Made by a program: the position numbers and the translations under genes
NCBI GenBank assembly: GCA_029239875.1
Contig: JARBUD010000003.1
Coordinates: 1 to 64,000 of the forward strand
DNA from: Xanthobacteraceae bacterium
GTDB lineage: Bacteria > Pseudomonadota > Alphaproteobacteria > Rhizobiales > Xanthobacteraceae
Reading direction: 5' to 3'
DNA length: 64,000 bases
Notes under the pieces: generated by a model
The model's database searches: none
What the model was told of the DNA's origin: nothing
Seen by the model: only the letters and a program-made list of their open reading frames with translations
Shown here: positions 1-64,000 of the stretch, piece by piece
Layout of the letters: each line of letters begins with the position of its first letter
Position numbering within the stretch: the stretch's first letter is position 1

Positions 1-135
1 GGGGAAATGCACCTTGAACGGCTGGATGGCGTCGGACTGGGCTGAGAGCGGCGTTGGCATCATGGTGGCGACTCCGGCTGCTGCGGCGGCGGCGAGCACG
101 TCGCGCCGCGTGAGGGCTGATTGGGCTTCCGGCAT
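1..135 (-). CDS. Epoxide hydrolase family protein, N-terminal part (runs off window start)
   Basis: Only the first 45 codons are present. They encode a twin-arginine signal peptide (TRRDVLAA followed by an Ala-rich stretch and a PLSAQ-like cleavage region) and then IQPFKVHFP. That segment matches the opening strand of the epoxide hydrolase N-terminal domain (EHN family, usually I-R/Q-P-F-x-V-x-x-P). The protein is therefore probably a periplasmic alpha/beta hydrolase exported folded by Tat. The start is supported by GAGGAGAA a few bases upstream of the ATG. It is transcribed divergently from the crotonase gene. The family call rests on about ten residues, so it is tentative; the Tat signal is clear. 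Confidence 0.6.
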   Translation of the reverse strand, partial: MPEAQSALTRRDVLAAAAAAGVATMMPTPLSAQSDAIQPFKVHFP

Positions 136-222
136 GACGTTCTCCTCGGCAGCCATCGGGGCGCTGGCTGAGCAGATTTCGTCCCTTACTTTGGCTGATA
201 ATTCGGCGGTGGCGATTGCACG

Positions 223-247
223 TTGGTATCGACGATACTTTGGTATC
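223..247. promoter_or_regulatory. Candidate operator in divergent promoter region
   Basis: GTATCGACGATAC (226-238) is a perfect inverted repeat around a single central base. The octamer TTGGTATC occurs at 223-230 and again at 240-247, so the palindrome is followed by a third half-site. It lies between the epoxide-hydrolase start (135) and the crotonase start (437). No regulator gene is adjacent, so the binding protein is unknown. Confidence 0.4.
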
Positions 248-341
248 AACTGGCAATCTTCGATCAAAAAACCACTATCGCACCCCTGATTTTCTATAAA
301 TCGACGCAGACGCGCCCTGAACAGAAAGTTACATTGATACT

Positions 342-360
342 AAGGTGTAATTTATACCTT
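342..360. promoter_or_regulatory. 19-bp near-perfect palindrome upstream of crotonase gene
   Basis: AAGGTGTAATTTATACCTT pairs along its whole length with one mismatch. It lies 77 bases upstream of the crotonase start, in an AT-richer part of the divergent region, as expected of a dimeric repressor site overlapping a promoter. This is inference from symmetry and position only. Confidence 0.4.
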
Positions 361-436
361 GTAATCATAGGATTGCACGTCGCCATCCCTCATTTTGCTT
401 GGGCTCGATATCATGTCCATTGCAGAGGAGAGGACA

Positions 437-1264
437 ATGCTTGGCGGCCAGTTCCACCTTGAAAAGCCTTCGCCGGCGTTCTGGCGCGTTTCGTTCGATG
501 CTCCACCCCTGAACATCTTCGGCCCGGAACACCTGCCGCAACTGAACGCAATCGTGACCGCCATGGAGGTGGCAAACGACGTCAAGGTCGTTGTTTTTGA
601 CAGTGCCGTGGAGGGGTATTTCGCCACTCACTACGACTTCCTGGCCAGCCCCGAAGACACCCTCGGACTTCCACCCGGCCCGACCGGCCTGCAGCAACTA
701 CCGGACCTGCTTGTGCGGATCAGCCGTGCGCCCGTGGTCTCAATCGCCAAGATAAGAGGACGGGCGACCGGGGTGGGCAGCGAGCTCGCTCTGGCGTGTG
801 ACATGCGGTTCGCCAGTCGCGAAAAGGCGATATTGTCGCAATGGGAGGTGGGCGCCGGGCTCGTTCCGGGTGGCGGCCCGATGGCGCGGCTGCCACGCCT
901 CATCGGCCGCGGGCGTGCACTTGAAGTCCTGCTGGGAGCCGACGATGTCGACGGCGAACTCGCAGAGCGTTACGGCTATGTGAACCGGTCCTTTCCCGAC
1001 GGCGACCTCGATGATTTCGTCGACTCTCTCGCTCATAGGATCGCAACCTTCGACCGGCAGGCCATTGCCGAAACCAAGCATCTGGTAAATGTCGCCAGCC
1101 TGCCGCTCGATTCCGACATCGCGCCGGAGTGGGACGCGTTTCTTAACTCGCTGAATCGTCGGGCCGCCCAGGATCGGATCCATAAGTTGATGACGCTCGG
1201 CTTCCACAAGCCAGGCGACGTGGAAACACGTCTGGGCCACTACGTCGGCCGGATCGGGATGTGA
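437..1264 (+). CDS. Enoyl-CoA hydratase/isomerase (crotonase) family protein
   Basis: This 275-residue protein has the crotonase core. The oxyanion-hole segment IRGRATGVGSELALACD is at about residues 107-122, and GLVPGGGPMARLPRLIG follows at 141-157. Both glutamates that act as acid and base in true hydratases appear to be kept (in GSELALACD and in SQWEVGAG), so a hydratase or isomerase acting on an acyl-CoA is plausible; the substrate cannot be read. The ATG at 437 is chosen because GAGGAGAGG sits 4 bases before it; earlier in-frame ATGs at 395 and 413 lack a comparable site. An SDR follows after 10 bases, so the two form an operon, probably consecutive steps on one substrate. Confidence 0.85.
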   Translation: MLGGQFHLEKPSPAFWRVSFDAPPLNIFGPEHLPQLNAIVTAMEVANDVKVVVFDSAVEGYFATHYDFLASPEDTLGLPPGPTGLQQLPDLLVRISRAPVVSIAKIRGRATGVGSELALACDMRFASREKAILSQWEVGAGLVPGGGPMARLPRLIGRGRALEVLLGADDVDGELAERYGYVNRSFPDGDLDDFVDSLAHRIATFDRQAIAETKHLVNVASLPLDSDIAPEWDAFLNSLNRRAAQDRIHKLMTLGFHKPGDVETRLGHYVGRIGM

Positions 1265-1274
1265 GGAGGCAGTC

Positions 1275-1979
1275 ATGGATAGAAAGGTCGCCGTCATCAC
1301 AGGTGCCTCTCAGGGACTGGGCGCCGCCTTCGTCGCCGCTTATCGCGAGCGTGGCTATCGCGTCGTAGCGACGTCACGCTCGATAAACCCTTCGGATGAT
1401 CCAGAGGTAGTCGCAGTGGCAGGCGACATCGCGGAACGGCGGACCGCGGAGCGTGCCATCTCGGAAGGCATGGCGCGCTTCGGCCGCGTTGACACGCTGG
1501 TCAACAATGCGGGCATCTTCATCGCCAAGCCCTTCACTGCCTATAGCGAGGCCGATTTTGCAGCCATGCTAGCGGTGAATACTGCAGGCTTCTTCCACAT
1601 CACGCAGCTAGCCATTGCTGAAATGGAAAAGCAGGGAGCCGGTCATGTGATCCAGATCACCACGACCTTGGCGGAAAGGGCGGACGCGCGGGTTCCCTCC
1701 GTGCTGGCCTCGCTGACCAAAGGAGGGTTGAATGCGGCCACCCGGGCGCTGGCTGTTGAGTACGCCACGCGGAACATCCGGGTGAACGCGGTGTCGCCCG
1801 GCATCATCCGAACGCCGATGCATCCACCGGACACCCACGCCGCTCTCGACCGACTTCATCCGGTCGGCCACATGGGGGACATCTCCGACGTCGTGCAAGC
1901 CGTGCTTTATCTCGAATCGGCCCCCTTCGTGACGGGCGAGATTCTTCATGTCGATGGCGGCCAAAGCGCCGGTCACTGA
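1275..1979 (+). CDS. SDR family protein lacking the catalytic tyrosine
   Basis: This 234-residue Rossmann protein has the SDR cofactor motif TGASQGLG near the N-terminus, the NNAG motif, and the C-terminal RVNAVSPGIIRTPMHP segment. At the catalytic site, the usual Y-x-x-x-K is replaced by ASLTK, so alanine stands where the proton-donating tyrosine should be, while the lysine remains. The SLTKGGLNA stretch is conserved enough to look like a real subfamily feature rather than decay. Either another residue serves as acid or the protein is not a classical reductase. GGAGGC precedes the ATG, 10 bases after the crotonase stop codon. A very strong hairpin follows the stop. Confidence 0.85.
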   Translation: MDRKVAVITGASQGLGAAFVAAYRERGYRVVATSRSINPSDDPEVVAVAGDIAERRTAERAISEGMARFGRVDTLVNNAGIFIAKPFTAYSEADFAAMLAVNTAGFFHITQLAIAEMEKQGAGHVIQITTTLAERADARVPSVLASLTKGGLNAATRALAVEYATRNIRVNAVSPGIIRTPMHPPDTHAALDRLHPVGHMGDISDVVQAVLYLESAPFVTGEILHVDGGQSAGH

Positions 1980-2008
1980 GACCAGCGTGGGGCACCACGG
2001 CACGAACT

Positions 2009-2045
2009 CCCGTTCATCGACCGCCCGTGGCGGTCGATGAACGGG
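2009..2045 (+). terminator. Exceptionally strong hairpin after crotonase-SDR operon
   Basis: A perfect 17-bp stem (CCCGTTCATCGACCGCC pairing with GGCGGTCGATGAACGGG) closes a 3-base CGT loop, 29 bases after the SDR stop. There is no T-run downstream, so it may act as a Rho-assisted terminator or a 3-prime mRNA-protecting structure rather than a textbook intrinsic terminator. Confidence 0.65.
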
Positions 2046-2142
2046 GCCGGACAGTTGCTCCGGGCGGGCTTCGGGCCGCCGACGCACCCCGTGACATGCA
2101 GCTGGCATGTGGATTCCCCCCAAAATATGGAGATCGTCTTCC

Positions 2143-2310
2143 ATGGACCGCAACGTCGAGATCGCAAATGCGTTGACGGCCATCCTGCTGCAAGCCGAGT
2201 CGATAAGACAGCGGGCAAAGCAGGATCAGACCGAAGTCGGTGCCTCAGCAGCGCACATCATCCTAAACGCCAAGCGCGTCTGGCGCAGCCTGGGAGCCGT
2301 CGCCGGGTGA
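2143..2310 (+). CDS. Hypothetical small protein (55 aa)
   Basis: Starting at MDRNVEIANALTAILLQAES, the frame encodes about 55 residues predicted to be largely helical (VEIANALTAILLQAESIRQRAKQ then SAAHIILNAKRVWRSL). A GGAG sits about ten bases upstream of the ATG, and codon third positions look normal for this genome. I do not recognise a family. It stands alone downstream of the hairpin at 2009-2045, so it would need its own promoter. It could be a small cytoplasmic helix-bundle protein or a chance frame. Confidence 0.4.
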   Translation: MDRNVEIANALTAILLQAESIRQRAKQDQTEVGASAAHIILNAKRVWRSLGAVAG

Positions 2311-3195
2311 GGCTTGCCGTGCCTGCCATGGCCAAATTTTCGTTGCGCTCTTCGGGTGCTGGCGATCATGCTGTGAGATGTGCAGGCGGGCGCAGCGCCC
2401 ACCTACCGCCTCCATGGTGACCGCACACGGGCCGCCGCTGCAGCCGCGCCTCAGAGAGAATTCAGTCACCGCGCAGTATGTGGGTGGCGCTTTGCTCTCC
2501 CGTGATCTCGACGAGGTCGCCATCCGGGGCCGCCGCCCGCCTCGCGGCTCACGGTGACCACCCACCTCCCCGTCCGGCAGCGGAAGCTCCACTAATTTGA
2601 GTCCGGGGGACTTGTCGAAGATGTCGCGCGCAACCGGCGGCGGTCGGTCCGCCCGACGTGCCCGGCGGAGCTATCCGTGGTCGTTGCATCCAATCCAGAC
2701 GGCCACAACGAGGCGGCGGCGGAGAACGTGGCAGCGTACGGATTCGAAGCTCTCGCAGCGCGGGGCTGCCCGGGCGACCCAGGCGACTACCCTCACGCTC
2801 CGCCTCCTCCAGGATGGGCCTTCCGAAGGCTATCGCGTCGAGAGCAACGGCGTCCCGCTGGGCGTGATCGGCCGAACCTACGGCGTCGACACCAGCCGAT
2901 GGTACTGGTCGTTGAGCTCGATCAGCACGCCCCTCGACGCCCGGGGGATGTCCCATCCTTGCGGCGGCGGCGTCGATCAAGTCGAGGCGCTGGAGCGCCT
3001 CACGGCGCACTGACACGCTTGGCTGGCGACTGCCGGGCTTTATCCAGATCCGACCTAAAACCAAGGTGTTAGAAACATAAGTTTATGATTAGACCGACTG
3101 ACGGCATGGATGATTATTAGCCAATGCGCAGATCTGTATTGTCCACTCATCGAAGTCGCTACGTAACCCCAGAAGCAATCCAGAGGACAATAAAG
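2311..3195. other. Gene-poor stretch with a possible decayed reading frame
   Basis: No convincing intact gene is visible in these 885 bases. The plus frame at about 2789-3013 reads LTLRLLQDGPSEGYRVES and continues through VIGRTYGVDTSRWYWSL. It looks protein-like and resembles small uncharacterised alphaproteobacterial proteins with a W-x-W core, but no matching N-terminus or ribosome site is present. The preceding protein-like segment (about 2677-2850) is in a different frame. I read this as a possible frameshifted relic, with low certainty. Confidence 0.25.
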
Positions 3196-3426
3196 ATGAA
3201 CGCGAAGATGATGACGGTTGTTGCCCTGTCCGGTTTCCTTGCTGTCGGCGTCCTGTCCGCCAAGGCAGCCGATGGGCGGGATCCTTCCCTCTACGGCCAT
3301 CAGATGCAGCAGAACATTCTCCAGGAAGGCCGTAACGCTGCGGTGATCGTCGACCGCAACACGGTCAGCAATGAGGGCGCCGCCATTCGCCTGCAGATCG
3401 AGGGCAACTCCCGATCCAGTCACTGA
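3196..3426 (+). CDS. Small secreted protein of unknown function (76 aa)
   Basis: MNAKMMTVVALSGFLAVGVL forms a classical Sec signal peptide ending in SAKA, with cleavage expected before ADGRD. The mature part is only about 50 polar residues, with no cysteine and no transmembrane segment. AGAGGA lies about 9 bases before the ATG at 3196; the in-frame ATG at 3124 would bury the signal peptide and is rejected. A strong terminator follows at 3459-3487, supporting a real monocistronic transcript. I do not recognise the family. Confidence 0.65.
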   Translation: MNAKMMTVVALSGFLAVGVLSAKAADGRDPSLYGHQMQQNILQEGRNAAVIVDRNTVSNEGAAIRLQIEGNSRSSH

Positions 3427-3458
3427 TCACGGCGGCTCCGAGTACAGCCAAGGATACC

Positions 3459-3487
3459 GGCCGACCCAGATTGCCTCTGGGTCGGCC
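3459..3487. terminator. Intrinsic-type terminator between convergent genes
   Basis: A 12-bp perfect stem, GGCCGACCCAGA pairing with TCTGGGTCGGCC, closes a TTGCC loop. It lies between the end of the small secreted gene (3426) and the end of the convergent SRAP gene (3508) and could serve both. The downstream tail GTTCTGATT is only moderately T-rich. Confidence 0.7.
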
Positions 3488-3507
3488 GTTCTGATTCATG
3501 ACTGGAG

Positions 3508-4248
3508 TCACAGCAGCAACGTCTCTGGCTCCGCCGCGGGGTCTTCCTTCGCGCCGCGAGCGACGATCATCAGCGCGTCGTCGGACAACGGCCGCTGCAG
3601 CGCGCAGGCCTCGCTCCACGGCGCGCGCAGCCACACCTGCCGTTCCTCGGCGGTGGTGAGGATGACTGGCATGGCCTTCGGGTGGATCCGCCCCACCACC
3701 GTGTTCGGCTCGGTGGTGAGGAAGCCGTAGACGTCACAGGTGACCTCCCCTTCCCTCGCCTTTCGTACGCTGGTCCAGTTCGTCCATAGTCCGGCGAAGA
3801 AGGCGAGCGGTCGGCTGTCATCCAGCGCGAACCAGATGTTGCCGCCAGCGTCCTTGTTGAACTCGCTGAAGCTCGTCAGCGGAACCAGGCATCGATGTTC
3901 CGGTTCGAGCCAGCGCTGCCAGTGGCGGCTCTTCACGTTGCGGATGTTCGTGGTGCCGCTGTCCGGCTCGAGCCGAAGCAGCTCCTTGAAATCCACCGTT
4001 CGCCCCTTCGCCTGCAGCTTCGCCGCGCGGTTCCTGGCGGCTGCGAACAGTGCCTCGGAAGACGACGGCATGCCCCAGCGCGCCATGACGAGTTCACGCT
4101 CGCCGTCCGCGCCCGTGCGGACGATCGGTGCCGGGTAGTCGGGGTAGATCCCGGTCTGCGGCGCCAGATTGCCCGAGAGGTTGCGCAGGGCGCCGACGAG
4201 ATCGCGGATTGCCTCGACGTTGCTGGTGAGGCTGTAGAGATTGCACAT
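3508..4248 (-). CDS. yedK: SOS response-associated peptidase / SRAP (YedK/HMCES) protein
   Basis: SRAP proteins shield abasic sites in single-stranded DNA by forming a covalent link through Cys2 and can process DNA-protein crosslinks. All key features are visible in the 246 residues: MCNLYS at the N-terminus with the catalytic cysteine at position 2, [10 protein letters not shown] with the conserved asparagine, SFSEF with the conserved glutamate, and [12 protein letters not shown] with the catalytic histidine. Length is normal for the family. The gene stands alone; the intact N-terminal MC is decisive for the start. Confidence 0.95.
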
Positions 4249-4347
4249 GCGCGAAACCTACCCGGACGTCGCGATTTCTCAAAGCGCCCCGTTCTTTTTT
4301 TGTTCTCATGAAATGTATCGTCCCGGAGCGAAGGTCAGGAGAGCGTC

Positions 4348-4506
4348 ATGAACGCGTTTCCATTCGAAGTGACCGAAGGCGGCGCCAAGCCCGCCGACGC
4401 CGCAGAGGCTCAAGGAGCCAGATCATATCGGCGCATGTCGACGCCACATCGTGACCCGGCGCCACGCGGAAGCAGTGGGCGACGCTCATGCCCTGCGCGG
4501 CGCTAA
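4348..4506 (+). CDS. Doubtful small ORF (52 aa) in the SRAP/acetamidase gap
   Basis: The gap 4249-4601 holds one short plus-strand frame. An AGGAGAG site four bases upstream of its ATG is the main argument for it. The product (MNAFPFEVTEGGAKPADAAE, then a basic, low-complexity end) matches nothing I know, and its C-terminal half looks non-coding. It may be the remnant of a longer gene. Nothing else is visible in the gap. Confidence 0.25.
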   Translation: MNAFPFEVTEGGAKPADAAEAQGARSYRRMSTPHRDPAPRGSSGRRSCPARR

Positions 4507-4601
4507 GGCCTTCCCGCGAACTCGGTCGAGGCCGCTCCTGACCCATAACCGAACTCTTGAACGTCCGCTTCCGCTGGAACCGCGAGAAGGGCCGCCGGAC
4601 T

Positions 4602-6950
4602 CTATGAAAAGATCCGCTTACTGATCTTTGCGTGCACGCCCCAATTTCCATCGGCAACTTGCGTCACGCCGAAATCGACCGCGACCGACATCAAGGAGAT
4701 CGCCTCGTCTTCGTCGAGCCCATAGCGCTCCATCAGGAACTTGCGGGCGGCACGGAAGGCGCTGCGCAACGCACGGCTCAACGAGGAGCGCTTGAATACC
4801 TCGGACTGGGCGTTCCGACCGAGTTCGCGCAGGTAGTTCGTATAGCTGAAGCCATGCAGCAGCCAGGCGTCCGTCGTCTCGATCAGCGGCGCGCCGAGCC
4901 CGTTGAGGAAGGATTTGTAGGTCTCCCCGCGCTTGTGCAGCACGAGACGTATCTCGCCGGTCAGCGAGCATTCCAGCGCCGTGCCGCCGATCTCGCCATC
5001 GCCCTGTGCAAGATGGGGGTCTCCGATGGAAAGCAGCGCGCCGGGCACGGCCACGGGCAGATAGACGGAAGAACCCTTGCCGGCGCGCCAATTATCGATG
5101 TTGCCACCGAAATAGCCGGGCGGCACCGAGTCCACCATGTCGCTCTCGCGCGGCGCCACGGCGATGAAGCCGAAATGCGGGCGGACGGGGATGCGGGCAC
5201 CGGCAAGCACGCCCGCACGCTTCTCGATCTGGCGGTGGTCGACAGGGACCCCGGGATAGTCGATGGTTTCGTGAACGACACCGAAGGGGTCGGTCTGCGG
5301 CACCCAGCGGAAGGAGTAGACCGCCTCCGCGAACCCGCTCTCCCCGGCGGCATCGGTGCGGTAGATGGTGATGACCTCGCGCTTGCGCGGCTCGTCCAGA
5401 ATGTCATCGTGGTGGAAGCCCCACGCCGCCGCGACGTTCGAGCCGAACGCATAGCCGGCATGGGCCGGATTGGCGCTGGGACGAGGCTTCAGGTCGAGAA
5501 TCTCGACTTCCAGCACGTCGCCTGGCTCGGCGCCGTGGATGAAGATGGGGCCGGTGCAGATATGCACGCCGAAGCCCTCGCCCGCGCCGCGCCCGAAAAT
5601 GGAAGCGTTGACCGGCCCGGCGCCGCGGCGGTCTACGGCCTTGTAATCGGTGGTCCAGCGAAACACGCTCTCCGCTCCGGGGTCGCCTGCGATCATCCGC
5701 TCATGATCGTCATAGGCGTGCTGTGTCAGGGTCTCGATGGTCACCTGCGCGCCGGAGCGCACGCGCAGGGCGGGCGGAATGGTGCGCGAGAGATAGCCCC
5801 AATGCACCGTGTCGCGGGAAGCAGGCAGGTGATGATGACCGGGCTCGACGACTTCGCGCGGGCGCACCGGCGCCGGCAGGTCGGGAACCTCGGCGCCGAC
5901 TGCCGCCGCCGGAGCCGGACGGACGGGTCGCGAGCCGGAATGCATGGGGCGGCCACGGGTCCACCGCGTCTCGATCGTCGCACCGGAGGATTTGCGGTAG
6001 TCGCGAGGTGAGATGCCATAAGCGGCGCTGAACACGCGGCTGAAATGCGCCTGATCTGCGAAGCCCCAGCGAAAGCCGATCTCGGCGATGGAGCGGTCGG
6101 CGTGTTGCGGGTTCACGAGATCGAGCCGGCACTGTTCCAGCCGGCGATGGCGCACATAGTCGGAGAAGGAGCGGTCCTGTCCCTCGAACAGCCGCTGGAT
6201 ATAGCGGGCCGACAGCCCTTCTGCACTGGCGATGTCGTTCACCGATAGGTCCGGTTCACGCAGTCGCGCTTCGATCTGAGTGCAGATACGGGCGAAATGC
6301 GCCGCCTGCACCTGGGTCGCGTTGTCCTCTTCCGGCCGGGCCTCGGCGAGCAGGGCGGAAAGCACGAGTTCCGTCACCGCCGGCTCCGCGGCCATCACGT
6401 CGCCATCCTCCATCACCGCGAAATGCGAGGCCAGCGCCCGCATAAGGGGGCGCGCCGCCGCTGCCGAGACGGTTTCACCCAGCACCAGCGTCGGGATGGT
6501 AGCGGCGCGGCCGAACCGGCCTACCAGCCGCTCACGCGGTAGACACAGCAGCAGGAGCTCGAAATCATTGCGGAACTGGACCGAGAAGGGGGTCGCCGGA
6601 TCGCATACCCAGAGGTCCCCATCTGCGAATTCGGCGGCTCGGCGGCCGGAATCGGTGAGATGCCCACGTCCATAGGTGACGAAGCCGATGAGAATCGGCG
6701 CATCGCTCCTCAGCGGTTCCCGGGCCTTCGGGGAGGTCTGGCCCAAAGCGGTGAGCTTCTGCGCCGCCGAGCGCAGCAGGGCAAAGGTCGCCTGAGTCGG
6801 TGAGCGCTTGATGGAGACCTCGCCGAAATGAAAGGCATCGGCGTCGGATAGCTGCGCGGCAAGGCCGAGGGAAGCCAGCGTTTCCCGCCACGCCGCTTCC
6901 TGCTTGGAGGCGGGAAAGGCGTTTATGGAGATGGGAACGGCTCGATTCAT
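4602..6950 (-). CDS. Fusion of AraC-type regulator with acetamidase/formamidase
   Basis: One uninterrupted 782-residue frame joins two proteins normally encoded apart. Residues 1 to about 215 form an AraC-type sensor domain. Residues about 234-320 are a full two-helix-turn-helix AraC DNA-binding domain, ending in GFADQAHFSRVFSAAYGISP then RDYRK. After a proline-rich linker (about 325-368), residues about 370-782 are a complete acetamidase/formamidase with the family landmarks TGPIFIHGAEPGDVLEVEIL and GDPHLAQGDGEIGG (about 643-656). The enzyme half would hydrolyse short amides to acid plus ammonia. The ATG at 6950 is chosen because MNRAVPISI begins the AraC fold; upstream in-frame codons add a basic, unrelated stretch. 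It is divergent from the TRAP-GGT operon and probably controls it. Confidence 0.9.
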   Translation of the reverse strand: MNRAVPISINAFPASKQEAAWRETLASLGLAAQLSDADAFHFGEVSIKRSPTQATFALLRSAAQKLTALGQTSPKAREPLRSDAPILIGFVTYGRGHLTDSGRRAAEFADGDLWVCDPATPFSVQFRNDFELLLLCLPRERLVGRFGRAATIPTLVLGETVSAAAARPLMRALASHFAVMEDGDVMAAEPAVTELVLSALLAEARPEEDNATQVQAAHFARICTQIEARLREPDLSVNDIASAEGLSARYIQRLFEGQDRSFSDYVRHRRLEQCRLDLVNPQHADRSIAEIGFRWGFADQAHFSRVFSAAYGISPRDYRKSSGATIETRWTRGRPMHSGSRPVRPAPAAAVGAEVPDLPAPVRPREVVEPGHHHLPASRDTVHWGYLSRTIPPALRVRSGAQVTIETLTQHAYDDHERMIAGDPGAESVFRWTTDYKAVDRRGAGPVNASIFGRGAGEGFGVHICTGPIFIHGAEPGDVLEVEILDLKPRPSANPAHAGYAFGSNVAAAWGFHHDDILDEPRKREVITIYRTDAAGESGFAEAVYSFRWVPQTDPFGVVHETIDYPGVPVDHRQIEKRAGVLAGARIPVRPHFGFIAVAPRESDMVDSVPPGYFGGNIDNWRAGKGSSVYLPVAVPGALLSIGDPHLAQGDGEIGGTALECSLTGEIRLVLHKRGETYKSFLNGLGAPLIETTDAWLLHGFSYTNYLRELGRNAQSEVFKRSSLSRALRSAFRAARKFLMERYGLDEDEAISLMSVAVDFGVTQVADGNWGVHAKISKRIFS

Positions 6951-7031
6951 GGCAGCGAACTCACGGGCGAACGAATGGCGCAGGGGGTGCCGGATCACCA
7001 GTGAAGCACTTTGACGAATGGCGCACAAAAA

Positions 7032-7100
7032 CTTGTCGCGACAAGGGCGTCCTGCAGTGCACAAATCATCGTCACATCTATATAAATAATTGATTTATAT
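7032..7100. promoter_or_regulatory. Divergent promoter region with two palindromes
   Basis: Between the AraC-amidase start (6950) and dctP (7249) lie CTTGTCGCGACAAG (7032-7045), a perfect 14-bp palindrome, and ATATAAAT (7080-7087) mirrored by ATTTATAT (7093-7100) in a notably AT-rich patch. Either could be the operator and promoter core for the divergent transcripts. The AraC-type fusion protein encoded alongside is the obvious candidate regulator, although AraC proteins more often bind direct repeats. Confidence 0.45.
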
Positions 7101-7248
7101 AAATATTCCTTGATTGCTAGGCCCCGACCTCTTAGCTCCTTCTGCGCCTTTGCCTCTTTAGGGGCATTGCCGATGCCGCACTGCAGCGGCTTAGTGGCAC
7201 CCAATCAAGGCGCCGCATGTGGCGCCATCCGGACAAAGGGGAACAACA

Positions 7249-8337
7249 ATGGATCGTCGTGGATTCCTGGGCGCCGGTCTGGCGGGAACCGCCGCCGTCG
7301 CCACCATCGCCGCGCCGCATGTCGCGCGTGCCCAGCAGAGCTTCAGCTGGAAGATGACCAATGCCTATGGGCCGGGCGCGCCGTTCTACGTCGCCGGTCC
7401 GGGCAGCCCGACCTATTTCTGCGAGCTGGTCGACAAGATGTCCGGCGGTCGCCTCAAGATCCAGCACTTCGCCGCCGGCGAGCTGATCCCGGCGCTGGAA
7501 GGTTTCGACGCGGTGTCCTCGGGCACGGTCGAAATGAATGCCGCCAACTCCTACTTCTGGGCCGGCAAGGTGCCGGCGGCGCAGTTCTTCACCTGTGTGC
7601 CCTTTGGCCTGAACTTCCAGGGCCAGAATGCCTGGATCTATCACGGTGGCGGCGTGAAGCTGTGGGAAGAGCTCTACGAGCCCTTCAACCTCGTGCCGAT
7701 GCCACTCGGCAATACCGGCGTCCAGATGTCCGGCTGGTTCCGCAAGCCGATCGAGAAGGTCGAGGATTTCAAGGGCCTGAAGATGCGCATCCCCGGCCTC
7801 GCCGGTAAGGTCTATGCGCAGCTCGGCGTCGACGTGAAGCTGCTCCCCGGCGGCGAGATTTTCCCGGCGCTGGAGCGCGGCGTGATCGACGCCGCCGAGT
7901 TCGTCGGTCCCTATCAGGACCGTCGCCTGGGCCTGCAGAAGGCGGCGAAGTACTACTACACGACCGGCTGGCACGAGCCGAACAACGTCACCGAGCTGGT
8001 CATCAACAAGACCGCCTGGGAGAGCCTGCCGGATGATCTCAAGGAGATCGTCCGCGCCGCCGCCATGGCCTGCAATGTGCTCAGCCACACTTGGTGCGAG
8101 GCGACAAATGGCGAGGCGATGGCCGATCTCGTCAAGAACCAGGGCGTCGCCGCCGCCCCGTACCCGGCGTCGGTGGTGGAGAAGCTCCGCGAGGTCACCG
8201 CGAAGACGCTCGAGGACATGGCCGCCGCCGATCCAAAGGTGAAGAAGGTCTACGACAGCTTCAAGGACTTCGCGGCCAAGCACAGCCAGTGGGCTGGCCT
8301 GTCGGAAGCGATCTACCAGACGCAGATCCGCACCTGA
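7249..8337 (+). CDS. dctP: TRAP transporter solute-binding protein (DctP family)
   Basis: This 362-residue periplasmic binding protein captures the substrate of a TRAP importer. It begins with a Tat signal (MDRRGFLGAGLAGTAAVATI, cleavage after ARAQ). It carries the DctP hallmark KMRIPG in the segment VEDFKGLKMRIPGLAG, containing the arginine that binds the substrate carboxylate in this family, followed by ALERGVIDAAEFVGP. The retained arginine suggests a carboxylate-bearing ligand. AAAGGGGAA precedes the ATG. The dctQ start lies two bases after the stop, so this is the first gene of a four-gene operon ending in a gamma-glutamyltransferase. Confidence 0.93.
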   Translation: MDRRGFLGAGLAGTAAVATIAAPHVARAQQSFSWKMTNAYGPGAPFYVAGPGSPTYFCELVDKMSGGRLKIQHFAAGELIPALEGFDAVSSGTVEMNAANSYFWAGKVPAAQFFTCVPFGLNFQGQNAWIYHGGGVKLWEELYEPFNLVPMPLGNTGVQMSGWFRKPIEKVEDFKGLKMRIPGLAGKVYAQLGVDVKLLPGGEIFPALERGVIDAAEFVGPYQDRRLGLQKAAKYYYTTGWHEPNNVTELVINKTAWESLPDDLKEIVRAAAMACNVLSHTWCEATNGEAMADLVKNQGVAAAPYPASVVEKLREVTAKTLEDMAAADPKVKKVYDSFKDFAAKHSQWAGLSEAIYQTQIRT

Positions 8338-8339
8338 TC

Positions 8340-8888
8340 ATGGTCGCCCTGCTTGAGAAGACCGCCCGCGGCCTCGACACGATCGTCGAGGCCTGCGGTT
8401 GGGTCGCGGCGTGGACGGGCCTCGCGCTCGTCCTCGTCATGGCCGGCAACGTGCTGATGCGCTACGCCTTCCATACCGGCTCGGTGGCTATGCAGGAGCT
8501 CGAATGGCACCTGATGTCACCGCTGACGCTGCTGTGCATCGCCTACACCATCAAGCATGAAGGCCATGTGCGGGTGGACATCCTCTACGCCCGCCTGCCG
8601 GCGCGGGTGAAGCAGGCCATCGACCTGTTCTCGGCGCTGAGCGTGGTCGCTCTGTCGGTGATCGTGATCGCGCTGTCCTGGCGCTACGTGATGCAGTCCT
8701 ACCGGATTGGCGAAGCCTCGCCCGACCCCGGCGGCCTGCCCTATCGCTTCATCCTCAAGGCGATGATCCCGGCCGGCTTTGCGCTGCTGCTGCTCCAGAG
8801 CCTTGCCGCCACTTTCCGGGCGCTTGAGCCCTTCCTTGGTGGGCCGGCCGAGCCGCCCGCGACGGTGCCTGTCGATGCCCCTCAATGA
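8340..8888 (+). CDS. dctQ: TRAP transporter small permease (DctQ family)
   Basis: This 182-residue inner-membrane protein has about four hydrophobic segments and the DctQ signature VAMQELEWHLMSPLTLLCIA followed by YTIKHEGHVRVDIL. It forms the small membrane subunit of the TRAP complex together with the large permease. The start is two bases after the dctP stop, and its 3-prime end overlaps the dctM start by 14 bases, so the two are translationally coupled. Its length and order are typical. Confidence 0.92.
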   Translation: MVALLEKTARGLDTIVEACGWVAAWTGLALVLVMAGNVLMRYAFHTGSVAMQELEWHLMSPLTLLCIAYTIKHEGHVRVDILYARLPARVKQAIDLFSALSVVALSVIVIALSWRYVMQSYRIGEASPDPGGLPYRFILKAMIPAGFALLLLQSLAATFRALEPFLGGPAEPPATVPVDAPQ

Positions 8889-10200
8889 AATCCTGGCGAT
8901 CGCCTGTATCGCCTCCTTCTTCGTCATGCTCTTCGTCGGCGTGCCGGTTGCGCTCACTTTGGCGATCAGCGGCTTCTTCTTCGGCTGGCTCGGCTTCGGG
9001 ACCACGCTGTTCGGCTTGCTGCCAGCGCGCATTTACGGCGTCACCGCCAACTACACGCTGATCGCCATCCCGCTCTTCGTCTTCATGGGCGTGATGCTGG
9101 AGAAGTCGCGCCTCGCGGACGACCTGATGGAGGTGATCGGCCATTTGTCCGGCGGCCTGCGCGGCGGCATGGGGCTCGGTATCATCCTGGTTGGGATGAT
9201 GATGGGCGCGACTACCGGCATCGTCGGCGCCACCATCGTCACGCTCGGCCTCCTGACCCTGCCGACCCTGCTGCGGCGCGGCTATGACAAGAGCCTGTCC
9301 TGTGGCGCGATCTGCGCCTCCGGCACGCTCGGCCAGCTCATTCCGCCGAGCACCATCCTCATCCTCCTCGCCGATATCCTCGGCGAGTCCGTCGGCACGC
9401 TGTTCGCCGCCGCGCTGATGCCCGGACTGCTGCTGACCGGCATCTTCTGCATCTACATGATCGCCGTCGGCATCATCTGGCCGGAAAAGGTGCCGGCCAT
9501 CCCGCTTGAGGAGCGGCGCGCCATGCCGCGCAAGGGATTGTGGCTCAAGGCGCTGAAGGTCGGCCTGCCGCCCATCGGGCTGGTGCTCGCCGTGCTTGGC
9601 TCCATCATCGGCGGCATCGCCGCGCCCACCGAGGCGGCCAGCATGGGCGCGCTCGGCTCCATCCTCGTCGCAGCCATCGCCGGGCGCTTCACCCTGAAGA
9701 CGCTGGTCGACACGGTGCAGTCCACGGCCCGCATTACGGCGATGATGTTCTTCGTGCTGATCTGCTCGCAGGTCTTCGCGCTGGCCTTCCGCGGGCTCGG
9801 CGGCGAGCGGCTGGTGCACGACGCCTTCGCGCTCGTGCCCGGGGGGACGGACGGCATCCTGATCTTCATGCTGCTGATCATCTTCGTACTCGGTTTCTTC
9901 ATCGAGTGGATCGAGATCAGCTACATCGTGGTCCCGATGTTCCTGCCGCTGATGCAGAACGCCGGGGTCGACCTGGTGTGGGCGGCGGCGCTGATCGCCA
10001 CGGTGCTGCAGACCTCCTTCCTCACGCCACCGTTCGGCTGGGCGCTGTTCTATCTGCGCGGCGTCGCGCCGCCGGAAGTGAGCACCGCCGAGATCTATCG
10101 GGGCGTCGTTCCCTTCATCGCGTTGCAGCTTATCGCCGTCGCTTTCGTCTTCGCCTTCCCCGCGGTGGCGACCTGGCTCCCCGAAGCCATCGGCTGGTAG
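8875..10200 (+). CDS. dctM: TRAP transporter large permease (DctM family)
   Basis: The 441-residue protein is the ion-coupled transport subunit, with a dozen hydrophobic segments. DctM hallmarks include GVPVALTLAISG, PLFVFMGVMLEKS, SGTLGQLIPPSTILILLADI and the C-terminal FLTPPFGWALFYLRGVAP. The start at 8875 (MPLNEILAIA) overlaps dctQ; longer frames starting at 8779 only read dctQ sequence out of frame. A GGT gene follows 11 bases after the stop. Confidence 0.93.
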   Translation: MPLNEILAIACIASFFVMLFVGVPVALTLAISGFFFGWLGFGTTLFGLLPARIYGVTANYTLIAIPLFVFMGVMLEKSRLADDLMEVIGHLSGGLRGGMGLGIILVGMMMGATTGIVGATIVTLGLLTLPTLLRRGYDKSLSCGAICASGTLGQLIPPSTILILLADILGESVGTLFAAALMPGLLLTGIFCIYMIAVGIIWPEKVPAIPLEERRAMPRKGLWLKALKVGLPPIGLVLAVLGSIIGGIAAPTEAASMGALGSILVAAIAGRFTLKTLVDTVQSTARITAMMFFVLICSQVFALAFRGLGGERLVHDAFALVPGGTDGILIFMLLIIFVLGFFIEWIEISYIVVPMFLPLMQNAGVDLVWAAALIATVLQTSFLTPPFGWALFYLRGVAPPEVSTAEIYRGVVPFIALQLIAVAFVFAFPAVATWLPEAIGW

Positions 10201-10211
10201 GAGCGCGCGAC

Positions 10212-11801
10212 ATGCTGAACACGGTTCGTGCCCGCCGGGGCATGGTGACCTCGCCGCACCATCTGGCGAGCGAGGCTGGGCTGCGGGTGCTGCGCGAGGG
10301 CGGCAATGCCGTCGAGGCGACGGTCGCCATGGCTGCCGCGCTCGCGGTCGTCTACCCGCACATGACGGCGATCGGCGGCGATGGCTTCTGGCTCGTCGGT
10401 GCGCCCGGCGAGGTGCCGGTGGGCATCGATGCTTGCAGTCGCGCCGCGACCGCGGCCACCCCGGAGCTCTACGCCCGCGCAGGGCTGGCGGCGATTCCCC
10501 AGCGCGGACCGCTGGCGGCCAACACCACCGCCGGCACGGTCGCAGGCTGGGGCGAGGCTCTTGCGCTCAGCGTCGAGCGCGGCGGGCGGCTGCCGCTCGC
10601 GCGCCTCGTCGAGGACGCCGTCTGGCACGCTCGCAACGGGTTTGTCGTCACGGCGAGCCAGAACGACCTCACCGATCGGAAGCTGGCCGAGCTCGCTGAC
10701 ATCTCCGGCTTCGCCGACGCTTTCCTCGTGAATGGCGCGGCGCCGGCGACCGGATCGACGATGGCGTCGCCCGCGCTGGGCGACACGCTGGAGCGGATCG
10801 GGCGGGAGGGGACGGAGAGTTTCTACCGCGGCGCCCTGGCGCGCGAGATCGCCCATGATCTCGCCGCCGCCGGCTCGCCGGTGACGCTGGCCGATCTCGC
10901 CGGGTGCCATGCCACGCGCGTTGCTCCGCTCCATGTCGACCTTCCCGGCGTGCGGCTCTTCAACTTCCCGCCGCCCACACAGGGGCTGGCCTCGCTGATG
11001 ATCCTCGCCCTGTTCAGCCGCCTCGGCGTAACGGAGGCGGAGGGCTTCGCCCACATCCATGGCCTGGTCGAAGCGACCAAGCAGACCTTCCTGGTGAGGG
11101 ACCGCGTGGTCGGCGATCCCGATGCCATGACCGAGGACCCGCGCGACTTCCTCGCCGACGAGGTGCTGGATCGGCTCGCGGCCCGCATCGACCCAGCGCG
11201 GGCTCTGCCTTGGCCTGCCCCGCCCTCCGCCGGTGACACGGTGTGGTTGGGCGCCATCGACGGCAACGGGCTCGCGGCGAGCTTCATCCAGAGCATCTAT
11301 TTCGAGTTCGGCTCCGGCGTCGTGCTGCCGCAGACCGGCATCGTCTGGCAGAATCGCGGATCGAGCTTCGCGCTCGCCGGCGACGGCCCCCGTGTGCTGG
11401 CGCCCGGCCGCAAGCCCTTCCACACGCTCAATCCCGCCATGGCGAGCTTCGCCGACGGCCGGCACATGGTCTATGGCACGATGGGCGGCGAGGGACAGCC
11501 GCAGACGCAGGCGGCGCTGTTCTCGCGCTATGGCCTGTTCGGGCAGGAGCTGCAGGCAGCGATCACGGCGCCGCGCTGGCTACTCGGCCGGACCTGGGGC
11601 GCGGAGACCGTCACGCTCAAGCTGGAAGACCGCTTCCCGCCGGCGCTGGTCGGTGCGCTCAAGGCGGCGGGCCACGATGTGGAGGTCGTGCCGGCGTTCG
11701 ATGCGATGATGGGACACGCGGGAGCCATTGCCCGGCATGGCGACGGGCGTCTGGAGGGCGCCGGCGATCCTCGCAGCGACGGCTGTGCGATGGGATTTTG
11801 A
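10212..11801 (+). CDS. ggt: Gamma-glutamyltransferase family protein
   Basis: The 529-residue protein belongs to the N-terminal nucleophile GGT family, which transfers or hydrolyses gamma-glutamyl groups after self-cleavage. It opens with RGMVTSPHHLASEAGLRVLR and EGGNAVEATVAMAAAL, both GGT landmarks. The likely cleavage and nucleophile threonine is in GDTVWLGAIDGNG, and MGGEGQPQTQA lies near the C-terminus. No signal peptide is visible, so it would act in the cytoplasm on imported material, unlike E. coli periplasmic GGT. TAGGAG precedes the ATG, directly after dctM. The grouping suggests import of a gamma-glutamyl or related amide compound, consistent with the divergent amidase. The substrate is inference. 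Confidence 0.85.
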   Translation: MLNTVRARRGMVTSPHHLASEAGLRVLREGGNAVEATVAMAAALAVVYPHMTAIGGDGFWLVGAPGEVPVGIDACSRAATAATPELYARAGLAAIPQRGPLAANTTAGTVAGWGEALALSVERGGRLPLARLVEDAVWHARNGFVVTASQNDLTDRKLAELADISGFADAFLVNGAAPATGSTMASPALGDTLERIGREGTESFYRGALAREIAHDLAAAGSPVTLADLAGCHATRVAPLHVDLPGVRLFNFPPPTQGLASLMILALFSRLGVTEAEGFAHIHGLVEATKQTFLVRDRVVGDPDAMTEDPRDFLADEVLDRLAARIDPARALPWPAPPSAGDTVWLGAIDGNGLAASFIQSIYFEFGSGVVLPQTGIVWQNRGSSFALAGDGPRVLAPGRKPFHTLNPAMASFADGRHMVYGTMGGEGQPQTQAALFSRYGLFGQELQAAITAPRWLLGRTWGAETVTLKLEDRFPPALVGALKAAGHDVEVVPAFDAMMGHAGAIARHGDGRLEGAGDPRSDGCAMGF

Positions 11802-11818
11802 TCGGGCCGAAGCCGATC
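11800..11818 (+). terminator. Weak hairpin at the end of the TRAP-GGT operon
   Basis: GATCGG pairs with CCGATC across a 7-base loop, starting at the GGT stop codon. The stem is short and lacks a T-run, so termination here is only a possibility. Confidence 0.3.
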
Positions 11819-11976
11819 AGGCTGGCAGGCATCATCCATCCCTTCGGCGCAATCTCCCCCTTACCGGCCATTGCTGCCTGTCCCCAAGCTTAAGCTAGGC
11901 AGGTTTAATGCCCTGTCCGATATATTGATCCAAAGTGGAAATTTGAAGGGCCCACTTTCTGGAGCATTACGTCACC

Positions 11977-12684
11977 CTAGCTTGTCGCCGCGACCAACGT
12001 GCCTGGTTCCGCTGGACGCTGAAGCTGACCACCCAGGTGCCTCTCACCAGCTACGCTGACGTCGATGCGTCCTCCGACCGCATGCCCGTACTCGCTGTCC
12101 ACCCGCTCCTCACAGTAACCGGATGCAAACAGGCTGACGGATTCGGAAATCGCCATCGAGGCGTCGAGGCCGAACTGGACCAATGTGCTGCCAAAGCCTG
12201 AATCGAAGGACGCCTCGTTGGTGCCGGACAGGTCGGCAAATGCGACCTCCGTGCCGTCGCCGAAGGCGTGCCACAGGCTGGCCCGTGCCGAGTCGGTCAG
12301 CTTGGTGACGCTCTCCAGCAGCCACGAACGGCTGACACGTGCGCCGATGCGGCCGAGGACATCATTGGCCGCGTCGTGTCGATGAAGCCGAAGCTATCCG
12401 CGCCGGCATCGAAGGACAGGCTCTGATAGACCAGTTGCGCCTACGGCTCGATCGCCCAGCCGCCGGCGAGGTCGAACCGGTAGCTCGCCTCCAGCGACGT
12501 AATCAGGCCGAAGCCCTTCCTGTTCAGTTCCTTGCCGAAAACCGAACTCGCGCCGGCCTCCGCGAAGCAGGTCCTGAAGGACCGTATCGACGTAGAGGCC
12601 GCTCGCCTGCGAATGCGTCCAGCAGCGCTGAGTGCGTAGGCGTCCATCGAAACTTTGCAGGTTGCCCCATCGCACGCCGGTCAC
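11977..12684 (-). pseudogene. Relic of an autotransporter beta-barrel domain
   Basis: Pieces of a type V autotransporter C-terminal barrel can be read in order but in different frames. They are TGVRWGNLQSFDGR and GLYVDTVLQ (about 12575-12684); then, after a frameshift, SSVFGKELNRKGFGLITSLE and ASYRFDLAGGWAIEP followed by an in-frame TAG and AQLVYQSLSFDAG; then, in a third frame, GRIGARVSRSWLLESVTKLT to VSLFASGYCEERVDSEYGHA and GGRIDVSV. The intact domain would run through these motifs without interruption. The signal, passenger and N-terminal barrel are absent. At least two frameshifts plus a stop make this a clear pseudogene. Confidence 0.8.
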
Positions 12685-13221
12685 TTCCGAGCGAACGTGC
12701 CCAGTCCGTTCTCGTCGAGATATTCGATGGTCACGGCACCGAAACTCGTGGCTTGCTTCTTGAAAGTGGCGAGCGAGATCGAGCCGTCGGTCGCATTCTC
12801 GCTGGACGGCTCAAACGTGAAGGCGTCGCCGTCCCAATGTGCCAGCGCATATTGCTTCGCCGCCGGACCGAGCCTTACCGCCAGCCCCTCTCCGCTCCGA
12901 ACGATTTCGAGGTTGCCGTAATAGTCGCTGCTGTAGGTGCCGACATAATCCGAAAGCTCGGCGGCCGGCGCTGGGTTGCGCGGCCGTTCCTTGCCGACGA
13001 GGCTGCCCCAGTGGCCGGTTCACCGCCACCAGTCTGGGGCCGTAGGCCGCCAGCCAGTCCCGCTCGATCTTGCCGAACTGCACGAGATCGGTGAACTCCG
13101 CGGCCCGCGCCTCCGGTGCCCCGAGGGGCCACGCATTGGTGAGTACGATGATGCCCACGCCTGCCGATGGAAGCATGGTGAAAACGGTGGCGGCGCCACT
13201 GGAGAACGCGCCGGAATGGCC
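12681..13221 (-). pseudogene. Relic of a beta-lactamase-family serine hydrolase, C-terminal part
   Basis: From about 13221 the minus strand reads GHSGAFSSGAATVFTMLPSA and VGIIVLTNAWPLGAPEA, the end of a class-C-like serine hydrolase domain. Near 13010 the frame shifts to ERPRNPAPAAELSDYVGTYS and DYYGNLEIVRSGEGLAVRLG, ending in EYLDENGLGTFARK, a DUF3471-type C-terminal domain. The catalytic SxxK half of the enzyme is missing: its place is taken abruptly by a siderophore-interacting-protein relic. It is truncated and frameshifted, so it cannot be active. Confidence 0.75.
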
Positions 13222-13551
13222 AGACGACCGACCGGACCGCGTCCGGCAGCAGGGACGTGGTGCCGGCGGGTGCGCCATCGCGATGCAGCCAGCGAACCTG
13301 CATGGCTGGAGGGTAGGTCAGCGGCAACTGCTCCGACGCGTTACCGACCTCGATAAAGGCCATGCCTCGCGCATCGCCGGCGAGATGCTCGAGAATGCGC
13401 GCAATGCCGGGAAGGCCGGTCTCGTCCGCGGCCAGCACGTAGAAATCCGCTGGCTTGGAAGGGCGGCACGGCGGCTGAAGCGCTTGGTCGATGAGATGGA
13501 AGAGCTGATGAAATTCACTCTGCTGACGCGCGACCGGACGGAGTAGTTCAC
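13218..13551 (-). pseudogene. Relic of a siderophore-interacting protein (SIP family), C-terminal part
   Basis: ADFYVLAADETGLPGIARIL through MQVRWLHRDGAPAGTTSLLP and DAVRSVVWP is recognisable as the NAD(P)H-binding half of a SIP-type ferric-siderophore reductase. The FAD-binding N-terminal half is reduced to fragments in another frame (NYSVRSRVSRVNFIS at about 13500-13551). At about 13220 the sequence runs directly into the serine-hydrolase relic, so a deletion has fused two dead genes. Confidence 0.65.
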
Positions 13552-13891
13552 GAGCCGTTACAGCGAGCGGCGCCAGGCCGTGCATAACGCCGAAACCCAG
13601 GCCCGCAAGCTCGCAGAGGCAGCGATGTTGCTAAGTTGCCCAGTGCGAAGGTCAGCTGTCGGGCAATCATCCAGTGTGAGCTTCTACAGGTATCTGGACG
13701 TCAGAGCGAGCCTGACGCTTCTTTCCAAGGAACAGCGTGGCGGGACCGGATCGAAACTCAAAGGGCGGCATCAGGAGGGTCATGGAGAAAGCCGGCCAGT
13801 CGCGAAGCCAGCCGGCGTAGGCTATGCAATGCCGCAAACCTCACCCAGTGAGCCACCGTCCCTCTGAGCAGGATCCAGGAAAGGCGAGTTA
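13552..13891. other. Intergenic stretch, no clear gene
   Basis: This separates the relics from the Kef gene. A plus-strand frame beginning HNAETQARKLAEAAMLLS is open but has no ribosome site and low-complexity content. AGGAAAGGCG just before 13892 is the ribosome site of the next gene. Nothing else is recognisable. Confidence 0.3.
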
Positions 13892-15673
13892 ATGGCTGAA
13901 GCGAGCCTTGGGCAAACAATCGGGCCTGCCGTTGTCCTGATGGGAGCGGCTGTTGTCGCTGTGCCGCTGTTCCGGCGGATCGGCCTTGGATCGGTCCTCG
14001 GCTACTTCGCCGCCGGCCTGCTGGTCGGCCCCTCGGTGCTTGGCTTGATCACCGATCCCGAGTCCATTCTTCATTTCTCGGAGCTCGGGGTGGTGATGTT
14101 CCTGTTCGTGATCGGATTGGAACTGCGCCCCCAGAAACTCTGGTCGATGAGCGGCCAAATCTTTGGGCTCGGCCTTGTCCAGGTCGCCGCAGCGACCACC
14201 GCCCTGACGCTGGCGGGCGTGACAACCTTCGGCTTTTCCTCTCAGGTTGCCTTCGTCGCGGGCGCAGGTTTCGTTCTTTCCTCGACCGCCGTCATCATGT
14301 CGGTGCTGCAGGACCGGGGGGAGCTTTCGACCGCGGAAGGCCAGAAATCGGTCGCCATCCTGCTGTTCGAAGACCTGATGATCGTGCCGCTGCTGGCTGT
14401 GGTCGCCTTCCTGTCGCCGCTGTCGCACGGACAAGCCGGATGGACCGACCTTGCAGTGGCGGCGGCCGCTCTGGTGGCGCTGCTGGGGGTGTCGCACTGG
14501 GGGCTGAACCCCTTCTTCGCCCTGCTGGCGCGTGCACGTACGCGCGAGGTGCTGACGGCCGGTGCGTTGCTGGTGGTCCTTAGTGCGGCGCTACTGATGG
14601 AGGCAGCGGGCCTATCGATGGCCATGGGCGCCTTCCTTGCCGGCGTGATGCTGTCGAGTTCGAGCTACCGCCACCAAATCGAGAGCGATATCGAACCGTT
14701 TCGTGGCTTGCTCATGGGACTGTTCTTCCTCGCCGTCGGCATGTCGCTCGATCTTGCCGTGGTAGCGGCCGAATGGCGACTTCTGCTGGCCTTGCTGGCT
14801 GCGTTCACGGCGGCGAAGGGCGCCATGGTCTATGCGGTCGCGCGCGTGTTCGGCAGTTCCAACCGTCAAGCCCTGCATCGGACGTCCATGTTCCTGCAGG
14901 GCGGTGAATTTGCCTTCGTCCTCTATGCGGCGGCGACCTCCGGCGGCGTGATCGACGCGCTGGAGAATGCGATGTTCGTCACGGTCGTCATTCTGTCCAT
15001 GGCGATTACACCGCTGTTCATGATAGCGGCCGACCGGCTTCTGCGGACCGGCGCGTCAATGGAAGGGGTCGACGTGGCACGCGATCTGAAGGGCCGGATA
15101 CTCCTCATCGGCTTCGGCCGCTTCGGCCAGATCGCCTCGCAGCTTCTGCTGTCGAGGGGCGTCGACCTGGCCGTCATTGATCGGGACCCGGATCGGATCC
15201 GCGACGCAGCCCGCTATGGATTCAAGGTCTTCTTCGGCGACGGCGCCCGGCTGGACGTTCTGCGCCACTCGGGCGCGGGAGAAGCGGACGCGATCATGGT
15301 CTGCATCGACGATCCGAAGGCCGCGCTGCAGATTGTGGAACTCGCACAGCATGAATTCCCACAGGCCAAGCTTCTGGTGCGAAGCTTCGATCGCATACAC
15401 GCTGTCGAGCTCATCCGCGCGGGCGTGGACTATCAGATCCGCGAGACGGTCGAATCCGCCTATCGGATGGGAGCGGAAGGTCTGCGTGCATTGGGGTTCG
15501 CCGAAGTCGACATCGAAGAGACCGCTGCCGATATCCGCCAGCGCGACACCGGGCGTCTGTCCGAGCAGGTCCAAGGAGACGCCATGTCGGGACGGGACCG
15601 ACTGCTTACCAAGCCGGTACCCGAGCCTCTCAGCAAAGCTTGGGTAAAGACTCAGGTCGCGAGCCAAGACTGA
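13892..15673 (+). CDS. kefB: Kef-type cation:proton antiporter (CPA2) with TrkA-N domain
   Basis: The 593-residue protein has about twelve hydrophobic segments (residues about 8-380), a typical CPA2 exchanger core including GYFAAGLLVGPSVLGLI and SELGVVMFLFVIGLELRP, and the QGGEFAFVLY segment. Residues about 400-520 form a cytosolic Rossmann TrkA-N (RCK) domain beginning RILLIGFGRFGQIASQLLLS. Such proteins exchange K+ for H+ and in E. coli are gated by glutathione adducts. The order and length fit KefB/KefC. No KefG/KefF partner is adjacent. AGGAAAGGCG supports the start. Confidence 0.92.
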   Translation: MAEASLGQTIGPAVVLMGAAVVAVPLFRRIGLGSVLGYFAAGLLVGPSVLGLITDPESILHFSELGVVMFLFVIGLELRPQKLWSMSGQIFGLGLVQVAAATTALTLAGVTTFGFSSQVAFVAGAGFVLSSTAVIMSVLQDRGELSTAEGQKSVAILLFEDLMIVPLLAVVAFLSPLSHGQAGWTDLAVAAAALVALLGVSHWGLNPFFALLARARTREVLTAGALLVVLSAALLMEAAGLSMAMGAFLAGVMLSSSSYRHQIESDIEPFRGLLMGLFFLAVGMSLDLAVVAAEWRLLLALLAAFTAAKGAMVYAVARVFGSSNRQALHRTSMFLQGGEFAFVLYAAATSGGVIDALENAMFVTVVILSMAITPLFMIAADRLLRTGASMEGVDVARDLKGRILLIGFGRFGQIASQLLLSRGVDLAVIDRDPDRIRDAARYGFKVFFGDGARLDVLRHSGAGEADAIMVCIDDPKAALQIVELAQHEFPQAKLLVRSFDRIHAVELIRAGVDYQIRETVESAYRMGAEGLRALGFAEVDIEETAADIRQRDTGRLSEQVQGDAMSGRDRLLTKPVPEPLSKAWVKTQVASQD

Positions 15674-16045
15674 CGATTCCCGCCGACTTTGAGCTCTGCA
15701 TCAGGTCGATGCGAGCACCGGACATCTTGCGCAGGCATTGCGAGTAAACTTTTCGCCCTCCTCATGCTGTGCCTCGGCGTTCAGCTCACGAGTACCGCTG
15801 CAGCCCAGTAGATCCACTGGTCGCGCGGCACGTCTCGTTGACCTGATGCAGGCCGAGCAGGTGATGATTGACGGCGCCCTCGACCAGATTGAAGGCGCTG
15901 TCCCCTATCCCGACGGCTGCTCGGCTTCGCGTGCGGCCCGTGGGCCGCGGGAGTTTCGCTCCAGGATGTAGCAGACTGCAGGTCCGTCTAACTGATCGCT
16001 CTGAACCCGCGGTGGAGCGCTGGCGGTTTGACTGTCGGCGGCTGG
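15674..16045. other. Intergenic stretch between convergent genes, nothing recognised
   Basis: These 372 bases lie between the ends of the antiporter and the EAL gene. Short open frames have no ribosome sites and no recognisable motifs. I see no strong hairpin. Confidence 0.4.
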
Positions 16046-16894
16046 CTAGGCTTCGGAGCAGATTGGTTCAGAGGCCTCGATATGGGTGGCGAGCTTGCTT
16101 CCTGCTTGCCGCGTTCGGCATGCGGGCATGGTGCTCAGCAGGTCGACCAGACGGCCGGCTTCACAGGCCTTGCCGAAGTACCAGCCCTGCAACATGTCGC
16201 AGCCGAGCGCCGTGAGCAGCCTGATCTGTTCGACGGTCTCAACGCCTTCGGCGGTTACGCTCGCACCCAGATTGTGCGCAATGTCGATGACGCCGCGAAC
16301 AATGGCTTGATCCCTTTTGGAAGAGACGATGTTGACAACGAAGCTACGATCAATCTTCAGAAGATCAATCGGTAGTTGTCGCAGATGTGTCAGCGAAGCG
16401 AAACCTACCCCGAAATCGTCGAACGCGATCTCGACGCCGGAATCGTGAAGCTTGGAAAGCCCCTCTTTGACGCATTCTTGGTTGAGGTCGAGCAACATGC
16501 TTTCCGTGACCTCGACGCAGAAAGCTGTGAGCGGAATCCCTGTTTCTGCGCTGAGTTTGAAGAAGCGCTTCAGGAAGGTCTCCGATCGAAAGTCAGAATT
16601 GGTGACGTTGATGGCGACGCGACCGAGAGCGAGCCCCTGCCTGCGAAACAATGCGAGGTCATGGAAGACCCTGTCCAGCATGTACAGACCGAAATCCGCG
16701 CAGACCTGTTGGTCGGCAAAGCCCTCCTGGAAGGCGACAGGTGTGAGCAGGCCCAATTCCGGGTGACGCCAGCGCATGAGCGCCTCAAGCGCAATGTTCC
16801 GTTCGGCCGCAAGTGGCACAATGGGTTGGTAGTGCAACTCAAAGGCGTCTTGCCGCAGACCACTTTCGATTTCAGTGAGAAGGCGTGACTTCAT
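16046..16894 (-). CDS. Stand-alone EAL-domain cyclic-di-GMP phosphodiesterase
   Basis: Nearly all of the 282 residues form one EAL domain, which hydrolyses c-di-GMP to pGpG. The catalytic set appears complete: EALMRWRHP (the EAL signature), INVTNSDF, CVEVTES, DDFGVGFASLTHL, LLKIDRSFV, AEGVETVEQ and MLQGWYF. There is no GGDEF partner domain, no membrane segment and no sensor domain, so the protein is probably cytosolic and controlled by expression. The ATG at 16894 (MKSRLLTEIESGLRQDAFEL) is preferred over an upstream TTG. An upstream TTTAGAA resembles half of an Irr-type iron box, but this is weak. Confidence 0.92.
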   Translation of the reverse strand: MKSRLLTEIESGLRQDAFELHYQPIVPLAAERNIALEALMRWRHPELGLLTPVAFQEGFADQQVCADFGLYMLDRVFHDLALFRRQGLALGRVAINVTNSDFRSETFLKRFFKLSAETGIPLTAFCVEVTESMLLDLNQECVKEGLSKLHDSGVEIAFDDFGVGFASLTHLRQLPIDLLKIDRSFVVNIVSSKRDQAIVRGVIDIAHNLGASVTAEGVETVEQIRLLTALGCDMLQGWYFGKACEAGRLVDLLSTMPACRTRQAGSKLATHIEASEPICSEA

Positions 16895-17202
16895 TTCCGC
16901 AACGCCCCGCAACTAAATTTAGAATGTAATTGATATTGTCCCGATCGAGATCTTGGTATGGCGTCAGGTCTACGGACTTGCAAAAGATCGAAAAGATCAT
17001 CAGCATTCGAAGGAGAAGCTGCACCGAGGGATTCGCGCAGGAATATCGAAATTTATGAAATATATCTGCCGATCTTCTTTAGAACCCACCGAACGATGTC
17101 ACAGATTTCGGCGACACCTTCCGGCACCTGCGCCAGAGGCGGCCGATCGGTAAAGATCGGCGCCTAGTATTGTTGGTCGTCCTTATGGTTTTCTGCCAGG
17201 AT
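16895..17202. other. Intergenic stretch with small hairpin
   Basis: This 308-base gap holds the upstream region of the EAL gene and, after the acid phosphatase gene, a hairpin GCCGATC/GATCGGC (17142-17161) with a GGTAAA loop. The hairpin may end phosphatase transcription on the minus strand but lacks a T-run. No gene is seen. Confidence 0.3.
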
Positions 17203-18024
17203 CTATTGCGCAGCCAAGGCAGCGGCCTCCGCGGCGCATTCTGAGACCGAGAGTGCCGACTTTGCCTTCGCCGCCTCCACTTCCGCTTTCGCGGCCTGGA
17301 GGTCGGCGAGGAAGGCCGGGTCGGTTTGCAGCCGCGCGGCCGTCGCCGCGCCCATGATCCGCCCGGCATCCACGTCGCTCTGCCAATGCGCATCACAGAT
17401 CACGCGGCTCTGCCCGAATTCGAGGCCGCGCTTCAGCAGGGCATCGGCGCGCTCGGGATTGATCTGCGCGAAGACGAGAGCCCAGCCCCAGCCGGCGGCC
17501 GTGTGCCCCGACGGATAGGAGCCGTCCTCGTGCAGGATCGCCTCCTGATCGGCCCGACAGGTCGCTTCGCTGTGAGCCACGAAAGGGCGGACCCGGTTGT
17601 ACTTGTTCTTCACGCCATAGGTGGAGAGGCCGAAATCCGACAACATCTTCTGCATCATCGCATAGAGACGCGGGGTCTGCTTGTCGTCGATGCGGATACC
17701 CATGGCGCAGGAGAAATTGTCGGCGGCCTGCGGAAAGGCGAGATCGGCATCGTCATGGGCAAGCTTCCAGCGCCCGGGCGAGGGAATCGTGGCCCTGCGC
17801 GCTTCTTCGTCCCGGGCCATCGCGGCCGAGTTCGCCTCGGGCGGCGGGCCGAGCAGCACCAGGCTGTTCGGCAGGTCGGATCGCTTGAGATAGCCCGGCG
17901 CGATCTTGAAATGAGGGTCGGTGACCGCAGGCTGCGCTTCGCCGCTCTGGACCTGTCCGCACAGTGCGAGCAGCGCAAGGAGTGAAACATGTGCGGCCCG
18001 CACGACGGTCCTGGTCATCGACAT
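17203..18024 (-). CDS. phoN: Class A non-specific acid phosphatase (PhoN/PAP2 type), secreted
   Basis: The 273-residue protein starts with a Sec signal peptide ending near SGEA. It contains the three-part class A/PAP2 active site in order: KNKYNRVRPF (K-x6-R-P), GSYPSGHTAAGW (SGH) and SRVICDAHWQSDVDAGR (S-R-x5-H-x3-D). All catalytic residues are present. It should hydrolyse phosphate monoesters in the periplasm. After the domain there is an unusual Ala/Lys/Glu-rich helical tail (LQAAKAEVEAAKAKSALSVS and following). AAAGGAATGTG precedes the ATG. The gene appears monocistronic. Confidence 0.92.
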   Translation of the reverse strand: MSMTRTVVRAAHVSLLALLALCGQVQSGEAQPAVTDPHFKIAPGYLKRSDLPNSLVLLGPPPEANSAAMARDEEARRATIPSPGRWKLAHDDADLAFPQAADNFSCAMGIRIDDKQTPRLYAMMQKMLSDFGLSTYGVKNKYNRVRPFVAHSEATCRADQEAILHEDGSYPSGHTAAGWGWALVFAQINPERADALLKRGLEFGQSRVICDAHWQSDVDAGRIMGAATAARLQTDPAFLADLQAAKAEVEAAKAKSALSVSECAAEAAALAAQ

Positions 18025-18066
18025 TCACATTCCTTTCGATGTAGTCGAACTCACGAAAGTCCCTGG

Positions 18067-18226
18067 TCAGAACCGGTACATTGCCGCGGCGGCGGGCACG
18101 TGCTGCCTCACGTCGTACGAGAGGCCGCCATTGCGATAATCGACATGGAGCGCCCGGTAGCCGGCTTTCAGCGTCAGGCGATGGCGAGATCGCGCGCCGT
18201 TGCGCCTGACATTGCTGCCTGTCCCC
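18067..18226 (-). pseudogene. C-terminal relic of an outer-membrane barrel protein
   Basis: The minus strand reads LTLKAGYRALHVDYRNGGLS then YDVRQHVPAAAAMYRF and a stop. Alternating aromatic and small residues ending in a terminal phenylalanine are typical of the last two strands of an outer-membrane beta-barrel. No start, signal or earlier strands are present upstream, where the duplicated AraC-locus segment begins, so this is a truncated end fragment. Confidence 0.55.
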
Positions 18227-18233
18227 TGTCCTG

Positions 18234-18523
18234 CCCGTCGTACCAGCACCTGCGCGAGCACCAAGGTTCGCTGCGGCACACGATCGGAGCCTCGTTGGCC
18301 GGTAAATGTCGTTGTGAGAATTTTCGTACATGGCCAGCCTGCCGGTCTTGCCATTTCGCGCCAATCACAACGGGCTGTTCCCCCACCCGGTCTCGCCCCC
18401 TCCGAGATTCGGCTCTGTGTAAGCGTCAACGGGATCTTGGGACACACCTGGAGCAGTCACGGCTGCTATCGTCCCTGGTCGAAAGAGCGACCTCTACCTG
18501 CCGCTCTTGCCGGCACTGCCCTT
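18234..18523 (+). repeat. Diverged direct repeat, copy A: decayed AraC-gene locus
   Basis: This segment matches 25340-25720, the upstream region and first codons of the intact AraC gene. Shared blocks include AATGTCGTTGTGA (18305-18317), a 30-base block at 18337-18366 with one difference, and coding sequence for [24 protein letters not shown] residues (about 18449-18510). About 90 bases around the start codon are deleted here, and the match stops inside the RND gene end. It is therefore a dead second copy of the regulator locus. Confidence 0.75.
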
Positions 18524-21500
18524 CACCCTTTCGCGCAGTCCCTGGAACATGACGTAGAGCGCGGGGATGGCGAAGATCCCGATGAGCGAGGCGGCGAGCA
18601 TGCCGCCGAACACCGGGGTCGAGACATGGCGCCGCGCCAGCATCGCCGCGCCGGTGCCGAAGACGAGGGGCACCAGCCCGAGGATGAAGGCGAAGGAGGT
18701 CATCATCACCGGGCGGAAGCGCAGGCGCGCGCCCTCAACGGCGGCCTCCAGTAGAGGCATGCCGCTCTCCCGGCGCGCCTTGGCGAATTCGACGATGAGG
18801 ATGCCGTTCTTGGCCGCGAGGCCGATCAGGACGATGAGGCCGATCTGCGCGTAGAGATCGAGGGCCATTTGGCCGACCACGACGGCAAGAAAGGCGCCGA
18901 GAACCGCCACCGAAACCGAGAGCAGCACGGGAACGGGAATCGTCCAGCTCTCGTAAAGCGCTACCAGGAACAGGAAGGCGAACAGCAGCGCGAAGCCGAG
19001 GATGATGCCGGTTTGGCCGCCGGCCCGCTTTTCCTGGAACGAGATATCCGTCCAGGCGCCCGCATAGCCGGCGGGCAGGACGCGGGCGGCGACCTGTTCC
19101 ATCGCGGCCAGCGCCTGACCGGACGAGACACCCGTTGCCGGGCCGCCCTGAACCGTGACGGCGAGCTTGTTGTCGTAGCGGATCAGGGCCTGCGGCCCGA
19201 GCACGAGCCGGGGCTCGACCAGGCTTCGAAGCGCGACCATCTCGCCGATCCGGCTACGCACATTGATGCGGTCGATGTCGACGATCGCACGACGATCGGA
19301 AGCTTCCGCCTGCACCTGCACCTGCCAGGTCCGGCCGAACAGGTTCATGTCGTTGACATAGGCCCCTCCGAGCGAGGTCTGCAGCGCGTCGAAGATCGCC
19401 GAGATGTCGACGCCGAGGATTTCCGCCTTGTCGCGATCGATGTCGAGGAAGATCGACGGGTTGGAGGCCGAGAAGGAAGAGAACACGTCCGAGAGGTGCG
19501 GGTCCTGATTGGCCGCGACGAGCAGCCCGCGCAGCGCCTGCGCCAGCGCGTTCGGATCGCTGTTGGACATGGCGCGCAGCATGTAGGTGAAGCCGCCACC
19601 GGTGCCGAGCCCGATGATCGGCGGCGGCGCCAATGGCACGGCGACCCCACCCGTGATGCTCTTCAATCTGGGCGCCAGCCGCTCGATGACCGCCGGCGCG
19701 GACTGCCCTGCGCCCTGCCGTTCCTCGAACGGCTTCAGCGTCACGATCACGAAGGCCGCATTGGGCTGCGAGTAGCCGTCGACGAAGTTGAAGCCGATGA
19801 TCGAGGAGGTGTCGGCGACGGTCGGCTCCTGCTTCAGGATCGCCTCGACCTCGGCGACGGCCCCGGCGGTGCGACCGACGGACGCCCCGTCCGGCGCCTG
19901 CACGACCACGAAGAACGCGCCCTGGTCTTCCTCGGGAAGGAAGCCGGTCGGTGTCATCCCGTTCAGCGCGTAGATGCCGGCGCCGGACGCGACGACCATG
20001 ACGAGGCCAATGAAGGCCATGCGGACGAGGCGCGCGACCACCGTGCCATAGGCGTCGCGCACCCGGTCGATGCCGCGCATCAGCGCGCCGAGCGGCCCGC
20101 GCCGGGGGCCGTGATGCGGCTTGAGCAGGATGGCGCAGAGCGCCGGCGACAGCGTCAGAGCGTTGATCGCGGAGAGCAGCATCGACACCGCGACGGTGAC
20201 GGCGAACTGGCGGAACAGCTCGCCGGTGATGCCGGGGATGAAGGCCACCGGCACGAACACCGAGAGCAGCACCAGCGTGATGCCGATGATCGGCGCGGTG
20301 ATCTCGCGCATGGCTTCCTTGGTGGCCGCGGCCGGGGAGAGGTCCGGCCTCTCCTCCATCTTCGCCTCGACCGCTTCGACGACGACGATGGCGTCGTCCA
20401 CCACGATGCCTATGGCGAGGACCAGCGCGAGCAGAGACACGGTATTCGCCGAATAACCGATGGCGTTCAGCACGACGAAGGTGCCGATCAGGCTCACGGG
20501 AACCGCTATGGTGGGGATCAGCGTGGCGCGCAGATTGCCGAGAAACAGGAACACCACCAGCACCACCAGCACGAAGGCCTCGAAGAGCGTGTGCTGGACC
20601 ACATCGATGGTCGCGGTGACGAAGGTGGTGGGGTCGTAGGTGACGCTCCAGGCGAGGTCGTCAGGGAACCGGCTCTGCGCCTCGGCGAGCTTCGCCTTCA
20701 CGGAAGCGAGCGTCGTCAGCGCATTGGCGCCCGGCGACTGGTAGATGCCGATCATCGTTGCCGGCCGGCCGTTCAGGCGGGTCGAACGGTCGAGATTGGC
20801 GGCGCCGAGCTCGACGCGCGCCACGTCGGACAGGCGCAGCACCGAGCCGTCGGCATTGGTGCGGATGATGATGTCCTTGAATTCGTCGATGGAGGACAGG
20901 CGCCCCTTGGTCTGGATGTTGAGCTGGAGCTGCTGGTCGTCGGAAATCGGCCGCGCGCCGATGCGCCCGACGGCGGCCTGGACGTTCTGGCCACGTATTG
21001 CGTCGACGATGTCCGCCGTCGTCAGCCCGAGCCCGGTCAGGCGGTCAGTCTCGACCCAGGCCCGCACGGCGTAGTCCTGCGGTCCGAACAGCGTGGCCTC
21101 ACCCACCCCCGGCGTGGAGCGGATGTCGTCGACGAGATTGATGGTGGCGTAGTTGGAGATGAACAGCTCGTCATGGCTGCCCTTGGGCGACGTCAGGGCG
21201 ATGACGCCGAGCAGCGCCGAGGACTGTTTCTTGACCGTCACGCCCTGCCGCTGCACGTCCTGCGGCAGCTTGGAGAGCGCGACCTGGACGCGGTTGTTGA
21301 CGTTGACCGCGTTGATGTCGGGATCGGAGCCGAGCTCGAAGGAAACGGTGAGCGTGTAGCTGCCGTCATTGCCCGAGACGCTCTTCATATAGATGGACTT
21401 GTCGACGCCAACGATCTGGCTTTCCAGCGGCTGGGCGACCGTCGCCTCCACCACGGCGGCCGAAGCGCCGGGATAGACAGCCGTCACCGACACCTGCGGA

Positions 21501-21622
21501 GGCACGATGTCGGGATATTGCGCGATCGGGATGGCGAACAGGGACAGCAGGCCGGCGATCACCGTCACCAGGGCGATGACGATGGCGAAGCGGGGGCGGT
21601 CGACGAACAGCGCGGAGATCAT
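18494..21622 (-). CDS. RND multidrug efflux permease (HAE1/AcrB family)
   Basis: The 1042-residue inner-membrane pump drives drug export with proton import. Visible marks are the N-terminal segment [20 protein letters not shown], the substrate-cleft region, and the TM4 acidic pair in [20 protein letters not shown] needed for proton relay. The C-terminal half repeats the fold ([20 protein letters not shown]). Length is typical. The membrane-fusion gene ends only 4 bases upstream. No TolC-type outer-membrane gene is present, so the channel must be encoded elsewhere. The last residues (GSAGKSGR and the stop) are read from the strand opposite to an AraC-gene relic, so the native C-terminus has been replaced. 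Confidence 0.95.
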
Positions 21623-21626
21623 CGCC

Positions 21627-22799
21627 TCAGCCCGCCTTCGGCAGCGTCGTGGCGGGATAGGGCGACACCGGCGCGCCGGGGCGCAGGGCCGAGATGCCCT
21701 CGACGATCACCTGATCGCCGGGAGCAAGGCCGCCATCGACAATGACGCTCGTGCCACGCTGGCCGCCAAGCGTCAGGCGCCGGACGGCGGCCTTGCCGTC
21801 TTCCACCGCGAAAACATAGATGCCCTGCTGGTCGGCGATCAGCGCCGATTGCGGCACGAGGATCTTCTCGACGGGCATTTCGAGCTGCAGCGTCACCCTG
21901 ACCAGCTGGCCGTCGATCAGGCTGCCCTTTGGATTGGGCACGACCGCGCGCATCGCGACGCTGTCGGTGGCCTTGTTCACCGACACGTCGACGAAGTCGA
22001 TCTTGCCCGGATGCTCGTAGGGCGAACCGTCGGAGAAGTGGATGAGCGCCGCCAGTTCATCCTTGGCCGCCACGCGATCTGCGCTTTGGAGCGTCAGGAA
22101 CTCGCGCTGGCTGACCGGGATCGTCACATGCATCGGGTCCTGGCTGACGATCGTCGTCAGCGCGCCGCGATCCGGCCCGACCACATTGCCCCTGGTGACG
22201 ATCGTGCGGCCGATCAGGCCGGAAATCGGCGCCTTGATCTCGGTATAATCGAGATCGATCTGGGCGGTCTGCACATTCGCCCCGGCGATCTGGACATTGC
22301 CCTTGGCGGTGAGCTGCTCGGCAAGCCTCTGGTCCCGCGTCGCAGCGCTGCCGGCCTGCGTCTTAAGCAGGTCCTCGGCGCGGGCGAGCTGCTCATCGGC
22401 GAATGCCGCCTGCCCACGCGCCTGCTCCAGCGCGCCCTGCGCACGCGACAGCGCCGCCTGGAACGGCGCCTGCTCGATCTTGTAGAGAGGATCGCCTTCC
22501 TTGACCGCCTGGCCGTCCGTGAACAGGACTTCCTCCAGGAAGCCGGTCACGCGGGCACGAAGATCGACCCGTTCACGCGCCTCGACGCGGCCGATGAATT
22601 CCTTGCCGGGGTTGATCCGCTGCAAGGCGATCGTCAGCGTGCCGACGCGTGCGGCAGGAGCTTCCTGCCCCTGGATCGGCGGGATCGGCGCAGTGACCAG
22701 CCATCCTGTTGCCAGCGTGAGCGTGATGAAGCTCTTCGCGACATATCGAAGCCACTTCAACGAAGGGCGCCTCGGGGCGGATGCTTGTGAAACGGTCAT
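21627..22799 (-). CDS. RND efflux periplasmic adaptor (membrane fusion protein)
   Basis: The 390-residue adaptor links the RND pump to an outer-membrane channel. After an N-terminal hydrophobic anchor ([16 protein letters not shown]) it shows the lipoyl-type entry strand [20 protein letters not shown], a helical hairpin (residues about 130-200) and the return strand [20 protein letters not shown], ending in the membrane-proximal barrel. The start at MTVSQAS is preferred because GAGGCAGAAAGC lies just upstream; earlier in-frame codons lack a site. It sits directly upstream of the pump gene in one operon. Confidence 0.93.
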
Positions 22800-22855
22800 G
22801 CTTTCTGCCTCAATCATCGAAAGGCGGGCGGTTTCGCCTCGCCCGTGAGGAATCC

Positions 22856-23512
22856 TCAAGAGAAGGACGTGACGAACTGCCGTACGCCCGACGCGATGAA
22901 CTGGACCGCCACGCAGGTCAGCAGGAAGCCCATGATCTTGGTGACAGCCTGAATGCCGTGCTCGCCCAGGAACTTGCTCACCCAGTTCGCTCCGACCAGG
23001 GCGGCATAGGCGATCAGTGCGGTGATGAGGATGCCGGTGAGGACCACCGCATAGCCGAGGGCGACATGTTGCTCGGGTATCTGCGATCCATAGCCCATGA
23101 CGACCGCGATGGACCCTGGCCCCGCAAGGCTCGGCATGGCGAGGGGCGAGAAGGAGAAGTCGAGATCCGCCTGCTTGATCTCGCTCGGCCCCGCCTCGAC
23201 GGAATCGGCTTCTCCCGTTCCCGAGAACAGCATGCGGAAGGCAAGCACCAGGATGATCAAGCCGCCGGCAACTCGGATGCCCGGCAGCGAGATGCCGAAC
23301 AGCGCAATGATTCCGTTGCCGAGGAAAAGAAACGCGGCAAGCACCGCGAACGCATAGAGCGAGGCGCGCAGGGCCTGCTGCCGCTTATGTTGCTGCGACA
23401 TCCTCCTGGTGAGCGCCAGAAACAGAGGTACGGTGCTGAGGGGGTTCATGATCGGAAGCAGACCGATCGCGACGAGCGGGACGTGCTTCAGCGCTTCAAG
23501 AAAGAGATTCAT
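22856..23512 (-). CDS. marC: MarC family integral membrane protein
   Basis: The 218-residue protein has six hydrophobic segments in two inverted triplets (starting LFLEALKHVPLVAIGLLPIM). It carries the family hallmarks NPLSTVPLFLALT and SLAGPGSIAVVM. E. coli MarC is of similar length (221) and its transport role is unproven; an early link to multiple antibiotic resistance was withdrawn. No Shine-Dalgarno site is visible before the ATG at 23512. It lies 56 bases upstream of the efflux adaptor in the same orientation, so co-transcription is likely. Confidence 0.85.
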   Translation of the reverse strand: MNLFLEALKHVPLVAIGLLPIMNPLSTVPLFLALTRRMSQQHKRQQALRASLYAFAVLAAFLFLGNGIIALFGISLPGIRVAGGLIILVLAFRMLFSGTGEADSVEAGPSEIKQADLDFSFSPLAMPSLAGPGSIAVVMGYGSQIPEQHVALGYAVVLTGILITALIAYAALVGANWVSKFLGEHGIQAVTKIMGFLLTCVAVQFIASGVRQFVTSFS

Positions 23513-23665
23513 CAGGGAGTGAGTGTTGCCTCGGATGGGATGTGTGCGTTGGTATCGATCATGACGCCCGCCATGTCGACCTCGAAGCCGCGGCCGCTCT
23601 GGCGGCAATGACAAGCATCGTCATTGCCGCCAGAGGTCGGATCCTCTTCCCGGTAGTCGGGATGT

Positions 23666-24271
23666 TCACTGCCTGCCGATGTTGAAGATCTGCACGCGGC
23701 GATTGACCGGGTTGGTCGGATCGTTGGGGGTTTGCAGCGCCTCCTGGCCAAGGCCCGCCGCCTCGAGCCGAGCCGGAGCGACGCCGTAGACCGTCGCCAG
23801 CGCCTCGACGATGGCGTCGGCCCGCTGCTGGCTGAGCTCCAGATTGTGCTTGCGGCTGCCGGTGGCGTCGGTGTTGCCGACGACCAGGAAACGATAGCCG
23901 ACAAGGATCGGATGATGGAGGGCATCGGCAATGGAGCCGATGGTGGCGTAGGATTCGGGACGGATGATCGCCGAATTCAGCGCGAACTGAATCTGCACCG
24001 TGATCTGCGCGAGATTGTCGAGCTTCTGGGCGATGGTCGACTTGTCGGTGGTCAGCGGAACGTTGTTGGCGACCGCCTGCTGCGCCATCTGCCTGAGAAT
24101 CCTGGCGGTAATGGCCGGCTCATCATCCGTTGCCTGCGTCAGCCCCTGCAGGATCTGAGCGTTGTTCAGATTCGTCTGGGCGCGGGCTTCGAGAGTGAGC
24201 GGACAGGCAAGCACAGCCGCAACGGCAGCTCCCCGGGCCAGGCGCGCGGCGAGGCGGGTGGTTTGGCGCAT
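23666..24271 (-). CDS. OmpA-family peptidoglycan-associated protein
   Basis: The 201-residue secreted protein has a signal peptide (cleavage near ARAQ), a linker of about 70 residues and a C-terminal OmpA domain (about 95-201). In that domain, IQFALNSAIIRPESYATIGS, VGNTDATGSRKHNLELSQQR and GLGQEALQTPNDPTNPVNRR hold the usual Asp and Arg that grip peptidoglycan, NTDATG corresponding to the classical GHTD region. There is no lipobox, so it is soluble in the periplasm or tethered otherwise. AAGGAAGAAC precedes the ATG. It follows the Cys-repeat gene by 37 bases. Confidence 0.9.
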   Translation of the reverse strand: MRQTTRLAARLARGAAVAAVLACPLTLEARAQTNLNNAQILQGLTQATDDEPAITARILRQMAQQAVANNVPLTTDKSTIAQKLDNLAQITVQIQFALNSAIIRPESYATIGSIADALHHPILVGYRFLVVGNTDATGSRKHNLELSQQRADAIVEALATVYGVAPARLEAAGLGQEALQTPNDPTNPVNRRVQIFNIGRQ

Positions 24272-24308
24272 GATGTTCTTCCTTAGCCTGAGATCGCTGT
24301 ACGACGCG

Positions 24309-24728
24309 TCACTGCCAGCCGGCATCGAGGAGAGCCTGCTTGCAGGAGGCTCCGACGACCTTCCGGGCAGTAAGCAGGCAGTCGAGGACATTGGCGTCGC
24401 CGAACTTCACGCCGGGGCAATATTCACGAATACTGGCATTGCACACCTTGAATGCGCCCTGCTGCGCCTGAAGACGCTTGGCAATCGAGGCGGTCACGCG
24501 GTCATAGTCCATGATGCACGCGCTCGGCACCTGGTCCTGATGCTGCTGAAGGCATTGCCGTACCTGACCGTTGCCGATGTTGACCTTCGAGCAGAAGCGT
24601 TCAATCGACGGCCCGCAACTCCTGGCGATGACGGCACCCGCCTCTGCGAAGCTGACGGTTTGCGCGGACGTCGTCGCTGCCGTGCCGAGGAGCAGCAGTG
24701 CCGCCAGCCCAATTGCCTGTTTCTTCAT
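24309..24728 (-). CDS. Secreted Cys-repeat protein (two tandem C4 repeats)
   Basis: The 139-residue protein has a Sec signal peptide (MKKQAIGLAALLLLGTAATT, cleavage after SAQ). The mature part is two tandem copies of one cysteine module with identical spacing, C-x7-C-x12-C-x11-C, the first starting CGPSIERFC and the second CNASIREYC. This matches the bacterial form of the cysteine-rich repeat first named from a Golgi/FGF-receptor-binding protein (PF00839-like). Eight cysteines imply four disulfides in the periplasm; the function is unknown. GGAGAA lies nine bases before the ATG. It is the first gene of a likely operon running through OmpA, MarC and the RND pump. Confidence 0.8.
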   Translation of the reverse strand: MKKQAIGLAALLLLGTAATTSAQTVSFAEAGAVIARSCGPSIERFCSKVNIGNGQVRQCLQQHQDQVPSACIMDYDRVTASIAKRLQAQQGAFKVCNASIREYCPGVKFGDANVLDCLLTARKVVGASCKQALLDAGWQ

Positions 24729-24734
24729 GCGTAC

Positions 24735-25339
24735 GGTTCTCCATTATCGAGCGTTGGTGAAGCTGCCGGATGCCGCGGCCAGCGCTTCGGGCGCCTCACG
24801 GATCTTCGTCCGTGAGCCAATCCCAATTCGAGGCTTCGAGCGTGAACCCGCGCGGGGTCCCTGGTGTCGTCGGGATTGGCAAGGATGCGGACCGCAACGA
24901 ACACATGGCGGGTGCCAACCTCATCCTTGATGAGTGTCGTGCGCCGGCTCACAGACCATCATCGGGGTGTAATGGTCTTCGTTGATGATCCGCACAGAGA
25001 TGAAGCACTCATCCGAAGCTCAGGCTGCCTGTCGATCGGCGTCGGCGTCCTGCTATGGACGAACGTGCCTAGGCCGCCGGCGTCGGTTGTGAGAGCGACG
25101 CGCATGACGCGAGCACGAGGAAACTCAGCCTGGAAACCAACGTCATTCGCATTGAACGGCACCTTTTTGGCGTTTGGTTCATTTTCCACCAGAGCGCGAC
25201 CAAGTTGGCCGACTCCCATGCTTTCACTGATCACCAGTGAGGGGCGGTGGATGCCCGTGATCCGCATAGCCGGGAAATACCCGGTTCCGAACGGCAAGTC
25301 CTCGTCCGGAACAGCGGCGCTCCCGGCGCCATTATTCCG
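24735..25339 (-). pseudogene. Unrecognised, apparently decayed coding remnant
   Basis: The minus strand holds a protein-like stretch (DLPFGTGYFPAMRITGIHRP, then SLVISESMGVGQLGRALVEN and FQAEFPRARVMRVALTTDAG) with no start codon of its own. Downstream, protein-like text continues only by changing frame (FISVRIINEDHYTPMMV, then DEVGTRHVFVAVRILANPDD, then GFTLEASNWDWLTDEDP). This looks like the frameshifted remains of a gene once divergent from the AraC regulator and perhaps its target. I cannot name the family. Confidence 0.4.
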
Positions 25340-25720
25340 CCCGCCGTACCAACACCTGCACGAGCGCTTCGGCCCGCTGCCGCACGCGATCGCGGTTCGA
25401 CCGACCAGCGAATGTCGTTGTGACCATTTCCTACAAGGCCGGCCTGCCGGTCTTGCCATTTTGCGCCAATCGCCACTCAGTGCTCTTCAGTCGGTCGCTC
25501 GTCCGCGAGATTCGGCCTTGTGAAATGCGTCAACGCGGGGATCTCGGCGAGGTGCGATGACTGATATCCCTTTGACGCGCGGCCAGTTCCTGCTGCCCTT
25601 CGTCAGCATCCTCAACGATATCGGCGCTCCGACGGAGACGCTCCTGGAGCGGTCCCGGCTGCCATCGTCCCTGATCGAAAAGAGCGATCTCTACCTGCCG
25701 CTATTGCCGGCACTCCGCTT
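25340..25720 (+). repeat. Diverged direct repeat, copy B: AraC promoter and gene start
   Basis: This is the intact counterpart of 18234-18523 and covers the noncoding leader and the first 55 codons of the AraC gene. The noncoding leader is as well conserved between copies as the coding part, which points to a functional regulatory region. Confidence 0.75.
25442..25471. promoter_or_regulatory. Conserved 30-base noncoding box upstream of AraC gene
   Basis: The block beginning GCCTGCCGGTCTTGCCATTT differs at one of 30 positions from the copy at 18337-18366, while flanking DNA has drifted much further. It sits about 85 bases before the AraC start, and the matching copy lies in front of a dead regulator. 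It contains TTGCCA and GCGCCA half-site-like hexamers. An autoregulatory AraC site is likely but unproven. Confidence 0.5.
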
Positions 25721-26558
25721 TGTCGAGACGGCCCAGAGAACCCAGGGCGTCGCGGATTTCGGCTTTCTCGCCGCGCAACGCCTGAACTTTTCCCACATGC
25801 GGGAAAAGACGCGGGCCCTGATCGCGCATTCCCCGACGCTCCTCGTCGCGCTTCGGCACGCCTGCCATTGGGCGTCGCGCGAAGACACAATTCTGAGCAT
25901 GTGGATCGAACATGACGCCGATCATGTGCGGGTCTGTAGCCGGCTTAACGGTACGGGCGGGCTGCTGCATCTGAAATACGCACAATGGATCCAGAATATT
26001 TTCCCGATCCACATCGTCCGGCAATTCGCGGGGGCCGACTGGATGCCTACGGCGATCGCCTTTGAATCGTCTTATGCGCCGAGTCCTGCGACGCGGTCCT
26101 GCTGGCCGAATGTGCGGTTCCTGTCGAACCGACATGCCGCCTGGATCAGCTTGCCGGTGACGCTGCTCGCCCTGCCCAATCGTTCAACCACCTCGTTTGC
26201 GCCGCCGCACGACAACGAGGATGCCCCTTCCGCCTATGGCATCGCCGAGTTGCTCAAGCTGATGCTGCCGGCCTATCTCGACGAGGGAACCACGGCCCTT
26301 GCCGACGTTGCCGAGATCGTCGGCGTCAGCACGCGAACGCTTCAACGCAAGCTCGCCCATGTCGGCCTGTCCTATTCGGACATACTCGACACGGTCAGAT
26401 ACGAGAATGCGAGCCGCCTGCTTCGCGACACCGATTGCCGGATCATCGACGTCGCCTTCTCGTCCGGCTACACGGATCCGGCGCATTTCAGCCGCGCCTT
26501 CCGCCGGATAACGGGCGTCACGCCGCGCCAGTTTCGCGAGCAATCACGACTCGGCTAA
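25557..26558 (+). CDS. AraC family transcriptional regulator (OruR/ArgR-like type)
   Basis: This 333-residue regulator has an N-terminal arabinose-binding-like domain of the PF12625 type (LTRGQFLLPFVSILNDIGAP onward) and a C-terminal AraC DNA-binding domain (about 235-330). The domain contains LADVAEIVGVSTRTLQRKLA and IDVAFSSGYTDPAHFSRAFR followed by RITGVTPRQFR. The ligand is unknown. Its likely target is the decayed minus-strand locus in front of it or the efflux operon beyond; both are open. A dead copy of its promoter and 5-prime end lies 7 kb away at 18234-18523. Confidence 0.93.
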   Translation: MTDIPLTRGQFLLPFVSILNDIGAPTETLLERSRLPSSLIEKSDLYLPLLPALRFVETAQRTQGVADFGFLAAQRLNFSHMREKTRALIAHSPTLLVALRHACHWASREDTILSMWIEHDADHVRVCSRLNGTGGLLHLKYAQWIQNIFPIHIVRQFAGADWMPTAIAFESSYAPSPATRSCWPNVRFLSNRHAAWISLPVTLLALPNRSTTSFAPPHDNEDAPSAYGIAELLKLMLPAYLDEGTTALADVAEIVGVSTRTLQRKLAHVGLSYSDILDTVRYENASRLLRDTDCRIIDVAFSSGYTDPAHFSRAFRRITGVTPRQFREQSRLG

Positions 26559-26787
26559 AGTACGTTTGCCTCGATCCGCCACCCGCCCAGCTAGCTGCCT
26601 GGGCTGCGATGCACAGCACCGCGTTCAAGAGGGCGCGCCACCAAGCGCCATCCCAAGCATGCGTCCGCTTTCGGCAACGACCTCAACGGCCGCGGCGGAC
26701 ACTTGTCGCCGTCGGAAACGGAGATCGCCATCGCCATTAAATCTAATGCCGCTGAAAAAATCGGCTGCTCCGAGCGACACATTTCGA

Positions 26788-26804
26788 GAATATTTCTAAT
26801 ATTC
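26788..26804. promoter_or_regulatory. Candidate iron-responsive operator upstream of the sigma factor gene
   Basis: GAATATT-TCT-AATATTC is a perfect 7-3-7 inverted repeat, 88 bases before the sigma factor start, in an AT-rich island. It contains TTCTAA, half of the Irr-type ICE motif of alphaproteobacteria. Since the operon encodes iron uptake, an Irr, RirA or Fur-type site is a reasonable inference. The rest of the gap 26559-26891 shows nothing. Confidence 0.45.
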
Positions 26805-26891
26805 GCTCCCGGCATTGATGCATTCGTCAGTTTCGCGCTACTCCCTTCGCACAGCCAAGGAGGCTGCAAAGCGTAGAGGCAGATCGCGCGG

Positions 26892-27389
26892 ATGTCCCCG
26901 AATGACGCATTGCGTGAGCTTTTCGACGCCGAACGTTTGTCGGTCCTGCGCTTTTTCAGGCGCGTCACGGGTTCGTCCGTTCTTGCCGAAGACCTCTCGC
27001 AGGACGTCTTTGCTCGTCTGGCTGCGGCCAATCTCGCGGCCATTTCTAATCCGCAAGCCTATATGCGGAGCGTCTCGGCCAATGTCGCGACCGACCTCAT
27101 CCGTCGCGAAAATCGGCGACGGCTCAGCCAGGCTGAAATCGACAACCTGCTCGACGCACCCGATCCGGCAGCTGATCCCGAGGCGCGGCTCATCGCCAAG
27201 GACCGCGCCGAGCGGCTGCTCAGAGCTCTCTCGGATCTGCCGGAGCGGCGGCGCGCGATTCTGCTCGCGGCGCGCCTCGAGAGAGTGCCGCACCGCGTAC
27301 TCGCGCAGGATCACGGCGTGAGCGTGCGCACCATCGAGATCGAAATTCATAAGGCGCTGGCCCACTGCGCCCGCGCGCTTGTCGACTGA
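26892..27389 (+). CDS. fecI: ECF sigma factor, FecI type
   Basis: The 165-residue protein has only sigma regions 2 (LRELFDAERLSVLRFFRRVT through SQDVFARLAA) and 4 (ALSDLPERRRAILLAARLER through GVSVRTIEIEIHKAL), the plan of FecI-like ECF sigma factors. It would direct transcription of the TonB receptor operon when released by the FecR protein encoded next. No strong ribosome site precedes the ATG. The gene order sigma, anti-sigma, receptor is the classical cell-surface signalling set. Confidence 0.93.
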   Translation: MSPNDALRELFDAERLSVLRFFRRVTGSSVLAEDLSQDVFARLAAANLAAISNPQAYMRSVSANVATDLIRRENRRRLSQAEIDNLLDAPDPAADPEARLIAKDRAERLLRALSDLPERRRAILLAARLERVPHRVLAQDHGVSVRTIEIEIHKALAHCARALVD

Positions 27390-27485
27390 CGCGGCGATGT
27401 TGTTCGCCCCCTCCCGATGACGCATATAGGCTCCTGGCCATGCCCGTCGGGCAGGCCGCCGTCCGGCATGAACCAGGATGCGTGC

Positions 27486-28418
27486 ATGAGGGGCAGTGAG
27501 GGTGTCGGGGTCGGGCCCGACGCACTTCAGGACGAGGCGATCGCATGGGTGGTCCTCCTGACCTCAGGAGAGGCCACGCTGGACGATGCCGCTCGGCTGA
27601 AGGCCTGGCGCGCGCGCAGCCCGGCCCATGAGAATGCCTTCCGTGTCGCCAGCGCGGCCTGGCGCGGAGCGGGGCACGTTGCCGTCGCGCCTCTGCGCCT
27701 GTCGCGCCGCGTTTTTTTCCTCGCAGGCGCGGGAGCGGGAACCGCGCTCGCCGCCACATGGGCGGGTGCCACTCTCGGCCTGCTGCCCGGCCTCGACCAG
27801 CTTCTCTCCGATCACGCCACCGCCGTCGGCGAACAGGCGCAAATCGATCTGCCGGACGGATCGCGCGTCGATCTCGACGGCGCCAGCGCGTTCGACGCCC
27901 GCTTCACCGACGACAGCCGCAACGTCACGCTGGTTGCCGGCGCTGCCGATTTCGAGGTTGCGGCCGACAATCGTCCGTTCCGCGTCACGGCCGGAGCCGG
28001 CGAAGTGTCGACCCGCGACGGCAGCTTCGCCATCAGTGTGGGTGCCAACCAGACCTTGATCGATTGCACACGCGGCCATCTCGACGTGACCTGCAACGGC
28101 ACGCTGACGCTGCGCGCGGGCGAGCGCGTGCGGATCTCGGGCGGCACATTGTCCACCCCGGAGCCGATCGATCCGGCCGTCGCCGCGCCGTGGCGACGTG
28201 GCTTGCTGCTCTTCGCCGACCAGCCGCTCGCGGACGTCGTCGCCGACATCAACCGTCATCGGCGCGGGCGGATCGTGCTCGCCCGCCCGGGGCTCGGCGA
28301 GCGCCGTGTCGACGGCGTGTTCCATCTAAGCCGACCGGATGAGATCGTGACCAATCTCGCGCAGTCTCTGAAGCTGCGCGAGACGTGGCTGCCGGGCGGC
28401 GTCGTGCTGCTCACCTGA
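27486..28418 (+). CDS. fecR: FecR family anti-sigma factor / signal transducer
   Basis: The protein of about 310 residues has a cytosolic DUF4880 anti-sigma segment (DEAIAWVVLLTSGEATLDDA through SPAHENAFRVASAAW) and one membrane helix (FFLAGAGAGTALAATWAGAT). It continues with the FecR periplasmic domain (VGEQAQIDLPDGSRVDLDGA and the following beta-rich stretch) and a C-terminal STN-like segment (LLLFADQPLADVVADINRHR). It relays receptor occupancy to the sigma factor. The ATG at 27486 has AGGA about 8 bases upstream; ATGs at 27468 and 27417 are alternatives. Confidence 0.92.
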   Translation: MRGSEGVGVGPDALQDEAIAWVVLLTSGEATLDDAARLKAWRARSPAHENAFRVASAAWRGAGHVAVAPLRLSRRVFFLAGAGAGTALAATWAGATLGLLPGLDQLLSDHATAVGEQAQIDLPDGSRVDLDGASAFDARFTDDSRNVTLVAGAADFEVAADNRPFRVTAGAGEVSTRDGSFAISVGANQTLIDCTRGHLDVTCNGTLTLRAGERVRISGGTLSTPEPIDPAVAAPWRRGLLLFADQPLADVVADINRHRRGRIVLARPGLGERRVDGVFHLSRPDEIVTNLAQSLKLRETWLPGGVVLLT

Positions 28419-28517
28419 TTTTTTCACAAACCGGATTCGGGTCCGGCGCTGTGCGTCGTCTTGATCTCCGAGAGGGTGCCTCGACGCATCCGGGGACTCA
28501 AGACGGGGATTGCACGA

Positions 28518-30947
28518 ATGACGGGGACGACGAAGGCCCGCACGCGGCGCGCTGCACTGCTTGCCGGGAGCGCGCTGATAGCGCTCGCGCTGGGTACGGC
28601 GGACAGGGCTTTGGCACAGGGCGCCACGCCTGCGACGACCACGCAGGCGGTCGTCTACGCGATTCCTCCCGGCACGGTCTCCGGCGCGCTCGCCGCGTTC
28701 GGCGCCACCAGCGGCGTGCAGATCGTCTACGACAGCGTGATCGCACGCGGCCTCACCTCGCCTGGCGTCTCCGGCAGGCGCACGCCCGAGCAGGCGCTCG
28801 GCGAACTGCTCTCCGGCACCAACCTCAACTGGCGCTTCACCTCGCCGCGCTCGGTGACGATCGAGGCGCCCGCGCCCGCCTCCACCGCTGCAGTGGTGGT
28901 GAGCGAGGACATGATCGAGCTCGACGCCATCACCGTCTCCGGCGAGAAGCTGACCCGCGATCTCGCGAACGTCTATTCCAGCGTCGGGGTCGTCACCGGC
29001 CAGCAATTCTTCGACTACGCGATCGAGGATTTGGGCGGCGCGCTAAACAAGCTCGCCAATACGCGCCTCAATTCGGCCAATCGAGGCAATAGCGGCATCG
29101 TCATTCGCGGCCTGTCGTCGGACGGCGTCAGCCAGCCCACCAGTTCCTCGCCCACCATCGCGCTCATCGTTGACGGCGCCTCGCAGAACGGCGAGGGCTT
29201 GCGTCGCGGCAATCGCGGCACCTGGGACGTCGCCGAGGTCGAGGTTTTTCGCGGCCCGCAATCGACCCTGCAGGGCCGCAACGCCATGGGCGGCGCGGTC
29301 ATCGTCAACACCAACGACCCGACCTGGACCTACGAGGCGGCGCTGGAAGGCGACCTCGCGACCTCTTCGGACTCCGGCAGCTTCGCCAACGGCGCCTTCA
29401 TGCTGTCGGGGCCGATGATCGAGGACCAGCTCGCATTCCGTGTGACCGGACAATATTTTCAGGACGATGCCGACATCATCTATAGTGATCCCCTGAACAA
29501 CACGCTTGATGATGGCCATTTCGGCCAAACACGCGCCAAGTTTCTCTTCAAGCCCTCGTCGCTCGACGGTTTCGAGGCGCTTCTCACCATCAGCCATACC
29601 GAAGACAAGCCCGGCACGGCGACGGCTACCGGCCCCAACTTCTTCGCGCGACGCTTCGACGGCGACAACTCGGCCGTGGAAATCCGTGAAACGGATGTCA
29701 CCAATGTCGTTGCGAACATCTCGCAGCGGCTTGGGGAAGGCGTCACCTTCCGTTCGGTCACCGCCTATATCGACACCAACGCGGCCATCGACAGCCCGGC
29801 CGGCGCCTCGACCTTCGTTCGCGACGAATTGCGTTCGGGCGGTGACATAACCGAGGATCTGCGCCTTGAGCTGGAAGACGGCGTGCGCGCGATCAGCGGC
29901 GTGCTCGGGTTCAATTTCGGTCGCTTCAGCCTCGACCGCGATTCGAGCATCACGGTGAACTACCCCAACCTCGGACTGATCGATACACTCTATCAGGATC
30001 TCGTCGGCACCAATGTCCTGACCTCCTACGCGCTCTATGCCGATCTGCGCTACGCCTTCGCCGACCGTTGGTCGCTGCTGTTTGGCGGCCGGCTCGGTTA
30101 CGAGGAGGTCGAGGTCACCAATCAGGGTGAGGTGCTGAATCTGGCAACCTTCGGCTATGACCAGATCGACCAGAACGCCTCGACAGACTATCTCCTCGCC
30201 CTGCCGAAGCTCGGCATCGCTTATGAGATCGATGACAAGCAGACCATCGCCTTCACGATGAGCGAAGGTTTCCGCGCCGGCTTCGCGGCCATCGATACTT
30301 TCGGGAACCCTTATGAAGTCGAGCCGGAAACCCTGTGGGCCTATGAGGCATCGTATCGGTCGAAGTGGTTCGACGATCGGCTCGAGTTCAACGCCAATGC
30401 CTTCTACTACGAATACGACGATCTGCAGATCGCCGTGGAGGATCCCAACCCTCTGAACCGGCAGTCCATCACACGCAATGCGGGCAAAGCGCATGCTTAT
30501 GGCGGCGAACTCGAGTTACGCGCCCGTGTAACCCAGGAATTCACCGCCTTCGCCTCCGTAGGCTTGTTGAAGACCGAACTCGATACTGCGGTGATGAACA
30601 CCGGCGATTACAGCGGCAACGAGTTCCCCGAGGCGCCGGCGGTAACGGTCAATATTGGCGGCGTCTACCGGCACGCTTCCGGCTTCTTCGCCTCTGCCGA
30701 CCTCGTCTACACAGACAGCTACTACTCGGTCGGCGATGTCGCCAATTCGCCGGATGAGAAGGTTCCGGCTTTTACCATCGTGAACGCCGCGCTCGGCTAC
30801 GAGGCCGAGACGTGGTCCCTCACGCTCTACGCCAAGAACATCTTCGACGAGCAGTACCTCACCGGCATCTATGCCGACAACGTCAAGTCTGAGGCGACGC
30901 TTGGCGACGGTCGCATGATCGGCGTGCGCGCGCGCGCCACCTTCTAA
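28518..30947 (+). CDS. TonB-dependent transducer-type receptor with STN domain (FecA-like)
   Basis: The 809-residue outer-membrane receptor has a signal peptide (cleavage after ALAQ) and an N-terminal STN signalling domain (about 42-105, VYAIPPGTVSGALAAFGATS, ending in FTSPRSVTIEA). A TonB-box-like IELDAITVSGEK, a plug domain (about 140-250, including IVIRGLSSDGVSQ and EVEVFRGPQSTLQGRNAMGG) and a 22-strand barrel ending in terminal Phe follow. The STN domain plus the adjacent fecI/fecR genes show that it senses as well as imports. The substrate is probably a ferric siderophore or ferric carboxylate. The ATG at 28518 is preferred (GGGGA upstream) over 28461. Confidence 0.94.
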   Translation: MTGTTKARTRRAALLAGSALIALALGTADRALAQGATPATTTQAVVYAIPPGTVSGALAAFGATSGVQIVYDSVIARGLTSPGVSGRRTPEQALGELLSGTNLNWRFTSPRSVTIEAPAPASTAAVVVSEDMIELDAITVSGEKLTRDLANVYSSVGVVTGQQFFDYAIEDLGGALNKLANTRLNSANRGNSGIVIRGLSSDGVSQPTSSSPTIALIVDGASQNGEGLRRGNRGTWDVAEVEVFRGPQSTLQGRNAMGGAVIVNTNDPTWTYEAALEGDLATSSDSGSFANGAFMLSGPMIEDQLAFRVTGQYFQDDADIIYSDPLNNTLDDGHFGQTRAKFLFKPSSLDGFEALLTISHTEDKPGTATATGPNFFARRFDGDNSAVEIRETDVTNVVANISQRLGEGVTFRSVTAYIDTNAAIDSPAGASTFVRDELRSGGDITEDLRLELEDGVRAISGVLGFNFGRFSLDRDSSITVNYPNLGLIDTLYQDLVGTNVLTSYALYADLRYAFADRWSLLFGGRLGYEEVEVTNQGEVLNLATFGYDQIDQNASTDYLLALPKLGIAYEIDDKQTIAFTMSEGFRAGFAAIDTFGNPYEVEPETLWAYEASYRSKWFDDRLEFNANAFYYEYDDLQIAVEDPNPLNRQSITRNAGKAHAYGGELELRARVTQEFTAFASVGLLKTELDTAVMNTGDYSGNEFPEAPAVTVNIGGVYRHASGFFASADLVYTDSYYSVGDVANSPDEKVPAFTIVNAALGYEAETWSLTLYAKNIFDEQYLTGIYADNVKSEATLGDGRMIGVRARATF

Positions 30948-30966
30948 TGCCGACGGGATCGACGGC

Positions 30967-31908
30967 ATGAGCGCGCCGCCGGCCAGCGCGTGCGAGACGA
31001 TGGAGGCGGCGCGGATCATCGGCGCCGCCTTTGGCGTTCTCGCGCGCCACTGGAAACTGCCGGAAGCCGATTGCGGCCCAGTGGAGCCGGGCTTCACGTC
31101 GGTCGCCCAGCTGTTCGCAACCGACGGCTTCCTCGACGCCATGCTGGCACGCCAGCAACAGGCGACGCCGGGCCTCGACGCCAAGGGCGCGGCAGCCTTC
31201 TTCGTTACCGAATATTCCAACCTGCTCGGCATCATCGCGGCGGTGGCGTTTCTGTCGCAAGGCCTCGTTCCGGACCTGTCGGCGCGGAACTGCGCGCTCT
31301 CGGCACACCTCCCGGCGGGCGAGCCGCCGCACGTGCGGCTGCGGCTTCTGCGCCCTGCCGGCGTAACGGATCGCCCATCGACGGTATCGTCGGCCCTTCT
31401 CCAGTCCGTCGATCATGCCGGGCTGTGCGATGCCCTCGGCCGGGCTCTCGAAGCCCATATGGCGCCGCTGATCCACAGCCTGCACCTGCGCACCGGCCTT
31501 CCGCCGCGAGCCATGTGGCGGCTGGTCGGCGACGCCGTTGCCGTGAGGTTTCTAGAGGCCGGCCGGCAGTTCGGCTGCGAGGAGACGGCGAAGGAGGACG
31601 TCATGGCAGCGCTCACGCGGCCCGACTCTCCGCTTGCCAATCGGCAGCTGCATTTCTTCGACATCGAGATCTTCGACGACACGCCACCGCGCCGATTGCT
31701 CGCCCGCCGCACCTTCCGTGCGCGCGGCGGCTGCTGCCGCTTCTACACGGCGCCGGGAGGCTCGCTCTGCACCAGTTGCGTGCTGGTCAAGCCGGCCGAG
31801 CGGCGCCGGCGGATCGAGACGCGGATGCGTACCGATCTCGACCTTCCACCGCTCCCGTGCGCCGACCAGCACGGCGCGGTGGCGCGGGCCGAAGGAGACG
31901 ACACATGA
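30967..31908 (+). CDS. fhuF: FhuF-like siderophore-iron reductase
   Basis: The 313-residue cytosolic protein has the FhuF C-terminal cysteine motif, CC-x10-C-x2-C within GGCCRFYTAPGGSLCTSCVL, which ligates an unusual [2Fe-2S] cluster in E. coli FhuF. The body (GFTSVAQLFATDGFLDAMLA through VTEYSNLLGIIAAVAFLSQG) fits the IucA/FhuF ferric reductase family. It would strip iron from the imported siderophore by reduction. It starts 19 bases after the receptor, and its stop overlaps the next start (ATGA). Confidence 0.85.
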   Translation: MSAPPASACETMEAARIIGAAFGVLARHWKLPEADCGPVEPGFTSVAQLFATDGFLDAMLARQQQATPGLDAKGAAAFFVTEYSNLLGIIAAVAFLSQGLVPDLSARNCALSAHLPAGEPPHVRLRLLRPAGVTDRPSTVSSALLQSVDHAGLCDALGRALEAHMAPLIHSLHLRTGLPPRAMWRLVGDAVAVRFLEAGRQFGCEETAKEDVMAALTRPDSPLANRQLHFFDIEIFDDTPPRRLLARRTFRARGGCCRFYTAPGGSLCTSCVLVKPAERRRRIETRMRTDLDLPPLPCADQHGAVARAEGDDT

Positions 31909-32834
31909 CACGCGCGCTCTTCGCCCTTGCGTTCGGCCTGATGCTGCTCGGTGCGCTCGGCGCACCGGCCCAGGCCACCTGCGGTTGGCGTCTGGTCGAA
32001 TCTCCGGAAGTTCTGCACGCGCCGATCTGCGTACCGAACGACCCGAAGCGCATCGTCGTGCTCGACCCGACCTTCAGCCTCGGCATGGGGCTCGAACTGG
32101 AACTTCCGCTGATCGGCGCTCCTCTTGCGGTAATGAGCGACGGTGCCCTGCGCGAGAAGGCGCTGGCGCGCGGGGTGATCGACCTCGGCAGTTTCATGGA
32201 GCCCAGCGTCGAGCGCATCGTCGCGCTGAGGCCCGATCTCATTATCGGAGGATCGCAGGCCGACAGGGCCTATCCGCTGCTCTCGCAACTCGCGCCGACG
32301 GTGCTGATCGGTGCCGAGGATTGGAAATCCTACTTCCGGCTCATTGCAGGGGTCACAGGACGGAGCGAGCGGGCCGAGCGCCTTCTGGCTGATTACGACA
32401 GCCGCGTCGCTGCGCTGAAATCCCGCCTGCCGGAGCGTACCGTCTCGGTCGTGCGCATCACGCCATGGGACTTCCAGGTCTATCTCGACAGTCCCAACGC
32501 CTACGGCCCCTTCGCCGTCCTGCGCGATGTGGGCATTCGGCGCTCAGCCTACGAAACCACCGAGAGCAGACAGGCCCTCAAGCGCCCGGACTGGGAGGCC
32601 CTTGCCGGGCTCGATGGCGATATCCTGCTCTACATCGTCGGTGGCGTGAACAACTCCGCGACCAACGGCCGTCACGAGGAGGTGCTCGCCAATCCGCTCT
32701 GGCAGATGCTGCCCGCCGTGAAAGCCGGGCGCGTCCATCGCCTCGATCCGGCGATCTGGATGGAGTTCAGCGGCGTCGGATCGGCCCACCGCGTACTCGA
32801 CGACGTCGAGCGCTTCGTGGTCGCCGCCCCATGA
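31905..32834 (+). CDS. Iron-siderophore ABC transporter substrate-binding protein (FecB-like)
   Basis: This 309-residue class III (BtuF/FecB-like) periplasmic binding protein has a signal peptide with cleavage near AQATC; the following cysteine is not in a convincing lipobox. Family landmarks include PKRIVVLDPTFSLGMGLELE, DLGSFMEPSVERIVALRPDL and LAPTVLIG, and the C-terminal VKAGRVHRLDPAIWMEFSGV. It delivers the ferric complex to the permease pair. ATGA overlaps join it to both neighbours, and GAAGGAG precedes its ATG. Confidence 0.92.
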   Translation: MTRALFALAFGLMLLGALGAPAQATCGWRLVESPEVLHAPICVPNDPKRIVVLDPTFSLGMGLELELPLIGAPLAVMSDGALREKALARGVIDLGSFMEPSVERIVALRPDLIIGGSQADRAYPLLSQLAPTVLIGAEDWKSYFRLIAGVTGRSERAERLLADYDSRVAALKSRLPERTVSVVRITPWDFQVYLDSPNAYGPFAVLRDVGIRRSAYETTESRQALKRPDWEALAGLDGDILLYIVGGVNNSATNGRHEEVLANPLWQMLPAVKAGRVHRLDPAIWMEFSGVGSAHRVLDDVERFVVAAP

Positions 32835-33868
32835 GTCCACCTGCCGAGATCGCATCCGCCCCGCCGGGACGCGGGGCGGATTTTGCTCGTGGCATCGGCC
32901 TTGCCGTTGCACTCGCCCTCCTGCCGCTGCTCGCCTTCTGGGCGGTCAATGTCGGCAGCGTGCCGATCCCGCTGGATGGGCTGCTGGCCGGGGTGCTCGA
33001 TTTCGATGGTTCGCGCGAGCATGTGATCCTGCGCGAGGTCCGCCTGCCGCGCGTGCTGGCCGGGCTGCTCGTCGGTGCGCAACTGGCCGTCGCGGGAGCA
33101 ATCATGCAGGCCGTCACCGCCAACCCGCTCGCCTCGCCCGGTCTTCTGGGTATCAATGCGGGAGCGGCGTTCGCGGTGGTGCTGGCCATCGCGCTGGCAG
33201 GGTTCGACGGGACGGGCACGCTGATGTGGTTCGCCTTCCTCGGCGCGGGAACGGCGGCCGTCGCCGTCTATATGCTCGGCTCGGCGGGCCGAGGCGGGGC
33301 GACGCCCTTGAAGCTGGCGTTGGCCGGTGCCGTGCTCACGGCGTTTCTCGCCTCGCTGACCACCACGATTCTCCTGCGCGACGAGAACACGCTCGACAGC
33401 GTAAGGCTCTGGTCGGTCGGCAGCCTGAGCGGACGGCCGGTCGATGCCGTCGCCGCTATCGCGCCGTGGGGAGTGGCGGGCCTGATGGGCGCCGTGCTGG
33501 CCAGCCGTCCGGTCATGACGCTCAGCCTCGGCAGTGAGGTCGCGAGCGCGCTCGGCCAGAACCTCGCTCTGTGGCGTGCCGTCAGCGCGGTGCTCGTCGT
33601 GTTGCTTGCCGGCTCAGCGGTCGCGCTCGCCGGCCCTGTCGGTTTCGTCGGACTGGTGGTGCCGCATGTCGCGCGATTGCTCGTCGGCCCGGATTACCGC
33701 TGGATCATCGCCTACAGCGCGCCCCTCGGCGCGGGTCTGGTCATCATCGCCGATACGGGCCTGCGCTGGGTCGCCGGGATCGACCTGCCGGTCGGGATCA
33801 CCATGGCGATGATCGGTGCGCCGGTCTTCATCGCACTGGTCCGCCGACGGGGGTGGAACCTGCGATGA
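32831..33868 (+). CDS. FecCD-family iron ABC transporter permease 1
   Basis: The 345-residue inner-membrane permease has about ten hydrophobic segments. The FecCD signatures are REVRLPRVLAGLLVGAQLAV, GAIMQAVTANPLASPGLLGI and GPVGFVGLVVPHVARLLVGP, the last being the ATPase-contacting loop. It pairs with the next gene to form the membrane channel. The start overlaps the preceding stop by four bases (ATGA). Confidence 0.94.
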   Translation: MSPPAEIASAPPGRGADFARGIGLAVALALLPLLAFWAVNVGSVPIPLDGLLAGVLDFDGSREHVILREVRLPRVLAGLLVGAQLAVAGAIMQAVTANPLASPGLLGINAGAAFAVVLAIALAGFDGTGTLMWFAFLGAGTAAVAVYMLGSAGRGGATPLKLALAGAVLTAFLASLTTTILLRDENTLDSVRLWSVGSLSGRPVDAVAAIAPWGVAGLMGAVLASRPVMTLSLGSEVASALGQNLALWRAVSAVLVVLLAGSAVALAGPVGFVGLVVPHVARLLVGPDYRWIIAYSAPLGAGLVIIADTGLRWVAGIDLPVGITMAMIGAPVFIALVRRRGWNLR

Positions 33869-34821
33869 TCGCGGCCCTGGCCCTCCCGGCCGTGCTCACC
33901 CTCGTGCTTGCCGTACTTGCTCTCGCCTGGGGCGATGCGGGCCTCGCACCGGCGGACATCGCGGCGGCGCTGTCGGGCGACCCGGTGGCCGGCATCGTCG
34001 TCGGTTCGCTCCGGGCCCCTCGGGTGGCCACGGCGCTGCTCGTCGGCGCGTGCCTCGCGGTCGCGGGCGCGATCACCCAGGCGGTGATGCGCAATCCGCT
34101 CGCCGAACCCGGGTTGCTGGGCATCAACGGGGGCGCCGGGCTTGGCGTCACCCTCCTCATCGTCCACCTCACCGGCCCCATCGGCCGATGGCTGCCGGTC
34201 GCCGGCTTCGCAGGCGCCGCCCTCGCCGCCGGGACGATCTACGCGCTGTCATGGCGCGGGGGGATGTCGTCGATCCGGCTGATCCTCATGGGTATCGGCG
34301 TGTCCGCGCTGACCGGAGCCGGCATCGCTTTCCTCACTGCCTTTGGGGATGTGCGGGAGGTCCAGCGCGCCATGGGCTGGATGGCCGGAAGCCTCTATGG
34401 CTCCGACTGGGCCCGCATTTCCTGGCTCGTGACGTGGTCCGCGCCGGCGCTGGCCGCGACGTGGCTCCTCGCCCGCGAGCTTGACCTGCTCGGCTTCGAT
34501 GACGACTGCGTGCAAGGCCTCGGGCTGCGGCTCCACCTGATGCGCGGCGTGCTGATCCTGCTATGCACGCTGATCGCGGGGGCTGCCGTCGCAACGGCCG
34601 GACCGATCGCGTTCATAGGCCTGCTCGCCCCGCATCTGGCACGCCTCTCGATCAAGGGCGGCCATGTCATACGCCTCCCCACTGCCGCTCTCTACGGCGC
34701 CCTCCTGCTTCTTGCCGCCGACCTCGTGGCGCGCAGCCTGATGCTCCCGGCCGGCATCCTCACCCCGATGATCGGTGTGCCATTCATCGGATTTCTTCTG
34801 CGGAAACAGCGCGATGAGTGA
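33865..34821 (+). CDS. FecCD-family iron ABC transporter permease 2
   Basis: The 318-residue second permease shows the same landmarks as its partner: SLRAPRVATALLVGACLAVA, GAITQAVMRNPLAEPGLLGI and GPIAFIGLLAPHLARLSIKG. The two permeases are clearly paralogous and would form a heterodimer. It overlaps the first permease by four bases and the ATPase start by eight. Confidence 0.94.
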   Translation: MIAALALPAVLTLVLAVLALAWGDAGLAPADIAAALSGDPVAGIVVGSLRAPRVATALLVGACLAVAGAITQAVMRNPLAEPGLLGINGGAGLGVTLLIVHLTGPIGRWLPVAGFAGAALAAGTIYALSWRGGMSSIRLILMGIGVSALTGAGIAFLTAFGDVREVQRAMGWMAGSLYGSDWARISWLVTWSAPALAATWLLARELDLLGFDDDCVQGLGLRLHLMRGVLILLCTLIAGAAVATAGPIAFIGLLAPHLARLSIKGGHVIRLPTAALYGALLLLAADLVARSLMLPAGILTPMIGVPFIGFLLRKQRDE

Positions 34822-35608
34822 AATGACCGCCACGGCGCGCCTCGAAGCCCGCTCGATCACGGTCGGATATTCCAACCGTGACGTCCTTCGCGACCTCACG
34901 CTCTCGGTGCCGCCCGGCCGCTTTACGGCGCTGCTTGGCCCCAATGGCAGCGGAAAATCCACCTTGCTTCGTGCTCTCGCGGGGCTCGCCCGCCCCTCCG
35001 CCGGCGAGGTGATGCTCAATGCGGCCGCGATGAGGACCATGTCGCGCAGGCAGATCGCCCGCCATCTCAGCCTGCTGCCGCAGACGCCCCGCGCACCGGA
35101 CGACATATCCGTGCGCGATCTCGTGGCGCAGGGTCGTTATCCGCATCGAGGCCTGTTCAAACCATGGTCTTCCATGGATCGGGAAATCTGCACCCGTGCG
35201 ATGGAGATGACCGCCGTCGCCGATCTGGAAGCGAAGTCCCTCGGCCATCTCTCAGGCGGCCAGCGGCAACGGGCGTGGATTGCGATGACCCTGGCGCAGT
35301 CCACCGACATGCTTCTGCTTGACGAACCGACGACCTACCTCGACATCGCCCATCAACTGGATGTTCTGGATTTGCTCCGGCGCCTGGTCCGCGACGAGGG
35401 CAAGACTGTCGTTGCCGTTCTTCACGACATCAATCACGCGGCCCGCTTCGCGGATCATCTGTGTTTACTGAAGGAAGGTGAAATCGTCGCGAGTGGCCCG
35501 CCGGGGGAGATCATTCAGGCGAGGCATCTCAGAACGGTGTTCTCAATCGACGCGACCATCATTCATGATCCGATTGATGAAGTTCCCATCTGCATCGCAA
35601 GAAGATGA
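34814..35608 (+). CDS. Iron ABC transporter ATP-binding protein (FecE-like)
   Basis: The 264-residue ATPase has Walker A (GPNGSGKST), Q-loop (LLPQTPRAPDDISVRDLVAQ), the signature LSGGQRQRAWIAMTLAQ, Walker B (MLLLDEPTTYLD) and H-loop (VLHDINHAAR), all intact. It powers the two FecCD permeases. It is the last gene of the operon; the convergent FAD oxidoreductase gene ends 210 bases further on. No strong terminator is visible in that gap. Confidence 0.95.
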   Translation: MSEMTATARLEARSITVGYSNRDVLRDLTLSVPPGRFTALLGPNGSGKSTLLRALAGLARPSAGEVMLNAAAMRTMSRRQIARHLSLLPQTPRAPDDISVRDLVAQGRYPHRGLFKPWSSMDREICTRAMEMTAVADLEAKSLGHLSGGQRQRAWIAMTLAQSTDMLLLDEPTTYLDIAHQLDVLDLLRRLVRDEGKTVVAVLHDINHAARFADHLCLLKEGEIVASGPPGEIIQARHLRTVFSIDATIIHDPIDEVPICIARR

Positions 35609-35818
35609 TTTCATCCGAGCGTCCGGGCGCAACCTGATTTCACGCCTCCTAACATGATCGGCATTGCCGTCGCGTTTCGCCGTTCGCCACGCATACGATT
35701 GATCAATAATACTCAGCGCGTTCAACGCCTCTGGTACAATTTTCCCGTTGCCTTCAATCCGTAATCTGTCTGCAAGCGCGTCAATGCTTCCCGCGCGGCG
35801 CCCTTCGTGCACGAGGGT

Positions 35819-37204
35819 TCAATGACCGGTGATGCGATCGGCGAGATGGGCGAGACGCGAGGTGTGGCCGAGCCCTGCCTCCTCGCGCTCATCGGCTATC
35901 CGGTACAGCTGGTACATGCTGTGGACGCCAAGCCAGCGCAGCGGTTCCGGCTCCCACGGTGCGACCGTGCGGTTGACCCACGGCAGCCGCACGAGCTCGG
36001 TGTCCCGACGCAGGACGAGGTCGCAAAGCGTGCGGCCGGCGAGATTGGAGCTCGACACGCCAAGCCCCACATAGCCGCCCGCCCAGCCGATGCCGGTTTC
36101 GCGATCGAGACCGACGCTGGTGCACCAGTCGCGCGGCACGCCGAGCACGCCGCACCAAGCATGATCGATCTTGGCGCCCGACGCTTGCGGCAGCAGCCGG
36201 TCGAGGATGGCCCGCAGTTTGTCGATCGTGGCCTGCTGCGTCTGCCCGCGCACATCGGTCTTCGAGGCGAAGCGGTAGGGAACGCCGCGCCCGCCCATGG
36301 CGATGCGCCCTTCGCGGGTGCGCTGGGCATAGCAGTAAGCGTGCGCGTAGTCGCCGAGCAGTTCGTACCCCTTCCAGCCGATCTCGTCCCACAGCGACTG
36401 CGGCAGCGGCTCGGTGATGATCTGCGCGCTGTTCAGCGGCAGGACGGCCCGCTCATAACCGGGTAGGCCGGGAGTAAAGCCTTCGGTGGCGCGGATGACC
36501 AGCGGTGCGCGCACCGTGCCGCGATCGGTCGTCACCCGGCCTTTTTCGATGCGGGTGACGTTCGTCTGCTCGTAGATCGGCACGCCGAGGCGTTCGACGA
36601 TCGCGGCGAGGCCGCGTACCAGCTTGGCCGGCTGCACGCGGGCCATGTCGCGGATCACCAAGGCGCCCTGCACATTGCGGATGTTGATGCGCGCCCGGGT
36701 CTCCCGCGCGTCCAGCATCGCGATCCGCTCTTGCGGCATCTCCCATTGCAGCATCGTCCCATACTCCGCGAGCGCGCGGTCGAGCTGCGGCTTGTTGACG
36801 GCAACGTTCAGATTGTCCGCGCGGACGATGTCGGCGTCGATGCCTTCCGCTTCGGCAACGGCAATGACCTCGTCAACCGTGCCGGCCATGGCGCGCTGCA
36901 TATCCACGACACCGCCTCGCGTCGAGGTCTTGAGATATTTCTCGCGCGACCACCAGAAACCGCCCGAGAGCCAGCCGCCGTTGCGTCCGGAAGCGCCGAA
37001 GCCGGCAAACTCGCGCTCGACGATCACGATGCGGATCGAGGGATCGGCCTTCCGAAGATAATAGGCCGTCCACAGCCCGGTATACCCGGCCCCGACGATA
37101 CATACATCCGCCTCGATATCGCCCGGCAGCGAGCGGCGGGGCGCCGGTATGCCGCCAATATCAGCGTACCAAAACGAGATATTGCCGTTGGTCTTCACGT
37201 CCAT
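35819..37204 (-). CDS. FAD-dependent amine/amino acid oxidoreductase (DAO family, PuuB-like)
   Basis: The 461-residue flavoprotein has the dinucleotide-binding motif in DVCIVGAGYTGLWTAYYLRK (about 33-52) and ERE plus GFGASGRNGGWLSGGFWW, the pattern seen in gamma-glutamylputrescine oxidase and related DAO enzymes. The C-terminal FAD contact is WAGGYVGLGVSSSNLAGRTL. It should oxidise a C-N bond of an amine or N-substituted amino acid. No signal peptide is visible, so it is cytosolic. It is the last gene of the large minus-strand cluster, 89 bases after the SDR. The start at MDVKTNGNIS fits the family; the frame stays open upstream only because it overlaps the SDR out of frame. Confidence 0.88.
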   Translation of the reverse strand: MDVKTNGNISFWYADIGGIPAPRRSLPGDIEADVCIVGAGYTGLWTAYYLRKADPSIRIVIVEREFAGFGASGRNGGWLSGGFWWSREKYLKTSTRGGVVDMQRAMAGTVDEVIAVAEAEGIDADIVRADNLNVAVNKPQLDRALAEYGTMLQWEMPQERIAMLDARETRARINIRNVQGALVIRDMARVQPAKLVRGLAAIVERLGVPIYEQTNVTRIEKGRVTTDRGTVRAPLVIRATEGFTPGLPGYERAVLPLNSAQIITEPLPQSLWDEIGWKGYELLGDYAHAYCYAQRTREGRIAMGGRGVPYRFASKTDVRGQTQQATIDKLRAILDRLLPQASGAKIDHAWCGVLGVPRDWCTSVGLDRETGIGWAGGYVGLGVSSSNLAGRTLCDLVLRRDTELVRLPWVNRTVAPWEPEPLRWLGVHSMYQLYRIADEREEAGLGHTSRLAHLADRITGH

Positions 37205-37293
37205 GGCGGCGGCCTTTAATTGCGAGGGGGCGGGTGACGATGAGGTCGGCCTAGCGGTCATCCGCCAGCAGCTTGCATCGCTCCAAAGCAAAG

Positions 37294-38031
37294 TCAGATG
37301 ATCGAGCCGCCATTGATGCCGAGGACCTGCCCGGTGATGTAGCTCGCCTCGTCGGACAGCAGGAAGGCGACGGGTGCGGCGATCTCCGCCGGGTCCGCCT
37401 CGCGGCGCAGCGGAATGTTGCTGAGCCATCCCTGCCGGACCTCCTCGGGCACCGCTTCGATCATCGGCGTCGCCGTCGCGCCCGGCGCCACCGCATTGGC
37501 GCGGATGCCGTGCCGGGCGTGCTCGAACGCCACCGTGCGCGTCAGCCCCACCAGCCCGGCCTTGGCCGCGGCATAGTTGGACTGGCCGAACGCTCCCCAG
37601 CGCGATTCCGAGGACAGGTTCACGATGGCGCCGCCGTGCCCGATCATGTGGGGAATGACCGCCTGGCACCCCAGCCATACGCCGCGCAGATTGACGTCGA
37701 GCACGACCTGCCAGTCTTCGTCGCTCATCTTCAGCAGCGAGCGGTCGCGGGTCAGTCCGGCATTGTTGGCGAGGCCGTCGATCCGGCCGAATGCCTCCAG
37801 CACCCGTGCCGTGGCCGCCGTCCACTGCTCGCGGCTCGCCACGTCGAGCGCGACCGCCAGCGCCCGCCCGCCGGCTTCACCGATCTGCGCTGCGACGCGT
37901 TCGGCGCCGGGCACGTTGCGGTCGGCGACGACGACCGCCGCGCCCTCTTCGTGGAGGCGCCGGGCGATGGCCGCGCCGATGCCCTGGGCCGCGCCGGTGA
38001 CCATCACGACCTTGTCCTTCAGGCCCCGCAT
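37294..38031 (-). CDS. SDR family 3-oxoacyl reductase/dehydrogenase (FabG-like)
   Basis: The 245-residue SDR has a full active site: TGAAQGIGAAI, NNAGLTRD, NLSSESRWGAF with the catalytic serine, and YAAAKAGL with Y-x3-K. The C-terminus (YITGQVLGINGGSII) is FabG-like. It probably interconverts a hydroxyacyl and oxoacyl intermediate. The ATG overlaps the MaoC stop codon by one base, so hydratase and dehydrogenase are translationally coupled, as expected for consecutive beta-oxidation-type steps. Confidence 0.92.
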   Translation of the reverse strand: MRGLKDKVVMVTGAAQGIGAAIARRLHEEGAAVVVADRNVPGAERVAAQIGEAGGRALAVALDVASREQWTAATARVLEAFGRIDGLANNAGLTRDRSLLKMSDEDWQVVLDVNLRGVWLGCQAVIPHMIGHGGAIVNLSSESRWGAFGQSNYAAAKAGLVGLTRTVAFEHARHGIRANAVAPGATATPMIEAVPEEVRQGWLSNIPLRREADPAEIAAPVAFLLSDEASYITGQVLGINGGSII

Positions 38032-38474
38032 CACTCAGCCCCGCCGATCAGATATTTGTTGTAGCCGGACTGCACCGTTTCCCCTTTCTGGTTGGTAATC
38101 GCCACCTCGACCTCGACGACACCCCGCGACGGGTTCTTGGAGCTGGGCGTCGTGGCGGTGACGCGGTAATTCTGGCAGATGCGGTCGCCGGGCAGCACCG
38201 GGAGCAGCATGTTCCGCTGCGTCTCGAGGAAGGCGATGATCTTCCAGCCGTCGAGTTCGGGGCACCGCAACCCCTCGCCGAGGGCGTGGACCAGCAGGCC
38301 ATGCGCGATGCGGGTGGGGAACGGCGTGTTGGCCCGCACCCATTCCTCGTCGGTGTGCAGCGGGTTGAAATCGCCGCTGATGCCGGCGAAATTGACGATG
38401 TCGGCTTCGGTAACGGTGCGGCCGGCCGAGCGATATTCGGCGCCGACGCGGATCATGTCGAAAGTGATTTCCAT
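38031..38474 (-). CDS. MaoC-family enoyl-CoA hydratase
   Basis: The 147-residue hotdog protein has the hydratase-2 motif intact: FAGISGDFNPLHTDEEWVRA with the catalytic Asp and His, then TRIAHGLLVHALG. It would add water to a 2-enoyl-CoA. It sits 2 bases after the DUF35 gene and directly before the SDR. The order thiolase-like, DUF35, MaoC matches steroid side-chain degradation modules, where MaoC and DUF35 proteins form one complex; that parallel is inference from gene order. Confidence 0.92.
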   Translation of the reverse strand: MEITFDMIRVGAEYRSAGRTVTEADIVNFAGISGDFNPLHTDEEWVRANTPFPTRIAHGLLVHALGEGLRCPELDGWKIIAFLETQRNMLLPVLPGDRICQNYRVTATTPSSKNPSRGVVEVEVAITNQKGETVQSGYNKYLIGGAE

Positions 38475-38476
38475 GG

Positions 38477-38884
38477 TCAGGGCTTCGTGAAGCAGGGCAT
38501 GACGAGCCCCGGATGGATCTGTCGAAAGACGGCCACGAGGTCCATGTCGCAGCGCAGCTCATCCTCGGGCACGTCGACGATCCAGCTCGTCAGGCGAGGC
38601 CCCTCCTCGAGCTCCACGATGGCGAGCGTGAAGGGCGTGAGGGCGGCGAATTGCGGGTGGAGGGAGCGCTTCACCACGGTGAAGGAGTAGAGCTTCGCCC
38701 GCCCGGACGCCTCGACCCATTCGGGCTCCCGATCGGGCGCACCTACGACCCGTGCGCGCGGATACATCTGCGCCTTGCCGGTGAGGGGATCGCGCTGCAC
38801 CAGGAGCCGGCCTTCGGCCACCGCGTCGAACCAGATCGAGGAGAGTGCATCCCTGACGGGAAGGACCGCTTCCATTTCCATCAT
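38477..38884 (-). CDS. DUF35 OB-fold protein without zinc-ribbon cysteines
   Basis: The 135-residue protein is of the DUF35 type (acyl-CoA-associated OB fold). DUF35 proteins usually begin with a rubredoxin-like zinc ribbon (C-x2-C ... C-x2-C) followed by the OB fold. Here, in the expected place, LVQRDPLTGKAQMYPRARVV has no cysteine at all. The OB part (ASGRAKLYSFTVVKRSLHPQ through FTLAIVELEEGPRLTSWIVD) is normal. Its ATG overlaps the thiolase-like stop (ATGA). Such proteins bind thiolase-like partners and are often needed for their activity. Confidence 0.85.
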   Translation of the reverse strand: MMEMEAVLPVRDALSSIWFDAVAEGRLLVQRDPLTGKAQMYPRARVVGAPDREPEWVEASGRAKLYSFTVVKRSLHPQFAALTPFTLAIVELEEGPRLTSWIVDVPEDELRCDMDLVAVFRQIHPGLVMPCFTKP

Positions 38885-40059
38885 CGTCCTGCTCCGAGAA
38901 TGAGGGTCGCGGTGGCCGACAGCCAGCCGCCCGTGCCGTTGACGAGGCACAGCTCCGGCGCGTCGAGCTGGAAGCCCGGACTCTCGCCGCGCAGCTGGCG
39001 CACCGCCTCGATGACGGCGTACATGCCGCGCCGGCCCGAATGGTTGGAGGACAGGCCGCCGCCATCGGTGTTGATCGGCAGCCGGCCGGTCGGACCGAGC
39101 CCGCCGCCCGAGATGAAGTCGCCGACCTCTCCGCGCGGCACGAAGCCGAGCGTCTCGAGCGTCAGCGCCACCGTGATCGTGAAGGAATCGTAGATCTGCG
39201 CGACGCGGATATCGTCCGGGCCGACACCGGCCGAGGCGAAAGCCCGCTGGCCCGAATATTCGGCGCTGGTGGTGGTCAGGTCCGCCATCTGGTTCATCTG
39301 GATCTGGCTGATGGCCTCGCCGAAGCCGAGCACGGCCGGCCCGCCGCGGCGGGTATCGCGCGCCCTCTCCCGCGACGTGACGACGACCGCGCCGCCGGAA
39401 TCGCTCACGACGCAGCAATCCAGCTTGCGCAGCGGCGTCGAGATCATGGTGGAGGCGAGCACGTCGTCCACCGTGATCGGATCGCGGAACATCGCCTCGG
39501 GATTGAGATGGGCGTAGTCGCGCATCTGCACGGCGATCTGCGCCAGTTGCTCGGAGCGCAGGCCGTAGCGATGCATGTAGCGCGTGGCCGCCAGCGCGTA
39601 GGCCGAGATGGTCGATATGCCGTAGGGCACTTCATACTGCCCGGGCCCGGTCGGACCGGAATTGAAGTCCGGCGCCGGCAGCGGCCAGGAACGGCCGCTC
39701 GCCGCATAGCTGATCACGACGACCTCGCACAGGCCGGCCGCGATCGCCGCCACGGCGTGGCCGACATGGCTCAGCGCCGAAGCCCCTCCGATATCGGTCC
39801 CGCATATCCAGCGCGGGCGCAGCCCGACATATTCGGCAACCTCGACGGCATTGAGCTGCCAGCCCGCCTCGGCGGGAAAGGAGGCCGCCGTGGCGAAGCC
39901 GTCGACCTCGTCCGGCGCGATGCCGGCATCCGCCAGCGCCGCCGCGATCACCTCGGAATGGATCTGGAAGGGATGGATGTTCGGCGCCCTGCGACGCGGC
40001 GATTCGAAAGCGCCGACGATCTGGCAGGTGCCGCTCGGGAAGTTTGCGCGTGAGGTCAT
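38881..40059 (-). CDS. Thiolase-like protein without catalytic Cys (lipid-transfer/retro-aldolase type)
   Basis: This 392-residue protein has the thiolase fold (SCP2-thiolase/Ltp branch). Where thiolases carry the nucleophilic cysteine, this one reads TDIGGASALSHVGHAVAAIA, so it cannot do classical Claisen chemistry. It keeps AQIYDSFTITVALTLETLGF, with a tyrosine at the place used by Ltp2-type aldolases, and the C-terminal CLVNGTGGWLSATATLILG. Paired with DUF35 and MaoC genes, it is best read as a retro-aldolase releasing a short acyl-CoA plus a ketone or aldehyde. This is established for steroid Ltp2-DUF35 and inferred here. Confidence 0.85.
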   Translation of the reverse strand: MTSRANFPSGTCQIVGAFESPRRRAPNIHPFQIHSEVIAAALADAGIAPDEVDGFATAASFPAEAGWQLNAVEVAEYVGLRPRWICGTDIGGASALSHVGHAVAAIAAGLCEVVVISYAASGRSWPLPAPDFNSGPTGPGQYEVPYGISTISAYALAATRYMHRYGLRSEQLAQIAVQMRDYAHLNPEAMFRDPITVDDVLASTMISTPLRKLDCCVVSDSGGAVVVTSRERARDTRRGGPAVLGFGEAISQIQMNQMADLTTTSAEYSGQRAFASAGVGPDDIRVAQIYDSFTITVALTLETLGFVPRGEVGDFISGGGLGPTGRLPINTDGGGLSSNHSGRRGMYAVIEAVRQLRGESPGFQLDAPELCLVNGTGGWLSATATLILGAGR

Positions 40060-40073
40060 GGATCGCTCGACGG

Positions 40074-41780
40074 TTATGAACGCCGCGGTGCCCGCATCGC
40101 CTTGATGCCGAGCACGACGGTTCCCAGGAGGACAGGCAGCGTGACGAGAGCGGCGACGGCTGAGACTGCCGGCGTGATGCCGCTCTTGAGGAAGGAATAG
40201 ATCGTCACCGGCAGCGTCTTATCGAGCTCGGTCTGGAACATCGCGATCACCGCTTCGTCCCACGAGGTGACAAAGGAGATGACGAACGAGCCGACCAGCG
40301 CCGGGACAAGGGAGGGCACGATCACCGACCAGAAGGCGCGCGAGCGGCCGGCCCCCATGGTCCAGGCCGCCTGCTCCATCGAGCCGTCGACGAAGGACAG
40401 CGCGTTGGCCAGCACGAGGAAGGTCAGGGGCAGGCACAGCACCGCATGGGCGAGGACGAGACCGATGTCCGTGCCGAGCAGTCCGATGCGGCCCTGTATG
40501 TCGAACACGCCGATGCCGAGCAGGATGACCGGTACGATCAGCGGCGTGATGGCGCCCACCTGGATCACCGTGCGCCAGAAGGGCGAGGCCAGCCGCATGC
40601 CGACGCGGGCGAGCGCCAGCCCGCACGCGGTCGACACCACCGCCGTCGCCAGACCGACGCGGATGCTCTTGAGAAGCGACTCGATCCAGAGCGGCGAGGT
40701 CACCACCTCGGCGAACCACTTCCAGCTGAAGCCCACCGGCGGAAAGCGGATCTGCGTGGTCTCGGTAAAGGCGGTCGGGATCACCACGAGCAGCGGCAAT
40801 ATGAGCAGGATCAGCACGACGCCGAGCACCAGCCAGCACAGCGCCATCACCAGCGTCAGGCGCAGCGGTTCCTCGCTCGAAGCGCCGCGCGTGCCGTGCT
40901 GGGCCGGCGTGAGAATGCCCCGGCCGCCGATCTTCAGGGCGGCAATATAGCCGAGGGTGGAGACCGCGAGCAGCACCACTCCCATGGCCGCGGCCTTGCC
41001 CCACTGGAAGGTCTGGACCTGCTGCTGGATGAAGATCGGGATCGTCAGATTGTGCGGGCCGCCGAGGATGGCCGGGGTGAGGAAGAAGCCCAGCGACAGC
41101 ACGAAGACAAGGACCATGCCGCTGGCGAGGGCGGGACGAATCTGCGGGAAGTAGATGTCGAGAAACACCCGGCGCTCCGATGCGCCCATGGTCCGTGCCG
41201 CCGTCAGCAGCGACGTATCGATCGACCGCATCGCCGACAGCAGGATCAGGACGAGGTAGGGCAGCAGGTACGCCACCATGCCGGTGACGGTGGCGAAGGT
41301 GTTGTAGAGCAGCACGAACGGCCCGAGATCCACCAATGACAGGGCGGAATTGATCAGGCCCTGTCGGCCGAGGATCGTCGTGAAGGCGAAGAGCCGCACG
41401 ATGATCGACACCCAGAAAGGCATCAGGATCGCCACCAGCAGCAGCGAGGAGAGCTGGCGCGACAGGCGCGACACGATATAGGCGGCGGGAAAGGCGAGCA
41501 GCACGGTGATGGTCGTCGACACCGCAGCCAGCATCAGGCTGTGCTGAACCACCTGCCAGAGCAGGTCGTCGCGGACGATGGCGAGGTAGTGGCCCCAATA
41601 GAGCTGATCGCCCAGCGCGGCGCGCCCCTTCTCGTTGAGGCTGCGCAGCACGATGCTCGCCAGCGGCCAGAGCAGCGAGAACCCGAAGATGGCCAACACG
41701 GGAGCGAGCAGGACGAACCGCATGCAGGCATCGCGTGCCTGTGCGCTACGGTGCCCCGTCCGCTGCGCGCCTGCCGTCAC
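40074..41780 (-). CDS. ABC importer fused double permease (PotB-PotC type in one chain)
   Basis: The 568-residue protein carries two complete permease halves. The first (about 25-290) has the ATPase-contact loop LTAARTMGASERRVFLDIYF; the second (about 310-565) has MEQAAWTMGAGRSRAFWSVI. Each half has the EAA-like A-x3-G motif. Polyamine permeases are normally two proteins, whereas some Fe3+ importers (FbpB/SfuB) are fused in this way. The start is taken as GTG at 41780, which overlaps the carboxylase stop as GTGA and leaves a short basic cytosolic N-terminus; the ATG at 41723 would begin inside the first helix. The matching ATPase is at 46921 and the binding protein at 45605. Confidence 0.9.
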   Translation of the reverse strand: MTAGAQRTGHRSAQARDACMRFVLLAPVLAIFGFSLLWPLASIVLRSLNEKGRAALGDQLYWGHYLAIVRDDLLWQVVQHSLMLAAVSTTITVLLAFPAAYIVSRLSRQLSSLLLVAILMPFWVSIIVRLFAFTTILGRQGLINSALSLVDLGPFVLLYNTFATVTGMVAYLLPYLVLILLSAMRSIDTSLLTAARTMGASERRVFLDIYFPQIRPALASGMVLVFVLSLGFFLTPAILGGPHNLTIPIFIQQQVQTFQWGKAAAMGVVLLAVSTLGYIAALKIGGRGILTPAQHGTRGASSEEPLRLTLVMALCWLVLGVVLILLILPLLVVIPTAFTETTQIRFPPVGFSWKWFAEVVTSPLWIESLLKSIRVGLATAVVSTACGLALARVGMRLASPFWRTVIQVGAITPLIVPVILLGIGVFDIQGRIGLLGTDIGLVLAHAVLCLPLTFLVLANALSFVDGSMEQAAWTMGAGRSRAFWSVIVPSLVPALVGSFVISFVTSWDEAVIAMFQTELDKTLPVTIYSFLKSGITPAVSAVAALVTLPVLLGTVVLGIKAMRAPRRS

Positions 41781-43324
41781 GAGGCCGGCCCCGAGAGCGG
41801 CTGGCGATAGGCCAGTCGGACCAGACGCGCGAGATAGCGGCGCGTGTCGCGAGGATCGATCATCTCCTCCGCCGCGAAATTCTCGATGGCCCGCCAGACC
41901 GAGGTCTGCGCCTCGAAGCGTTTCGTCAACTCCTTCTTGAGTGCGGCCCGGTCCTCCGGGGCGACCGCGGCGAGCTCGGCGCGGAACGCCGCCTCCACCC
42001 CGCCTTCGAGCGGCATGTCGCCCCAGGCGGCGCTGGGCCAGCACAGCCGCAGGCTCAGCAGATTGGCATTGCCGGTCGCGACCCCGCCCAGGCCGTAGGA
42101 GCGGCGGACCTGTACGGTGTAGACCGGCACCTTGGCCTGCTGGATGGCACGCAGCGCCAGCGAGCCGAACTTCAGCACGCCGGCCTCCTCCGCCTTCGGC
42201 CCGACGAGAAAGCCCGGCACGTCGGCGAGATAGGCGAGCGGGATGTGGAAGCGGTCGCACATCTCGACGAACTTCACCTGCTTCAGCGACGAGGGAACGT
42301 CGAGCGAACCGGCGATGAAACGGTTGTCGGACGCCAGCACGCCCAGGACATGTCCCTCGATGCGGGCGAAGCCGGTACGCAGCGAGCGGCCGTAGTCCGG
42401 CGCTATCTCGAAGAAGCTTTCGCGGTCGACGATGCAGTCGATCATGGCGTGCACGTCGTAGATGCGCCGCAGGTTCGGCGGGACGATCGCCAGAAGCTCG
42501 TCCTGGTCGTTGGCTTCCCAGTGGTCGAGGACGGCGGGGCGGGAGCCGACATTGTCCGGCAGGAAGGAAAGCGCCCGCTTCAGCGCGGCGAGCGCCTCGT
42601 CCTCGTCCGCCACCTGGTTGTCGATGAGCCCGGAGGCGCGCGCATGCACGTCGGCTCCGCCGAGCGCGAACTTGTCGATTTCCAGACCCAGCGCCTGCTT
42701 CACGACCGGCGGGCCGCCCGCGAAGAGGCAGCCATTGTCCCGCGTCATCACCGAGAAATGCGAGATGTTCGCCCGCGCGGCAGAGCTGCCCGCGGTCGGG
42801 CCGAGCACCGCGGCGAGCACCGGCACCTTCTCCATCAGGTCGAACATCGGGAAGGTGGGATTGGCCGCCTGCAGCTCCGGATAGCCGATGGCATCCTGCA
42901 GGATGACGGAACCGCCGACGCCGTTGATCAGCACCACCAGCGGAATGCGATAGCCGAGGGCGAACTCCTCGATGAAACCACCCCAGCCGCCCTTGTAGCG
43001 TGCAAGATGGACGCCGGTGCCCCCGCCTTCGACGCTGAAATCCTCGGCGCCGATCGCGACCGGCCGACCGTCGATCTCGCACAGGCCGCACACGAAGGTC
43101 GCGGCGAGCGGCGAGCCGTCGGCCGTGGGCGTCGTGACGAATGTGCCGATCTCAAGGAAGGTGCCCTCGTCGACCAGCTTCTGGATCCGCTCGCGCGCCG
43201 TCGACCGGCCGTAGCGATGCTCACGGGCCACCCGGTCCGGGCCGCCGGACGCGAGAGCGACCTCGCGGCGGCGCTCCAGCTCTTCGAGGAGCGGCGCCCA
43301 TTCGGGAGGAGGTGTCCTTGTCAT
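41777..43324 (-). CDS. Biotin-dependent acyl-CoA carboxylase, carboxyltransferase (beta) subunit
   Basis: The 515-residue protein is a full-length carboxyltransferase of the PccB/MccB type. Both crotonase-like halves are visible, with GGGTGVHLARYKGGWGGFIE and GPTAGSSAARANISHFSVM in the N-half and DVPGFLVGPKAEEAGVLKFG and RRSYGLGGVATGNANLLSLR in the C-half. It transfers CO2 from biotin to an acyl-CoA. The N-terminus (ERIQKLVDEGTFLEIGTFVT) is standard. Its partner, the biotin carboxylase/BCCP subunit, is on the opposite strand at 48077. It follows the acyl-CoA ligase by three bases, suggesting that the product of the ligase is carboxylated. Confidence 0.94.
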   Translation of the reverse strand: MTRTPPPEWAPLLEELERRREVALASGGPDRVAREHRYGRSTARERIQKLVDEGTFLEIGTFVTTPTADGSPLAATFVCGLCEIDGRPVAIGAEDFSVEGGGTGVHLARYKGGWGGFIEEFALGYRIPLVVLINGVGGSVILQDAIGYPELQAANPTFPMFDLMEKVPVLAAVLGPTAGSSAARANISHFSVMTRDNGCLFAGGPPVVKQALGLEIDKFALGGADVHARASGLIDNQVADEDEALAALKRALSFLPDNVGSRPAVLDHWEANDQDELLAIVPPNLRRIYDVHAMIDCIVDRESFFEIAPDYGRSLRTGFARIEGHVLGVLASDNRFIAGSLDVPSSLKQVKFVEMCDRFHIPLAYLADVPGFLVGPKAEEAGVLKFGSLALRAIQQAKVPVYTVQVRRSYGLGGVATGNANLLSLRLCWPSAAWGDMPLEGGVEAAFRAELAAVAPEDRAALKKELTKRFEAQTSVWRAIENFAAEEMIDPRDTRRYLARLVRLAYRQPLSGPAS

Positions 43325-43327
43325 GGG

Positions 43328-44902
43328 TCAGATCCCCCGGCTGTGGGCGGCGATCAGGTCGGAACAGGTTCTGGCAAGTTCCTTCTTGTCGACCTTGGTG
43401 GCGTTGCGGATCGGAAAAGCTTCCATGAAGAACATGTGCCGGGGCTTCTTGTAGGAAGCGAGCTTGTCCACCAGGAAGCCCATGATCTCGTCCCTGCGGA
43501 CCTCGTCGCTCCGGCGCGGGACGATGCAGGCGCACACCGCCTCGCCGAACTCTTCGTCCGGCACGCCGACCACGGCGACATCGAGGACCGCCGGATGCTG
43601 GCGCAATGCGTTCTCGATCTCCGCCGGGTAGATGTTCTGGCCCTTGGAGATGATGAGGTCCTTCGAGCGGCCGACGATGTAGATCCAGCCTTCCTCGTCC
43701 ATGCGGGCGAGATCGCCGATCCGCAGCCAGCCGTCGCGCACCGTCTCGGCATCGAGCTGCGGGGCGTTCCAGTAGTTGCGCATCACGCTCGGGCCCGCGG
43801 TCCACACCTCGCCGATCTCGCCGACGGGCACGTCATTGCCGTCCTGGTCGAGCAGGCGGATCGACTGGCCGGGAGTGACGCGGCCGACCGAGCCCGGGTG
43901 GAGCGCGATGTCATCGCCCTCTATCAGGGTAGGAAAGCCGGTCTCCGTCGAGCCGTAGGAGATGGCGAGATGGATGTGCGGCCAGCGGCGGCGAACCTCC
44001 GCCATCAGTGCCGGCGGGCAGTTCTCGCCGCCCGTGTACCACCATTTCATGGTCGCCAGCGGCAGCGGCTCCTGCTCGTCCGCCTCGATCATGGGACGGA
44101 ACATCGAGGGGAAGACGAGGGCGTGGGTGATACCCCACCGGCTGATAACGGCACCGAGGCGCTGAGCGCTCCAGCCCCGGCTCGGCAGGATCGCCACCGT
44201 CCCGCCGACGAGGAAGGTGGGGATCGAGCTCTCATTGATCGCGGCGGTGTTGAACAGCGGCGCGTTGAGCAGCATGACCGCCCTGTCATCGAGCTCGCGA
44301 AACTGCGTGACCTGCTGCATCGCGGCCCAGGTGATCGCAAGCGAGCGCATGGCTACGCCCTTGGGCTTTCCGGTCGTGCCCGAGGTGTAGAGGATGAGGT
44401 GGACATCGGTATGGAAAGGCGTCGCGACCGGCTCCGTGCGGGCCGCGAGGGCCTCGTACGCCTCTCCGCTCGCCGCCGCCTCGAGCATGATGACGAGCGG
44501 CTTCAGGTCGAGCGCGGGCAGAGCGGCCTCGAGGCTGCCGGCAAGCTCGGTCTCGGTGAAGACCATTTTCGCCTGGCAGTCGTTCAGTATGGAGGCGATC
44601 TCCACGCTCGTCAGACGGAAGCTGACCGGCACGAGCGTCACCCCGGCGAAGGCCGCGGCGAAGTAGAGCTCGAACATCTCTCCGCGATTGTACAGCAGGG
44701 CCGCGACGCGATCCCCGGTCTGCAGCCCTGCGGCGCGGATCGCGCCGGCCAGGCGGCGCGCCCGCTCGCGCAGTTCGCCATAGGTCCGCGATCCGTGCTC
44801 CCACACCAGCGCCGTCTTGCCGGGCTGGTGGAGCGCCTGCGCGCTGTATTCGCCGAGAATAGAGGAGACGCACCCGAAAGCGGGCGCCTTGCTATCTGAC
44901 AT
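43328..44902 (-). CDS. Acyl-CoA ligase (AMP-dependent synthetase family)
   Basis: The 524-residue ANL-family enzyme activates a carboxylic acid to its CoA thioester through an acyl-AMP. Motifs seen are the P-loop YTSGTTGKPKG, SYGSTETGFP (A5), GWLRIGDLARMDEEGWIYIV then GRSKDLIISKGQNIYPAEIE (A7-A8), and the A10 lysine in RNATKVDKKELAR. Length is normal. The substrate is not readable from motifs; the context is an imported acid. It is the third gene of the minus-strand operon, after the binding protein and TetR. GGAAGACTTCC (44904-44914), a palindrome, overlaps its ribosome-site region. Confidence 0.94.
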   Translation of the reverse strand: MSDSKAPAFGCVSSILGEYSAQALHQPGKTALVWEHGSRTYGELRERARRLAGAIRAAGLQTGDRVAALLYNRGEMFELYFAAAFAGVTLVPVSFRLTSVEIASILNDCQAKMVFTETELAGSLEAALPALDLKPLVIMLEAAASGEAYEALAARTEPVATPFHTDVHLILYTSGTTGKPKGVAMRSLAITWAAMQQVTQFRELDDRAVMLLNAPLFNTAAINESSIPTFLVGGTVAILPSRGWSAQRLGAVISRWGITHALVFPSMFRPMIEADEQEPLPLATMKWWYTGGENCPPALMAEVRRRWPHIHLAISYGSTETGFPTLIEGDDIALHPGSVGRVTPGQSIRLLDQDGNDVPVGEIGEVWTAGPSVMRNYWNAPQLDAETVRDGWLRIGDLARMDEEGWIYIVGRSKDLIISKGQNIYPAEIENALRQHPAVLDVAVVGVPDEEFGEAVCACIVPRRSDEVRRDEIMGFLVDKLASYKKPRHMFFMEAFPIRNATKVDKKELARTCSDLIAAHSRGI

Positions 44903-44931
44903 CGGAAGACTTCCAGGAAATGTGCGATCGC

Positions 44932-45582
44932 CTAGCCGGCGAGCCGGCCGGCAACCGTCTTGCGAGCGGGAGTCTCACTTCTCGCCTGCGACTGCGCGCC
45001 GAGGCAGCGGATCCAGTACCGCACCGGCGACTGCTCGCGCAGGCGTATCATGACCTGTGGATTGACCAGTGCATGCATGCTCAGCCCGTCGGCAAGGCCG
45101 AGCAGATCGTGCGCGGCCGACCTGGGATCGAGATCGGGGGGCAGGTCCCCGCTCTCCTGGGCACGGCGGATGGCGGCCGAAACCGACTTCCGCCATCCGA
45201 TGAGATAGGTTTCGACTTCCTGGCGCAGCTCTTCCTCACGCATCGCCTCGACGTAGAAGAAGAAGAAGATGCGGCTGAGCGCCAGGCGCCGCCCGTCGAT
45301 CGGAATACTGCCTTCGAGGAGCTGCTCGAGCGCCTGGATGCCGTCGAGGGTATCGAGCACCCGCTTGTTATGCTCCGCGAGGATCTCGGCCGCGCGTCGT
45401 AAGCCGCCGAGAAGCAGATCCTGACGACCTCGGAAGTAATGCCCGATCACTCCGGTGGACCAGCCTCCCCGATCGGCGACCTCCCGGATCGTGGCGGCGG
45501 CGAGACCCGCCTCCGCCACGATGTCGAGGAGAGCGTCACAGATCTGCTGACGCCGTTCCTGATGGTCCACAATGCGCGGCAT
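44932..45582 (-). CDS. TetR family transcriptional regulator (BetI-like)
   Basis: The 216-residue repressor has an N-terminal helix-turn-helix (ALLDIVAEAGLAAATIREVA followed by DRGGWSTGVIGHYFRGRQDL) and a ligand-binding C-terminal domain. BetI-like members often respond to amines or acyl-CoA esters. It lies between the binding-protein gene (22 bases upstream) and the acyl-CoA ligase (29 bases downstream) in one transcript, so it probably represses its own operon. The ATG at 45582 has GGAG upstream; an extended Arg-rich N-terminus up to 45699 would overlap the binding-protein gene and is rejected. Confidence 0.92.
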   Translation of the reverse strand: MPRIVDHQERRQQICDALLDIVAEAGLAAATIREVADRGGWSTGVIGHYFRGRQDLLLGGLRRAAEILAEHNKRVLDTLDGIQALEQLLEGSIPIDGRRLALSRIFFFFYVEAMREEELRQEVETYLIGWRKSVSAAIRRAQESGDLPPDLDPRSAAHDLLGLADGLSMHALVNPQVMIRLREQSPVRYWIRCLGAQSQARSETPARKTVAGRLAG

Positions 45583-45604
45583 GCCCGCTCGCTCCGTCCG
45601 TTCT

Positions 45605-46699
45605 TCAGTTCTGCGCGACCCAGCGGTTGAAGCGATCAACGATCTGCGGAAGATTCTTCGAGTAGTACGAAGCATTCTCCTCGATCGCCTTCTTCGCATT
45701 ATCGCCCGCCACGATCCACGGTCCCAATTCGGGCCCGTAATCCGCCACGGTGAGGGCGATCAGCGGCGTCGCATAGGTGATCTGCGCCACCAGTTCCTTC
45801 TGGCCGGGCAGATCGGCGATGAAATGTGCGAGCATCACCTGGCCGCCGACGGCGTTCGGGGCGCCCTTGGGAATGGCATAGACCGCCTGCGAGTACAGCG
45901 AATCCTGCCAGACCAGCGCCAGCGGCGCCTTGTCGTTCTTGGCGGCGCTAAAGACGCGCCCGCTCCAGGCGATCCCGATAGAGCAATCGCCGCTGGACAG
46001 CAGGCGGATCGCCTCATCGCCATTGCTCCACCACAATATGTCGGACTTGATCTTGTCGAGTTCGGCGAACGCCTTGTCGAGATCGAGCGGATAGAGCTTG
46101 TCGCGGGGCACGCCGCTCGCCAGCAGCGCGGATTCGAGGACGCCGCCGAACTGCGGGTACTTGAACAGGCACCGCTTGCCCGGGAAGCGCTTCACGTCGA
46201 ACAGGTCGCTCATGCGCTTGGGCGCGGCGTCGCCTGAGAATTTCTCGGTGTTGTAGGTCAGCACTATGCCATAGCGCATGACATCGATGCCGTATTCGTC
46301 GTGGGCGCCCGGCTCGACCTTGGCGAGGTCCACGATCGAGGGATCGAGCTTGACCAGATATCCGGCGTCCCTGGCGCGGAGGAAGTCGCCCTTGGTCGGG
46401 AACTCCACCATGCTCCACGGGATCGACCCGCCGTTCTCCATCGCGGCGAAGAACTTCGTCACGTCGGAATTGAAGTCCATGCGGACGCTGACGCCGGTCT
46501 CGGCGGTGAAGTTCTTGTCGACCGTCGCGGTCCTGGCGCGCGTCGTCGCGCCGCCCGAGCTGTCATACATGACGACCTGCCCCGTCGCCTTGGCGCGCAC
46601 GCCCTGGGGCAGCACGTCGGCATGGGCCGGGGCCACGGCATAGGCGCCGGCGCATGCCGCCACCGCCAGAGTCGAGAGAGTCCTGAAGCCAATCATCAT
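45605..46699 (-). CDS. ABC transporter extracellular solute-binding protein (PotD/FbpA type)
   Basis: The 364-residue periplasmic binding protein has a Sec signal peptide (TLSTLAVAACAGAYAVAPAH, cleavage before ADV). Cluster landmarks are VYDSSGG-like strand 1 (VVMYDSSGGATT), YGIVLTYNTEKFSGDAAPKR, LFDVKRFPGKRCLF and the hinge segment WWSNGDEAIRLLSSGDCSIG. It resembles the paralogue at 62230 (shared KLYPLDLDKAF / KLYPLDVDRAF and AVYAIPKGAPNA / AAYAIPKGAANS). It is the first gene of the minus-strand operon, next to the divergent ATPase. The ligand is unknown; a small cationic or zwitterionic solute is likely for this class. Confidence 0.92.
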   Translation of the reverse strand: MMIGFRTLSTLAVAACAGAYAVAPAHADVLPQGVRAKATGQVVMYDSSGGATTRARTATVDKNFTAETGVSVRMDFNSDVTKFFAAMENGGSIPWSMVEFPTKGDFLRARDAGYLVKLDPSIVDLAKVEPGAHDEYGIDVMRYGIVLTYNTEKFSGDAAPKRMSDLFDVKRFPGKRCLFKYPQFGGVLESALLASGVPRDKLYPLDLDKAFAELDKIKSDILWWSNGDEAIRLLSSGDCSIGIAWSGRVFSAAKNDKAPLALVWQDSLYSQAVYAIPKGAPNAVGGQVMLAHFIADLPGQKELVAQITYATPLIALTVADYGPELGPWIVAGDNAKKAIEENASYYSKNLPQIVDRFNRWVAQN

Positions 46700-46920
46700 T
46701 TCCTGTTCCCCTGTTCCTGACGGCACTGCATTCTTTTTATTACGCCCATTATGTCAAAAACCGCGGACCGCACAACAGGAAACTCGCGCCGGCAACTCAT
46801 GTCGGCGCGGAGAGGCATAATTTGCTTGATGTCGCAAAGGATATTGACTTTAATCGGCGAGGTTCGGTGCGACGGCCCTCGCCTCTTTCCATCACGGTTG
46901 TGCTAAATAAAGGGGAGTGC
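46700..46920. promoter_or_regulatory. Divergent promoter region of the carboxylase/transporter cluster
   Basis: These 221 bases drive both arms of the cluster: binding protein to oxidoreductase leftward and ATPase, biotin carboxylase and thioesterase rightward. It is AT-rich next to both starts (TTCTTTTTATTACG near 46735; TTGATGTCGCAAAGGATATT near 46845). The TetR encoded in the left arm is the likely regulator. I could not single out one clear palindrome. Confidence 0.5.
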
Positions 46921-48057
46921 ATGGCAGTTCACGAGGTTGCGGAGAGCCGGTCCACCCACGGCCAGGCCCATGCCGCGTCGGCCAACAGCATCACCATCGA
47001 CGGGCTCGCGCTGACATTCGCGAACGGCCATATCGGCCTGCAGTCGACCCACCTGCACGTTCCCGGCGGCCAGTTCTGCACGCTCCTCGGCCCGTCTGGC
47101 TCCGGCAAGACGACGCTGCTGCGTGCCATCGCCGGGCTCGCCAAGCCGACGGCCGGGCGCATCCTGATCGGGAGCACCGACGTCACCGGGCTCGACGTGC
47201 AGGCGCGCAACATCGGCTTCGTGTTCCAGAACTACGCGCTGTTCCCCCACATGAACGTCGCGGAGAACATCGAGTACCCGCTCAAGCTGCACAAATGGAG
47301 CGAAGCCGACCGCGCGGTGCGGGTGAAGGAGATACTGGACCTGATCGAGCTGCCCCATGCCGGCCGGCGAATGGTCGGCGAACTCAGCGGCGGGCAGCAG
47401 CAGCGCGTCGCCATCGGGCGCGCCCTCGCCTATCGTCCAGCGCTGCTTCTGCTGGACGAGCCCATGGGCGCCCTCGACCGCCGGCTTCGCCAGCAGCTCG
47501 GCGCGGATCTGCGCGAGATCCAGCAGCGCGCCGGCATCACAGCAGTGTATGTGACCCACGATCAGGAGGAGGCCTTCATCCTCTCGGATCGCATCGCGAT
47601 CATGGCGGGTGGCGTGATCCAGCAATATGCCGCGCCCAGCGAGCTCTATTTCCGGCCGCGCACCCGGTTCGTCGCGGATTTCCTCGGCGAGGCGAACCTC
47701 GTGGAGGTGACCGCTCCGCTTGTGGCGACGGCTTCCGGCTTCGAGGCGACCACAGCCTACGGGCCGATCCGCGTCGAGGCGGCCGACCGCCCGGAGGGAG
47801 CGTCCAAGCCCACCCTGGTGGTGCGGCCGGAGGACATCGTACTGACGAGGGACGGCGCGGAGCGGGACGGCCATGTCCGGCCCATCCCGGTCGAGATCGT
47901 GCGCGAACTCTTCCTCGGCAGCCGCTGCCTCGTGACCGCCCGGGCCCCGACGGGCCAGGAATTCCGGGTCGAATGCGCCAAGTCGCGGCCGACGCATGGC
48001 GATGCCGGCTTCTGGATCAGCTGGGCGCATTCGGCTGCTGTCCTCGTCGATGAATGA
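46921..48057 (+). CDS. ABC transporter ATP-binding protein (PotA/FbpC type)
   Basis: The 378-residue ATPase has Walker A GPSGSGKTT, Q-loop FVFQNYALFPHMNVAENIEY, signature LSGGQQQRVAIGRALAY, Walker B LLLDEPMGALD and H-loop YVTHDQEEAF, followed by a regulatory TOBE domain (about 285-375). It should energise the fused permease at 40074 with the binding protein at 45605. AAAGGGGAG precedes the ATG. The biotin carboxylase follows 19 bases after the stop. Confidence 0.94.
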   Translation: MAVHEVAESRSTHGQAHAASANSITIDGLALTFANGHIGLQSTHLHVPGGQFCTLLGPSGSGKTTLLRAIAGLAKPTAGRILIGSTDVTGLDVQARNIGFVFQNYALFPHMNVAENIEYPLKLHKWSEADRAVRVKEILDLIELPHAGRRMVGELSGGQQQRVAIGRALAYRPALLLLDEPMGALDRRLRQQLGADLREIQQRAGITAVYVTHDQEEAFILSDRIAIMAGGVIQQYAAPSELYFRPRTRFVADFLGEANLVEVTAPLVATASGFEATTAYGPIRVEAADRPEGASKPTLVVRPEDIVLTRDGAERDGHVRPIPVEIVRELFLGSRCLVTARAPTGQEFRVECAKSRPTHGDAGFWISWAHSAAVLVDE

Positions 48058-48076
48058 ACTGATGTCCGGAAAGAAG

Positions 48077-49747
48077 ATGAAGCGAATCCTGATTGCCAAT
48101 CGCGGCGAGATCGCGCTGCGCATCGTTCGGGCCTGCCGCGACGCTGGCTATGTCTCGATCGCGATCGCCTCCGACGCCGATCGTCACGCCGTCCATGCGC
48201 GCCATGCCGACGAGGTGTATCCGCTCAAGGGCAACGCGCCGCGCGACACCTATCTGAACCAGGAGGCGATCCTCGACATCGCCGCGCGTTCGAAAGCCGA
48301 TGCCGTCCATCCCGGCTACGGCTTCCTGGCGGAGAACGAGCAGTTCGCGGCCGCGGTGGAGGCGGCGGGGCTGACATGGATCGGCCCGCCCGCCGACGCC
48401 ATCGCCCGGCTGGGCGACAAGGTCGCCGCGCGCGCGATCGCCCGCAGCGTCGGCGCTCCCCTGCTTCCCTCGCTCGAGGAGGGCGAACTGAGCATCGAGG
48501 GTGCCCGCGCCTTCTGCCTCGAAAGCGGCCTTCCCGTCATCGTGAAGGCGCAGAATGGCGGCGGCGGCCGCGGCATGCGCATCATTCGCGAGATGTCGGA
48601 AGTGGAAGGCCAGATCGCCGCCGCCCAGCGCGAAGCGGGCATGGCCTTCGGGCGCTCCGAATGCTTCATCGAGCGCTATGTGGAACGCGCGCGCCATATC
48701 GAGACCCAGTGCCTTGCGGACCATCACGGCAACGTCGTCGTCGTCTCCACTCGCGACTGCACATTGCAGCGTCGTCAGCAGAAGCTGGTGGAGGAAGCGC
48801 CCGCCCCGTTTCTCGATGCCGCGCAGCGGGCACGCCTCACGGAGGCCTCGGTGGGCATCCTCGCCGCGGTCGGCTATCGCGGCGCCGCGACCTGCGAATT
48901 CCTGCTCACCCCCGAGGGCGACATCTTCTTCCTCGAAGTGAACACGCGCATCCAGGTGGAGCATCCCGTCACCGAGGAGGTGACCGGCGTCGACCTCATC
49001 CGCGAGATGTTCAGAATTGCCGAAGGCGGCCGGCTCGGCGAGGTTCCTCCCACTCGCGGCCACGCCATCGAGTTCCGTATCAACGCCGAGGATCCATGGG
49101 CCGACTTCCGGCCGACGCCGGGCCGCATCGACAGGCTCCGCCTGCCTACCGGTCCCGGCGTGCGGGTCGATTTCGGCTATGTCGAGGGCGATACCGTCCC
49201 TCCCCACTATGATTCATTGATCGGCAAGGTGATCGTCACGGGCGCCAGCCGACAGGAGGCCCTGGAACGGGCGCGCAGGGCGCTGGCCGAGCTCGATGTG
49301 GCGGGGGTGACCACCATCGCGCCCTTCCACCGCGCGGTTCTGGAGTGCGAAGAATTCTCGGCCGACGAGCCGGCCGGCTTCACCGTCTATACGCGCTGGA
49401 TCGACGCGGAGTTGCCGCGTATCGCCGAGGCAGCCCCCGAGCACACCCGCCCGCCCGGCGCGGCGGCCGCATCCGCCGAGATCGGCCCGTCGCACGAGGC
49501 GGCCGAGGAAGATCGGGAACCGGCGCCGAGCTACCGGGTCGGCATCAAGGCGCCGCTGGCGGGCATCGTCCAGCAATTCTGCGTCCGGCAGGGCGACCGC
49601 GTCGCGCGCGGCGATGTCGTCGCCATCATGGAAGCGATGAAGATGGAACAGCCGGTGCTCGCAGAGGATGCCGGCATCATCGCCTGTATGAACATCGGCG
49701 AGGGCGATTTCATCGAGATGGACGCCGACATCATGGGGCTCGACTGA
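48077..49747 (+). CDS. Acyl-CoA carboxylase alpha subunit: biotin carboxylase plus biotin carrier
   Basis: The 556-residue protein has a full ATP-grasp biotin carboxylase (about 1-450), with MKRILIANRGEIALRIVRAC, the glycine loop KAQNGGGGRGMRI, and EVNTRIQVEHPVTEEVTGVD carrying the catalytic Glu/Arg/His region. A C-terminal biotinyl domain (about 485-556) has the biotin-attachment site VVAIMEAMKMEQPV. It is about 100 residues shorter than PccA or MccA because the middle domain that docks the beta subunit is essentially missing. The ATG at 48077 is chosen (GGAAAG upstream, canonical MKRILIANRGE); 48050 and 48062 are alternatives. The partner carboxyltransferase is at 41777. Confidence 0.94.
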   Translation: MKRILIANRGEIALRIVRACRDAGYVSIAIASDADRHAVHARHADEVYPLKGNAPRDTYLNQEAILDIAARSKADAVHPGYGFLAENEQFAAAVEAAGLTWIGPPADAIARLGDKVAARAIARSVGAPLLPSLEEGELSIEGARAFCLESGLPVIVKAQNGGGGRGMRIIREMSEVEGQIAAAQREAGMAFGRSECFIERYVERARHIETQCLADHHGNVVVVSTRDCTLQRRQQKLVEEAPAPFLDAAQRARLTEASVGILAAVGYRGAATCEFLLTPEGDIFFLEVNTRIQVEHPVTEEVTGVDLIREMFRIAEGGRLGEVPPTRGHAIEFRINAEDPWADFRPTPGRIDRLRLPTGPGVRVDFGYVEGDTVPPHYDSLIGKVIVTGASRQEALERARRALAELDVAGVTTIAPFHRAVLECEEFSADEPAGFTVYTRWIDAELPRIAEAAPEHTRPPGAAAASAEIGPSHEAAEEDREPAPSYRVGIKAPLAGIVQQFCVRQGDRVARGDVVAIMEAMKMEQPVLAEDAGIIACMNIGEGDFIEMDADIMGLD

Positions 49748-49748
49748 C

Positions 49749-50264
49749 ATGCCCCACATCGCCTTCCCCGGCGTTGCGGCCGACGATCGGCCACAAAGCC
49801 GGGCTCTCGTGACCCTGGAAGGGCACGTCGACGACAGCTGGATCGACTACAACGGCCACATGACCGAGTGGCAGTATTACAAGGTGCTGTCCGACGCGGG
49901 CGAAAACTTCCTGCGTGCCGCCGGTTTCACCGAAGAGTACCGGCTGCAGGGTTACAGCTTCTTCTCGGTCGAGGGACATATGAGAAATCTCAGGGAGTGC
50001 CGTGTCGGCACGCCCTTGCGTGTCCTGAGCGAGATGCTCGGCTACGACGACCTGCGCCTGCACATCTACCAATATGTCGTCGATACGACGCGTGATGTCG
50101 TCCTGGCCACTGGCGAGCACATGATGCTTCACGTCGACACGCGGTTGCGCAAGGCAACGCCACTGCTGCCGGACATGGCCACCCGCCTCGATCAGGCACT
50201 GCATCAATGGCGCCCCGATCTGCGGCCCAGGACACAGGTCCTCAGGATGGCGCCCAACACGTAG
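49749..50264 (+). CDS. Hotdog acyl-CoA thioesterase (betainyl-CoA thioesterase-like)
   Basis: The 171-residue 4HBT-type hotdog protein contains VDDSWIDYNGHMTEWQYYKV and GYSFFSVEGHMRNLRECRVG. D-Y-N-G-H-M is the 4HBT-like active-site turn and strongly resembles the thioesterase domain of carnitine/betainyl-CoA metabolism. It would release CoA from an intermediate or a dead-end ester. It starts right after the biotin carboxylase stop, so it is the last gene of the rightward arm. Confidence 0.82.
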   Translation: MPHIAFPGVAADDRPQSRALVTLEGHVDDSWIDYNGHMTEWQYYKVLSDAGENFLRAAGFTEEYRLQGYSFFSVEGHMRNLRECRVGTPLRVLSEMLGYDDLRLHIYQYVVDTTRDVVLATGEHMMLHVDTRLRKATPLLPDMATRLDQALHQWRPDLRPRTQVLRMAPNT

Positions 50265-50821
50265 CCTGGCGCCGCCCCCCTCCCTGTCCGGTCGGCGTAG
50301 ATGCCAGGCCAATCAGCCTCCCGGCACGCGGAAGTCCGAGCGTAGCGAAGCGGCGCAGGGCCGACCTCTGCCGTCGTGTTGGGCACGGGAGGTATCGCCA
50401 TATCCATGGTACTCGCCTGCTCGACGGGACCAGCCTCCCGCCCGTGCCTTGTCGTCGAGCTGACACGCTGCGTGAATCAACAACAGCCGGAAGAACAATG
50501 CGCTCTTATTAAGCAGATCATGTCACTTCAGACATGCAAGCCTTCGGCAGCACCGATTGCCTCGCCCCACAGATCGCGATTGCCATTCCGCCCCGTCGTC
50601 GAAGCGTGCTTCATCGACCAGCGAGGACGGTCACATCGGAATGATATTCCGGATCAAGGCGCTAGCACATCTCTGAGCGTAGTGACTGGAGCGCTTCGCT
50701 CGCTTTCGTAAGCTCAATGCCCCGCGGCTGGCACAGCCCTTGCTTTCAATTAAGGCGAACGACTGTTCGTTCGTAACCCGAGCGAGTCCGCGCAATGGGT
50801 GCCGTATAGTGGAGAGCAGAA
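50265..50821 (+). promoter_or_regulatory. Long intergenic region with candidate TetR operator at 50756-50773
   Basis: No gene is supported in these 557 bases. Near its end lies CGAACGA-CTGT-TCGTTCG (50756-50773), a perfect 7-bp inverted repeat, 48 bases before the aminotransferase start. The same arms recur at 53105-53123 before the binding-protein gene of this cluster. The TetR gene at 57484 ends the cluster and is the likely binder. Short frames in 50300-50750 lack ribosome sites. Confidence 0.6.
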
Positions 50822-52198
50822 GTGAGGCAGTTTAATTCCATGGAGGCCCGTGACATCGCGCACGTCCTCCATTGCGCGACGGATGCCGTCAAGCATGCCG
50901 AGATCGGCCCGACCGTCATTGAGCGCGGGGACGGAGTCTTCATCTACGACAGCGAAGGAAAACGCTATCTCGAAGGCATGTCCGGCATGTGGTCGGCTGG
51001 CCTTGGCTTCTCTGAGAAGCGTCTCGGCGAAGCCGCCAAGCGCCAGATGGATACATTACCATTCTACCATATCTTCGCGCACCGCTCGACGCCGGTTGTC
51101 ATCGATCTCTCCGAAAAGCTGATCGAGATGGCGCCGGTGCCGATGAGCAAGGTGTTCTTCACCAATTCCGGCTCCGAAGCCAACGACACGGTGATGAAGT
51201 TCCTGTGGTACCGCGCGCGCGCCATGGGCCAGCCGGAAAAGCGCAAGATCCTCACCCGGTATCGCGCCTATCACGGCGCGACCATCGGGACGGTGTGCCT
51301 GACCGGCTTGGAGGTCAATCACCGCAACTTCGATCTGCTGGTGTCTGACGTCGTCCGCCTGACCTGCCCGCATCTCTATCGCGAAGGGCTGCCGGGCGAG
51401 ACGGAGGAGGAATTCTCGACCCGCCTGGCGAACGAGCTGGAACAGAAGATCCTCGCGGAAGGCCCGGAAACCGTCGCGGCGTTCATTGCTGAACCGGTTA
51501 TGGGCGGCGGTGGCGTGATCGTTCCGCCCGCGGGCTACTGGGAGAAGATGCAGGCGGTTCTGAAGAAGTACGACGTCCTGCTGATCGCAGACGAGGTGAT
51601 CAACGGCTTCGGCCGGACCGGCAAGATGTTCGGCAGCGAGCTCTACGGCATGGAGCCCGACGTCATGGTCGTGTCGAAGCAGCTGACCTCGTCCTACATG
51701 CCGTTCGCGGCGATCCTGATGAACGACAAGTTCGTCGACCCGATCATCAAGGCCACCCACGAACTGGGAACGCTGGGTCACGGGTTCACCAATTGCGGAC
51801 ATCCGGTCGCTTCGGCCGTCGCGCTGGAAACCATCCGCATCGTGGAAGAGCGCGACCTGCCGACGCGCTCCGCCGAGATGGGCGAACGACTGATCAACGG
51901 GCTCTCCCGCTATCTTTCCCACCCGCTGGTCGGCGAGGTTCGCGGCGTCGGCCTCCTCGCCGCCGTCGAACTGGTGACCGACAAGACGACGAAGGCCGGC
52001 TTCGGCAAGGTCGGCGCCTTGGCCGAACTCGCCGCCGACAAACTCTACGGCCATGGCGTCATCAGCCGCCCGGTCTATGACGCCCTGATCTTCTGCCCGC
52101 CGATGATCATCAATGCCGAGGAAGTCGACATGATCGTCGACGCCGTCGGCAAGGCGCTCGACGAGACACTGGCGGAAATCCAGCCCTCACTCGCCTGA
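50822..52198 (+). CDS. Class III aminotransferase (omega-amino acid:pyruvate type)
   Basis: The 458-residue PLP enzyme has KVFFTNSGSEANDTVMKFLW, the PLP-phosphate region, RAYHGATIGTVCLTGL, DEVINGFGRTGKMFGSELYG with the PLP-binding Asp, and VVSKQLTSSYMPFAAIL with the Schiff-base lysine. Such enzymes move a terminal amino group from omega-amino acids, diamines or beta-amino acids to pyruvate. The start is taken as GTG at 50822, which has GGAG seven bases upstream; the ATG at 50840 is less well placed. It is the first gene of the second cluster, under the palindrome at 50756. Confidence 0.92.
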   Translation: MRQFNSMEARDIAHVLHCATDAVKHAEIGPTVIERGDGVFIYDSEGKRYLEGMSGMWSAGLGFSEKRLGEAAKRQMDTLPFYHIFAHRSTPVVIDLSEKLIEMAPVPMSKVFFTNSGSEANDTVMKFLWYRARAMGQPEKRKILTRYRAYHGATIGTVCLTGLEVNHRNFDLLVSDVVRLTCPHLYREGLPGETEEEFSTRLANELEQKILAEGPETVAAFIAEPVMGGGGVIVPPAGYWEKMQAVLKKYDVLLIADEVINGFGRTGKMFGSELYGMEPDVMVVSKQLTSSYMPFAAILMNDKFVDPIIKATHELGTLGHGFTNCGHPVASAVALETIRIVEERDLPTRSAEMGERLINGLSRYLSHPLVGEVRGVGLLAAVELVTDKTTKAGFGKVGALAELAADKLYGHGVISRPVYDALIFCPPMIINAEEVDMIVDAVGKALDETLAEIQPSLA

Positions 52199-52217
52199 TC
52201 CAGCCACGCGCACAGAG

Positions 52218-52241
52218 CGTCCGGGGCCACGGCCCCGGACG
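52218..52241 (+). terminator. GC-rich hairpin between aminotransferase and SDR genes
   Basis: CGTCCGGGGCC pairs perfectly with GGCCCCGGACG across only two bases, in the 71-base gap after the aminotransferase. Without a T-run it is more likely an attenuator, RNase stop or partial terminator that sets different expression levels than a full terminator. Confidence 0.45.
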
Positions 52242-52269
52242 TAGCCGACCCAAACGAGAGAGGCAGGGC

Positions 52270-53040
52270 ATGGAGTATCAAGACAAGGTCGTCATCGTCA
52301 CCGGCGCGGGAACCGGCATCGGCCGCGCCACGGTTCTGGAATTCGCCCGGCAAGGCGCGTTCGTCGCGGCGCTGGGACGGCGCCTCGACAAGCTCGAGGA
52401 GACGCTCGCGCTCCTTCCCGAACCGCGTGCGGCGCTGGCTCTGAGCGTCGATGTCAGCGACGCGGATGCTGTCGGGGAAGCGGTGCGTCAGGTCGCGACG
52501 CAGCGCGGCCGCATCGACCTTCTGGTCAACAATGCCGGCGTCATCGACGACTACACGCCCGTGCACAAGACGGACGTCGATGGCTGGCGCAAGGTGATCG
52601 ACATCAACATCGTCGGCCCCTACCTCATGAGCCGCGCCGTGATTCCGCGAATGCTGGAACAGGGCAAGGGCGTGATCATCAACATCGCGTCGGTCACCGG
52701 TTCGAAGGCGGGCGGAGGAGGCTCGGCCTATACGACGTCGAAGCATGGCCTGATCGGCCTCACCCGCGCGCTGACGTTCGAGTACGGCACCAAGGGGATC
52801 CGCGTGAATTCGCTGTCTCCGGGAGCCACTGCGACCCCCATGAACTTTCCCGAAAATCCTTCGGAAGACTTCCCGGATATCGAGGCCGTCGTGCGTGAAC
52901 TGCCGGCAGGCCGCTTCTGCCAGCCGGAGGAGATCGCCAGGCTGGCCGCCTTCCTTGGCAGCGATGCCTGCGACTATGTCCATGGAAGCGATTACGTCAT
53001 GGACGGCGGCTGGCTGACCGCAGGCCACGATCAATTCTGA
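52270..53040 (+). CDS. SDR family oxidoreductase
   Basis: The 256-residue classical SDR has TGAGTGIGRAT, NNAGVIDDY, INIASVTGSKAGGGGSAYTT with the catalytic serine, and YTTSKHGL with the Y-x3-K pair. Its C-terminal YVMDGGWLTAGHDQF is a normal SDR end. It probably oxidises or reduces a hydroxyl/keto (or semialdehyde-derived) intermediate of the aminotransferase product. AGAGAGGCAGGGC lies before the ATG. Confidence 0.92.
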   Translation: MEYQDKVVIVTGAGTGIGRATVLEFARQGAFVAALGRRLDKLEETLALLPEPRAALALSVDVSDADAVGEAVRQVATQRGRIDLLVNNAGVIDDYTPVHKTDVDGWRKVIDINIVGPYLMSRAVIPRMLEQGKGVIINIASVTGSKAGGGGSAYTTSKHGLIGLTRALTFEYGTKGIRVNSLSPGATATPMNFPENPSEDFPDIEAVVRELPAGRFCQPEEIARLAAFLGSDACDYVHGSDYVMDGGWLTAGHDQF

Positions 53041-53104
53041 AATCGAAGCGCGAAGAGATCGCTCTCTCTTCGGCATCACACCAAAACGCCAACAAGAACA
53101 TGAA

Positions 53105-53123
53105 CGAACGATGCGATCGTTCG
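53105..53123. promoter_or_regulatory. Candidate TetR operator, second copy
   Basis: CGAACGATGCGATCGTTCG is a perfect inverted repeat with 8-bp arms around GCG. Its outer CGAACGA/TCGTTCG arms are identical to those at 50756-50773. It lies 67 bases before the binding-protein start, so the transporter genes probably have their own repressed promoter. Confidence 0.65.
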
Positions 53124-53189
53124 CGGAAAGACAATTCAATTCTTCTGATCAAGCAGCCCATTAAATCGTATAATTAGGGGATCAGTAAA

Positions 53190-54314
53190 ATGAATGGCGT
53201 CACCAAATCTTCGAAATTCAGTATGACCCGACGCAGATTTCTCGGAACGGCGGCGGTCACTCTCGCGGCACCACCCCTGCTTTCTGCCTGCAGCTCGGAA
53301 CAGGAAGAGCTGAATGTGATGGCATGGGCGACCTATCTCACGCCCGAGATCATCGACATCATGGCCAAGGCCGGCGTCAAGGTGCGCGCGATCCCTGCCG
53401 AAACCGATCAGGAGATGTTCACCAAGCTCAAGGCCGGCGGCGCCTCGGCCTATGACATCGTCTTCGCCAATAGCGGCTGGTCGCCGACCTATTACAAGGC
53501 CGGGCTGATCGAGGCGTTCGATGCCGGTGAGGTGAAGGGCTCAGATCAGATCTATCCGGTTTTCCTCGAGGACGCGACTTTCCCCTATATCGTCTCCCCC
53601 CGGAAGCTCCTGGCGTTCCCCAATACCTGGGATCGCTGCGGCATGGTCTGGAACATGGAACATGTGCCGCTCACCGAACCCTATTCCTGGATGGCCCTGT
53701 GGGACCCGAAGATCGCCAAGGGCAAGGTGATGTTCCGCGGTGGCCCCGAAGACTTCCTTGCCATCAGCGGCCTGAGCCTCGGCGTTCCGCGCGACCAGGT
53801 TCTCTCGATGGTCGGCGATACGCTGAACAAGGCGGCGGAGCATCTCGCCCAGCTGAAGCCGTTTCAGATCATAAACAGCGACACGCTGCTCGAAGACAGC
53901 CTGCGAACCGGCGAGTCCTGGATCGGGCTGGCGGGAACCTCGTCCAATGCGATGCGCGCGAACCGCGTCGCCGGACGCACGCTCGTCGGCAATACCGTCC
54001 CGGTCGAAGGCACGCTGGGCTGGATCGACGGCGCGCAGATCGTCAAGGGGACCAAGAAGCGCGACCTCGCGCTGAAGTTCATCGAGGTATGGAACGGCCC
54101 CGACCTTCAGAGCTACCTCCTCACCACTTACGGCTTCCCGCCCTGCAACCGCGTCGTCAACGAGAAGGCGCTGGCGGCCGGTGGCGACCTGGCCGCCGAC
54201 CTGCTGGCGCGTGGATCGGACACGCCGGACGGCTCACGCGACATGCTGTTCCAAGGCCCGCCGGAGAATCCCAGCGCCTGGGCCGCGGCCTACGACCGCA
54301 TTATTGGGGCCTGA
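53190..54314 (+). CDS. ABC transporter solute-binding lipoprotein (PotD-like, Tat signal)
   Basis: The 374-residue binding protein starts with a twin-arginine signal that ends in a lipobox (TRRRFLGTAAVTLAAPPLLS then AC), so it should be exported by Tat and lipid-anchored. The mature part matches polyamine-type binding proteins: LNVMAWATYLTPEIIDIMAK at the start, YDIVFANSGWSPTYYKAGLI, and NTWDRCGMVWNMEHVPLTEP. AGGGGA precedes the ATG. The fused permease follows 4 bases after the stop. The ligand is probably an amine or amino acid. Confidence 0.92.
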   Translation: MNGVTKSSKFSMTRRRFLGTAAVTLAAPPLLSACSSEQEELNVMAWATYLTPEIIDIMAKAGVKVRAIPAETDQEMFTKLKAGGASAYDIVFANSGWSPTYYKAGLIEAFDAGEVKGSDQIYPVFLEDATFPYIVSPRKLLAFPNTWDRCGMVWNMEHVPLTEPYSWMALWDPKIAKGKVMFRGGPEDFLAISGLSLGVPRDQVLSMVGDTLNKAAEHLAQLKPFQIINSDTLLEDSLRTGESWIGLAGTSSNAMRANRVAGRTLVGNTVPVEGTLGWIDGAQIVKGTKKRDLALKFIEVWNGPDLQSYLLTTYGFPPCNRVVNEKALAAGGDLAADLLARGSDTPDGSRDMLFQGPPENPSAWAAAYDRIIGA

Positions 54315-54318
54315 TAGC

Positions 54319-56073
54319 ATGGTGCCACGGGAACTTACCGACGCGGGGCCAGCCGACAAGGCTGAGCCACCGCGGCGCCTTTTGCCGAATGTCGCCATCA
54401 CCCTGGAAAGCCCTCTGCTGACCGCCCCGGCCGTCGTCCTCATTCTTGTCGGCGTCTTTCTCCCGCTCGGCGTCCTTGCCATCTATTCGCTCTGGCCAAC
54501 GGTCGACCAGGAGATCGTGCGGCAATGGACGCTGGAGAATTACCAGCGTTTCCTGCTCGGCGGCCCCTATGTGATCGTTCTGGCCCGCAGCCTGCTCTTT
54601 GCGGGTCTGGCCTCGGCGATCGCGGTTATCGCGTCCTTCCCGTTCGCCTATTTCGTGGCGACGAAGGTTCCGCCCGATCGGCGCATGATCTGGGTTCTGA
54701 TCGCGGTGCTGCCGTTCTTCAGCAGCTACCTGATCCGTGTGCTGGCCTGGATGATGCTGCTGGGCGATGTCGGCATCATCAACCACGCCCTCATGAATGC
54801 GGGACTGATCGCCGAACCGCTGGCCCTTTTCGGGCGGAACACGAGCGGCATCGTCATCACCTTTGCCTACCTCCTGTTTCCCCTCACCTTCCTGACCAGC
54901 TTCATCACGCTGGAGCGCTCCAATCCCACGCTGGTGGAGGCCTCGGCAGACCTCGGCGCGCGGCCATGGCAATCGATGACGCAGGTCATCCTACCCATCG
55001 CGCGCACCGGGCTTCTGGGCGGGTTCATCTTCAGCATGATCACCATCCTTGGAGACTACGTGACGCCGCGGCTGATCGGCGGAACCCAGGGCTACATGTA
55101 TTCCACCATGATCCAGATGCAGTTCGGCGCCTCGGTCCAGTGGGGCTTCGGTTCCACCCTCGCGCTGATCCTAATCGTGCTCGTCTTCGCGCTCCTGCTG
55201 ATCCTGAGATGGAGCACCGGCGGCTCCGCCAGCGTCGGCACGTTCACGCGGGCCTTCAATCCGACGCCCGCTCCGCTGCTGCGCGCCTATTCGGTGCTGT
55301 TCCTAGCGTTTCTCTATGCCCCCGTGGCGCTGCTGTTCATCGTCGCGGTCAACGCGCGGGACTCGATCGGCTTTCCGTTCGTCGGCTTCACCCTCAAATG
55401 GTTCAGCGCTGCGTTCGGCGACGGGATGATGATGCGCAGCCTGTTCAACAGTCTGATGGTGGCAACCGTCTCGGTGGCGATCAGCATCGTTCTGGGAACG
55501 GTCGCGGCGGTGCAGCTCTCGCGCAGCGCCGGCAAGCTGCGGCAGGCCAACCTGGCCATCCTTTCGCTGCCGCTTTTCCTGCCTCCCATGCTGCTGGGCC
55601 TCGGACTGATCATTGGCCTGAACCTGTTGGGCATCGACCGGGGCATGTGGACGATCATCTTCGGCCACACGATCCTGTCCCTGCCCATCGTCACGCTGCT
55701 CGTCCTCATGCGGCTTGAGGGCATCGACCCCAATCTGGAACTCGCGGCGATGGATCTGGGCGCGTCGCCGATGTGGGCGCTGATCCTGGTGACGGCGCCG
55801 CAAGCCCTTCCCGGGATCGTGGCGGCGGCGCTGATCACCTTTGCGATGTCGATGGACGAATTCATCCTGACGGCGCTGGTCACCGGTAGCGACAGCACGC
55901 TGCCACTCTACGTGTTCGGACAACTCCGCTTCCGCGTATCGCCCGCCATCGCCGCCATATCGGCCGTTCTGCTGGCGGCATCCTTCCTGATGATCCTGAT
56001 CGGGGCCTTCAGCTTCAATGCGGGGCGCAAGCGCGGGAACGGGTCGGCGGGAACCGTGCCCACGGCGCCCTGA
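54319..56073 (+). CDS. ABC importer fused double permease (PotB-PotC type in one chain)
   Basis: The 584-residue protein again holds two permease halves. The PotB-like half (about 30-310) includes LVEASADLGARPWQSMTQVI; the PotC-like half (about 325-570) includes LELAAMDLGASPMWALILVT. Both A-x2-L-G-A ATPase-contact loops are intact. It is organised like the protein at 40074 but is clearly a different paralogue. The ATG at 54319 lies directly after the binding-protein stop; the frame is open further upstream only by chance. Confidence 0.92.
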   Translation: MVPRELTDAGPADKAEPPRRLLPNVAITLESPLLTAPAVVLILVGVFLPLGVLAIYSLWPTVDQEIVRQWTLENYQRFLLGGPYVIVLARSLLFAGLASAIAVIASFPFAYFVATKVPPDRRMIWVLIAVLPFFSSYLIRVLAWMMLLGDVGIINHALMNAGLIAEPLALFGRNTSGIVITFAYLLFPLTFLTSFITLERSNPTLVEASADLGARPWQSMTQVILPIARTGLLGGFIFSMITILGDYVTPRLIGGTQGYMYSTMIQMQFGASVQWGFGSTLALILIVLVFALLLILRWSTGGSASVGTFTRAFNPTPAPLLRAYSVLFLAFLYAPVALLFIVAVNARDSIGFPFVGFTLKWFSAAFGDGMMMRSLFNSLMVATVSVAISIVLGTVAAVQLSRSAGKLRQANLAILSLPLFLPPMLLGLGLIIGLNLLGIDRGMWTIIFGHTILSLPIVTLLVLMRLEGIDPNLELAAMDLGASPMWALILVTAPQALPGIVAAALITFAMSMDEFILTALVTGSDSTLPLYVFGQLRFRVSPAIAAISAVLLAASFLMILIGAFSFNAGRKRGNGSAGTVPTAP

Positions 56074-56086
56074 TCCACGGCGCCCC

Positions 56087-57220
56087 ATGACCACCAAACA
56101 GGCACTATCGGAGACGGCTGTGACTGCATCCCTGCAATGTATCAATCTTCAGAAGCGGTACCCAGGCCAGGAAATCGCCTTCGGCGAGACGGGCGATGGC
56201 GTGTCCATCGAGGTCGAAAAGGGGGAGCTGTTCGCGCTGATCGGCCCCAGCGGCTGCGGCAAGACCACCATGCTCCGCCTGATCGGCGGGTTCATCATGC
56301 CGGACCGCGGCTCGATCCGTATCGAAGGCAGGGATGTGACGGCGCTACAGCCCTATCATCGTCCGACGAGCACGGTGTTCCAGAACTACGCTCTGTTCCC
56401 CAATCTGAGGCTGGACGCGAATGTGGCGTTCGGCCTGAAGATGCAGGGCGTCGGGCAGGCGGAACGGCTGAAGCGAGCGGACGAGGCGCTCGAACTGGTC
56501 GGCCTCGGCGGGATGGGGCATCGCAAGATTTCCGAGCTTTCCGGCGGCCAGCAGCAGCGCGCCGCTCTCGCACGTGCTCTGGCGGTGAAGCCGGCCGTGC
56601 TGCTGCTCGACGAGCCGCTGGGCGCGCTCGATCTCAAGCTGCGCCGCAAGATGCAGGATGAACTGGCCAATCTAAAGAAGGAGACCTCGACCACCTTCAT
56701 CCACGTCACGCATGACCAGGAAGAGGCCTGCGCCATTGCCGACCGGATAGCGGTCATGGATCGGGGGCGCATCTCGCAGATTTCGTCCCCGCAAGAACTC
56801 TACACGGCGCCCCGCACCACTCATGTGGCGCGCTTCATCAATCTCGGCACGATCGTCAAGGGGACCTTCAAGCGTTCGCAAGGGATGATCGACCTGTTCG
56901 GGGCGGGGTTGACCCTGCGCGGCGCGGCGCCGGACTGGCTGAGCCGGGGCGTGCCCATTGCCGCCGTCGTCCCGCGCTCGGCGATGAAGGTGTCGTCCGG
57001 GCCCGTCGCCGAGGTCAATGCGATCAGCGGCGTGGTGGAGCGCTGCGTGTTCACCGGCACGCAGTACGACCTGATCGTCAAGACCCCGGCCGACACGCTT
57101 CACGTCTCCACCGGAACGAAGGTTCTCGGCGATCTGGCGCCCGGAAAGCCGGTCTCGCTGTCCTGGCGCGCGGAGGACGTCGTCTTCGTCGAGGATACGG
57201 ACGACGTCGGCGCTCAATAG
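56087..57220 (+). CDS. ABC transporter ATP-binding protein (PotA type)
   Basis: The 377-residue ATPase has Walker A GPSGCGKTT, VFQNYALFPNLRLDANVAFG, signature LSGGQQQRAALARALAV, Walker B LLLDEPLGALD and H-loop HVTHDQEEAC, followed by a TOBE domain. It starts 13 bases after the fused permease and completes the second ABC importer. The TetR regulator follows after a 263-base gap. Confidence 0.94.
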   Translation: MTTKQALSETAVTASLQCINLQKRYPGQEIAFGETGDGVSIEVEKGELFALIGPSGCGKTTMLRLIGGFIMPDRGSIRIEGRDVTALQPYHRPTSTVFQNYALFPNLRLDANVAFGLKMQGVGQAERLKRADEALELVGLGGMGHRKISELSGGQQQRAALARALAVKPAVLLLDEPLGALDLKLRRKMQDELANLKKETSTTFIHVTHDQEEACAIADRIAVMDRGRISQISSPQELYTAPRTTHVARFINLGTIVKGTFKRSQGMIDLFGAGLTLRGAAPDWLSRGVPIAAVVPRSAMKVSSGPVAEVNAISGVVERCVFTGTQYDLIVKTPADTLHVSTGTKVLGDLAPGKPVSLSWRAEDVVFVEDTDDVGAQ

Positions 57221-57419
57221 CCGGATAGGCGGCACCGGGCGCCAAGGCCGGCGGCGAGCCTTCGACCTGCGATCACGTCAGGGGTTCGGCGCCCGTTTCC
57301 GGTCCGGCAGGTCACTTGAAGAGCGCCACCTCGCGTGCATCATCACGCCGGGCAGTTTGGAAGTCGGCCGTCGTGGGATAAATTAAGCCTCGCAATTAAC
57401 GACACCAAACTACTGAAAC

Positions 57420-57451
57420 CGCTCGGTTCGTCTCACATCGATCCCCGAGCG
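57420..57451. promoter_or_regulatory. Inverted repeat upstream of TetR gene
   Basis: CGCTCGG (57420-57426) pairs with CCGAGCG (57445-57451) across 18 bases, 33 bases before the TetR start. It does not match the CGAACGA palindromes, so it may be a leader hairpin or a separate site. The rest of the gap 57221-57483 is AT-rich close to the start and shows nothing else. Confidence 0.35.
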
Positions 57452-57483
57452 AAACTCCTCTTGATTATAGTCGGTCACGAAAA

Positions 57484-58266
57484 ATGCCACTAAACCGCCG
57501 GACGATTGAAGCGAAGTCGGAAATCCGTCGGCATCTTTCTTCAATTGAGAAGAAACATATTACACCGGGCCGCTCGTCCATCCTTGAGGCGACCTTTCGA
57601 CTTCTTGCTTCTGGCGGATACGCGTCGATCTCGATGCGCAATGTCGCCAAGTCCGTCGACCTGAAGCCGTCTTCAATCTACTCCCATTTTCCAAATGGCC
57701 GCGACGAGATCATTGTCGAGGCCCTGCGCTGGAATTATCACGGCTGGGGCACCGAACTTCTTGATAATATCGACAAGTCGGACAACGCCAGTGAGGTATG
57801 GGATAGGCTGGTCGATGTATATGTCAGACGACAGCTGACGATCCCGTATCACGATATATGGGACATGCTGTGGTCGATGGACCAGATTTCAGAATTTCTG
57901 CCCGCAGCTTGTCGGGACGAACTTCGATCCTGGCTGAAGATGTTGCACGATCTGATCGGCTCCATCATCATCGACATGGGATTTGTCCATAATGAACAGT
58001 CCGTCCATCTGGTTATCTCGATCCTTGATAGCGTGACATCATGGTGCGGGTGGTCCGGAAAGGAAGAAGACCTCGCCTATCATGTGCAAACCGCGAATAC
58101 GATCACCCGAATGATCCTGCAGCGGCACGACATCTTCGAGACGCGGCCGCGAATCGTTCCCGATTACGCCGACGCGATGGGGCCGCGGTCAGCAAGGGAG
58201 CGGCGGCCGGATCATAATTCGGAAGAGTTGCATCGCTTGATCGTGTCCCCGAAAATCGGCCGTTGA
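57484..58266 (+). CDS. TetR/AcrR family transcriptional regulator
   Basis: The 260-residue regulator has an N-terminal extension of about 30 residues, then a TetR helix-turn-helix (SILEATFRLLASGGYASISM through NVAKSVDLKPSSIYSHFPNG) and a large all-helical ligand domain. Base composition is slightly less GC-rich than its neighbours. It ends the second cluster and is the best candidate to bind the CGAACGA/TCGTTCG palindromes at 50756 and 53105. The inducer is presumably the imported amine or its CoA derivative. Confidence 0.9.
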   Translation: MPLNRRTIEAKSEIRRHLSSIEKKHITPGRSSILEATFRLLASGGYASISMRNVAKSVDLKPSSIYSHFPNGRDEIIVEALRWNYHGWGTELLDNIDKSDNASEVWDRLVDVYVRRQLTIPYHDIWDMLWSMDQISEFLPAACRDELRSWLKMLHDLIGSIIIDMGFVHNEQSVHLVISILDSVTSWCGWSGKEEDLAYHVQTANTITRMILQRHDIFETRPRIVPDYADAMGPRSARERRPDHNSEELHRLIVSPKIGR

Positions 58267-58378
58267 TGATGCCGTGTTCCGGGACAAGCGTCTGCTGGAA
58301 TTCCGGCAGTATCTCGATCAGGTCCCAATAAGGTAATCCGCCGCCTGGAAGATCGGCGCTTCATGCCGGCGAGGTGCA

Positions 58379-58419
58379 GGATCGCCCCGGCCTGAGCCCT
58401 CCCCGCCGCGGGGCGATCC
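58379..58419. terminator. Bidirectional terminator-like hairpin
   Basis: GGATCGCCCCG pairs perfectly with CGGGGCGATCC across 19 bases, midway between the convergent ends of the TetR gene (58266) and the thiolase gene (58442). CTTTACG follows. It probably separates the second and third clusters. Confidence 0.55.
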
Positions 58420-58441
58420 CTTTACGCGTTCGGCTATAGCC

Positions 58442-59647
58442 TCACACCCGCTCCAGCGCGAGCGCGATCCCCTGCCCTACGCCTATGCACATGGTGGCGA
58501 GAGCGTATCGACCGCCGGTGAGGTTGAGCTCCAGAGCCGCCGTCCCGACCAGCCGCGCTCCCGACATGCCGAGAGGGTGGCCCAGCGCGATAGCGCCGCC
58601 ATTGGGATTGACGCGCGGATCGTCATCGGCCACGCCGAGCTGCCTCAAGCTGGCGAGACCCTGCGCAGCGAAGGCTTCGTTCAGCTCTATGACGTCCAGC
58701 TGCTCGCGTCTCAGTCCCAGGCGGGTCAGGAGGCGGCCAGAGGCCGGCGCGGGCCCGATGCCCATGATACGGGGCGGCACGCCCGCCGTGGCGCTTCCCA
58801 GGATGCGGGCGATCGGCTGCAGCCCATGCGCGCGCGCGCCCTCCTCGGAGGCGATGATCAGCGCAGCTGCGCCGTCATTGACGCCCGATGCATTGCCGGC
58901 AGTGACGCTCGCCCCCATGCGCTGGTTGACCGGCTTCAGCCGGGCGAGCGCTTCGAGACTGGTGACGCGCGGATGCTCGTCGCGCGAGACCTCCGCCGGC
59001 GGCCCCTTGCGCTGCGGAATGCTTACGGGCGCTATTTCGCGATCCAGACGCCCGTTTGCCTGCGCCTTCGCCGCCTTTTCCTGGCTGGCGAGCGCGAACG
59101 CGTCCTGATCCTCGCGGGAGACGCCGAAATCGTCAGCGACGTTGTCGCCGGTCTCCGGCATGGAATCCACGCCGTACAGCGCGCGCATCGCCGGATTGAC
59201 GAAGCGCCAGCCGATGGTCGTGTCATGAATCTCCGCGGCGCGCGAAAAGGCGCTCTCGGCCTTGGGCAGGACGAACGGCGCGCGGCTCATGCTCTCGACG
59301 CCACCCGCGATGATCAGGTCGGCTTCGCCCGCCTTGATCGCCCGCGCGGCGGTGGCGACCGCGTCCATGCCCGAGCCGCACAGCCGATTGATCGTGGTGC
59401 CGGGCACCGACACGGGCAGGTCCGCCAGAAGAAGCGACATGCGCGCGACATTGCGGTTGTCCTCGCCGGCCTGATTGGCGCAGCCGAAGATGACGTCGTC
59501 GACATCTTCCCAGTCGACCAGCGGGTTGCGCGCCATCAGGCTCCTGAGCGGCACCGCGCCGAGGTCATCCGCCCTCACGCTGGCAAGGGCGCCGCCAAAC
59601 CGGCCGATCGGCGTGCGGATGTAGTCGCAGACAAAAGCGTCGGTCAT
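58442..59647 (-). CDS. pcaF: Acetyl-CoA acyltransferase, 3-oxoadipyl-CoA thiolase-like (PcaF/PaaJ)
   Basis: The 401-residue thiolase has the full catalytic set: nucleophile in TTINRLCGSGMDAV, GGAIALGHPLGMSGARL with the histidine, and the second cysteine in ATMCIGVGQG. The N-terminal text (IRTPIGRFGGALASVRADDL then GAVPLRSL and GCANQAGEDNRNVARM) is typical of 3-oxoadipyl-CoA thiolases. No other beta-ketoadipate gene is nearby, so here it may cleave another beta-ketoacyl-CoA, for example one made by the amine-degrading enzymes upstream. It is the last gene of the minus-strand unit led by rpiR. Confidence 0.93.
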   Translation of the reverse strand: MTDAFVCDYIRTPIGRFGGALASVRADDLGAVPLRSLMARNPLVDWEDVDDVIFGCANQAGEDNRNVARMSLLLADLPVSVPGTTINRLCGSGMDAVATAARAIKAGEADLIIAGGVESMSRAPFVLPKAESAFSRAAEIHDTTIGWRFVNPAMRALYGVDSMPETGDNVADDFGVSREDQDAFALASQEKAAKAQANGRLDREIAPVSIPQRKGPPAEVSRDEHPRVTSLEALARLKPVNQRMGASVTAGNASGVNDGAAALIIASEEGARAHGLQPIARILGSATAGVPPRIMGIGPAPASGRLLTRLGLRREQLDVIELNEAFAAQGLASLRQLGVADDDPRVNPNGGAIALGHPLGMSGARLVGTAALELNLTGGRYALATMCIGVGQGIALALERV

Positions 59648-59716
59648 CGAAGGCCTGTGGGATGATCTGAACCAGGTGGCTCGGCGCGCCTGCCTGCGCG
59701 CGGGGCGATCGTGTCG

Positions 59717-60118
59717 TCACGCATTCGGCTTGGGTTTGACCGAGACCAGCACGGCCTTGGCCACCAGTTCGGGGGGGCGGCAGATCCGGGAGGGCTCGCC
59801 GTCGTGCTCCGGCGCCGCGACATGGCGATAGGCCGCGAGCCCCACGCGCTTAGAGCGAGTGCCCCGCGAGATCACCTCGGCCTCGATTTCCAGATAGTCC
59901 CCCACCCGGCACGGCAACAAGAAATCGGCTCGCTCATAGGAGGCCAGAAGGTTGTAGTGGCCATTGTTCTCGCGCAATCCGAGCTCGGTGGAGCAGTCGG
60001 CGAAGAGGCGCAGGATCGTGGCCGCCGGGATCAGATATTCGCGGTAATGCGTGTCCTGCGCGCCCAGCCGGACCCGCAGCGTGGTGCGTTCGAGAAACGT
60101 ATCGTCGTGCGCGTCCAT
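59717..60118 (-). CDS. Hotdog protein resembling 3-aminobutyryl-CoA ammonia-lyase (Kal)
   Basis: In 133 residues the single hotdog domain reads LRVRLGAQDTHYREYLIPAA, TILRLFADCSTELGLREN and YERADFLLPCRVGDYLEIEA. That layout (x-R-V-R-x-S/G-x-x-D-x-H-Y ... LFGD-x-x-TEL ... Y-x-x-x-x-FL-x-P-V-x-x-GD) is that of 3-aminobutyryl-CoA ammonia-lyase of lysine fermentation, which removes NH3 from a beta-aminoacyl-CoA. A thioesterase or other hotdog role is possible. GGAGGAAAG precedes the ATG. It lies between the amidohydrolase and thiolase genes. Confidence 0.7.
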   Translation of the reverse strand: MDAHDDTFLERTTLRVRLGAQDTHYREYLIPAATILRLFADCSTELGLRENNGHYNLLASYERADFLLPCRVGDYLEIEAEVISRGTRSKRVGLAAYRHVAAPEHDGEPSRICRPPELVAKAVLVSVKPKPNA

Positions 60119-60161
60119 TGCGCTTTCCTCCGATGTCGAGCGATCCCCGGCGGTGTGCGGA

Positions 60162-61031
60162 CTAGGCCATCATCCGGTCGAGCAATGAGAGCGCGTTGGT
60201 GCGCAGGTATTTTTCCAGCACGCTGTCTTTGAGCTGCAGTCGGGGCAGTTCCTCGAACAGGCGGTCGTAGCGGATCATCGGCCAGTCGGAGCCGAACAGG
60301 ATGCGATCCTGAAGCTGGGTGTTCATGAAATGGCGCATCGGCTGCCAGCCGCTGTCGGGCGACGCCAGATAGCGCGGCGCCACCGCGCCGAATTCGAGAT
60401 AGACGTTCGCGTGCTTCCACGCGATGGCGATCATTTCCGTCGCCCATGGCCAGCCGCCATGGCAGCAGATGATCACCAGATCGGGGAAATGGCAGGCGAT
60501 CTCATCGACAAAGGCAGGGTGCCCATGGCGGATCGGGCTGTGCCGGGTGAAGTTCACCCCGACATGCAAGGCCACCGGCATCTTCAGCTCGGCCGCCTTG
60601 GCGATCAGCGGATAACAGCGCTTGTCGGCCAGGTCGATGTTGTAGAAGTCGGGCAGCAGGGTGAGGCCGCGGAGTCCGAGGTCGCGATAGGCCCTATCGA
60701 TCTCCCGGACACCGACCATGATGTCGCGCGGGTCCGCATTGCAGAACCCGCCGAGGAAGCGACCTTCGCCGCGACGGATAACCTCGGCGGTGCGCTCATT
60801 CCAGTCTGCCGCGCGCCCGCTCGTCGGCTCGGAATGGACGATGCCCTGCACGCCATGACGCTGCATCTCGCTCGTCAGAGCCGCAAGGCTGGCGCCCCGC
60901 TTGTAGTCCGCGCCGTAAACCGCCCGGTAGCCCTCGCTTCCGGTACTGGTCGCCGGTTCCTCGTCATGGCTCGTCCACGACCAGGGCGGCTGGATGCGAA
61001 AATCGATCACCTGCAATCCGCTCACGCACAT
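60162..61031 (-). CDS. Amidohydrolase family protein (ACMSD-like), N-terminal metal motif altered
   Basis: The 289-residue TIM-barrel protein of the Amidohydro_2/ACMSD group keeps PVALHVGVNF, VIICCHGGWPWATEM and the C-terminal metal aspartate in ILFGSDWPM. The first metal motif, normally D-x-H-x-H at the end of strand 1, is VIDFRIQPPW here, so both histidines are missing. Related proteins without this motif exist, with one metal or none. It might hydrolyse a lactam or lactone or decarboxylate an acid. It is the second gene after rpiR, 77 bases downstream. Confidence 0.8.
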   Translation of the reverse strand: MCVSGLQVIDFRIQPPWSWTSHDEEPATSTGSEGYRAVYGADYKRGASLAALTSEMQRHGVQGIVHSEPTSGRAADWNERTAEVIRRGEGRFLGGFCNADPRDIMVGVREIDRAYRDLGLRGLTLLPDFYNIDLADKRCYPLIAKAAELKMPVALHVGVNFTRHSPIRHGHPAFVDEIACHFPDLVIICCHGGWPWATEMIAIAWKHANVYLEFGAVAPRYLASPDSGWQPMRHFMNTQLQDRILFGSDWPMIRYDRLFEELPRLQLKDSVLEKYLRTNALSLLDRMMA

Positions 61032-61108
61032 ATCCCATCAGCGTGGACATCTCCTCGGTGAGCCTACGGAACAAAATACAAATTTCAACATCAAAAAAAA
61101 CAAACGTG

Positions 61109-61990
61109 CTATTTATCCTCCTGCCAGTACACGCCGAAACGCGCCCGGCGGTCGAACTCGGTCGAAATCCGCTCGATCACGTCGCTGCCGGCGTCGATCA
61201 CCACGAATGACGCCAGCGTCTCGACAAAGGCGTGGATCGGAAGCAGCGACAGATAGAAGGACGGGCTCGGTGCCGGAAGCGGGAACACATGGGTTGCGTC
61301 CCGGGCAATGGGCGCCAGAGGCGTGTCGGTGATGGCAACCACATCCGCGCCGCGCTCCAGCGCATAGGCCGTAGCCGCCACGGTGCTCCGCACATAGGGT
61401 TCGTAGCTGATGGCGACCAGAATATCTCCGGCGCCGATCGTGCTCAGCTCGTCGACGAGCATGTCATGCGCGCCATCGAGCAGGACGACATTGTTCTTGA
61501 AGGTTCGCAGAAGGTAGGCAAGCGTGTGGGCGGGAGCGAACATCGTGCGCATCCCGAGAATGTAGATGGTTCGTGCCGCGTTGAGCCCTTTGGCCGCCAA
61601 CTCGACATCCTCACATCGGATGCTGGCGAACAGCTGGCCCAAGGCCTCCGACATCGACTGATATGTCGCCTGGTAATAGGACGCGCGTCCGCCGCTGACC
61701 TCGTCGGCGATGAGCTGGCTGGCCCCCGCGGCATAGCGTTCAGCGCCAACCTTGACGCGCAGCCGGAAGGCTTCCTTGAAGCCATTGTAGCTCGGGTAGC
61801 CGAGGTCCGCGGCCAGGCGCACCAACGTGGTCGGACTGACCTCCGCCTTGTTGGCAACATGTCTCAACGGATAGAGCGCGATGTCGCTCGGGTTGCGCTG
61901 GATGTAGCGGGCGGCCTTCTTCAGGCGGGGGCTCAGCGTCTCGTATATGGCCTTGATAGCGTCGAGAGGCGCGACTTCGTCGGACGTCAT
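61109..61990 (-). CDS. RpiR/MurR family transcriptional regulator
   Basis: The 293-residue regulator has an N-terminal RpiR helix-turn-helix (LSPRLKKAARYIQRNPSDIA then VANKAEVSPTTLVRLAADLG) and a SIS (sugar isomerase) sensor domain (about 125-260, IYILGMRTMFAPAHTLAYLL and GAGDILVAISYEPYVRSTVA). The SIS motif diverges from sugar-phosphate binders, as is common in members controlling amine or amino-acid catabolism. It is divergent from the binding-protein gene at 62230 and probably controls both arms. The ATG at 61990 is preferred over GTG at 62002. Confidence 0.92.
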   Translation of the reverse strand: MTSDEVAPLDAIKAIYETLSPRLKKAARYIQRNPSDIALYPLRHVANKAEVSPTTLVRLAADLGYPSYNGFKEAFRLRVKVGAERYAAGASQLIADEVSGGRASYYQATYQSMSEALGQLFASIRCEDVELAAKGLNAARTIYILGMRTMFAPAHTLAYLLRTFKNNVVLLDGAHDMLVDELSTIGAGDILVAISYEPYVRSTVAATAYALERGADVVAITDTPLAPIARDATHVFPLPAPSPSFYLSLLPIHAFVETLASFVVIDAGSDVIERISTEFDRRARFGVYWQEDK

Positions 61991-62075
61991 GGTTCTTCTC
62001 ACAGGGGCGTCTCACTCACTCCGGACATTACACGACGTCGAGCCCATCGGGGGCCGTCGCGCATACCCCCGAAAG

Positions 62076-62116
62076 AAACAAATGATACATTAATCTGAAG
62101 ATTGACGAATTTGTTT
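62076..62116. promoter_or_regulatory. AT-rich inverted repeat in rpiR / binding-protein divergent region
   Basis: AAACAAAT (62076-62083) is mirrored by ATTTGTTT (62109-62116), the latter running into a T-tract. A similar TTTGTTTTTTT run lies on the minus strand at 61091-61103, just after rpiR and before the amidohydrolase start. Both may belong to promoters or to RpiR sites. Confidence 0.35.
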
Positions 62117-62229
62117 TTTTGTCTAACGTTTCCCGGCCGAGAGTGACGCCGGATGAGAGAACTCACGGGGTCTCCGAGCCGGCATTCCGCCAAACAAGAA
62201 CGTCCAGAAGGCAGCCACGGGGAACAGAT

Positions 62230-63318
62230 ATGATAATGTTCGATCGGATCACAGGCCCGGCCGCCGCCCGTCTTCTGCTGGCCACCGCAGCAACGTTGCT
62301 CGCCTCGTTCCCTGCGGCGCTGTCGCCGGCACGGGCACAGGAACCCGCCAAGCCGGCGCAGATCGTCATCAACGATTCCGGTGGCGACATGCAGGCCACC
62401 ATGCGGAAGATCTTCTACAAGGCGTTCGAGGACCGCTACGGCATCCGCGTCGTCACCACCAGCCCGCCCGATCTGGGCAAGCTGCGAGCCATGGTCGCGT
62501 CCGGCAATGTCGACTGGACGGTTACCGAACTCACGGGACAGGAAGCAATCGACGCCGAGAAGGCGGGGCTGCTGGAAAAGCTCGATCTCAACATCATCGA
62601 TCTTTCCCCCTATCCCGAGCATCTGCGCCAGCGTCAGTTCATTTTTCCCAAGTCGGTCTATTCGACGGTGATGGCCTATCGCACCGACAAGTTCCCGGGC
62701 GAGAACCATCCGAAATCCTGGGCCGATTTCTTCGATGTGAAGAAATTCCCCGGCATGCGGTCACTGCAGAACACGCCGCTCGAGAACCTGGAATTCGCGC
62801 TGCTGGCCGACGGCGTGGCGCCGGACAAGCTCTATCCCCTCGACGTCGATCGCGCGTTCAAGAAGCTCGACACCATCAAGAAGCACGTTGCCGTCTGGTG
62901 GACGACCGGCGCGCAGTCCGTCCAGGCTCTGGTCGATGGCGAGGCCGTTATGGGCACGGCCTGGAACGGCCGCGTCTGGGCTCTCATGAAGCAGGGTGCG
63001 CCGCTGGCGATCGAGTGGAACGGCGGGGCGATCAAGGAAGCCGCCTATGCCATTCCCAAGGGTGCAGCCAATTCCTACTGGGGCCAGAAATTCCTCGCCC
63101 TCGCCGCAGAACCCAAGCCGCAGGGCGAATACGCCAACACGATCGGCTATCCCGGCCTGAACCTCGAATCGATCAAGTTCACCGCGGCCGATGTCGCCCC
63201 CTTCATGCCGACCTATCCCGACAATCTGAAGAAGCAGTTTTGGACCGATCTCGTGTGGTGGAGCGAGAACGGCAATGCGATCAAGGAGCGTTGGGCTCGC
63301 TGGATTCTGGAAAACTGA
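62230..63318 (+). CDS. ABC transporter extracellular solute-binding protein (PotD/FbpA type)
   Basis: The 362-residue periplasmic binding protein has a signal peptide (AARLLLATAATLLASFPAAL, cleavage after ARAQ). Landmarks are QIVINDSGGDMQATMRKIFY, VYSTVMAYRTDKFPGENHPK, FFDVKKFPGMRSLQ and WWTTGAQSVQALVDGEAVMG. It is a paralogue of the protein at 45605. GGGGAACAG precedes the ATG at 62230. The ATPase follows 2 bases after the stop; the permease is presumably beyond the window. Confidence 0.92.
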   Translation: MIMFDRITGPAAARLLLATAATLLASFPAALSPARAQEPAKPAQIVINDSGGDMQATMRKIFYKAFEDRYGIRVVTTSPPDLGKLRAMVASGNVDWTVTELTGQEAIDAEKAGLLEKLDLNIIDLSPYPEHLRQRQFIFPKSVYSTVMAYRTDKFPGENHPKSWADFFDVKKFPGMRSLQNTPLENLEFALLADGVAPDKLYPLDVDRAFKKLDTIKKHVAVWWTTGAQSVQALVDGEAVMGTAWNGRVWALMKQGAPLAIEWNGGAIKEAAYAIPKGAANSYWGQKFLALAAEPKPQGEYANTIGYPGLNLESIKFTAADVAPFMPTYPDNLKKQFWTDLVWWSENGNAIKERWARWILEN

Positions 63319-63320
63319 AA

Positions 63321-64000
63321 ATGAATCATGTCCAACGCGCCGAAGGGCTGACGCTTACGTCCATTCAGAAATCCTTCGGCGCCTATCGTGCTCTCGCCGA
63401 CGTCAATCTGGATGTCGGCGAGGGGCAGCTGGTCACGCTGCTGGGGCCGAGCGGATCCGGCAAGACTACGTTGCTCAACATCATTGCGGGCTTCCAGTAC
63501 GCGGACGCCGGTATCGTTTCGCTCGCGGGAGCGGACATCAGCCATGTCGCGCCGGCCAAGCGCGACATCGGCATGGTCTTCCAGAACTACGCGCTCTTTC
63601 CCCATATGAGCGTCGCCGAGAATGTCGCCTTTCCGCTCGAGATGCGCACCATCGCGCGCGCCGAGATCAAGACCAGGGTGCACGAAGCACTGACGCTGGT
63701 CGCGCTGGAAAATCATGCGGACCGCCTGCCGAGGCAGCTCTCCGGCGGCCAGCAGCAGCGTGTCGCGCTGGCGCGCGCTTTCGTGTTCCAGCCCAAGCTC
63801 ATGCTGCTGGATGAGCCGCTGGGTGCGCTCGACCGCAAGCTGCGCGAGCAGATCCAGCTCGAAATTCGCAGGCTTCAGCAGCGCCTCGGACTGACCACCG
63901 TGTTCGTCACCCACGATCAGGAGGAAGCGCTCATTCTCTCCGACCAGATCGCGGTGATGAATCACGGCAAGATCCAGCAGCTCGGCTCGCCGGTGGACAT
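63321..64000 (+). CDS. ABC transporter ATP-binding protein (PotA/FbpC type), truncated by window end
   Basis: The first 226 codons are present: Walker A GPSGSGKTT, GMVFQNYALFPHMSVAENVA, signature LSGGQQQRVALARAFVF, Walker B MLLDEPLGALD and H-loop FVTHDQEEAL. The frame runs off the window before the TOBE domain. The ATG at 63321 follows the binding-protein stop by two bases. It is the third ATPase of its type in this window and presumably continues into permease genes. Confidence 0.93.
   Translation, partial: MNHVQRAEGLTLTSIQKSFGAYRALADVNLDVGEGQLVTLLGPSGSGKTTLLNIIAGFQYADAGIVSLAGADISHVAPAKRDIGMVFQNYALFPHMSVAENVAFPLEMRTIARAEIKTRVHEALTLVALENHADRLPRQLSGGQQQRVALARAFVFQPKLMLLDEPLGALDRKLREQIQLEIRRLQQRLGLTTVFVTHDQEEALILSDQIAVMNHGKIQQLGSPVD

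Follow-up and report, generated by a model that had tools for sequence, protein, structure and literature searches.

Gene content of the locus

The window analysed here is a stretch of 64,000 nucleotides from a Xanthobacteraceae bacterium (contig JARBUD010000003.1, positions 1 to 64,000). An earlier note on this DNA had described thirteen genes, and all were found in place and belong to the families claimed; the start codons used here are our choice. Ten of the genes lie on the minus strand. They encode a solute-binding protein of the SBP_bac_8 family, related to GABA-binding proteins (SBP, 45605..46726; PF13416, E 6e-28), a TetR regulator (44932..45582; PF13977, PF00440), an AMP-forming acyl-CoA ligase (43328..44902; PF00501/PF13193), the carboxyltransferase subunit of an acyl-CoA carboxylase (41777..43324; PF01039), a fused ABC permease with two BPD_transp_1 stretches (40074..41723; PF00528 twice), a Cys-less thiolase-like protein and putative retro-aldolase, hereafter THL (38881..40059; PF22691), an OB-fold partner of the DUF35 (ChsH2) type that lacks the cysteines of the zinc ribbon (38477..38884; PF01796, E 4e-21), a MaoC hydratase (38031..38474; PF01575), a FabG-like SDR dehydrogenase/reductase (37294..38034; PF13561) and a DAO-family FAD oxidoreductase, a neighbour outside the conserved unit defined below (35819..37204; PF01266). 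The gaps between them, from SBP to the oxidoreductase, are 22, 29, 3, 53, 14, -4, 2, -4 and 89 bases.

Three genes are on the plus strand: an ABC transporter ATPase (46921..48057), a biotin carboxylase fused to a biotin carrier domain (48077..49747; NCBIfam matches) and a thioesterase of the 4HBT_2 family (49749..50264; PF13279). The best NCBIfam matches listed for the ATPase are phosphonate/polyamine-type ATPases, every one of them under its cut-off.

Conservation and spread of the unit

The earlier note had proposed conservation of the whole set in other genomes as a check. It was found for twelve genes: the first nine on the minus strand and the three on the plus strand are arranged alike at nine other loci, five in genome records and four on plasmids. 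Twelve of the thirteen genes form one true unit, mobile and present in soil and root bacteria; the ten-gene minus-strand operon proposed earlier loses its terminal gene, the FAD oxidoreductase, which is not part of this unit. Identities between the window and the nine other loci are 59–83% (THL 76–83%, carboxyltransferase 77–81%, permease 69–76%, SDR 68–73%, ligase and biotin carboxylase 66–72% each, TetR 61–72%, ATPase 59–66%). The motifs YTSGTTGxPKG of the ligase, GDFN[PS]LH of MaoC and E[AS]MKM of the biotin carrier domain are present in 10 of 10 loci. Gene order shows three exceptions, all small: the thioesterase is broken across two frames in L032 and gave no match in L119, and SBP lies about 18 kb away from the unit in L033. 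Counting this distant copy, an SBP ortholog (64–69% identity) is found at all nine other loci. The pairwise identities of ten other core genes follow those of THL (r 0.81–0.92, 45 pairs each). This correlation and the recurrent order indicate that the gene set is more than a chance assembly.

All four plasmid records that encode a THL of more than 60% identity carry the unit, and three of these four plasmids are typed as conjugative. Among 397 genomes of the same order, the best other THL match was 52% identical (8e-98), and among 385 genomes of the class none except the window's own reached 1e-120. The four plasmid bearers and the weak matches in the window's own order and class point to horizontal spread. 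As the earlier note had supposed, the set appears to be undescribed under any named pathway, since the open-access literature gave no description of it.

A candidate operator and the TetR regulator

The TetR protein is probably the repressor of the unit. A palindromic motif between the divergent SBP and ATPase genes (46737..46754; PWM score 16.5) is a candidate operator; it is the weakest of 12 such sites by PWM, and the IUPAC pattern applied to whole genomes does not cover it. Four whole genomes were searched with this pattern, allowing up to two mismatches, and with controls. The window's genome gave 4 rows in three places, none in the unit locus (control 7 rows), and Ancylobacter gave 1 row, outside the unit (control 9). 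The 5 rows of Mesorhizobium fell at three places, of which one is in the unit (control 8). KLAP69 gave 6 rows; these are three places of the island (control 10), each of which had already served to build the motif; operator-like sites in this genome also precede a FAD oxidase/cupin gene pair and an SDR gene. As the counts were not above the controls, the IUPAC search adds little.

THL and its DUF35 partner

Ltp2/ChsH2 and Sal/Shy are retro-aldolases of steroid side chains. The view that THL is a Cys-less member of the Ltp2/Sal superfamily, encoded beside DUF35 and MaoC, held. It has GGAS and GTGG where thiolases carry cysteines, at what we take to be the cysteine positions in the alignment, and thiolase chemistry was set aside because these catalytic residues are absent. 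The unit resembles the two steroid systems of the SCP2-thiolase superfamily by the Cys-less thiolase fold, the DUF35 partner, the MaoC hydratase and the tyrosine of the YD motif. THL Tyr290, within YDSF, corresponds to the catalytic tyrosine of the YDxF/Y motif of Ltp2 and Sal, and PMC12329534 describes the equivalent residue as catalytic in both enzymes.

Several features set the unit apart from these systems. THL has YDSF in place of YDHF (Ltp2) or YDCY (Sal), and His340 at the position of Ltp2 Tyr344 and Sal Gln352. The second catalytic residue, Ltp2 Tyr344 or Sal Cys304, is not kept in THL, which has His340 and Ser292 instead. MaoC and DUF35 are encoded by separate genes, DUF35 has no zinc ligands, and the unit is linked to a carboxylase and to an amino-acid-type importer. 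THL relatives among solved structures include 4u4e, 9myr and 6ok1. The best match (321 bits) is 4u4e, deposited as a 'Thiolase' of unknown role and presumably from Sphaerobacter thermophilus; it shares YDSF and the histidine with THL.

The DUF35 gene overlaps the THL stop codon and is the sole PF01796 match in the window's genome. The zinc-ribbon model PF12172 scored under its cut-off (20.2 of 23.2 bits), and no zinc-ribbon cysteines (Cys4 or Cys3His) were found in the DUF35 proteins of the window and of all nine other core loci; in comparison, 70 of 75 other DUF35 relatives in which the ribbon stretch is covered have at least three cysteines. Judged from the THL active site, retro-aldol cleavage by THL–DUF35 is plausible, and may fail given that Ltp2 Tyr344 and Sal Cys304 are not conserved.

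The binding protein and the neighbouring amine genes

The best solved relatives of SBP are the GABA sensor Pf622 (9d57, 6dgv) and 4eq7/4euo, which also bind GABA and which we take to be Atu4243. The equivalents of T13, W202 and R205 of the Pf622 GABA site are kept, and D228, W9, F100 and F102 are replaced by Ala, Ser, Met and Tyr respectively. Since Pf622 Asp228 contacts the amine of GABA, the ligand of SBP is presumably not simply GABA.

A nitrogen-containing substrate had been proposed from the FAD oxidoreductase. The idea of such a substrate gains support from SBP and from genes near the unit in other bacteria; the oxidoreductase itself does not bear it out, as it is not conserved at the other core loci and appears to belong to a separate module. 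A tblastn search of 96 loci with it found no match at E ≤ 1e-8, and in the four plasmid loci none at E ≤ 1e-20 was close to the unit; in L120, a relative with 27% identity is encoded about 16 kb away. Matches were found in 32 plasmid records, and the 15 of these that were listed are about 75–80% identical. In two plasmid relatives, the gene is adjoined by its own ABC transporter genes, annotated as polyamine-type in one of them, and by cupin or regulator genes. Since it is not conserved and both relatives belong to another importer module, this enzyme was rejected as the one that would act on the amine.

A DAO-GCV_T protein, an amine-demethylase-like flavoenzyme, is encoded within 2.4 kb of the unit at seven of the nine other loci (7/10 with the window), accompanied by FolD, PurU and ETF genes at three of the nine. 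No such gene lies close to the unit in L032, in L119 or in the window; the DAO oxidoreductase of the window has no GCV_T domain, and elsewhere in its genome only partial DAO-GCV_T matches of 27–31% were present. A GCV_T gene lies within 5 kb of the unit in four of six genomes counted (P about 1e-6 under random placement), an association tested after it had been noticed, five of the seven bearing loci being from related Rhizobiaceae. A class-III aminotransferase is encoded within 10 kb of the unit in four of the six genomes counted. The annotation of L122 includes GABA transaminase and succinate-semialdehyde dehydrogenase, and matching or family-level candidates for these enzymes were found in L120, L034 and L036.

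We take MABO to be a DAO-GCV_T protein. By family and by neighbours, rather than by comparison with the MABO sequence, the DAO-GCV_T, folD and purU loci resemble the lower nicotine pathway of pAO1, which runs via GABA and succinate semialdehyde and in which, according to PMC6214936, MABO, FolD and PurU act in the demethylation of N-methyl-GABA; the likeness concerns relatives of the unit and not the window. Groups of DAO-GCV_T proteins at 51–52% were considered as a means to tell dimethylglycine from N-methyl-GABA, and the two contexts examined were not decisive.

These genes could be mere neighbours of the unit on catabolic islands, the substrate of the unit being a nitrogen-free acid. The presence in Shinella and Sphingobium of the demethylase module but not of the unit, the absence of this module from two of the nine other loci, the apparent membership of the window's oxidoreductase in another module and the loss of the amine-binding Asp of Pf622 all fit such a separation. 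It is nevertheless somewhat unlikely: in L033 and L035 the demethylase gene follows that of the SDR on the same strand, 40 and 60 bases on, the closest solved relatives of SBP are GABA binders, and the operator-like sites of KLAP69 extend to the FAD oxidase/cupin pair and the SDR.

Thioesterase, hydratase and dehydrogenase

Within NCBIfam the thioesterase matched a single model, NF005716 (E 2e-35), over the domain region only; the match is to the hotdog part of carnitine 3-dehydrogenase, whereas the thioesterase of the unit is a stand-alone protein. This match, together with the GABA type of SBP and a FabG-like SDR and MaoC that form the pair expected for such an order of reactions, would suit a carnitine-like beta-oxidation without a retro-aldol step. 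A crotonobetaine or N-methyl-gamma-amino-acid type of substrate would be converted by the ligase, MaoC and the SDR to a 3-ketoacyl-CoA, followed by C–C cleavage by THL–DUF35 and action of the thioesterase on a betainyl-CoA-like product. We consider this unlikely, as ordinary thiolysis is not expected of a THL that lacks both thiolase cysteines, the core genes encode neither a carnitine dehydrogenase nor an acyl-CoA dehydrogenase, and the carboxylase would be left unexplained.

The carboxylase

The best solved relative of the carboxyltransferase is the propionyl-CoA carboxylase beta subunit (257 bits, versus at most 181 for methylcrotonyl-CoA and 141 for geranyl-CoA carboxylases). The 1vrg segment AYGGAYIAMGSKHLGAD, which we take to lie in the acyl pocket and to set specificity, reads SYGLGGVATGNANL-LS in the window. 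Compared in this way, the pocket argues mildly against plain propionyl-CoA as the substrate and weakens a role as a housekeeping propionyl-CoA carboxylase. Relatives of 42–46% identity in Rhodococcus, Cupriavidus and Variovorax occur in mixed contexts and were abandoned as a guide to the substrate.

One scheme that covers carboxylase, hydratase and aldolase together is of the leucine/isoprenoid style: a beta-branched enoyl-CoA would be gamma-carboxylated and hydrated by MaoC to an HMG-CoA-like ester, THL–DUF35 taking the place of HMG-CoA lyase. Carboxyltransferase, DUF35, THL and biotin carboxylase genes also adjoin in L129 and L028 (at only 41–45% identity for the carboxyltransferase, THL and biotin carboxylase), and a fusion of biotin carboxylase and carboxyltransferase lies about 4 kb from THL–DUF35 in L041. 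The scheme is decidedly doubtful, given the carboxyltransferase scores above, the amine evidence that it does not explain, and sister modules in Azospirillum and R. gallicum where THL, DUF35, MaoC and SDR are present and no carboxyltransferase match was found.

The propionyl-CoA carboxylase relatives would rather suit an Ltp2-like breakdown of an alpha-methyl acid, in which retro-aldol cleavage yields propionyl-CoA, to be converted to methylmalonyl-CoA by the biotin carboxylase and carboxyltransferase. However, the pocket segment differs from that of 1vrg, disposal of propionyl-CoA needs no thioesterase and the GABA-type SBP finds no explanation, which makes this very unlikely. Finally, a synthetic cycle of the fatty-acid-synthase kind (extender made by the carboxylase, condensation by THL, reduction by SDR, dehydration by MaoC, release by the thioesterase) fits the enzyme classes and is extremely improbable, with an ABC importer in the same cluster, a THL that lacks the condensing cysteine, core genes that include neither a carrier protein nor an enoyl reductase, and amine-degrading enzymes often adjoining the unit.

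A proposed catabolic pathway

The reading that we favour, with a probability of about 0.42, is that of a mobile unit, probably under TetR control, for the catabolism of a small carboxylic acid with an amine group, most likely an N-methylated, GABA-sized zwitterion, which would undergo CoA activation, carboxylation, hydration and cleavage by THL–DUF35. Its reactions, their order and the substrate are proposals built on the gene content, gene order, conservation, motifs and relatives described above. The acid would be imported by the GABA-type binding protein and the ABC transporter and converted to a CoA thioester by the ligase; this thioester, or an intermediate, would be carboxylated by the biotin carboxylase and carboxyltransferase. 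MaoC would then hydrate an unsaturated CoA ester, and the resulting beta-hydroxyacyl-CoA would be cleaved in a retro-aldol reaction by THL and its zinc-free DUF35 partner, using Tyr290 and perhaps His340. The SDR may reduce or oxidise a carbonyl or alcohol intermediate, and the thioesterase would release a nitrogen-containing acid. In most bearers a DAO-GCV_T flavoenzyme would remove the N-methyl group, some of them employing FolD, PurU and ETF as well, and GabT/GabD-type enzymes would complete the breakdown in some. The oxidation named in the earlier note is not borne out: none of the twelve core genes encodes an acyl-CoA dehydrogenase, which leaves the origin of the double bond unexplained. 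Hygrine-type alkaloids and tropane acids were chemical guesses at the substrate, set aside as the open-access literature on hygrine gave nothing relevant.

A bolder and rather improbable form of the proposal would make it a new catabolic logic, in which an N-methylated GABA-like acid is converted to a CoA ester, carboxylated, hydrated and cleaved by a third class of lyase active site (YDSF/His) with a zinc-free DUF35, the whole being plasmid-borne and tied to tetrahydrofolate-dependent N-demethylation. Should an N-methylated compound from plants or soil prove to be the substrate, rhizobia and their relatives would have in this unit a nutritional trait carried on plasmids, and DUF35 a role independent of zinc.

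With its importer, regulator and candidate operator, this compact unit offers a direct route to a substrate of one member of the THL family. THL-family proteins are widespread and frequently annotated as 'acetyl-CoA acetyltransferase'. In an alignment of THL relatives in which three genes are counted twice, YD[SA]F is present in all 106 rows and the Cys-less site with the YD[SA]F tyrosine and the histidine in 105 of them, so this label is unsupported.

Recurrence of the gene set

All thirteen genes that the earlier note had named at the locus are present in the window. Its description of an almost gapless ten-gene operon on the minus strand applies up to the last gap: neighbouring genes overlap by up to 4 bases or stand at most 53 bases apart, and the gap preceding the FAD oxidoreductase gene is 89 bases. 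The ATPase, biotin carboxylase (BC) and thioesterase genes lie in the opposite orientation. The note also proposed to test conservation of the whole set elsewhere, and twelve genes, all except the FAD oxidoreductase, recur in nine other loci, with small exceptions in three of them (L032, L119 and L033).

First, a pattern scan across 84,980 species genomes yielded 108 candidate stretches, reduced to 67 loci, five of which encode the Cys-less thiolase-like protein (THL) at 78–83% identity: Ancylobacter crimeensis (L032), MAG KLAP69 (L033), Rhizobium rhizogenes ST15 (L034), Mesorhizobium Root102 (L035) and Ensifer USDA 6670 (L036). Gene order and orientation are kept in all five, bar the L032 thioesterase, which is split over two frames (G397:C26:125961-126442; an assembly error or real), and the L033 solute-binding protein (SBP), which lies about 18 kb off, in L111. 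Second, 198 of 72,556 PLSDB records matched THL (E<=1e-40), and the four with more than 60% identity all carry the unit: Aureimonas pSA4125 (L119), S. meliloti pSmeMABNR56a (L120), S. chiapasense pB (L121) and A. tumefaciens pLN1-233332 (L122). No thioesterase match was found in L119. The best other THL match in an order-level search (397 genomes) was 8e-98, at 52% identity, and a class-level search (385 genomes) returned none at 1e-120 besides the window's own. The genome-scan, order- and class-level and PLSDB results therefore show that the unit is rare, patchy and at least partly plasmid-borne.

The content, order, conservation and motifs of the unit are direct observations. The MaoC motif GDFN[PS]LH, the biotin site E[AS]MKM and the ligase motif YTSGTTGxPKG are intact in 10 of 10 loci. 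For each of ten other core genes, identity between loci correlates with THL identity (r 0.81–0.92, 45 pairs). In a tree built from 83 of 107 rows, after removal of 24 near-duplicate or short ones, the ten THLs group as a single clade (support 100/99). In a THL protein search (7,998 candidates scored, 527 relatives at E<=1e-100), the best 120 of the 527 are headed by the window's own, and the next 48 clusters in rank are 73–85% identical.

The FAD oxidoreductase gene (35819..37204, minus strand) had been counted as an operon member, a claim that was not borne out: tblastn found a match (E<=1e-8) in 0 of 96 loci, and none stands beside the unit in the plasmid loci. A 27% relative in L120 lies about 16 kb from the unit. 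Among the matches listed (15 of 32 records), plasmid relatives are about 75–80% identical, and in two records that were read they sit with their own ABC transporter and cupin or regulator genes. We treat this gene as a separate module adjoining the unit.

THL, DUF35 and carboxylase

The thiolase cysteines are absent from THL, as the term Cys-less implied. THL was compared with 6ok1 and 9myr, which we take, from their motifs YDHF and YDCY, to be Ltp2 and Sal. THL Tyr290 is the counterpart of Ltp2 Tyr294 and Sal Tyr302, whereas the Ltp2 acid Tyr344 is replaced by His340 and Sal Cys304 by Ser292. According to PMC12329534, a catalytic role was shown for both reference tyrosines; the string YDS does not occur in its accessible text. 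The combination is YDS/His in 95, YDA/His in 10 and YDS/Gln in one of 106 rows of THL relatives (35–83% identity, with three genes present twice). Judged from this alignment, the group is a distinct, conserved class of predicted active site; no paper on it was found in the open-access literature searched.

In DUF35, the partner encoded beside THL, the zinc-ribbon stretch is free of cysteine both in the window and in all nine other core loci. At least three cysteines are present in 70 of the 75 other rows that cover the stretch (two genes entered twice; L031 and L130, with 0 and 2 cysteines, excluded as their alignments start later). Cysteine loss is not unique to the core loci, the five exceptions being L124 and L027 (0), L123 and L064 (1) and L019 (2).

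The carboxyltransferase (CT) is nearest to propionyl-CoA carboxylases (257 bits, versus at most 181 for methylcrotonyl-type and 141 for geranyl enzymes), but one of its pocket segments differs from that of 1vrg. L129/L028 also pair a carboxylase with THL (CT 41%, THL 45%, BC 43–44%, a weak DUF35 match, plus an SDR), and in L041 a BC-CT fusion meets THL; because of these loci the pairing is not unique to the unit. The clusters, which combine carboxylase and THL/DUF35 with different relatives (L129, ~7–15 kb; L041, 2.5–11.6 kb), are read as a wider, uncharacterised pathway family. In Azospirillum (L123) and R. gallicum (L124), sister modules instead place THL, DUF35, MaoC and SDR beside annotated CoA-transferases; a BC relative (50%) in L124 lies about 8.5 kb off, next to an annotated urea amidolyase.

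Proposed substrate

On the reading with most support, this is a mobile unit that imports and degrades a small, GABA-like acid which bears an amine and is probably N-methylated. The substrate would be activated to its CoA ester, carboxylated, hydrated and cut in a retro-aldol-type step by THL-DUF35; we infer these reactions and their order, like the substrate itself. No description of the unit was found in the open-access literature searched; subscription papers might contain one.

The best solved relatives of SBP are the Pf622 GABA sensor (9d57, 6dgv) and 4eq7/4euo. When aligned with the GABA-site residues listed in PMC12999171, the window SBP keeps T61, W254 and R257 (Pf622 T13, W202 and R205), with Tyr152 in the place of F102 and Met150 in that of F100; Asp228 and Trp9 are replaced by Ala281 and Ser57. 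All ten loci share the W and R; L111 has Leu in place of T61.

A DAO-GCV_T fusion, an amine-demethylase-like relative of dimethylglycine dehydrogenase distinct from the window's FAD oxidoreductase, is encoded no more than 2.4 kb from the unit in seven of the ten loci. In L033 and L035 it shares the strand of the SDR gene and follows it after 40 and 60 bases; in L034, L036, L120, L121 and L122 it lies on the other strand, separated from the unit by one gene in L121 and by an IS5 transposase in L122; no match was found in L032 and L119. FolD, PurU and ETF genes then follow in L120 (by similarity to L121, L122 and L125), L121 and L122; MABO-FolD-PurU is described as the N-methyl-GABA demethylation route in PMC6214936. 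L122 is annotated with GABA transaminase and succinate-semialdehyde dehydrogenase, L120 has a dehydrogenase that shares 81% identity with the L122 dehydrogenase, and in our own reading L036 holds a similar dehydrogenase reading frame; L034 has a class-III aminotransferase and an aldehyde dehydrogenase, assigned at family level. Of the six genomes counted, four have a class-III aminotransferase at most 10 kb away (expected 0.04–0.06 each, P ~8e-5) and four have GCV_T, fragments included, at most 5 kb away (P ~1e-6); these values assume random placement, concern families picked after being seen and include two related Rhizobiaceae genomes. Against the amine link, the Shinella locus L125 and the Sphingobium locus L126 have the demethylase module but not the unit. 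On the Shinella plasmid, the stretch 9971-21696 combines DAO-GCV_T and genes for acetoacetate-CoA ligase, thiolase, Rid protein, FolD, PurU and ETF.

Candidate operator

A palindrome near TTATTACAGCTGTAATAA is shared by intergenic stretches of the ten loci and two further KLAP69 stretches, one of which precedes a choline-dehydrogenase-family GMC oxidoreductase. Its information content is 15.1, a value inflated by related loci, versus 9.13 +/- 0.18 in 12 mononucleotide shuffles. KLAP69 sites outside the motif-building set score 21.6, 22.7 and 19.4 (chance expectation at >=11.5, 0.6 per 64 kb); they lie ahead of a FAD oxidase/cupin pair and in the gap that separates an SDR from a DUF1330 gene. 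The window candidate (46737-46754) is the weakest, at 16.5, and a whole-genome pattern search gave no excess over controls. Some 200 bases inside the tetR gene itself, five Rhizobiaceae loci (L034, L036, L120, L121, L122) also have an operator-like palindrome, which may be due only to coding constraint. The KLAP69 island (L033/L111) holds a second TetR copy, a choline-dehydrogenase-like GMC oxidoreductase, an EutQ-type cupin, an amidase and a dimethylformamidase-like protein, and several of its genes stand behind operator-like sites.

Other genes of the window

Downstream of the thioesterase lie a class-III aminotransferase (over the NCBIfam PRK06105 cut-off) and a second SDR (50822-53040); no close match to either was found beside the unit in other core loci. 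A second complete ABC transporter with a fused permease (53190-57220) and the first part of a third, whose binding protein is similar (62119-64000), bring the count to three importers in about 18 kb. A pcaF-like thiolase, a 3-aminobutyryl-CoA ammonia-lyase-like protein, which resembles the lysine-fermentation enzyme (73.8 bits, below the cut-off of 160), and an amidohydrolase-like gene (58442-61031) possibly form another beta-amino-acid route.
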